The notes below the pieces were generated by a model. That model saw nothing but the letters and a program-made list of their open reading frames with translations. It ran no database searches and was not told the DNA's origin. Made by a program: the position numbers and the translations under genes. DNA of 64,000 nucleotides from Synaphobranchus kaupii (lineage: Eukaryota > Chordata > Actinopteri > Anguilliformes > Synaphobranchidae). Location: the NCBI GenBank assembly GCA_029718625.1, contig CM056377.1, positions 95,286,998 through 95,350,997 of the forward strand, given 5' to 3'. Below, one piece after another: positions 1 through 64,000 of this stretch (the first letter of the stretch is position 1; the number at the start of each line of letters is the position of its first letter).

Positions 1-581
1 CAGGGAGAAAGTCTGGGCCCAGTCACACAGCAGGGAGAAAGACTGGGCCCAGTCACACAGCAGGGAGAAAGTCTGGGCCCAGTCACACAGCAGGGAGAAA
101 GACTGGGCCCAGTCACACAGCAGGGAGAAAGTCTGGGCCCAGTCACACAGCAGGGAGAAAGTCTGGGCCCAGTCACACAGCAGGGAGAAAGACTGGGCCC
201 AGTCACACAGCAGGGAGAAAGTCTGGGCCCAGTCACACAGCAGGGAGAAAGACTGGGCCCAGTCACACAGCAGGGAGAAAGTCTGGGCCCAGTCACACAG
301 CAGGGAGAAAGTCTGGGCCCAGTCACACAGCAGGGAGAAAGTCTGGGCCCAGTCACACAGCAGGGAGAAAGTCTGGGCCCAGTCACACAGCAGGGAGAAA
401 GACTGGGCCCAGTCACACAGCAGGGAGAAAGTCTGGGCCCAGTCACACAGCAGGGAGAAAGACTGGGCCCAGTCACACAGCAGGGAGAAAGTCTGGGCCC
501 AGTCACACAGCAGGGAGAAAGTCTGGGCCCAGTCACACAGCAGGGAGAAAGACTGGGCCCAGTCACACAGCAGGGAGAAAG
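1..581. repeat. 30-bp minisatellite, 19 full copies plus a partial one
   Basis: A 30-bp unit beginning cagggagaaag is repeated head to tail with no length variation. Copies differ at one site, reading gtctgg or gactgg. The last copy breaks off at about 581. The array lies in the rxrg intron upstream of the first coding exon seen, ending about 140 bp before that exon's acceptor. Confidence 0.97.
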
Positions 582-722
582 CAGCTTGGTGACAGTGGGA
601 GATGGAGTGGAAAACACCCTCGGCTGTGATGGAATGCAACTTTGTTTTATTTGAACCCCGCGGTGTTGAAAGGGATGTCTCTGCTGTCTATCTTAACCCG
701 CTGTGCTGCCTTGCGTTTGCAG

Positions 723-12620
<11,898 letters not shown>

Positions 12621-15600
12621 CACAGACTGTTGCTCTTTGTAAATAATCCCAACCCCATGTAATTGATATACAGATAAAAATGATTAAGTTGTAAACTACA
12701 TATTTTGTACCAAGCACAATTATTAATGTGAAAATTTGTATGGGAGAGGGGGTGGGGGGGGGGGGGGGGGGTACAGTGGGAGGTTAAAGGTACACTGTCA
12801 AAATGAATTTAATAGAAATGTAAAAGATTTTTTTCTCTTTTTTGCTGTAAATAGATCATTCCAAATATTCAAGTTAACAGCTACCTAATTCAGGATAAAA
12901 TCTAATTTTATTAATTGGTAAATACAGAAACTGTCACCACCTTTGAAAATATACAATAGAATTCTGTCAAAATAAAATAATTTAAAATGGGTTTTTTCAA
13001 CATGTTTTTTTTCCTCCAGAATGTAGGTAAAATGAAAATACTTCATGCCAACATTTTTATAGTTTAGCCACTAGATGGCGGGGTTTGAAAAAGGAACGAG
13101 GCAACCCGCTATTAGGAAATGTCTTTCAAAACGCACTCTACAAGTAATTATACTACTAATTACAACCTTTGCCAAGCAGCAAGCAGAAGTATGACAGGAG
13201 CCTCCTGTTTGCAGAGATTGAGAGATTATACTTAACCATTTGAAGAGTAAGTTTTTTGTAATGTTTTTTTTTTCCTTCAAAATTCTAAGTCAGTGTTCTA
13301 GAACTCCATTATAGCATTAGAATGTTCCGTTAAGAACATTCTAATCCCATATTGGTGATCCTACACCTTAAAGGGTTATAAGAAGTTTACATTATTGAAT
13401 TATGTTTAAAAAAAATAAAAGGTTAATTAACGCTAAAATCACTCAGGTAGCCTACTGCACAGGTTTGTACCTGCATTTAGTAAATATTATTTAAACGTGG
13501 GAGTAGCCTACTGTATGAGTCCCGTCCAGAAGTGTATCCAATGAATCATTGTTAAAAAAAAAAAAACTTTTACTGAAAGTGTATGATCCTGTTTTCTCCA
13601 TAACAACAGGAATGGTAGGCCTACCAATGACACCAGATGTGTGGTGTAACAGTAGGGAAACTGGTCCCATCTACCAGAATGGCATCTGTCAATGAGGCTT
13701 GCCTAACCTCCCATGGCGAGCCTGGTCCCAGTTCTCACACACGCACAAGTATTCTCATGTCTGAATCTCATAAATGACACCAATTTGTTTAACATTGGTC
13801 AGTAACTAGATGTAAGACTATTCGGGCTGCCCTTCCATTACGCTTACAACGAATGCCCTATGTTTTATTTAGAAGAGGTCAGATAGTCGTATTGACTAGT
13901 CTATTAAGTAGCCTAAGGGCCCAGTATTTGTCGTTAAGTGCATGGTCTCAGTCGCGCATTGACATAATTGGCACCCTTTGGTTATTTTGTTTGAAAGAAA
14001 AAAAAACGAATACTGATATAAGTGGGCATGCCTTGGCTACGTGACTAAAGAAACCACGGAATGACTGTGAGGTTGAAGTTTCCATTGTCATTTCAATTTT
14101 CCATTTTCACATGTATTCGAAAGTGCTGATATATTCTGTTGATGTTTCTGTGAGGGGAAATTAATAGGTTACTTCGTCTACAAAAAATGTTTTTGTTTTT
14201 TTTCAATTTTATTTTTTAGTCACTAAAATTATTTGTGAGGAAATTTCAGGGGAAAAAAATCAATGTAATTCAAAGTGCTAAAATGTCAGGTGTTGCCTAT
14301 TCTACATATTTTAATAGGGCCTGGTAGCTATTTTTTAGGTTGCACGGGATTAAATATTGGCTTTGTAACAGTATACATTCGTGTTTATTACACCTTACTG
14401 GCTATATCTATATGCAATATTTGTGATGTGTCTTTTCAATAATTCAGATCATTGCAGTTGGCGTTTACCTGGGACCTGAAAAAGATAAAGGATGTGGCTT
14501 TAGTAGGCTACACAGTATCCTATAGGTAATCTTTCATATTGTTCATACATCGACTATTGAAATTTTGAGTTAATATAGCCTACTTCTCATTAGCCTATTT
14601 TAACTGTCTTTATAACTTATTCCTATAGGATACTGTGTATTTACAATTTAGATAGAACGCAGTGCCTGGTAGCAGCCACACATGCGATTTACTAAAAACA
14701 AAAATATAGGTCGGCTGCGTTAAATTACAAAACTATTCCGTTTTACGCTTGTTTTAAGTGTTACTTAGGAGGCAAAACTATTATTCTTCAGCAGGAATTT
14801 AGCACGGATTAATTTCCTATAGCCCATTGAAGATGAACTATTCTCTTAATTTGATGCCTGAAGCCTTTGAGCGGTTCCTGTATTAACATTCAATAATAAA
14901 TAGTTAATTTGTTTTAAGTTTATATTGTTTAAAAAATTATCCAAACATAAAAATATGAAACTTGTCTTCATATTAAATGTTCACAAATAGGCATACATAA
15001 AGTTTGGGGGAATTAGTCTTAGCCAACAAAATTATAGGCTACGATATTACTTTAACAAAGTTATTAAAATCGTATAGGCTGATTTTTTTTTTAAAGATGC
15101 GACTTTACATGTGGTCGAGGATGTTATCTGAAGTTTCAGCCTGAACTGGCAGAGCGCGCGATGCCTGGAACAGAGATGGGAGGGGAACACAGCAGCGGAG
15201 AGGTACTGCCTGGTATCATGAAGAAACGACCTCAAACTACTCCTAGGTGGGGACGCGGACAGTCACAGCTCTGGTGGACTAATGGGTTAATTGATAGATG
15301 GTCAATGTGAGGACCAGAAAGTGCATCGCGTCGGTCAGAGGGAAAACTTTTTTTCACTCCATATTTTCGCCAAACAATATTCCTCATCATTACGTTAATA
15401 CTACGGCAATGAATCTCAATAAATATTTCTAGAAACAAATCTGGGGAACACGGATCGTTCACAGGTAGGCTAATACCAAAAACGCTTTCTGTCTATAATG
15501 AGTAGCCTAGTGGAAATGTCGTGAAACTCCTGTAAATGCACTGTAGCCTATTATATGTGATGTTTTTCCAATTGCTGAGTTAGCCTACTGTTATTGAAGT

Positions 15601-15719
15601 TTTATTGCGTAACCTATATATCTAAAATCATGATCTGCAAACGAAGCTCCATAAAATAGTGAGTTGTTTGATTCAGCAGGCTAATCGTTAAACAGAAGTT
15701 ATTATGTGTGATTTGACAG
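12621..15719. other. rxrg 3' UTR, intergenic DNA and lmx1a 5' flank
   Basis: No coding sequence is recognised. An AATAAA at 12971-12976 is a candidate rxrg poly(A) signal. A G-run of about 20 bases lies at 12750-12771. A CTCF-like site is at 13068-13081, and an inverted repeat (16-bp arms) at 14511-14526 and 14632-14647. The final kilobase before 15720 probably contains the lmx1a promoter and 5' UTR, but no TATA box can be picked with confidence. Confidence 0.6.
13068..13081 (+). promoter_or_regulatory. CTCF-like motif between rxrg and lmx1a
   Basis: The 14-mer ccactagatggcgg fits the vertebrate CTCF core CCASYAGRKGGCRS at every position. It lies about 450 bp after the rxrg stop and 2.6 kb before the lmx1a start, where an insulator would be plausible. 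A motif match alone is weak evidence for occupancy. Confidence 0.45.
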
Positions 15720-28006
<12,287 letters not shown>

Positions 28007-28790
28007 GTTCCACAGCAAGTGCAGAACATAGCTCGACCTTCCTCAGCCTTCAAAGCACATAGCACTAAAGGAGGCAGCCATACTGCCTGTAAAACTGGAC
28101 ATCACTTCCAGTATATAGCACACACATGCATGCATGCACATACAGTACACACATTCACAAATTCAGACATGCACATACAGACATATTATGTACACGTATA
28201 CCCCCCCCCCCAAATACGCACATGCAAACAGATACATAGACACATAGTCCACTGTTTCCACAGATGTGTTAAAAAAAACAAGGCAAAAGCCACCGCACTG
28301 CTAAAAGTCAGACTTATTAATGGTGCATGAAACAAGTGGGAAAATTCAGGTTGAAGACAAAAAATGGCTTGTACTATTAATGAGAACAATACAAGGTTTC
28401 AATACCGAAAAGCACAGGATAAATACACAAACGCGGTATTGACTAAAATGCTTTAATGATGCTATAGGCTACCTTTAAAAATAAAGCAATAATGATTGAA
28501 TAACATTTGTATTGTCCTCATGAAAAGTAACTTGAGCTTGTTCTTTCTTCAAACTCAATTTCAATAATAAACTCTGTGATTTAAAGGGGCCAGGATTACT
28601 TAAGCCTTAGAATATGTCTGTCAGTTTGCCTGTTCTCCCTTTGACCTCCATGCAGCAAGCATTGCATGTATGGAACACAATGGAAAATGCAACATGTGGT
28701 GTAAATAAGTTCTCTGTGTATTTATTAACTTTGTTGTGGGATGTTAGCGAAAAGCACTGAATCCTAAAAAAAGAAATTTAAATAAATGAC
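28007..28790 (+). other. lmx1a 3' UTR region
   Basis: Non-coding sequence with a CA-rich stretch (28120-28250) and three AATAAA poly(A) signal candidates at 28480-28485, 28566-28571 and 28781-28786. Which one is used cannot be told from sequence alone. Confidence 0.6.
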
Positions 28791-31682
28791 TGACGCGAAT
28801 GGCGATAATGAATGACGGTATTCTTTCGAAAACCGGCGCTGGGCTGCATCCGTACTCTGGGTTTGCCGAGCCACCTGGGAGACAGCTGACCCGCTACCGA
28901 CAGTCGGGCATTCCATCCTGCGGGAGCGCCTGAGTCAGGCGGCGTCCCGTGTTGTCACCCGAGAGCGGGGCGGAACGCGAGGCCCGTCACAGTCGGGGAG
29001 GCAGCCGCGCGCCCGGGCCCGGGCCCTGTCCCGGCGGGTAATCCAACGCCAGCCCAGTAATGCGTGGGGCAGCCGCCTGTGACTGAAAGGGGACAGCAGA
29101 GATGCTGCCCAGATAAGAGGCCAAGGTCAGGTCAGAACACAGACGTTCTGCTCCCCGGGGATTCCTGCATCCTGGCGGGAAGATCAGCGAGTGTTAATGT
29201 GCGTCATCCTGTATTAAGGCACTGGCGACACCCCCTTTTTGATTAAAAGCTGCCAATTTTGGAGATGTAAGAAGTGTTACCCTCCCTTATGTCTAAAACG
29301 TGTTTCATATTTCACTGTAGTTGTTCATGTGTCCTGTACGTGTTGCCAGTGTTTGAATAAAATAAGTGGACGTCCAAGCCTGAGCCGCAAGCTGTGTGGA
29401 GACCTGAACTGTCTAGCGCCTGAGGAATGCCATCAGCCTCTTCATTTCTTGAGTAGACAGGTGCTGATACCGTTTTATCGGGATGATCTCAAAGCTGTTT
29501 TCAAAACAGTTTCCTGCGGTCTAATGTCCACGAAAGACGGGCACATCTTTTCAGACGAAACGGTCAAGGGGTCCGGCGGGGAATATTACTGCCATGCGGA
29601 AAGAGCATCGGCGAGGATCACATCCGGCCCGCCCGCCATCATGAAGGGTAACATTGTGCTTCTGGCGGTCAAAGGGCGGAGCCGCATTTTTTGAGCGCTC
29701 CGTCCGCGGGGACCACCCAGGCATGGGGGGCCGGATCGCGCTGCTGGAATGCTGCTCTGATACCGGGCTTCAGAGGCAGGGACTGAAAGCTGTGGCAGAG
29801 TAAATGCTTTGTATGACACACAAATATGGAGCTCATAATAAGCATCGCCTCCCTGCCCTGGCTGTGAACCCACAGGTTTCATCTCACGTTTCTTAGCCTG
29901 AAATCAGACCTTACAGGTAAGACTGCAACTCGTTGGTCAGGAACAATCTGACTGTCTGTCGCTGCCAGGCAGGGTCACAGTACAGCACTCTGGTGGAGCA
30001 GCACCACTTAAACACAATGGCTCCTCATGTTAAGGGATTTTTATTCATGTAAACGCTGCGATTTGTGTAGTTCTGAAGAAGCCTTTTCCGTTAATATTTT
30101 GAGTTTCTGTTAACCTCACATGCAGGTCGTGAAGAAGTTCCCAATAAATCAACAGTACACTGACACAGCAGGCCCCAATAACCTCATTATTATTTTGAAA
30201 ATAACCAAGCAGCCTCCCGTCTGTTGATCAGTTATTTATTGCACTTCCTGTGCCAGCCGTGGGCCACAAACCCTCTGTCTTTTAACTGGTATAATTGGCA
30301 TCACGCTGCTTCAGAGCAGAGACAGATGAGCCCATTTTGTAAACGCATCCCAACAGGATATTTTCATAATTATACATTAGTAGCCAGATACTTATGAATA
30401 TTTCAGCCTCCATATAATTCCTTGAATGGGTCATTTCGAAATGCAGTAGTACGTGTTGTTATGTATTATCTGTACGCAGGCCCTTTTCAAAGTAATTGTC
30501 TACCAAATTTATTTCAAAGGTACAGTATAAACATAAATGTACAGTATAAACATCTATTATTCACAAATATTCAGACCAAAATGATTTTTCACGTGGATGT
30601 ACATTTTGGTCGGTAACATGTTTTCCTAAAATTCTCAGGGATTTGCAGGAGTGTTTTAGAAATTTTACCAAAATGATTTAAATTAATTATTTGACCCAAA
30701 GTTCATCGTTTTCAAAGGTACCAAATCAATATTACAGTTTTAAACATTGTGAGACAATGTAATTAATTGCCAATTTGAATGTTTTTTATTTTATTTTATA
30801 TTTTTGTAAGCTTGTAGTCTCTTTGATGGAAGAAAAAAAAAAAACCCTTGATCTATTGACCACACTATGGCAGTGGATGTGACATAGACCTGCAGTTGAC
30901 CACTGACATAACAAGTTGGTGAAGACCTGAAACAACTGACTTTATCTTCAGGTCTCCGTGAGGGTAGGCAGTCACCACGAGTCCTTGGTGGCTGGCCAGA
31001 AATATCATGGCAGAAACGGGGTGCAGGAGGCCAGCAGGCAGTCTGCCCACCCAGAGCACAGTGTTAAGGACACGCCCCCTTGCCCTGTAAAGGGATGCAG
31101 ACTCCAGCCAAGCTGAGAGGCATGGATCTGAGCCACTGTTTGGATGAAGAGACTGGTGCTGAAAAACAAGGACTTCGCTCCCCAGTCACAGACAATAAAA
31201 TTGTCTCTGTTAAATCAAATCCATCAGATTTTTCACTGAGCATTTTGCTGTTTGTGCGACGTGTTGATTCCCGAACCAAATACAGTTCCCCGGTGTGTGT
31301 GTGTGTAATTAACCACTTACGAACAAAGTTAGGATATTCCACTGTTGCTCAACACAAGGCACAGATTTGTCAAATGAACAACAATGAAGTTTATTCACTT
31401 TTTTAATGTCAGCAAACATCAACATTTCCATGATCCGCATTTTCATCAGCAAACCCTCTACCATATCTAGAATGTGCATGTACATGGGTAAAGAATTTTC
31501 ATGTTTGGCCAGTCAAGAAATTAACTGAATAAAAAATTTTTATTGACAATTTGTCATATACAGTATATACATCAAAACTTTTGGAGCCAATATGTTTTAT
31601 TTTTAATATCCTCCGTGTATTATAAACCAGCATGAAAATTGTCCACACAGTGCATCATTCCATTTGAATTTCATTATTCTGT
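28791..31682. other. Intergenic DNA without recognised genes
   Basis: The first part (28820-29230) is GC-rich and CpG-containing, the rest AT-rich. Open frames such as 29239-29694 show no recognisable domain or splice context. No transposon ends were identified. A conserved regulatory element is possible but cannot be judged without alignments. Confidence 0.5.
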
Positions 31683-32577
31683 TTATTAGGGGTCCAAGCA
31701 CGTAGTGCTGGAACCCTATTGTTTTCGCTGGTTTTATTATTATTATTATTATTATTCCCACATTTGTTACAATTGCAGCAAAACCACATGATAACTTTTG
31801 CTGAAACTTGGCACACATGTAGACACTGGGACCCGACACATGTACAGCGAATTCCAACCCAATTGACCTGATGGTGGCGCTATAGAGACAAAGTGAAATT
31901 ATATAATCTTTTGGGCTATAACGTTTGAACCGTTTAGCCTATCTTCAAAATTATTTTTGCCTCATATTCGTTGGTTCATTGCCATTAGGACCAATGAGGT
32001 CCGCCATATTAGATCTTTTGCAAATTTGCATTTTGTGAAAAACCTATAAAATCGAACTCCTCCGAGACCATTTGACATATCAACATGCAACTCACACCCA
32101 TTTGTTCAGGGGACGATTCTCCAAAAAAGCTAGGAAGCGATTTTCCGATTTTCCAAATATCCTGATCGCAGTAAGCCAATAAAAACTGTTGTGGGCGTGG
32201 CTAGTGACAAAAATGCTAATAACTCTTCAATACTTCAATGGATATTAATAAAATTCGGTTTCTATACTTGCACTGAGCTTCTGAGCCAAACACTAAAGTA
32301 TTGGCTCAATAGAATCAAATGGTGGCGCTATAGGGCATAATATACTTTTTTTAATTCATAAAAAATCACCATTATTTTTTAGACATTTAAAACTTGCTGT
32401 AGTGATCAATTTCCTCATCTTGAACATATGTATGTCCCATATATGTCGCTGCCATCTTGGATTGGCCACCATTTTTTAAATGCTATTAACATTTCTCTTC
32501 ATGAAAAATCACTGTTGTGTTTTAAACATTGAAAATTATGTGTCCTGATCAATCACCGGGCAGTCACAGGTTGTCTG

Positions 32578-32645
32578 TTATGGCTTAGCGGTAAGAGCAA
32601 TGGCTTGGTATGCGGGAGACCTGGGTTCAATCCCCACCATAGGTT
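32578..32645 (+). repeat. tRNA-like module inside the composite repeat
   Basis: The segment reads tggcttagcggtaagagc (A-box and D-arm-like) and, 27 bp on, tgggttcaatccccac (B-box with a T-stem of four or five pairs). No acceptor stem forms, so it is not called a tRNA gene. Confidence 0.6.
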
Positions 32646-32883
32646 ACTTTTCTTTTCGATGAAAACAATGCACAGTTTGTTATGCTTTTCATACTTAATA
32701 ATGTTCTTTTCACATTATTGCAAAGGCGAAGAGATATTATTATATTAATTATTCACTGTTCCACTAGTACTTAAATGAGTGAAACAAATAAAGTTTTAAT
32801 AAAGTTATTCTTTTTCCTGCCAAATTCTTCATCAAAAATGCTCAATACCCACAACTAATTCTCCTTATGAAATGGGACATCTG

Positions 32884-32946
32884 CAATGGCTTTGTGGTTA
32901 GAGCGATTGCCTTTGATGCGGGAGAGACGGGTTTGAATCCCACCGG
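32884..32946 (+). repeat. Second tRNA-like module inside the composite repeat
   Basis: The segment reads tggctttgtggttagagcga and then gggtttgaatccc, again A-box and B-box-like. It differs from the module at 32578 but occupies a similar context within the same element. Confidence 0.55.
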
Positions 32947-33345
32947 GTACTAAAGGTAGCGTTTCTTTTCGACAACACGACAGGCGCTTTCTTATGCTTT
33001 TCACATCTACAAATCTTATTTTCACATTAATGGGATAGGAAACACTAAAAGACATTTTTTTGAGTTAATATCTAGGCATTGCCTCAGATTGAATGTCTCT
33101 TTCATGAATGTCTTCTCAAATTATTCAGTTTACCCAGAATTAACTGAAGGTGGTGGTCTGAAAACAGTTTGACCTTTTATACACATTCATGTTTAGGCAC
33201 TCACGTCATGCAGCTACATGTGTCTCACGTATACCTTCCGAGACTCGATTGTAAAAGGAAACCAATGTAACATGATTGCAACAAAATTACAAACCTTATG
33301 CTTGGACCCCGTATAGTCGCTGCTTGCAGCTATATTTATTATTAT

Positions 33346-35449
33346 GTTTACTATGGTACATGCTGTTAGGCAGTTTTTGCCATCAAATCATATGCATTTT
33401 CTTTTGTTTGATAAATGCATACTATATTTCTGTAAATACAAGACATGAATGGATTTTTAATTTTGCTAGATTACCTTTGCTAGGTAATCGCTTGTAATTT
33501 GTTACCCACCTACCTACTTGTTCTATTAGCTAAAGCACTGTTACTAGCCGATTTAACTTGCTGCCATTTTTTCTTGTTAAAGCTAGCATGCTCATTCACT
33601 CATAATTCTTCATCCATAATGTCATGGCATAAGAGAAGTCTAAGCTAACTGTCAATATGTACATTTATATACATGTACGTTTATGTCCATTCCGCAAAAA
33701 ACACTTCCCATTTTTGAAGAAATATCTATATTTACTTCGTAAAATATTACTTTAAGACTGTATAGGTCAACAATATATATAATATGTATTATTATATATA
33801 TGAGGGGTATCATATTAGGCAGGGGTTGTGCAAAAAATACGCAGCTGGCTGGCTGGTTTCACATCAAACTGGACCATTGTGGAAAGCCATTGGGGACCCC
33901 TTATTGCACTATAGCTGTTCCATATTCAGTGGCAGCAGAAAAACTTAAAGAAAGCTAAACTGATAATTTAACAGCAATTTAAATGTCAAATATCATATAT
34001 TCATACAGTATATACTGAATGATTTACCACCTATGTCAGCAGTGTACTGGATGCTTCAGTCATTTTGTGTTTCCCATGCTCATTATTCTTGGCCCACGTT
34101 GTTTTGCCAGCCTTTTAACACAAGCTGCACTTTAAGAAATTATTGCATACAGGCATATTGTTACGTCCCAAAATCCACCTGTGTTGCAATAACCAGGTGT
34201 ACAGTAGTGGAGGTAACACGAAGCCACTTAAACGCAAACCACAACCTCTTAGATAAACCCAGTCAAGCGCAAAGTGATTTAAAAGACAAAATGTTTAATA
34301 GCACAGACACGTACGGTAGAAACTAATTTAGCTATTCTCTAAACATGTAACAGACTAACAGTATTTACAGTTCGGCTACACAGGCTGCATGCTCTCACCA
34401 GGCAGCAAGTGTCCAAAATCAGACCCACGTCCAGATGACAAAAGGGTCTTCTCCTCCTGGTCTAGCGGGTGTGTTGCTGTGGTGGTATTCAGCAGCTTTA
34501 ATCAATTCACGGGCTATTTGCTGTAGTCTGTTAACACAGAACTCAGTGTTCAGGAAGCGTTGTGGAAGTTGTGTTGATCGCTAGCGTCAGGAACTCGAAC
34601 TATCGTGATGTAGACGGAGACAGGGTATTATAGTCTAGCATCTTTCCAATCCCGCTGCTCCGCGACGGTCCTCGTCATCCCCAGTTACGGCGTCTTTCAC
34701 ACAATGCGACGTCGACGTCTCCACGTAGCCCCCGGAGATGGTTGCTAGGCAACAGCGCGCGTCGTCCTTCCAGCGCAGCTCCCAGGATCTTCACGTACGA
34801 TCATGACGTCAGCATCTCCATCTGTGGGGGAGACACAGACAAACCTAGCAGCCCAAAGCCAAGCAAACACAAAGCAGGGGAGGCAGAGAAACAGAGGAAC
34901 GTAACACATACCCGTATATTCATTAATTTTCTACTTCTATTGTAAATAGTTACTCTTATTGTCTTCACCAATCAACCCCCTATCAACCCCAACAAAGATA
35001 CTCAGATTCTTTTTTGATACAGTCATTTGACTGAAGGATACGAACAAAATAGGCTCTGCTCTTGTCACTAGCCTAAACAGTGATATTTCTGTAACAAATA
35101 TGACATCAAAAAAAATCAAGCAGTTTGCACCTGTAAATTGAAACGAATAGGCAACACCTCTAATCATTCTGTTGGCGCAGGAGTTTTTAGCATCCTCCAT
35201 GAACTTATAGTCCAGAACCAAATGTCATCCATGACTCATGTCAAACAAAAATTAAATAAAAAAAGACACATTCAGAATTACAATAAGTCTCAAAAAAGGT
35301 AATTGGGAAATGCCTTATGCTCCTAAGACTCAGCAAATCATGTTTGTCTCCTGTAGGGGACATGATTCTCTGGTCTTAATCTCAAGAACCATATATTCTA
35401 CTATGGATCTTAGTAGGATATATACCACAAGGGTAAGTAATATGATCCT
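33346..35449. other. Intergenic DNA downstream of selp
   Basis: AT-rich DNA with no gene. A segment from about 34160 (tgttacgtccc) to about 34908 (acgtaacac) has short inverted ends and a GC-rich interior, and may be a decayed transposon. The part nearest 35449 should hold the selp 3' UTR. Confidence 0.45.
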
Positions 35450-35501
35450 CTAACCTTCTTCAAATGCAGGGTTTTCTAGTTCCTCCCAAATAGCAATATC
35501 C
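35450..35501 (-). CDS. selp: selp cytoplasmic exon 2 and stop
   Basis: After an atttcag acceptor the exon encodes [17 protein letters not shown] and a TAG stop at 35450-35452. The Asn-Pro-Ala-Phe motif resembles the internalisation region of mammalian P-selectin tails. Confidence 0.85.
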
Positions 35502-38500
35502 CTGAAATAGAAAATGAATGGTTTCAATGACCTCATGGGGCTGTTCTCTAAAATAAAAATAAATATTCCCAACAAATCTGTTTGAAAGGAGACGTGAATT
35601 TGTATGTTTGTCTTGTGAAAGGCATGTACTTGACAATAAAGGATGTTTGACAATTACATTGCTACATATATTGCTAATGGCTAACCCAGAGAATGGGACT
35701 TACCTGGCTTCCAGAAATTGTTTTTGAGCTGCAAAAGAAGGGGCAAGTGCAACATAAGGTGCCGACTCCAATTTTGACTCAAAGTAAAACAACAGTACAT
35801 TGCTATGCCATGTACGTTCCCTTACCTCGCCTGGAAAGGTGAGAAACAGTGAGAAAAACCAGTCCGCACAGGAGTAGCAGGGAGATAGCCGAGGCAAACC
35901 CCACCCCGGCGGAGATCAGCATGCCCGTCCCGACTGTCATCTGTGGTTCTGGAAACACACCGAACAGTTACAAGCTGCTTTAAGAGGCCGTCAAACGGGA
36001 GAATGAGCAAGAACAAAAAAAAAAAAAAAACGTAGAAAAGAAAGCTGAAATATTTGCAAACGATTTGCCATGGAAGAGGGACAACAAATAAGCAAACAAA
36101 TATGCCTAAAGCGACGTTAAAAATGGCGCCCGCACCTGTACACGAGGGCCGAGGTGCGTTCCACATCCCGTTGGAGGCGCAGGACAGTCTAGCTGTCCCA
36201 TTGAGTGTGGAACCATTCCCGCAGTGGAAGAAGCACTGAGACCCGAAGCTAAAGATCCCCAGTGGATCCGAGCACTTCGCGGAGAGGAACGGGGGAAGGA
36301 GGTCACCCAGAGTCTGGCACCGCACAACTGCGAAGGAAATACAGCAGCACTTTGGGTCGACGCGACGTCTTAACAAAGCTTCCTGAAAATGCAGCATCAG
36401 CATTATTATATGGGGCAACAGCGTAGTGTAAGGGTTAAGGATTTGAACTTGCACCTCAGAGCCTGCTGTTTCAAACTCCACTTGGAGCACTGTTGTACCC
36501 TTGAGGACGGCACTTAACCTAAATTGCTCCAGTAAACGGCCTTGCTGAGTAAGTGGACAGTACGTAAAAGATGGCTGGATAAGGGCATTTGCTTAGCAGA
36601 TATGTTATTTAAAGCCCTCTTCTCTCTTAGTTCCTGTGTGTGCAGTGAGAGATGGGCATTTCACCATGACAGTGGTGGCTTTATTCCTGAAAATCGTGGC
36701 GCGGGGTGGATAATTCCTCTCACGAAAAGAAACATTATTAACCAATGTGACTTACATTATACTTCAAAACAATTTGTTATTTTTCATCAAGGACAATGTA
36801 GTACCTAAACAGGATTTCCACCTACAAGGACTACATTTCTGGACTCCATATTATAAATACCTGCATGTATAATATTATCAATAAAGGAAATTATTGAAGC
36901 TGAATGCAAAATATTTCACTCTGTGCCCAGCAGGGGGAAATATTTGCTGTCATTGTCTAAATATCACCTAAATGTGTACAGTTGTTTGGGGAGTAGTTAC
37001 CCTGACAGATTGGAGGAGGCTCAGTCCACAATCCCAAGGAGGTGCACTGAATGGAAGCTGTCCCGTTGAGCAGGAACCCCTCCTCACAGGTCACGTTACA
37101 GCTGGAGTTGAAACTGAACTCCTCATGTGGGTGGGAGCAGTTCAGTGAGCCGTGGAGGGGAGCAGTTTGTACGTCGCACCGTCGAGCTGGAACAACAGGG
37201 AACAGACCCTCAGCTTCACTGCAGCCACCAGCACCAGACATGTAACATCTGAGCACGTGCAGACATCAGACAGTGATGTGGTGTCACCCCCACAGGTGGG
37301 AGGACAGTAGTTTTGAGGCTTCAGTCCACTTAAATACTTATTGTAATAAAAGACAAATGGGTCTTGGGGGTCCTTCCTTCTGGCAACATGGGAGTGAGAT
37401 AGATAAATCATGTATTTTAATGCTGATTTAAATGAGTAACTTCCAGACCAAAAATGTGATACATGGTATGACCATGAAGTCTCTCTCACTACACTGATGG
37501 TCTGTTTAGTCTGATTGTTATACAATACTGGTGACCTCTGGTTCCTGTCTGCCTCATTTTATCACCACCCTATTGCCACATGCTTTTAATATTGCACTCA
37601 ATAAGCAAAATCACAGACTGTGAGTTGTGTATCTCATCTTTATGGCGTTGAACAGTGAAAGCTCTCAGTCCTCTCTCTCTGTTCCCCTGTGTGCAGGGAG
37701 ATATGGGGGTCTCACCTTGGCAGGAGGGGACAGTGTGGCTCCAGAGCCCAGACTCAGTGCACTGCAGAGTGGGAGCTCCTCTCAGCACAAAGCCCTCCTC
37801 ACAGGCCAGCTCACAGCTGGAGCCAAAGCTGAAGTGGGAGTGAGGGTGAGAGCAGTTCATCTGCCCTCTGCTTGGAGCCACCAGGGGGAGACACTGTCGA
37901 GCTGAGAGGAAAGAAACAGGAGACACAGGCTACAGAGCTGAGCAGGGGGCCTTTCTCATACTGACAAAATTCAGGTCTTCAATACTTAAAGGTGTTTCAG
38001 CCGTATTATTCTCTTGAAAATAATGTCTATATGAAGGTGGTAGATAAGTCTTGTCACTTAATGATTATGCATCTACTCATTTAATTCTATTGTATTTATG
38101 GCCAAAAACTTGTTACAAATTCAAAGAATTTTTGCAAAACAGAGGAATTCTATCCCACAAGATTTGGACTGTCAGGCCACCAATTAGTAGTAGGCCCTGT
38201 CATTTGATGATGCAAATGTATTCAAGTGAAGCTGATTAAAACATGTTTCATTCTGTGCCCAGCAGGGGGAAATATTTCCTCATTTATCACCCAGTATCCC
38301 CTAAAAGTGTGAAGAGTTTCACGTGTTGGCATTTAGCCATTTAGCAGACTTTCTTGTCCAGAGTGTCTTTTCAAAAGTTCAAACAAAAAGGGTAGCCGCA
38401 GAACACATACTGTACAATAACAAGTTAACTGTCATGACTAGGGCCAACAATTTGGGTGCGTCCCAATATTCTTCACTTCCCACCTCCTTTCCTCCACTCC

Positions 38501-41500
38501 CCCACTACCACTCCTCTTCTACCCGGAAGTATGCAAAACTGCCTGAAAGTTTTACATTAAGATGTAGGGTGCGTCCCAATATTCTTCAATCCCCACCTCC
38601 CTACCTCCCCACCTCCACTCCCCCACTACCACTCCTCTTTCAGTTTTCAGTACAAGTATTTGCATGTACAGTATACAATGTACCTGATATTGCGGTTTGC
38701 GTTGAGACATTAATTAATATGTAACCATTTATATGTAATTAAGATGTAATCAGCAATATTAGATTAAAACACAAAGATCCGTTTCCGGGGCACGGAGTAG
38801 ACGAGTGGTAGTGGAGGAGGAAAGGTTGCATTTTTCAACTATTGGGACGCACCCCAGATCAGCAACATTAGATTAAAACACAAAGACCCGTTTCCGGGGT
38901 ACGGAGGAGAAGAGGTGGTAGTGAAGGAAAGGAGGGTGCATTTTTTGAGTATTGGGATGCACCCTTTGTCTCCACCATGGGTGCATCTCAATATTCTTCA
39001 CTCCCCACCTCCTTTCCTCCACTCCCCCACTACCACTCCTCTCCTACCCGAAAATATGCAAAACTGCCTGAACGTTTTGAGTACAAGTATTTGCATGTAC
39101 AGTATAGAATGTACCTGATATTGCGGTTTGCGTCGAGACATTAATTAATATGTAACCATTTATACGTAATTAAGATGTAATCAGCAACATTAGATTAAAA
39201 CACAAAGATCCGTTTCCGGGGCACGGAGTAGGGGAGGTGGTAGTGGAGGAAGGGAGGGTGCATTTTTGTAGCGATTTAAACTTGCATTTCAATGATTATC
39301 CTCCTGGGGTCCCCATAGGCACTCCAACAGCACAGTCAAGTGACTAATCATACAATTAAGTTTATAATTGAGACATTTAAAAAAACAATTTGTTTGTTTT
39401 TTATGAGGAGAATCAGGAAGGAAAGTGAACATGGATGGAAGGTTAAATGTTACGAAAAGAATGTCAGGAGTGAGCCTGTGGTCCTCAGTCCTGGTCCTGA
39501 CTTTTGTTCTTACTCAGCGCTTGAGTAGCACAGCAATGATAAGTGAAAACAGTTGATTACATGGTTAACTCAGGTCACCTGGTTTCTTGGGTCTGAATCG
39601 GTCGCTGATGTTAAGGAAAAAACAAAAACTAGAAGATTATCAAGGAACAGGATTGAATATCACTACAATAACGGCAAATAAAAATAACGGGAAAATAAGT
39701 TATTCTATTCTATTCTATTCTATAAAAAGAAAAATGCACGCATATAAAGCACGGGTGTCCAATATTATCCAAAAAGGGCCGGTGTAGGCACATGTTTTTG
39801 TTTTAGCCCACCACTAAGACACCAGATTCTACTTAAGGCCTTTATTGAAGACCATGATTAGTTAATTGGTTCAATCATGAATTTATTCTCTTTTTTTTAA
39901 ACATTTTTGTGCAAGTTAAATGCTATATAAGTTCTCTCATTTTTAATGTAGGCATTTCCCACTGCTTCTACCAAAACCTAAAATGCCCATGCACAACATT
40001 TAAAATACTGCAGCATGTGCATGGTAGTAAGTAATCGAACTGAATTTAACACGTGAGTGTCGCTTGTAAACATCGCTGTCAATCATCGTCTGTGCTTAAT
40101 TAGTGCCAATTACTGTATCAACTTAGATTATTGCGGTGATGCAAATGGGATAATTGTTTGCGAAGTATCTTGACGGAGAGGCTATCGCAACCTCTAATTG
40201 GTGGAGGACTGAAGTATCACACGAGAAAACAAGGGGAAACAAAATGGTGGCCTTAGTCATGACAAATAGTGGGAGTCATTACATAAACCTGTAACATAAT
40301 GGTAAGTGCCATGGTTGGTGCAAGAGGGAATTTCAGGTTATGATGTTTAAATTACCAAATATATTTCAGGGTATAGTGTGTAGTTAAAGTAAAGGTAGTA
40401 ATCCCAAGATAAATTCTCAGTTTAGAGTTTATAGATCTGTGACGCAGATTAAATAATTGGGTTTTCGGTCTTTGTTCAATCAGTTATTGGGGGAAAGTTA
40501 CCCTGACAGAGTGGTAGTGGCTCAGTCCACAAGCCCAAGGAGGTGCACTGAATGGAGGCTGTCCCGTTGAGCAGGAACCCCTCCTCACAGCTCAGGTTAC
40601 AGCTGGAGTTGAAGCTGAACTCCTCATATGGGTGGGAGCAGTGCAGGGAGCCGTAAAGGGGAGCAGTTAGTATATCACACCGCCGAGCTAGAACAGCAGG
40701 AAACAGACCCTCAGTTTCACTGCAGCAAACAGCACCACACGTAACATCTGAGAACGTGCAGACGTCAGAGTGATGTGGTGTTGCCCCCACAGATGGGAGG
40801 ACAGTCGTTTTCAGATTTGAGTCCACTGTAGGCACAAGAGGATCACGCACCCTTCCCAAGAGTAGTTTCCACCACATACTGCAAGCATAACCTCATTACT
40901 GGCATTTAGATATTAAGATATTTTGATGGTGGGCTGTTGGGTGTCTCATCCTGTTAAAGCTGGGGACACATTACATGATTTTTCCAATCGTAAGCGACAA
41001 TGAAGGGAATGGGCAGCACACATTTAACAACTGTCATATAAAGATTTCCAGTCACTTCTGTTGCACACACATAAGGACAGCTGTCTTTGAGGAGCACATA
41101 TCTTAACGATGGAGAACAGACAAGGTTCTCAAGCTTGAACGTAATTTTACGTGGTAGCCTACCTGCACTCGCGAGAATGTATTTTTCCATGATATTTTGA
41201 AACGATATGGAGCCCGTACAGCTTACAACTTGTCAGTTTTGTTGTAACTTGAAGAGTTGACATTATACAGACACTCATTTGTCTGCCACAAATCTCTCCA
41301 TGTTTTCAGCACTCCAGAAAACATGTTTATTGGGCTCAGCCATCCCGCATGTTGGATTTTGTGTTTACTTCCGTATTTTTCCTCATCTTCCTCTGTTGCA
41401 AACTCAATCTTCATTGGCTATTGAAACTTATCGTTGTAATTTGAGTATTTGACAAGCACAAACCACAGGATTAGGCAAATACTAGCCCCAATAAAATCAA

Positions 41501-44500
41501 ACATGTTTGATAAAATTGTAGCGTTGATGACTAGGTTTGTACAAGAGAAATTTCAGTCTTTCACTCCCACATAACAATTACAGCTACGACAATAGTGCGA
41601 CTACCCTGGACTGTCCTGGACAACCGCAGACTCTGCCAGATCTCAAATTGTTGCCAAATTAGGCAAAGAAATAGCATAATGTGTCCCCAGCTAAAGGCAC
41701 TGTTCTAGGTCATAGATGGGCCCCACAGACTGGTTTCAAATCCAGACCGTTGCAATAACAACTGTGGCTGGCAGCCCCACTGGGCAACGTACATTTGGTT
41801 CTAGTGTTGCTTAGGGAAGGGAGGGTTTCAGCTGGCCAGGATGCCAGCGTGTTGTTGCTCACTAGCGACTCCCACTGCTTGATCAGACACCTGCAGTCTG
41901 CATGTTGAGCTGCATATGAAGTGTCTTCCTCCGACTCATGTCTGTGCAACCTGGACTTGTGGACTTTGATGTGACAAGAAGTGGTGGCTGATATCACATA
42001 CTTTGGAGGAGTGAAAGTTGCTTTATAGACCAAATATAAGTTTGTGGCATCAAAGTAAATGTGTGACTATTTTATTTCACGCTCCACAGTGATGGTCATT
42101 CTAGTCTTCTTGAATGATTTCTGTGTGATGATGGTAACCTCTGGTGCATGTCTGACTCAGTTCTTGACCACACTGCTAGTTGAGTATCTCATCGTTATGG
42201 CATTGCACAGTGAAAGCTCTCAGTCCACTCTCTCTGTTCCCCTGTGTGCAGGGAGATATGGGGGGTCTCACCTTGGCAGGAGGGGACAGTGTGGCTCCAG
42301 AGCCCAGACTCAGTGCACTGCAGAGTGGGAGCTCCTCTCAGCACAAAGCCCTCCTCACAGCCCAGCTCACAGCTGGAGCCAAAGCTGAAGTGGGAGTGAG
42401 GGTGAGAGCAGTTCATCTGCCCTCTGCCTGGAGCCACCAAGGGGAGACACTGTTGAGCTGAGAGGAAAGAAACAGGAGACATGCTACAGTGAGCTGTCTG
42501 GGGCATTTCTCATATTAATATGTTATCTACAATTCATACTTTTACTTATTATGTTTTATCCAAGTTATAATTAATTCCTGAAACTAATGGGGCAGATGTG
42601 GAAAATTACAGATCCTGATGGCAACATTATTTACTGACCGACATTCCACCCCAAGACTGTTGGTTATTTCTGTTCCAAAGACAATGTAGTAGAAAAGAGT
42701 AAGATTTTTGTCTACAAGGACAAAAACTGGACTCCATACTATGAGTACCTGTATGTGTACTCTTATCAGTACTGTATGTGTACTCTTATCAGTACAGGAA
42801 ATGTATTTTATTACAGCAGACTACAACATGTTTCACTCTGTGCACAGCAGGAGGAAATATTTATTCACTCACCACTCAGTATCCACAAAATGTGTACAGT
42901 TGTTTGGGGAGTAGATACCTTGACAGAGTGGAAGTGGCTCAGTCCACCCCCCCAAGGAGGTGCACTGAATGGAGGCTGTCCCGTTGAGCAGGAACCCCTC
43001 CTCACAGCTCACGTTACAGCTGGAGTTGAAGCTGAACTCCTCATGTGGGTGGGAGCAGTGCAGGGAGCCGTGGAGGGGAGGAGTTAGTACATCACACCGC
43101 CGAGCTAGAACAGCAGGAAACAGACCCTCAGCTTCACTGCAGCCACCAGCACCACATATGTAACATCTGAACATGTGCAGACGTCAGATAATGATGTGGT
43201 ATCTCCCCCACAAGTGATAAGACAGGAGTTTTCAGACTTGAGTTCACAGTAGGAACAAGAGGGTCACGCAACCCTCTAACATGTTGTTCTACCAACATAC
43301 AGCTACCATATCCTCATAACTGACATGTCGATTTGTACTAAATTCTATGTAAGATATTTCTATTGTGGGCTTTTGGGAGGCTCATCCTGTTAAGGCACTG
43401 TTCTGGTGCATGGATGGCCCCCGCTGTCTGGTTTTGAATCGAGACAATTCCAATGCCAACTGTGGCTGGCAGCCCCACAGGACAATGTACAGTTGGTTCT
43501 ATTGTTGCTCTGGGAAGAGTGGTTTCAGCTGGCCAGGATGCCAGCGTGTCATCGCTCACTAGCGACTTCCACTGGTTGATCAAACACCTGCAGTCTGCAT
43601 GTTGAGCTGCATCTGAAGTGTCTTCCTCTGACTCATGTCTGTGCAACCTAGACTTGTGGACTTTGTGTGAGAAGAAGTGTTGGCTTATATCACATGCTTT
43701 GGAGGAGTGAAAGTTGCTTTATAGACCAAATATAAGTTTGTGGCATCAACGTAAATGTGACTATTTTATTTCTCGCTCCACAGTGATGGTCATTCCAGTC
43801 TTCTGAGTGATTGCTGTGTGATGATGGTGATCTCTGGTGCACGTCTGACTCAGTTCTTGACAACACTATCATCATATTAATAAAATCACAGACTGTGAGT
43901 TGTGTATCTCAACTTATGGCATTGAACAGTGAAAGCTCTCAGTCCTCTCTCTCTGTTCCCCTGTGTGCAGGGAGAGATGGGGGTCTCACCTCGGCAGGAG
44001 GGGGCAGTGTGGCTCCAGAGCCCAGACTCAGTGCACTGCAGAGTGGGAGCTCCTCTCAGCACAAAGCCCTCCTCACAGCCCAGCTCACAGCTGGAGCCAA
44101 AGCTGAAGTGGGAGTGAGGGTGAGAGCAGTTCATCTGCCCTCTGCTTGGAGCCACCAAGGGGAGACACTGTCGAGCTGAGAGGAAAGAAACAGGAGACAT
44201 GCTACAGTGAGCTGTCTGGGGCATTTCTCATGTTACTATCAGTTATCTACAATTAATACATTTACTTATTATGTTTTTCCCAGTTATAATTAATTAGTGA
44301 AACTAATGGGGCAGATGTGGAAAATTCCAGCTCCTAACGGCAACATTATTTACTGACCTACATTCCACCCCAAGACTGTTGGCTATTTCTGTTCCAAAGA
44401 CAATGTAGTAGCAAAACAGAAAGATTTTTCTTTACAAGGACTAACATACTGGACTCCATATTATGACTGCCTGTATGTGTATTCCTGTCAGTATTGGAAA

Positions 44501-47500
44501 TTTATTTTATTATAGCTGACTAAACATGTTTCATCTGTGCCCAGCAGGGGGAAATATTTGCTCACTCATCCAGTCACATCGTCCCTAAATGTGTACAGTT
44601 GTTTGGGGAGTAGATACCTTGACAGAGTGGAAGTGGCTCAGTCCACACCCCCAAGGAGGTGCACTGAATGGAGGCTGTCCTGTTGAGCAGGAACCCCTCC
44701 TCACAGGTCACGTTACAGCTGGAGTTGAAGCTGAACTCCTCATGTGGGTGGAAGCAGTGCAGGGAGCCATGGAGGGGAGCAGTTCGTACGTCGCACCGTT
44801 GAGCTAGAACAGCAGGAAACAAGACGCTCAGCTTCACTGCAGCCACCAGCACCAGACATGCAACATCTGAGCACGTGCAGACATCAGTGATGCGGCGTCG
44901 CCCCCACAGGTGGGAGGACAGTCGTTTTCAGACTTCAGTTCACTGTAGACAGAAGAGGGTTACAAACCCTTCTCAAAAACTAGTTTCCCCACAACTTGCT
45001 AACATATCCTCATTACTGACATTTGGATTTGTGGGAAAATTCTGTATAAGATTTTTTGACGGTGGGCTGTTGGGAATCTCGTCCTGTAAAGGCACTGTTC
45101 TACTGCATGGATGGCCCCAACAGACTGGTTTCAAATCCAAACCGTTCCAAAGACGACTGTGGCTGGCAGCCCCACAGGCAATGTACAGTTGTTTCTACTG
45201 TTGCTCAGAGAAGGGAGGGTTTCAGCTGGCCAGGATGCCAGCGCGTCATCACTCACTAGCGACTCCCACTGGTTCATCAGACACCTGCAGTCTGCATGTT
45301 GAGTTGCATATGAAGTGTCTTCCTCCGACTCATGTCTGTGCAACCTACACTTGCAGACTTTGGTGTGAGAAGAAGTGTTGGCTGATGCTTGGAGGAGTGA
45401 GAGTTGCTTTACTGACCAAATATTAGTTGTGGAGTCAACGTAAATATGACTATATAATTTCTCCCTCTACAGTGATGGTCATTCCAGTCTTCTGAGTGAT
45501 TGCTGTGTGATGATGGTGACCTCTGGTGCACGTCTGACTCAGTTCTTGACCACATTATCATCATATTAATAAAATCACAGACTGTTAGTTGTGTATCTCA
45601 TCTTTATGGCGTTGAACAGTGAAAGCTCTCAGTCCTCTCTATCTGTTCCCCTGTGTGAAGGGAGAGATGGGGGTCTCACCTTGGCAGGAGGGGGCAGTGT
45701 GGCTCCAGAGCCCAGACTCAGTGCACTGCAGAGTGGGAGCTCCTCTCAGCACAAAGCCCTCCTCACAGCCCAGCTCACAGCTGGAGCCAAAGCTGAAGTG
45801 GGAGTGAGGGTGAGAGCAGTTCATCTGCCCTCTGCTTGGAGCCACCAGGGGGAGACACTGTCGAGCTGAGAGGAAAGAAACAGGAGACACAGGCTACAGT
45901 GAGCTGTCTGGGGCATTTCTCATGTTAATATCAGTTATCTACAATTAATACATTTACTTATTATGTTTTATCCCAGTTATAATTAATTCCTGAAACTAAT
46001 GGGGCAGATGTGGAAAACTCCAGCTCCTAACGGCAACATTATTTACTGACCTACATTCCACCCCAAGACTGTTGGTTATTTCTGTTCCAAAGATAGTGTA
46101 GTCACAAAACAGAAATATTTTTGCCTACAAGGAATAGAATGCTGGATTCCATATTATGACGACCTGTATGTGTATTCTTATCAGTATTGGAAATGTATTT
46201 TATTATAGCTGACTACAACATGTTTCACTCTGTGCCCAGCAGGAGGAAATATTTATTCACTCACTACTCAGTATCCACAAAATGTGTAGTTGTTTGGGGA
46301 GTAGATACCTTGACAAAGTGGAAGTGGCTCAGTCCACACCCCTAAAGAGGTGCACTGAATGGAGGCTGTCCTGTTGAGCAGGAACCCATCCTCACAGCTC
46401 ATGTCACATCTGGAGTTGAAGCTGAACTCCTCATGTGGGTGGGAGCAGTGCAGGGAGCCGTGGAGGGGAGCAGTTAGTACGTCGCACCGCCGAACTGGAA
46501 CAACAGGAAACAGACCCTCAGCTTCACTGCAGCCACCAGAACCAGACATGTAACATCTGAGCACGTGCAGACGTCAGACAGTGATGTGGTGTCACCCCCA
46601 CAGGTGGGAGGACAGTTGTTTTCAGACTTGAGTTTACTGTAGGCACAAGAGGGTTACAAACCCTTCTCAAAACCTAGTTTCCGGCACAAATTGCTAACAT
46701 ATCCTCATTTCTGTCAGGACAACTCATGTATTTAAATGACATGTATAATGAATGAATGTGCTGCATAATTATTTTGGTTTGGCGCTGAATGGATCTGCTT
46801 TAGTACTGCTCTGGAGCAGGGGCATCTCCCCCCCACTAAACAGGAGATGACCAGAAACCACCCATACCAAAGCAGATCCAAACAACAGGTGGAAGCTGGG
46901 GTGGTGGAGGGTGACAGCAAATTTATTTTAACACAAGTCGTAAGCAGTGCGTCAGAAAGCAGCAGAGAGAACTGATTATTGTTTTAAAAAGGGTGCTCTA
47001 TTAGAAGTGTGTGCATGTGATTGGTTGAGTATGGGACGCGTGGTTGCTAGCTGACCATCGTTGGCTACAGCAAGTGGTTTTCCGACAGAACTTGCTCTGC
47101 ACACTAATCATTCGCGACGCTCATTCCTGCATTTGAATTTGTAGAAAATTCTTTGTAAGATATTTTGATGGTGGGCTGTTGGGAGTCTCATCTTGTTAAG
47201 GCACTGTTCTCGTGGATGGATGGGCCCCATAGTCTGGTTTCGAATCAAAATCGTTCCAATGACGACTGTGGCTGGCAGCCCCACAGGGCAATATACAGTT
47301 GGTTCTCATGTTGCTCAGAGAAAAGAGGGTTTCAGCTGGCCAGGATGCCAGCGCATCATCACTCACTAGCGACTCCCACTGGTTGATCAGACACCTGCAG
47401 TCTGCATGTTGAGCTGCATATGAAGTGTCTTCCTCCGACTCATGTCTGTGCAACCTACACTTGCAGACTTTGGTGTGAGAAGAAGTGTTGGCTGATGCTT

Positions 47501-50500
47501 GGAGGAGTGAGAGTTGCTTTACTGACCAAATATTAGTTGTGGAATAAATGTAAATATGACTATATAATTTCTCCCTCTACAGTGATGGTCATTCCAGTCT
47601 TCTGAGTGATTGCTGTGTGATGATGGTGACCTCTGGTGCACGTCTGACTCAGTTCTTGACCACACTATCATCATATTAATAAAATCACAGACTGTTAGTT
47701 GTGTATCTCATCTTTATGGCATTGAACAGTGAAAGCTCTCAGTCCTCTCTATCTGTTCCCCTGTGTGCAGGGAGAGATGGGGGTCTCACCTTGGCAGGAG
47801 GGGGCAGTGTGGCTCCAGAGCCCAGACTCAGTGCACTGCAGAGTGGGAGCTCCTCTCAGCACAAAGCCCTCCTCACAGCCCAGCTCACAGCTGGAGCCAA
47901 AGCTGAAGTGGGAGTGAGGGTGAGAGCAGTTCATCTGCCCTTTGCTTGGAGCCACCAAGGGGAGACACTGTCGAGCTGAGAGGAAAGAAACAGGAGACAC
48001 AGGCTACATAGCTGAGCAGGGGGCCTTTCTCATACTAAAATCAGTTACCTACAATTCATACATTTTGTGGAGTCGTTTGAGGAGTAGTTACCTTGACAAA
48101 GTGGAAGAAGCTCAGTCCACATCCCCAAGGAGGTGCACTGAATGGAGGCTGTCCCATTGAGCAGGAACCCCTCCTCACAGCTCACATTACAGCTGGAGTT
48201 GAAGCTGAACTCCTCATGTGGGTGGGAGCAGTGGAGGGAGCCGTGGAGCGGAGGAGTTAGTACATCACACCGCCGAGCTAGAACAGCAGGAAACAGACCC
48301 TCAGCTTCACTGCAGCCACCAGCACCACACATGTAAAATCTGAGCACATGCAGACATCAGATAATAATGTGGTGTCGCCACCCACAGGTGGAAAGACAGG
48401 AGTTTTCAGACTTGAGTTCACAGTAGGAACAAGAGGGTCACGCAACATTCCTAACATGTTGTTCTACCAACATACAGCTACCATATCCTCATAACTGACA
48501 TATCGATTTGTAGAAAATTCTATGTAAGATATTTCTATTGTGGGCTTTTGGAAGGCTCATCCTGTTAAGGCACTGTTCTGGTGGATGGATGGCCCCCACA
48601 GTCTGGTTTCGAATCAAGACAATTGTAATGCCAACTGTGGCTGGCAGCCCCACAGGATAATGTACAGTTGGTTCTATTGTTGCTCAAGGAAGAGTGGTTT
48701 CATCTGGCCAGGATAACAGCATGTCATCGCTCACTAGCGACTCCCACTGGTTCATCAGACACCTGCAGTCACAACCCTCCTTTTTCTGAGCAACACTAGA
48801 ACCAACTGTATGTTGCCCTGTGGGGCTGCCAGCCACAGTCGTCATTGGAACGATTTTGATTCGAAACCAGACTATGGGGCCCATCCATCCACGGGAACAG
48901 TGCCGTAACAAGATGAGACTCCCAACAGCCCACCATCGAAATATCTTACAAAGAATTTTCTACAAGTTCTTCCCTCTGCTTGGAGCCACCAGGGGAGAAA
49001 CTGTCGAGCTGAGAGGAAAGAAACAGGAGACACAGGCTACAGTGAGCTGTTTGGGGCATTTCTCATGTTAATATCAGTTATCTACAATTAATACATTTAC
49101 TTATTATGTTTTATCCCAGTTATAATTAATTCCTGAAACTAATGGGGCAGATGTGGAAAACTCCAGCTCCTAACGGCAACATTATTTACTGACCTACATT
49201 CCACCCCAAGACTGTTGGTTATTTCTGTTCCAAAGATAGTGTAGTCACAAAACAGAAATATTTTTGCCTACAAGGAATAGAATTCTGGATTCCATATTAT
49301 GACGACCTGTATGTGTACTCTTATCAGTATTGGAAATGTATTTTATTATAGCTGACTACAACATGTTTCACTCTGTGCCCAGCAGGAGGAAATATTTATT
49401 CACTCACCACTCAGTATCCACAAAATGTGTACAGTTGTTTGGGGAGTAGATACCTTGACAAAGTGGAAGTGGCTCAGTCCACACCCCTAAAGAGGTGCAC
49501 TGAATGGAAGCTGTCCCGTTGAGCAGGAACCCCTCCTCACAGCTCATGTTACAGCTGGAGTTGAAGCTGAACTCCTCATGTGGGTGGGAGCAGTGCAGGG
49601 AGCCGTGGAGGGGAGCAGTTAGTACGTCGCACCGCCGAGCTGGAACAACAGGAAACAGACCCTCAGCTTCACTGCAGCCACCAGAACCAGACGTAACATC
49701 TGAGCACGTGCAGACGTGATGTGGTGTCACCCCCACAGGTGGGAGGATAGTCGTTTTCAGACATTAGTTTACTGTAGGCACAAGAGGGTTACAAACCCTT
49801 CTCAAAACCTAGTTTCCGGCACAAATTGCTAACATATCCTCATTTCTGTCAGGACAACTCATGTATTTAAATGACATGTATAATAAATGAATGTGCTGCA
49901 TAATTATTTTGGTTTGGCGCTGAATGGATCTGCTTTAGTACTGCTCTGGAGCAGGGGCATCTCCCCCCCACTAAACAGGAGATGACCAGAAACCGCCCAT
50001 ACCAAAGCAGATCCAAACAACAGGTGGAAGCTGGGGTGGTGGAAGGTGATAGCAAATTTATTTTAACACAAGTCGTAAGCAGTGCGTCAGAAAGCAGCAG
50101 AGAACTGATTATTGTTTTAAAAAGGGCGCTCTATTAGAAGTGTGTGCATGTGATTGGTTGAGTATGGGACGCGTGGCTGCTAGCCGACCATCGTTGGCTA
50201 CAGCAAGTGGTTTTCCGACAGAACTTGCTCTGCACACTAATCGTTTGCGATGCTCATTCCTGCATTTGAATTTGTAGAAAATTCTTTGTAAGATATTTCG
50301 ATGGTGGGCTGTTGGGAGTCTCATCTTGTTAAGGCACTGTTCTGGTAGATGGATGGGCCCCATAGTCTGGTTTCAAATCAAAATCGTTCCAATGACAACT
50401 GTGGCTGGCAGCCCAACAGGGCAACTTACAGTTGGTTCTAGTGTTCCTCAGAGAAAGGAGGGTTTCAGCTGGCCAGGATGCCAGCGTGTCATCACTCACT

Positions 50501-53500
50501 AGCGACGCCCACTGGTTGATCAGACACCTGCAGTCTGCATGTTGAGCTGCATATGAAGTGTCTTCCTCCGACTCATGTCCGTGCAACCTACACTAGCAGA
50601 CTTTGGTGTGAGAAGAAGTGTTGGCTGATGCTTGGAGGAGTGAGAGTTGCTTTACTGACCAAATATTAGTTGTGGCATCAACGTAAATGTGACTATATAA
50701 TTTCTCCCTCTACAGTGATGGTCATTCCAGTCTTCTGAGTGATTGCTGTGTGATGATGGTGACCTCTGGTGCACGTCTGACTCAGTTCTTGACCACACTA
50801 TCATCATATTAATAAAATCACAGACTGTGAGTTGTGTATCTCATCTTTATGGCATTGAAAGCTCTCAGTCCTCTCTCTCTGTTCCCCTGTGTGCAGGGAG
50901 ATATGGGGGGTCTCACCTTGGCAGGAGGGGGCAGTGTGGCTCCAGAGCCCAGACTCAGTGCACTGCAGAGTGGGAGCTCCTCTCAGCACAAAGCCCTCCT
51001 CACAGCCCAGCTCACAGCTGGAGCCAAAGCTGAAGTGGGAGTGAGGGTGAGAGCAGTTCATCTGCCCTCTGCTTGGAGCCACCAGGGGGAGACACTGTCG
51101 AGCTGAGAGGAAAGAAACAGGAGACACAGGCTACAGAGCTGAGCAGGGGGCCATTCTCATACTAAAATCAGTTATCTACAATTCATACATTTTGTGGAGT
51201 CGTTTGGAGAGTAGTTACCTTGACAAAGTGGAAGAAGCTCAGTCCACATCCCCAAGGAGGTGCACTGAATGGAGGCTGTCCCATTGAGCAGGAACCCCTC
51301 CTCACAGCTCACGTTACAGCTGGAGTTGAAACTGAACTCCTCATGTGGGTGGGAGCAGTGGAGGGAGCCGTGGAGCGGAGGAATTAGTACATCACACCGC
51401 CGAGCTAGAACAGCAAGAAACAGACCCCCAGCTTCACTGCAGCCACCAGCACCACACATGTAACATCTGAGCACGTGCAGACATCAGATAATGATGTGGT
51501 GTCGCCACCCACAGGTGGGAGCACAGGAGTTTTCAGACTTGAGTTCACAGTAGGAACAAGAGGGTCACGCAACCTTCCTAACATGTTGTTCTACCAACAT
51601 ACAGCTACCATATCCACATAACTGACATATCGATTTGTAGAAAATTCTATGTAAGATATTTCTATTGTGGGCTTTTGGGAGGCTCATCCTGTTAAGGCAC
51701 TGTTCTGGTGGATGGATGGCCCCCACAGTCTCGTTTTGAATCGAGACAATTCCAATGCTAACTGTGGCTGGTAGCCCCACAGGACAATGTACAGTTGGTT
51801 CTATTGTTGCTCAGGGAAGAGTGGTTTCAGCTGGCCAGGAGCCAGCGTGTCATCGCTCACTAGTGACTCCCACTGGTTGATCAGACACCTGCAGTCTGCA
51901 TGTTGAGCTGCAAGTGTCTTCCTCTGACTCATGTCTGTGCAACCTGGACTTGTTGACTGTGGTGTGAGAAGAAATGGTGGCTGATATCACATGCTTTGGA
52001 GGAGTGAAAGTTGCTTTATAGACCAAATATAAGTTTGTGGCATCAACGTAAATGTGACTATTTTATTTCTCCCTCTACAGTGATGGTCATTCCAGTCTTC
52101 TGAGTGATTGCTGTGTGATGATGGTGACCTCTGGTGCACATCTGAGTAAGTTCTTGACCACACTATCATCATATTAATAAAATCACAGACTGTTAGTTGT
52201 GTATCTCATCTTTATGGCATTGAACAGTGAAAGCTCTCAGTCCTCTCTCTCTGTTCCCCTGTGTGCAGGGAGAGATGGGGGTCTCACCTTGGCAGGAGGG
52301 TGCAGTGTGGCTCCAGAGCCCAGACTCAGTGCACTGCAGAGTGGGAGCTCCTCTCAGCACAAAGCCCTCCTCACAGCCCAGCTCACAGCTGGAGCCAAAG
52401 CTGAAGTGGGAGTGAGGGTGAGAGCAGTTCATCTGCCCTCTGCTTGGAGCCACCAAGGGGAGACACTGTCGAGCTGAGAGGAAAGAAACAGGAGACACAC
52501 GCTACAGACTTTTGTCATACTGACAAATATCAGTTATCTGCAATGCATATCTTTGCTTAAACATGTTTTATCCTTGTTATTATTAATTCCTGAAAATAAC
52601 TGGGCAGATATAGAAAATTCCAGACACTAATGGCAACATTATCTACTGACCTACTTTCCACTCCAAGGCTGTTGGTTATTTTTTGTACCAAAAACATTGT
52701 AGTCGCAAAACAGAATGTTTTTTGCCCATGAGAACTAAAATGCTGGACTCCATATTATGAGCACCTGTATGTCTATTCCTATCAGTATATGATGCAAATG
52801 TATTTTATTGAGGCTGATTAAAATATATTTCACTTTGTGCCCAGCAGGAGGAAATATTTACTCACTCAACCACTGATTATCCCCAAAATGTGTGTAGTTA
52901 TTTGGGGAGTAGTTACCCTGACAGAGTGAAAGAGGCTCAGTCCACAATCCCAAGGAGGTGCACTGAATGGAGGCTGTCCCGTTGAGCAGGAACCCCTCCT
53001 CACAGGTCACGTTACAGCTGGAGTTGAAGCTGAACTCCTCATGTGGGTGGGAGCAGTGCAGGGAGCCGTGGAGGGGAGCAGTTAGTACATCGCAACGTCG
53101 AGCTGGAACAGCAGGAAACAGACCCTCAGCTCCAGAGAGCTACATTGCAGGACAATGCCAGCCATTTTGAAAAGAACATACTGAACTCCCAAGGTAACAT
53201 GTGCTGCTGCAATAAAAGTCTTTCAGCCTTAAGGCAGGAATGGGGACCGCTGTGCTCCTCATTACTCCCACAGGTAAGCACTTTATCATCAAAATACAAT
53301 AAGGGTGCTAGGGATGAGAGCCATGGACAACAATGGCTATACATTGTCAACATTGAGTCTCCCACATGAGACCAATTGTGACTATCAGATGAGAATCAGT
53401 GAACCCAGGGAAGCAGACAGCTCATATACAGTTCAACAATTCTGAGAATAATCTTTGCACAAAATAAGCAGATTGTTCGGCAGCTCCTTGCAAGTCATGG

Positions 53501-56500
53501 TTTCCTTGGGTGGGGTCCTTCGGTGGAGTGAAAATGGCCCTCATATTCTCACAGCAGTTCAGTTTATTGTGGTTTGTAGAATCTAGTGTATCGTAAGAGG
53601 GGTGTTGCCATTGCTGGTGTTGCAAGTGCCTACGTTTCACAAGAGAGATGATGCACACTTCCCTAAAAGTTGAATAAATTATATGCATTTAGAACACATA
53701 TTGTGCTATGGGTAGTTAAACAGAATCGAATAAATAAATAAATTATACCTTCACATATTGGCATGTCATCTGTCCACGACCCACTGGGGTTACACTGAAT
53801 ACTGCTAGGCCCTTTCAGCACAAATCCCTCTTCACAGGTGAAATCACACGTGGAATCAAAACTGTGTGGCTCTACAGGATGGGAGCAGTTCATGCTTCCT
53901 CTGGTAGGAGCGCGGGACAGCTCTGGGCATTTCACAGCTGCAGTACAATCAGGACAGAGAAAGAAATCATCTTGCCTGTCTTACTGCATTTGTCCCACTC
54001 TCTGATCCAGCCTTACTACTCCAATTGAACCAGGAACAATCACAATAATGCAAAGGAGCTCACAAGTGAAGAACTGATTGATTTCTCAGCTTGACATCGC
54101 ACACCTCCAGTAGAAGAGGTGAAACAGACATCGCACACCTCCAGTAGAAGAGGTGAAACAGACATCGCACACCTCCAGTAGAAGAGGTGAAACAGACATC
54201 GCACACCTCCAGTAGAAGAGGTGAAACAGACATCGCACACCTCCAGTAGAAGAGGTGAAACAGACATCGCACACCTCCAGTAGAAGAGGTGAAACAGACA
54301 TCGCACACCTCCAGTAGAAGAGGTGAAACAGACATCGCACACCTCCAGTAGAAGAGGTGAAACAGACATCGCACACCTCCAGTAGAAGAGGTGAAACAGA
54401 CATCGCACACCTCCAGTAGAAGAGGTGAAACAGACAGTGTGCACCCAGGGGGTGTAAAAAATGTTTACCCTGGCATGAGGGAGGATCAGCGTCCCAACGG
54501 CCGGAAGCCTGGCACTGCAGATGCGATGCCCCCTTGAGCAAGAACCCCTGGGCGCAGCGAAATGCACAGGAAGAGTTGAACCGGAAGGAGCCGTATGTAT
54601 GGGTGCATTGCAGTGAGCCGCGTTCCGGAGCCTGCAGGAAGCCACACGCTACAGCTGTGGAATGAATACAGACACAAATCTCAAATATGTTCTTCCTTAA
54701 TTCTGAACCTGGCTACCCACTGCATTTACAGATTTCCCACAGTCCGGCCAGCTACAATCTTTTATTAGTTAACACCTTTAATTCATTCTTTAATATCATG
54801 AATACTAGGCAATACTCCTAATATAATTAAGAGACACAAATTAAGAAAGAAATAGTTGCATGTTTGATGAAATATGGTAGTTATGTCAGTAGTTGAAGGC
54901 AAATTTGTGTAATATATGCCCCAAATGACAGCAGAAAACTACCATTGAATCTCAAATCTGGATTAATTCATATGAGAGCTCAATTACTCCTAGTTAAAGA
55001 GTTGAACCATTTTGGACTGTGAGTTAAAAACTCTTGAACTAACAAATATTCACCTGTTCTGGACAGCCCCCCAAAAGGGTTTGGTTATTAATCCCTCACC
55101 TAGCACCGGGCCGTTTTCAGACCGGAAGTGGTTTAGTTAATTAGCATTAATCTGGTCACACAATATACCGTTTGAAAATGTTACAACTCATGATTCTACC
55201 TCTATAAACTATTTTACAATCCCAATATTATTGCGACAATGGTTCCTTATTTTGTAACATGACGCAAAACAGGCTCAATCAAAATGAAGACTTTGTACAT
55301 TCTATGTGTTCCACGAAAATCCACAGATGAAATTAATAACGGTAAAGTTTGTATCCTTATCCCGAAAAAAAAAAAAAAAAACTTTTAGGCAAGAAAAAAA
55401 ACTTCCATTTCCACTGTGTTTGAGCTTCTGTTACTTTGTTCCAGTAATACTTAGAGTAATTCTGACTCTTGGAATGTGTTCAAAAAAGGGTGGTGCTAGA
55501 GAAGGGGTTAGATGATACAATTTTGCATTTTGCATGGACCTAGCACCACAGACCCAGTAGAATCAGGTGTGTAACTGCTTGGTTGGAACAAAAGCCTGCA
55601 CCCACACTGCGCCCTTACTGGATAAGATTGAGGACCCCTGCACTAGCATGATCTCTTGAGGGGAAGCCCCTTTTGAAAACTGAAGTTGTAGGCATGCAGC
55701 ACTCTGTGGAAATGACTGAAAAATAAACCTGGATCCAATTAATCCGTGATCTGCTGGATGGACTGATTAAAACACTTGTTATGTCTGACCTTCCTCGCAG
55801 CGCAGTCCCTGGAAGCCGGGGTGACAGTTGCAGGTGTAGTTCCCGATGGTCTCCACACATTCAGTCTGGGTCCTGCAGGACTGTTCTCTGCAGGAAGCTT
55901 AACACAGGAAATGATCACACACCATTCCCAATTTCTCATTACTGCTATAAAGTTCAGGCAATATTGGTACCATCTAATACAGGTTATACTGAGAACGATT
56001 CAAGTCAATCGATCAGTCAAGTCTGATTTGGTACAACATTCTGTAATAATTTAGATTGTATTATTAGTTTAATAGGTCCCAATATCATTCCAGTGAATGC
56101 ATGTTAAACGTGATCATGTAACTTTGTTGTTCTCATTGAAAAATCATCTTTGAATTGATCAAATTGAAGTTCTTTGTAACCACATGAAGAAAGTTGCACA
56201 ATAACCAGGATTGGCTGCTTGTTACCGTGATAACAAAGGGCCCCCTTCGCATTTTTGCAGCTGTTATCATTCCACTTTCCAGCCTCTGAATCTCTCTTTA
56301 TGTAAATCTCTACGCAGTCCTCTTGCTGTTTCTTTCCTCGGTTATTGGGCTCCCGCTTGGCCCAGTTCTCAGATTCCCGGGTCAGCGTCTTGTTGGTGCC
56401 GACCCACGTCCAGAGGCCTCTAACTTTCCTGATGCCGATCCAATAGTAATATCTGTTCTTGGGCAGGTTCTCATTGAGGTATGCGATTTCTCCCTGGTTC

Positions 56501-57552
56501 TGTATGGCTACCATATCGGTGTAGTGCTGACGACACCAGTCCCTCGCAGAATTCCAGTTCCTATTGGGGCTTATGCTGTAATGGTACGTCCAGGCCTGCA
56601 CTCCTGTCTCAGCTGACAGATCTGCATGAAGCAGTGCAAACATTATGCAGGTTGTCAGATTGAGAGAGGCGGCCATTCCTATTGATTTCTATTCAGTTGT
56701 TAAATAATACCTCTGTATGAAAGTGAAATCAAGTGTGCAAGGGTGTCATAATATTGCAGTATTACATATGTCTCAATAAAAGCACTAACTTTACAAGACT
56801 ATTAATACAAGAATGTACATATAAGGTTGGTAATCTTCCTGAAAACATTTCTTTCATTACATCACCCCCATTTTTTTGTTACGCAAAGGTGCTTTTCTAC
56901 ATACAGTACCAGTCAAAAGTTTGGACACACCTACTCATAGGTTTTTTAAAGTTTCTTTTACTGTTTTCCACATTTTAGAATAGTAAAGTCATCAAAACAA
57001 TGAGATAACACATTAAATTATGCAAACAAATAAAAAAAAGTGTTATATTTTAGATTCTTCAAAGTAGCCACCCTTTGCCTTGATAACGGCTTTGCACATT
57101 CTTGCCATTCTCTCAACCAACTTATGTGGTAAACAGGTATTCCACAGGTAAACAGGTGATGCTATCATGACTGTATAAAAGGATATTGAAAGACTCTTGA
57201 TACCTTATTTCAAGGCAAAGGGTGACTACTTTGAAGAATCTAAAATATAAGACGTTTTTTATTTTATTTACTATTTGATTTACTTTACTATTCTAAAATG
57301 TGGAAAACAGTAAAAATAACAAAAAAAAAACTTTCTACGAGTAGGTGTGTCCAAAATTTTGACTGGTACTGTACATGTAAAGTTTTTTAAAAATATATTC
57401 AAATGAACAAAAATGTCTATATTGTTTTAAGAACAGCCTATAATTAATGTATTTATGAGTAATATCATAATCTTACCATAGCCAAGGGCAAACAGGCCAA
57501 TAAGGAGCCCAAAATGGCATTTCTGACTAATACAGTGTCCCCAGAGCAGCAT
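35450..57552 (-). CDS. selp: P-selectin-like adhesion receptor with 19 CCP domains, complete
   Basis: Selectins are membrane lectins on endothelium, platelets or leukocytes that bind sialylated fucosylated glycans and start leukocyte rolling. The coding exons join to 4323 nt including the stop, about 1440 aa. The order is signal peptide (1-25), C-type lectin domain (26-157), EGF (158-193), 19 CCP/sushi domains (194-1374), TM segment (1375-1415) and a short tail. The lectin domain keeps the calcium-site EPNN and WND motifs. Every extracellular exon is phase 1 at both ends. The tail ends NPAFEEG, recalling the NAAFDP tail of mammalian P-selectin, and the gene lies downstream of an L-selectin-like gene, as in mammals. 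Human P-selectin has nine CCPs and 830 aa, so the expansion is large. An E-selectin-like identity is less likely because of the tail. Exon coordinates are listed separately. Confidence 0.85.
35704..35728 (-). CDS. selp: selp cytoplasmic exon 1
   Basis: A 25-bp exon between cttttgcag and a perfect gtaagt donor encodes AQKQFLEA. It joins in frame to the TM exon and to the last exon. Very small cytoplasmic exons are normal in selectin genes. Confidence 0.8.
35826..35948 (-). CDS. selp: selp transmembrane exon
   Basis: The 123-bp exon encodes [19 protein letters not shown], then [20 protein letters not shown]: a hydrophobic helix followed by a basic stop-transfer end. Donor cgag|gtaagg. Confidence 0.93.
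36136..36327 (-). CDS. selp: selp CCP19 (membrane-proximal, type C)
   Basis: A 192-bp phase-1 exon that belongs to neither repeated type. It encodes [38 protein letters not shown] and MWNAPRPSC. Six cysteines are kept, the selectin-type CCP pattern. Confidence 0.92.
36404..36607 (+). mobile_element. tRNA-derived SINE with the common fish SINE tail
   Basis: A tRNA-like head (agcgtagtgtaagggttaagg, then gtttcaaactccac) is followed by tgtacccttgagga, acttaacctaaattgct and a terminal tggataagggcatttgctta phrase. This matches the widespread fish SINE end gataagagcgtctgcta. It lies in the intron between CCP18 and CCP19. A fragment of the same tail occurs in reverse at about 38327-38366. Confidence 0.75.
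37001..37186 (-). CDS. selp: selp CCP18 (type A)
   Basis: A 186-bp phase 1-1 exon encoding [31 protein letters not shown] and LWTEPPPIC. It keeps six cysteines and sequons at NCS, NSS, NVT and NGT. It is the last A copy and one of the more divergent ones. Confidence 0.95.
37716..37901 (-). CDS. selp: selp CCP17 (type B)
   Basis: A 186-bp phase 1-1 exon encoding [35 protein letters not shown] and LWSHTVPSC. This copy has CELAC where most B copies have CELGC. Confidence 0.95.
38454..39262. mobile_element. Cluster of nested MITEs with gggtgcgtcccaata ends
   Basis: The terminus gggtgcgtcccaatattctt occurs at about 38454, 38573 and (as gggtgcatctcaata) 38980. Its inverse occurs at about 38840-38857 and 38948-38965, with a truncated inverse near 39255. 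Inner blocks (cctccactcccccactaccactcctc and inverse) also pair. This looks like insertions of one family into itself, in the selp intron between CCP16 and CCP17. Confidence 0.75.
39700..39723. repeat. (TATTC)n microsatellite
   Basis: Four to five copies of the pentamer tattc occur in the CCP16-CCP17 intron. Confidence 0.85.
39752..39850. mobile_element. hAT-like MITE terminal fragment
   Basis: The phrase acgggtgtccaatattatccaaaaagggccggtgtaggca resembles one end of a common fish non-autonomous hAT-like element. The other end was not identified, so this is a fragment or a diverged copy. Confidence 0.35.
40502..40687 (-). CDS. selp: selp CCP16 (type A)
   Basis: A 186-bp phase 1-1 exon encoding [31 protein letters not shown] and LWTEPLPLC. 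It differs from other A copies by DILTAPLYG and CNLSC. Confidence 0.95.
41690..42015 (+). mobile_element. SINE copy in selp module (1)
   Basis: It carries the shared blocks ggtttcaaatccagaccgtt (B-box-like), gtggctggcagccccac, agctggccaggatgccagcg and tgcagtctgcatgttgagct. The head differs from the other copies and may be truncated. Confidence 0.65.
42272..42457 (-). CDS. selp: selp CCP15 (type B)
   Basis: A 186-bp phase 1-1 exon encoding [29 protein letters not shown] and [14 protein letters not shown] replaces the usual APSRG. Confidence 0.95.
42919..43104 (-). CDS. selp: selp CCP14 (type A)
   Basis: A 186-bp phase 1-1 exon encoding [29 protein letters not shown] and [14 protein letters not shown] is unique to this copy. 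Confidence 0.95.
43365..43690 (+). mobile_element. SINE copy in selp module (2)
   Basis: The head ggctcatcctgttaaggcac, the B-box-like tggttttgaatcgaga and the ggctggcagccccac block are present, in the same position relative to the A and B exons as in neighbouring modules. Confidence 0.7.
43990..44175 (-). CDS. selp: selp CCP13 (type B)
   Basis: A 186-bp phase 1-1 exon encoding [29 protein letters not shown] and [11 protein letters not shown], where Arg replaces the usual Gln at the donor codon. Confidence 0.95.
44618..44803 (-). CDS. selp: selp CCP12 (type A)
   Basis: A 186-bp phase 1-1 exon encoding [34 protein letters not shown] and VWTEPLPLC. The NCSH-type site becomes HCFH and the later sequon is NRT. 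Confidence 0.95.
45060..45400 (+). mobile_element. SINE copy in selp module (3)
   Basis: Same blocks as the other module copies: aaggcactgttctactgcat, tggtttcaaatccaaac, ggctggcagccccac and ctgcagtctgcatgttgag. Confidence 0.7.
45680..45865 (-). CDS. selp: selp CCP11 (type B)
   Basis: A 186-bp phase 1-1 exon encoding [29 protein letters not shown] and LWSHTAPSC. The left limit of the ~2.94-kb duplicated block falls inside this exon, at about 45828. Confidence 0.95.
46309..46494 (-). CDS. selp: selp CCP10 (type A)
   Basis: A 186-bp phase 1-1 exon encoding [36 protein letters not shown] and VWTEPLPLC. The usual FNSSCNVS sequons are lost (FNSRCDMS). It is entered as x|TT, giving Val in place of Ala. 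Confidence 0.95.
47166..47500 (+). mobile_element. SINE copy in selp module (4)
   Basis: Head ggagtctcatcttgttaaggc, B-box-like ctggtttcgaatcaaaat and the ggctggcagccccac block. Part of this copy (about 47143-47330) is the source-like sequence for the inverted fragment at 48771-48968. Confidence 0.75.
47790..47975 (-). CDS. selp: selp CCP9 (type B)
   Basis: A 186-bp phase 1-1 exon encoding [29 protein letters not shown] and LWSHTAPSC. Only 116 bp of intron separates it from CCP8, much shorter than in most modules. Confidence 0.95.
48092..48277 (-). CDS. selp: selp CCP8 (type A)
   Basis: A 186-bp phase 1-1 exon encoding [29 protein letters not shown] and MWTELLPLC. It follows CCP7 directly because the B exon between them is destroyed. 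Confidence 0.95.
48537..48770 (+). mobile_element. SINE copy in selp module (5), cut at the duplication junction
   Basis: The copy has the usual head, B-box-like tggtttcgaatcaaga and ggctggcag block, but stops at acctgcagtc (48770), where an inverted fragment begins. Confidence 0.8.
48771..48969 (-). repeat. Inverted ~200-bp fragment at the duplication junction
   Basis: The segment, from acaaccctcctttttctgagc to gaattttctacaagttc, is the reverse complement of SINE-plus-flank sequence like 47143-47330 (or 50280-50460). It joins the cut SINE on its left to the cut B exon on its right. Confidence 0.88.
48970..49008 (-). pseudogene. Relic of a type B CCP exon (first ~37 bp only)
   Basis: The minus strand keeps the intact acceptor (cctctcag) and the start of a B exon through gtggctccaagcagagg, then runs into the inverted fragment. 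The remaining ~149 bp and the donor are missing. One change (cagtttctc for cagtgtctc) also removes the first CCP cysteine. This explains why two A exons, CCP7 and CCP8, are adjacent. Confidence 0.9.
49454..49639 (-). CDS. selp: selp CCP7 (type A)
   Basis: A 186-bp phase 1-1 exon encoding [29 protein letters not shown] and VWTEPLPLC. It is the duplicate partner of CCP10, but keeps the FNSSCNMS sequons. Confidence 0.95.
50297..50630 (+). mobile_element. SINE copy in selp module (6)
   Basis: Near-identical partner of the copy at 47166-47500 in the duplicated block. Confidence 0.75.
50917..51102 (-). CDS. selp: selp CCP6 (type B)
   Basis: A 186-bp phase 1-1 exon encoding [29 protein letters not shown] and [10 protein letters not shown] 116-bp intron separates it from CCP5, as for its partner CCP9. 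Confidence 0.95.
51219..51404 (-). CDS. selp: selp CCP5 (type A)
   Basis: A 186-bp phase 1-1 exon encoding [29 protein letters not shown] and MWTELLPLC. It is the partner of CCP8, sharing the unusual MWTELL. Confidence 0.95.
51664..51985 (+). mobile_element. SINE copy in selp module (7)
   Basis: Head ggctcatcctgttaaggcac, tcgttttgaatcgaga, ggctggtagccccac and the ctgcagtctgcatgttgag block. It is the uncut partner of the copy at 48537-48770. Confidence 0.7.
52288..52473 (-). CDS. selp: selp CCP4 (type B)
   Basis: A 186-bp phase 1-1 exon encoding [29 protein letters not shown] and LWSHTAPSC. First B copy in transcription order. Confidence 0.95.
52917..53102 (-). CDS. selp: selp CCP3 (type A)
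   Basis: A 186-bp phase 1-1 exon encoding [29 protein letters not shown] and LWTEPLSLC. First A copy; the intron before it lacks the module-type sequence and marks the edge of the amplified array. Confidence 0.95.
53749..53937 (-). CDS. selp: selp CCP2
   Basis: A 189-bp phase 1-1 exon, neither A nor B, encoding [35 protein letters not shown] and SWTDDMPIC, with six cysteines. It shares NCSHP and CEEGFVL with type B and may be closest to its ancestor. Confidence 0.94.
54095..54436. repeat. 34-bp minisatellite, 10 copies
   Basis: The unit starting catcgcacacctccagtaga repeats every 34 bp with essentially no change from 54095. It lies in the selp intron just downstream (in transcription) of CCP1, beginning about 32 bp past the donor. 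Because 34 is not a multiple of three, all frames stay open and give spurious repetitive ORFs. Confidence 0.97.
54469..54654 (-). CDS. selp: selp CCP1
   Basis: A 186-bp phase 1-1 exon encoding [37 protein letters not shown] and RWDADPPSC, with six cysteines. It directly follows the EGF exon in the mRNA. Donor ccagg|gtaaac. Confidence 0.94.
54655..55789. other. selp intron between EGF and CCP1 exons
   Basis: AT-rich intron with an A-run at 55365-55380 and a fragment of an hAT-like MITE near 55540-55640 (cctagcaccacagacccag...gaggacccctgca). No exon is recognised. Confidence 0.6.
55790..55897 (-). CDS. selp: selp EGF-like domain exon
   Basis: A 108-bp phase 1-1 exon, the standard selectin EGF size, encoding [29 protein letters not shown] and LRCEE, with six cysteines. 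Acceptor gttaag|cttcc, donor gaag|gtcaga. Confidence 0.96.
56226..56621 (-). CDS. selp: selp C-type lectin domain exon
   Basis: A 396-bp phase 1-1 exon encoding [71 protein letters not shown] and GKWNDNSC. The EPN and WND calcium and sugar ligands are present. A short insertion (RGKKQQ) sits after EPNN relative to mammalian P-selectin. Confidence 0.97.
56903..57372. mobile_element. Tc1/mariner-type MITE in selp intron 1
   Basis: The ends cagtaccagtcaaaagtttg and its inverse (ttgactggtactg) flanked by TA are the known ends of fish Tc1-like elements. The arms extend inward (gtttcttttactgttttccac, aagattcttcaaagtagccac and inverses), so the element is mostly two long inverted arms with the transposase deleted. 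Confidence 0.88.
57477..57552 (-). CDS. selp: selp signal peptide exon with start codon
   Basis: ATG at 57552-57550 opens [19 protein letters not shown] followed by LFALGY, a typical hydrophobic signal sequence, then a gtaaga donor in phase 1 that matches the lectin exon. A preceding non-coding exon may end at about 57808 (gaaaag|gtaaga). Confidence 0.88.
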
Positions 57553-59490
57553 CTGACAAACATCAATATAAATATACAACATGCATTTCAAATCCATTCT
57601 AATTTAATTTGCAGTACATTTATAGCACTGTAAATGTAAAGATACAGTCAAAAAGGACATGCATTTTTAAGTACATAAAGGTCACAAGAATTTGAAATAA
57701 TATGTATTTATATCATATTTATTTTATTCTGAAGAAGTACAGAATCTTCTAATAAAGTTCATAGGATAATGAAAATGGTGTCGTTATTTAGGAGAAAAGA
57801 GGTCTTACCTTTTCATGGATAACAATGCATTCACAACTCTTTCAGTTCAAGATTAGGAAATCAATGCCCTTGCACATACATTCCTTCCTTATTATAGTAC
57901 ATTTAGAAACTCTTTTTGTTTTGCAATGCCACACTCGCATATAAAAACAGACCAATAGTATTTTGTCAGCAGCCAAAGAAAGCACACCAGTTATTTCAGA
58001 TGAGTTTACATGTTTATTTTATGTCAAAGAATGTTGTTGTGGTTGGTTTCAGCATTTTTCACATAAAACCTCAATTTACATAACTTTACATACAGTACAT
58101 ACATTATAATCAAAACTTGTGTTACTCCGGGTCTCAGGTAGACTGTAACAGTAGACAGCAATCAATGTCAGACAAGGTTGAAAGTGATCATGAAAAAGTC
58201 TAGATCATAATCTCATTTGCACAGTAAAAACTGGTGTGTTTTATTTATATACAGCATACAGAGCAATGATTACAGTATGATAATATAGACATATTAAATA
58301 TGAATAGCCAATCCATACATCAATATAGAAGCCATTCCTAAGACTTCACGACACACATAAAACACCAGCAATTAAATTGGGAATCAAATACTGTGCACTG
58401 GGCGTATAGCATGTAAAGAATGAACATGTTAAAGAATGAGTGAGATCCTCTCTTGATCTGATAAGTGCAAGAACACAGATCCTACTGTGGCTTTGGCACA
58501 TTCCTTCCCTTGCCTTATCGTACCACAGAGTCTCCACATACATGACCTTAAACTTCACCAGAAAATACAATTTCTAAGATAAAAACTACTAAGAAGCAAT
58601 AAAGTGGGACGCCTCTACAAATGGTGCCCATAAGCTTTAATTATTTTTTAATCAACAAAATATTTTTCATCAAGTACACACTACCAGCATGTTTTTTTTC
58701 CCCAGTGATGTGTTAGTACATATGTTTTATTTGCATCTATGCATACAGTCAGCAGTTGAAGAGCACCACACAGCCAGTGTGTGGAAAAAAATATGTCATT
58801 GCGTTCTGTCCAGTAGGTCTTATCTTCCTCCCAATTTTCCACTTCCATGCAGTTACACTCCTGAAGACAGATAAACATGAATACATAGCATGAAAGAAAT
58901 ATACAATACAACAACAACATTACCAACTACTACTACTACTACTTATACTACTACTACCAATAATAATAATAATAATTAATATTATTATTATTATTATTAT
59001 TATAATAAATTGTGCTATCCTTTTGCAGGTGCCCGATAAAACATTAGATAAATCTCATACAACGGTAACTAAGCTAATAATTAAATTAACTTGTTTAGAG
59101 TGCACAATGCACAATGATTATACCAAATGAATATATATTCACATACAGAAGCTAATGCCCGGGTGCAGTGAACGGGACATTGTACTGTAGGAGAAACTGT
59201 CTTTCAGATGAGGAAGTAAACTGTGGCAGTTAGAGATTCTGTTGCACTTGGGAGCTTTCCCTCCTTTACTGTATGTTGAGAAAGGTGCTATGCACACAGC
59301 ATTCAGTTGTAAATGACCATAATAATAATAATGGCTGCTCATGGGTTCAAGATAAAGTGAAGGATGAAGGGGTGCCCATGACAGCATGTGAGGAACAGAA
59401 CGTGTATAGATGCATAATAATACTAAACATAAACTGACGTGTGTCAGCAACGGCTAGACCGAGTCCAGCTACAGACTGAGACAAGCTCTG
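57553..59490. other. selp promoter side and sell 3' region
   Basis: Between the selp start and the last assigned sell exon there is AT-rich DNA with no other gene. A probable selp 5' untranslated exon ends near 57808. An ATT/ACT trinucleotide run lies at 58928-59010. An exon-like segment follows a strong acceptor at 58862 (see the sell entry). Confidence 0.5.
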
Positions 59491-59608
59491 TTACACACGG
59501 ATGATAAAAAAATAGGTATGCAGCCATAAGAAACCTCTACATTTGTCTGCTTGCAGGGTTACAGCTTCAAATTCATCGCCAGGTTGTGGTCTGTCCTCCT
59601 CTGGAGGT
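59491..59608 (-). CDS. sell: sell terminal cytoplasmic exon (end uncertain)
   Basis: After acceptor catgtag the frame gives [19 protein letters not shown] and stays open to TAA at 59491-59493. The last residues ([13 protein letters not shown]) are oddly hydrophobic for a tail. The exon may instead splice after GDEFEA (weak ct|gtaacc donor) to an exon starting at 58861 that reads ECNCMEVENWEEDKTYW. Confidence 0.5.
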
Positions 59609-62600
59609 CTACATGAGAAAAAGAGATTATTAAATCCTATTGAAAATATACCAAAGACACAATGATGGTGCAACATTGAGTAGTGAGGACTCTCACCCTG
59701 TTTGCACATTCTTTCCTGAAAAACAAATGAGAGGTTGTTTAGCGGAACTATTGCAATACCTTGCAATGCTGCATTGCAACATCTCATTACTCTCTAAATT
59801 CCCATGTCATGTTTGTATCATGGATATAATTAATATTTTATTGGTGAATGCTGTCACTTACTTTTTCTGCAATGCATCAAACAGACAACTATGAAACAGG
59901 ATGTTGAGAGGATGGTGGTCCCAGCAAAAGCTGCTGCAACGTACATAAAGCCTGAGGCAGAAATGTCACATAAAAACATCGTTTTATGACTTTAAAGAAC
60001 CTGGGCTTTCGGCTGCTATTATTTCTGATTTGCCTATAAAACTGTATGTGAATTAATTATTAACATAAACTTGAAAGAAAGATACACTAAATCATCGATG
60101 TGACCTTTCATTTCAGAAACTGTTGTGGTCAATTTATGATAAGCTGAGTGCATGAATTACACTGCAATGTACAGGTTTTATGAAAAGAGCATTTGATTCA
60201 TTACTTGCACAAAATGGGCTCTTTCCCATCCAGATGCCTGCAGCACTACATGTGACCTTTCTTGGTCCCAGTAACAGAAAGCCCTTAGAACAGCTAAATT
60301 CACAGGTTGAATTGGAAGTGGTAGATGATCCAGAGCAGTTCACATATCCACCCTCAGGTTCAGAAAGAGCTTTGCAATCCACACCTAGCACAACAAAAAC
60401 AACACCATATCGGTTAAGCGCTTCGTAATGGGGAAAAGCATCAATCTTCCTGTCGACTTGTGTGGAAAACAGGGCGATGAAGTGAAGTGAAGTGAAGGTC
60501 TCAACCACAGTAAACAGGAAAAGGAAGGTCATTGTGGAAGCAGGTGTTTGGGAAATGATGAACTTGAAAGAGGTGCTGGTAAGTGAGCAGTATCAGACAC
60601 CAGAGGAAAATACTTTTTTTTTTAAAGTCAAAAGCTCCTTTCACTCTGGGTGTGGCACCATATTTCTGAGGAAATCATCTTAGGCCCAAAGTTTTAAACT
60701 CTGAATAAAACATCAACCAGCAGAACATTTCTCAGTGAGCACAAAATTGAGTTGCTAACGCACACTGCAGCGCTAACGCGCTTGTCCACTATGTGCCCGC
60801 TGCACGCACTCTCCTCTGCCCTGGGGTGTTCTGACGGTTCCCACTCTGAATCAACAGCAATCAGTTCATATGCGCATACCTGTATGCTTACTATACACAC
60901 TTGCTTCTAACGCGGCCTCTATTACATATGCCCTGTTTTTGTGTAGGCGGTGGAAAGTGCATCTTTGATGAGGACAGTTAGTAATGAATCATAATGCAAA
61001 ATGACCGTCACACCTTTACACACTGGTCTGGTTCCTGTCCATTCCCCCGAGGCGTTGCAGTTTCTTTCCGCCTGACCCTGCAGAGAGAAGCCCTCAGTGC
61101 AATGAAACTCGCACGTCGATCTGTAGTTGTGGTTTCCGTGGGGCCCGCGGCAGTCCACCCGGCCGTGCTGGGGTATCACAGGGCTTTCACACTGAACGGC
61201 TGAAAACAGGAAGAGAAGTATAGGAAAAGGATGTATAGGAAAAGGATGTTTGTGTGTAATGCTGATTCTCAAAGGAACACCCCTTAAGAAATACCTATGA
61301 GATGGACAAAAAAAAAAACTGTTTTGCAAGCCCTGGCGTAAATGTAAACGTTTAATCTGTGTTCCTACATCATTAAGGTTGCAGATATATAACCTGTCAC
61401 TTTAGCATACATGCCTTCTTTCTGGAATTTGATTGCTAAAATAATATATTCATTGAACAATTTTCACTCAGAAACGTGTTAAATGTCCCATGCAAGTATC
61501 TGTATTTTCCATAAATCAGCATTTATATTCCTTTCCCAGCTCAACAATTATTGTCACAGAGGTCTTTCCATCTTCAGCACACCTCCAAAGGCTTTTCCCG
61601 GTTTTCATTTTAAGTTCTTTTCTTCCCTTCTTAGTTTTTTTATTCACGGTTGTATAGTTGCTGAAATGCAACTATGAGCACAGAATTCCCCCTGCTGAAA
61701 TCTATGATTTAACATGAGGCTCCGACTCACCATCCCGACAGTGAGGTCCTTCAAATCCCAGGGCACATTTGCATGTGTAGTTGTTAATAGTTTCTGTGCA
61801 TTCTCCTCTGTTGCCGCATGTTGTTGCATTGCAATGAGCTAGGAAGGTAATATATCATGGTGATTATTGTTATTTCCCTTGAATATCCAATCCAATGTTA
61901 TCAATATACACATAATAGGAGAATATAAATTACTTCCATGAATTACAATGTCTTCAGTGTTATTATTGAATTTACTGAAATTTACTGTATGTGCACATTT
62001 CTTTGAATTTAGTATTCATGCACTGAAATTTACATAATTAATAAACAACATTATAAACAACAATAATAGTAATAATAATAATAATAACCTTTGAAGCACA
62101 AGGGATGTTTTAGTTTTCCGCAATTCTCATCATTCCATTTACCCCAATCTTTTACTCTTTTGATGTATATTTCCACACAGTCTTCGTCTTTTTTATTGTT
62201 GGGCTCCTTTTCAGCCCAGTAACCATTTTTTTCCTCTATTGTCTTATTTGTTCCAATCCACGTCCAGGTGCCATTTATCTTCCGAATTCCAATCCAGTAA
62301 TAGTCATTTTTTTTGGGAAATGTTTTATGAAGGTAACTGATTTCATCCTTATTCTGAATGGCAACCAGGTCTGTGTAAGTAACCTGGCACCATTGCCTTG
62401 CTGCGACCCAGTTCATGGTCTCATTGCTGTAATGGTAGGTCCATCCCAGTGCATATTCAGTCATGAAAATATCTAACATGACAGTATGTATTCATTGATC
62501 AATAACATGACAATTGTTCAGGCATCAGAATATGTGATTCATGTGTTTAAGCGGAAAAAAGCAGTTGAAAGTAAAAAGCTTCATGTTTAAAAGACAGAAT

Positions 62601-62683
62601 TGTCTGTGCAGGATACATATTATATGTGAATTTCATCACAACTTACCACAGATGAGAATGAGAATCCATTTCAGTTTGACTTG
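59491..62683 (-). CDS. sell: L-selectin-like adhesion receptor, 5' end unresolved
   Basis: The exons are about 62647-62683 (signal sequence part), 62089-62472 (lectin), 61731-61838 (EGF), 61014-61199 (CCP1), 60205-60384 (CCP2), 59862-59951 (TM), 59697-59715 and 59608-59491 (tail, end uncertain). They encode about 370-385 aa. Lectin, EGF, two CCPs, TM and a short basic tail is the L-selectin architecture, and the gene lies upstream of selp as SELL does in mammals. L-selectin is a leukocyte homing receptor for sulfated sialyl glycans. The initiator codon was not found in frame in the signal exon, so a further 5' exon is expected. The signal region ([16 protein letters not shown]) resembles the human segment, which also needs an upstream exon. 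Confidence 0.8.
59697..59715 (-). CDS. sell: sell small cytoplasmic exon
   Basis: A 19-bp exon between tttttcag and gtgaga encodes RKNVQTG, continuing the basic CRK end of the TM exon. It fits in phase between its neighbours. Confidence 0.65.
59862..59951 (-). CDS. sell: sell transmembrane exon
   Basis: A 90-bp phase 1-1 exon encoding [18 protein letters not shown] and [12 protein letters not shown], a clear membrane helix. Acceptor tgcctcag, donor gtaagt. Confidence 0.9.
60205..60384 (-). CDS. sell: sell CCP2
   Basis: A 180-bp phase 1-1 exon encoding [33 protein letters not shown] and [10 protein letters not shown]. Six cysteines as in other selectin CCPs. Confidence 0.92.
61014..61199 (-). 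CDS. sell: sell CCP1
   Basis: A 186-bp phase 1-1 exon encoding [33 protein letters not shown] and [10 protein letters not shown], with six cysteines. Confidence 0.94.
61731..61838 (-). CDS. sell: sell EGF-like domain exon
   Basis: A 108-bp phase 1-1 exon encoding [30 protein letters not shown] and PHCRD. The INNYTC phrase is shared with mammalian L-selectin. Confidence 0.96.
62055..62088. repeat. (TAA)n microsatellite overlapping the sell lectin-exon donor
   Basis: About ten taa/tag trinucleotides on the plus strand begin at the exon edge, so the donor reads GTTATTATT on the gene strand. Confidence 0.93.
62089..62472 (-). CDS. sell: sell C-type lectin domain exon
   Basis: A 384-bp phase 1-1 exon encoding [72 protein letters not shown] and GKWNDENC. 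The EPN and WND ligand residues are present. The donor is aaag|gttatt, running straight into a TTA (TAA) microsatellite. Confidence 0.97.
62647..62683 (-). CDS. sell: sell signal-sequence exon (5' limit approximate)
   Basis: The frame fixed by the lectin exon reads [12 protein letters not shown] up to the gtggtaagt donor, a hydrophobic core. The acceptor could be atctcag just upstream of 62683 or an earlier AG at about 62697. No in-frame ATG follows the upstream stop, so translation must begin in another exon. Confidence 0.6.
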
Positions 62684-62699
62684 CTGAGATCCTTGCCTG

Positions 62700-64000
62700 A
62701 GTGACAACCTGCAGCCTCTCTATTTCAGTCATAAAGCAGGGGACAGGTTAGTGCATATTTGATGTGCCTCAAAACATAAGGTGCTGAAAAAATTCAGTAA
62801 AAAAAAAGCCATGGGAAAAGATCCTATGTTATCCTATGCTGTACAATTATTGTTCTTCAGTCACCTGCAATCGTACCTCAGTCAATGCAATTACTGTGTT
62901 TCTCATCATCTTCAATGCTTTTTTATTTAATTAACTGATACATATGAGAAAATGAATAAAAACAGTTAGTCATCATGGTAAAATGAAATATTTAAAAAAA
63001 CCTTTCCACACACCCCCATATTTCCACACATTTTATAGTAAAACCTGGAGTAGGAATTATAATTAAAATATTGTATTATTATTATTATTATATTAATTGT
63101 ATTTATTATTCAGAACTATAATTTTGTTAGAATGAAGCTTATGGTTATTGCTAATATCCTTACATAGCTTCTAAGATTAATAGCCAAACCGGCTTATTCA
63201 GCATTTTCTCATGAAAAAGTGGGTGTCTAGTATGAAAATACTAGACAAATACAAATAGCATACCATGATTTGGGTTCCTCTGGAAAGTAAAACAGTTGAC
63301 TCCTTTACCCTGAGAACAGTGACTTGTTTTGGATCGACGGTGTAATTTTCTGTACACCTCTCTCAATCTTCATTCCTGTCTGGACTGCTGTATATTTTGC
63401 ACAACGTGCTTCCCTCAATTGGTTCTGAATTAACATAAAATGTCAGGAAATGTAATATGTGCTTGCTTTGTTTTTTTTATGATGAATAATGGAGGTCGTA
63501 CAGCTTTTTCCATGTGGGCAATTTACGTTTATCAACAGCTCATTTAATAGGAAGTTCCTTCATGTAGCGGTCCGTTGGAGCGTATTCAAGTAGCGGTCCG
63601 TTGAGTTAACTGTTACTTGGTAGGCAGGCCACTATCATCAAGAAAATGCATGTTACTCACATAGCAAATACTCTTTAACCCTCATATTATGTTCACATTT
63701 TATGATTCATTTTATGTTTGGGGTGAAATTGACCCCAGCAGTTTAAAATGATACAGTCTTGTAATAATAAAAAACATTGTTCTGTGTCACCTTTTGTGTG
63801 TCTCCCAATTGACTACCCTTTTACCCCTAAATATAAAGAATCTGTGATGAAACATCTCAATTTAGAGCCTGAGGTAAGTGAAAGTTTGTGAAGTTTAAAC
63901 CCTGTATGGGAAAGTGCCACCAAAATTACACACAAAAAATCTGAGATAAAAAATAAAAAAGGTGTATATTTTCTTACATTTTATATAGCTACCCCACACA
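62700..64000. other. 5' flank of sell
   Basis: AT-rich DNA that probably includes the missing first exon(s) and promoter of the L-selectin-like gene. No exon can be fixed from sequence alone. A short repeat, tagcggtccgttg, occurs twice near 63565-63600. Confidence 0.45.

What the first reader, a model, noticed from the sequence alone, without database searches (positions are those of the whole stretch)
35450..57552. P-selectin-like gene with 19 CCP domains built by amplifying a two-exon module
Seen: sixteen consecutive CCP exons (CCP3-18) of two alternating types, A and B, each 186 bp and phase 1-1, between divergent CCP1, CCP2 and CCP19. All splice in frame to 4323 nt. Known: mammalian P-selectins have about 6-9 CCPs, and the CCP stalk sets how far the lectin domain stands off the cell. 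Inference: this fish has a much longer selectin, perhaps with copy-number variation between individuals.
Basis: partly seen in the sequence, partly recalled or inferred. Interest (0 to 1): 0.87.

Follow-up and report, generated by a model that had tools for sequence, protein, structure and literature searches.

The report
Eel selectin with 19-domain stalk
A deep-sea eel's blood-vessel adhesion gene carries a 19-domain stalk built by copying two kinds of exon again and again; long stalks of this sort turn out to be common in fish, but one exon type is almost free of silent differences while its neighbours drifted, which hints at copy-and-paste between repeats.

Summary
On the minus strand, 35450-57552 encodes a complete selectin: signal peptide, C-type lectin, EGF, 19 CCPs, transmembrane segment, short tail; 24 of 24 introns are GT-AG. 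CCP3-18 are sixteen 186-bp phase 1-1 exons, 9 type A and 7 type B, ordered ABABAABABABABABA, so they do not strictly alternate. The protein matches Synaphobranchus kaupii, an eel. The AA step is the junction of a three-exon (ABA), about 2.9-kb tandem duplication (97.1% identical), with a B-exon remnant and an inverted 198-bp segment: growth was not only by two-exon steps. Nineteen CCPs is long next to mammals (6-9) but not exceptional: 12 of 225 single-lectin selectin-like proteins counted have 19 or more, up to 29. A- and B-type CCPs occur in moray, Anguilla, conger, tarpons, halosaur, gar and bowfin; type B forms one clade across them, while copies mostly cluster by species (concerted evolution). 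Unexpected: B exons vary at 1 of 61 third positions, paired A exons at 20 of 61, and B varies less than its own introns. Exon-centred gene conversion is my preferred reading; constraint on the DNA is not excluded. Transcripts and copy-number variation between individuals were not testable here.

The parts
57477..57552 (-). exon 1, start codon and signal peptide
   Evidence: same N-terminus inside GenBank model P0001
56226..56621 (-). C-type lectin exon (alternative acceptor at 56678 adds 57 nt in frame)
   Evidence: lectin-EGF-CCP1-2 scores 303 bits to E-selectin 4c16, and matches L- and P-selectin structures
55790..55897 (-). EGF exon
54469..54654 (-). CCP1 (divergent, positionally conserved)
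   Evidence: CCP1 clade 97* in tree
53749..53937 (-). CCP2 (divergent, 189 bp)
   Evidence: CCP2 clade support 88
52917..53102 (-). CCP3, type A
52288..52473 (-). CCP4, type B
51219..51404 (-). CCP5, type A
50917..51102 (-). CCP6, type B
49454..49639 (-). CCP7, type A
48969..51896 (-). first copy of the three-exon (ABA) duplication
   Evidence: 97.1% over 2924 aligned positions
48972..49008 (-). remnant of a B exon (its first 38-42 bp, acceptor in front intact, the rest gone) between CCP7 and CCP8
   Evidence: the only exon remnant found when six exon queries were compared with all 24 introns
48771..48968 (-). inverted copy of B-to-A intron sequence at the duplication junction (95.4% to 47136-47331, 94.4% to 50269-50464)
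45826..48770 (-). second copy of the three-exon (ABA) duplication
48092..48277 (-). CCP8, type A
47790..47975 (-). CCP9, type B
46309..46494 (-). CCP10, type A
45680..45865 (-). CCP11, type B
44618..44803 (-). CCP12, type A
43990..44175 (-). CCP13, type B
42919..43104 (-). CCP14, type A
42272..42457 (-). CCP15, type B
40502..40687 (-). CCP16, type A
37716..37901 (-). CCP17, type B
37001..37186 (-). CCP18, type A
36136..36327 (-). CCP19 (divergent, membrane-proximal)
   Evidence: last-CCP clade 99*
35826..35948 (-). transmembrane exon
   Evidence: by reading
35704..35728 (-). cytoplasmic exon 1
35450..35501 (-). cytoplasmic exon 2 and stop

Best explanation
It is an intact selp-like selectin gene of the eel Synaphobranchus kaupii. 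Its lectin and EGF head sits on a stalk of 19 six-cysteine CCPs. The two membrane-distal CCPs and the membrane-proximal one are conserved by position, while the interior 16 form a two-type (A/B) exon array that is rebuilt within lineages: tandem duplication adds blocks (here an ABA block of about 2.9 kb), and the copies, B above all, are homogenised, most likely by gene conversion centred on the exon. Shown: gene structure, two types, the ABA duplication, clustering of copies mostly by species, low silent variation in B. Inferred: that the protein is made at full length, that the stalk holds the lectin head roughly twice as far out as nine-CCP human P-selectin (about 38 nm) to reach ligands under flow, and that conversion rather than constraint keeps B uniform.
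For: Open frame with phase 1-1 CCP exons and 24 of 24 GT-AG introns; 19 of 19 CCPs have 6 Cys and 1 Trp; match to solved E-, L- and P-selectins; GenBank model P0001 contains the product except its last residue (presumably the same assembly, so not independent). A second selectin lies beside it in the same orientation (59.5-62.7 kb). ABA duplication with junction remnant and inverted segment. Tree of 131 CCPs from nine species: 35 of 36 domains typed B in one clade (99*), CCP1 97*, last CCP 99*; the 40 species-by-type groups need 42 changes against 107.7 in shuffles (0 of 200 as low). B: 1 of 61 third positions variable, against 20 of 61 in the seven A exons after (and also in the seven before) them, Fisher 3.8e-6 each; B dS 0.021 lies below intron divergence (mean 0.127) in 21 of 21 pairs. 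Stalk length matters in human P-selectin: nine repeats about 38 nm, removal of five or more prevents adhesion under flow (PMC9156680, passage); fewer repeats weaken E-selectin binding (PMC7076219, passages).
Against: No transcript was seen. A/B strings for other species come from predicted proteins. The 21 pairs share copies and are not independent. A exons have a higher dS (0.21) than the introns between (0.127), which conversion of B does not explain. The rise of intron divergence away from B is clear only with CCP17 included; without it, it is shallow (0.03-0.06 to 240 bp, about 0.09-0.11 to 400 bp, 0.03 in the last bin). dN/dS is 0.66 among B copies on very few changes. The tree has 61 columns and 56 of 99 inner branches open; near-copies alone cause clustering; S. 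kaupii B is not one group (4 changes, two of its B sit with Anguilla and conger); gar, bowfin and half of the mormyrid A domains fall in a cluster apart from eel A (91), so 'A' is not one ancient clade. P versus E is not settled.
Confidence: 0.76

Rival explanations
1. Assembly artefact: the array is over-expanded or scrambled, and the real gene has few CCPs.
For: It is a tandem repeat, and a perfect 10-copy 34-bp minisatellite sits in the CCP1-CCP2 intron.
Against: Longest exact direct repeat within 36901-53200 is 232 bp; introns differ in length and are 67-99% identical where they align; models of moray, Anguilla, conger, two tarpons and a halosaur carry the same two types. PMC12492003 (passage) cites GCA_029718625.1 of Parey et al. 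2023 for this species; that the window is from it is inferred, that it rests on long reads is recalled.
Confidence: 0.06
2. The exons are real but much of the array is skipped by splicing, so the usual protein has a stalk of ordinary length.
For: All CCP exons are phase 1-1, so any set can be skipped in frame; relatives have several predicted isoforms by name (e.g. 'isoform X6' for Anguilla rostrata).
Against: All splice dinucleotides are intact and all 16 exons are open; among A copies replacement divergence stays below silent divergence (dN/dS 0.22), as expected if translated; B is not informative here (0.66 on few changes).
Confidence: 0.2
3. B exons are uniform because their DNA is constrained (splicing signals, an antisense reading frame, codon effects), not because of conversion.
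For: B is also the more conserved type between four eel species (mean 90.4% against 82.7% aa identity for A); the intron just after B is conserved too; antisense frames over B stay open.
Against: In B the first and second codon positions vary at 2 and 5 sites, the third at 1 of 61, the reverse of protein-level constraint; A exons in the same transcript show no such effect.
Confidence: 0.3
4. The ABABAAB start shared with the moray was inherited, so the AA step is old and was later overwritten by homogenisation.
For: Type strings agree over the first 12 array positions.
Against: Here the two ABA copies are 97.1% identical including introns, while in the moray model CCP7 is identical to CCP14, the last A, and not to its neighbours, which suggests that another block was copied.
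Confidence: 0.25

Closest known systems
Mammalian and zebrafish P-selectin (SELP)
   Same: lectin, EGF, CCPs, TM, short tail; CCP number known to vary: zebrafish 10, human and horse 9, mouse, rat and sheep 8, cattle, pig and rabbit 6 (PMC3000104, passages)
   Different: 19 CCPs, of which 16 are similar copies of two types
Spotted gar P-selectin P0009 and bowfin P0021
   Same: interior run of A- and B-typed CCPs; their B falls in the same clade as eel B
   Different: 17 and 15 CCPs; their A-typed copies form a cluster apart from eel A; gar has a further A-like type
Moray (Gymnothorax javanicus) P0002, selp part
   Same: order 12ABABAABABABA9, same ends
   Different: 15 CCPs; copies carry moray-specific residues
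Complement receptor 1 long homologous repeats (recalled, not tested)
   Same: works alike: CCP blocks duplicated inside one gene, with size alleles in people
   Different: blocks of about seven CCPs, complement receptor without lectin head

Membership tests
selectin | N-terminal C-type lectin domain of selectin type with EPN and WND calcium-site motifs (motif names recalled) | tested here: met
   EPNN and WND present by reading; E-, L- and P-selectin are among the best solved-structure matches
selectin | single EGF domain after the lectin domain | tested here: met
selectin | CCPs with six cysteines each | tested here: met
   19 of 19
selectin | one TM helix and short cytoplasmic tail at the C-terminus | tested here: met
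   (by reading, no predictor run)
selectin | gene lies in a selectin cluster | tested here: met
   second lectin, EGF, two-CCP, TM gene next door, same strand; no third selectin was sought
P-selectin in particular (not E or L) | orthology by tree or synteny; storage in platelet or Weibel-Palade granules | tested here: inconclusive
   sources name relatives P- and E-selectin alike; no selectin-wide lectin tree built; storage not testable with these tools
two-exon module amplification | copies arise only in steps of one A plus one B | tested here: not met
   AA step from a three-exon duplication; the remaining order is compatible with AB steps

The most novel reading that the evidence does not exclude
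Selectin stalk length in ray-finned fish is set by an ancient exon array of distinct CCP types that is rebuilt in each lineage and kept uniform by exon-centred gene conversion, so that stalk length is likely a copy-number-variable trait within species, including this eel.
Probability: 0.3. Interest if true: 0.65.

Novelty: new member of a known kind. Interest (0 to 1): 0.43.

Why it matters
Stalk length decides whether P-selectin can catch cells in flow. Relatives with a wide spread of CCP number (5 to 29 in the single-lectin proteins counted, most of them 8 to 16, the lowest partly fragments) offer a natural series for testing how far out an adhesion head must stand. The contrast between A and B exons inside one gene is a clean place to study gene conversion between exons.

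Tried and rejected
Rejected: a pure two-exon amplification (AA step); 'longest known selectin' (12 of 225 single-lectin proteins counted have 19 or more CCPs); inheritance of the moray AA step as the leading view (copy identities disagree). Rfam on 34000-60000 and a tRNA scan of the whole window found nothing. Paper searches on fish selectins and CCP number, stalk length, concerted evolution and CR1 repeats showed no title or abstract start about such an array among the rows listed (1 to 15 rows each, of 1 to 889 papers; open-licence library only), so absence from print is not shown. A first intron comparison had one pair with no aligned positions scored 1.000; it was redone without the offset filter, where all 21 pairs had at least 100 positions. 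Pfam counts 20 Sushi stretches in the fused model P0001 where my profile counts 21 (2 + 19). Structure prediction was not run: cysteine pattern and domain matches already settle the fold, and the tool's description promises no lengths.

Full report
Observation. The finding lies on the minus strand. Splicing the exons listed under parts gives an open frame from a signal peptide through lectin, EGF, 19 CCPs, a transmembrane segment and a short tail ending ENPAFEEG. All 24 introns start GT and end AG. The CDS is 4323 nt with the lectin acceptor at 56621, or 4380 nt with an in-frame acceptor at 56678. Sixteen exons, CCP3 to CCP18, are 186 bp and phase 1-1. They are of two types that share 57-59% of nucleotides (63 pairs); nine are A and seven are B, ordered A B A B A A B A B A B A B A B A.

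Organism and record. The best database hit, P0001 (1997 aa, Synaphobranchus kaupii, named hypothetical protein or E-selectin), contains the 1440-aa product except its last residue, so the window is taken to be this species. That model fuses the neighbouring two-CCP selectin (59.5-62.7 kb) in front and further 3' pieces (28.9-31.2 kb) behind. It is presumably the same assembly and no independent support. PMC12492003 (passages) gives GCA_029718625.1, Parey et al. 2023, for this species.

How long is long? PMC3000104 (passages) gives 10 CCPs for zebrafish P-selectin and 6-9 for mammals. I counted CCPs in all 260 proteins listed by three searches: 225 have exactly one lectin domain, and 12 of these have 19 or more CCPs, up to 29 (P0005); 35 proteins with none or several lectin domains, the window's own fused model among them, were left out. 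Several of the 12 are isoforms of one species (three are Misgurnus). The searches favour certain lengths and list only the best 120 of 496, 948 and 1438 hits, so this is no census. Examples: catshark P0037 has 19, alligator gar P0012 (a partial model) 20, spotted gar P0009 17, a frog P0011 18.

How the array grew. Comparing introns and aligning blocks shows a tandem duplication of three exons, A-B-A, with copies at 48969-51896 and 45826-48770, 97.1% identical over 2924 aligned positions. At the junction stand the first 38-42 bp of a B exon (48972-49008) and a 198-bp stretch (48771-48968) that is an inverted copy of B-to-A intron sequence (95.4% and 94.4% to two places). This explains the AA step: the copied block began after one B and ended just inside another. 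Six exon queries against all 24 introns found no other exon remnant. The inverted piece suggests template switching during replication (inference). Other introns show further events; for example those after CCP4 and CCP13 are 94% identical.

Wider history. Scoring each CCP against the window's own types gives 12ABABAABABABA9 for a moray, 1AAAABAAABABA9 for an Anguilla isoform, 12AAAAAAAABA9 for conger, 12AAAAAAAAB9 and 12BBABABABB9 for two tarpons of one genus, BABAB9 for a halosaur fragment, and A/B mixtures for gar and bowfin. Two 'B' domains of the tarpon M. cyprinoides read as B in front and A behind, which speaks for exchange within an exon. A tree of 131 CCPs from nine species puts 35 of 36 B-typed domains of eels, tarpons, a mormyrid, gar and bowfin in one clade (99*; the exception is a long-branch bowfin domain), and unites CCP1 (97*), CCP2 (88) and the last CCP (99*, with one gar domain that the typing had called A). 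Interior copies group mostly by species (42 changes for 40 species-by-type groups against 107.7 in shuffles), but near-copies alone produce this, S. kaupii B needs 4 changes, and gar, bowfin and half of the mormyrid A domains sit apart from eel A (91). With 61 columns, 56 of 99 inner branches are open. Reading: ends conserved by position, an interior in concerted evolution, and type B older than the split of gar and bowfin from teleosts; for type A that age is not shown.

The B puzzle. Across seven B exons 1 of 61 third positions varies; across the seven A exons after them 20 of 61 do, and the same number across the seven before them (Fisher 3.8e-6 each). First and second positions vary at 2 and 5 sites in B, so this is not protein constraint. 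B dS averages 0.021, intron divergence beyond 120 bp 0.127, and A dS 0.210; B lies below the intron in 21 of 21 pairs, which share copies and are not independent. Intron divergence after B is 0.034 in the first 40 bp, 0.07 at 80-120 bp and 0.1-0.25 from there to 400 bp; with CCP17 left out it is 0.03-0.06 to 240 bp, about 0.09-0.11 to 400 bp, and 0.03 again in the last bin, so the rise is shallow for the other six. In front of B identity falls off sooner (90% in the last bin, 76-80% in the two before it). Conversion centred on B fits this; constraint on the DNA is the rival. That A exceeds the introns is unexplained.

Function. Every CCP has six cysteines; seven of nine A have three N-glycosylation motifs, all seven B have one. 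Human P-selectin with nine repeats reaches about 38 nm, and removal of five or more prevents adhesion under flow, partly rescued by disrupting the glycocalyx (PMC9156680, passage). E-selectin with fewer repeats binds more weakly, through slower association (PMC7076219, passages). By inference 19 repeats would place the head roughly twice as far out. None of this was measured for the eel protein, and no transcript was available.

Verdict. A real selectin gene with a long stalk that was reshaped by duplication; a new member of a known kind. The added value is the ABA junction, the age of type B and the concerted evolution of the copies, and the silent uniformity of B.

Noticed in passing
54093-54436: 34-bp minisatellite, 10.1 perfect copies, in the intron between CCP1 and CCP2; a candidate for length variation between individuals.
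   Followed up: no
3791-3975: 61-bp unit in three tandem copies made of the end of an RXR-type zinc-finger exon (...[18 protein letters not shown]) plus its donor site, so donor-like sites stand in a row.
   Followed up: partly
59500-62720 minus strand: Neighbouring selectin gene with lectin, EGF and two CCPs (L-selectin-like); GenBank model P0001 fuses it with the long one.
   Followed up: partly
593-3441 and 24235-24696 plus strand: Exons that look like a retinoid X receptor gene and a LIM-domain gene (names RXRG and LMX1A recalled; LIM matches, RXR by reading).
   Followed up: partly
1-581 and 9516-10157: Two further minisatellites, 30 bp x 19.4 and 40 bp x 16, both 97% matches.
   Followed up: no
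P0013 and P0015 (Megalops atlanticus, M. cyprinoides): Predicted proteins of two tarpons of one genus have 12 CCPs each but quite different A/B make-up, and M. cyprinoides has B/A hybrid domains.
   Followed up: partly
P0005, P0017, P0045: Predicted single-lectin selectin-like proteins with 29, 27 and 22 CCPs, in which B-like domains come mostly at every second place.
   Followed up: no
B exons, antisense (plus) strand, e.g. 47683-47979: Long open frames run antisense across the B exons; no sign that they are genes.
   Followed up: no
A exons CCP3-18: Silent divergence among A exons (dS 0.21) exceeds that of the introns between them (0.127); unexplained.
   Followed up: no
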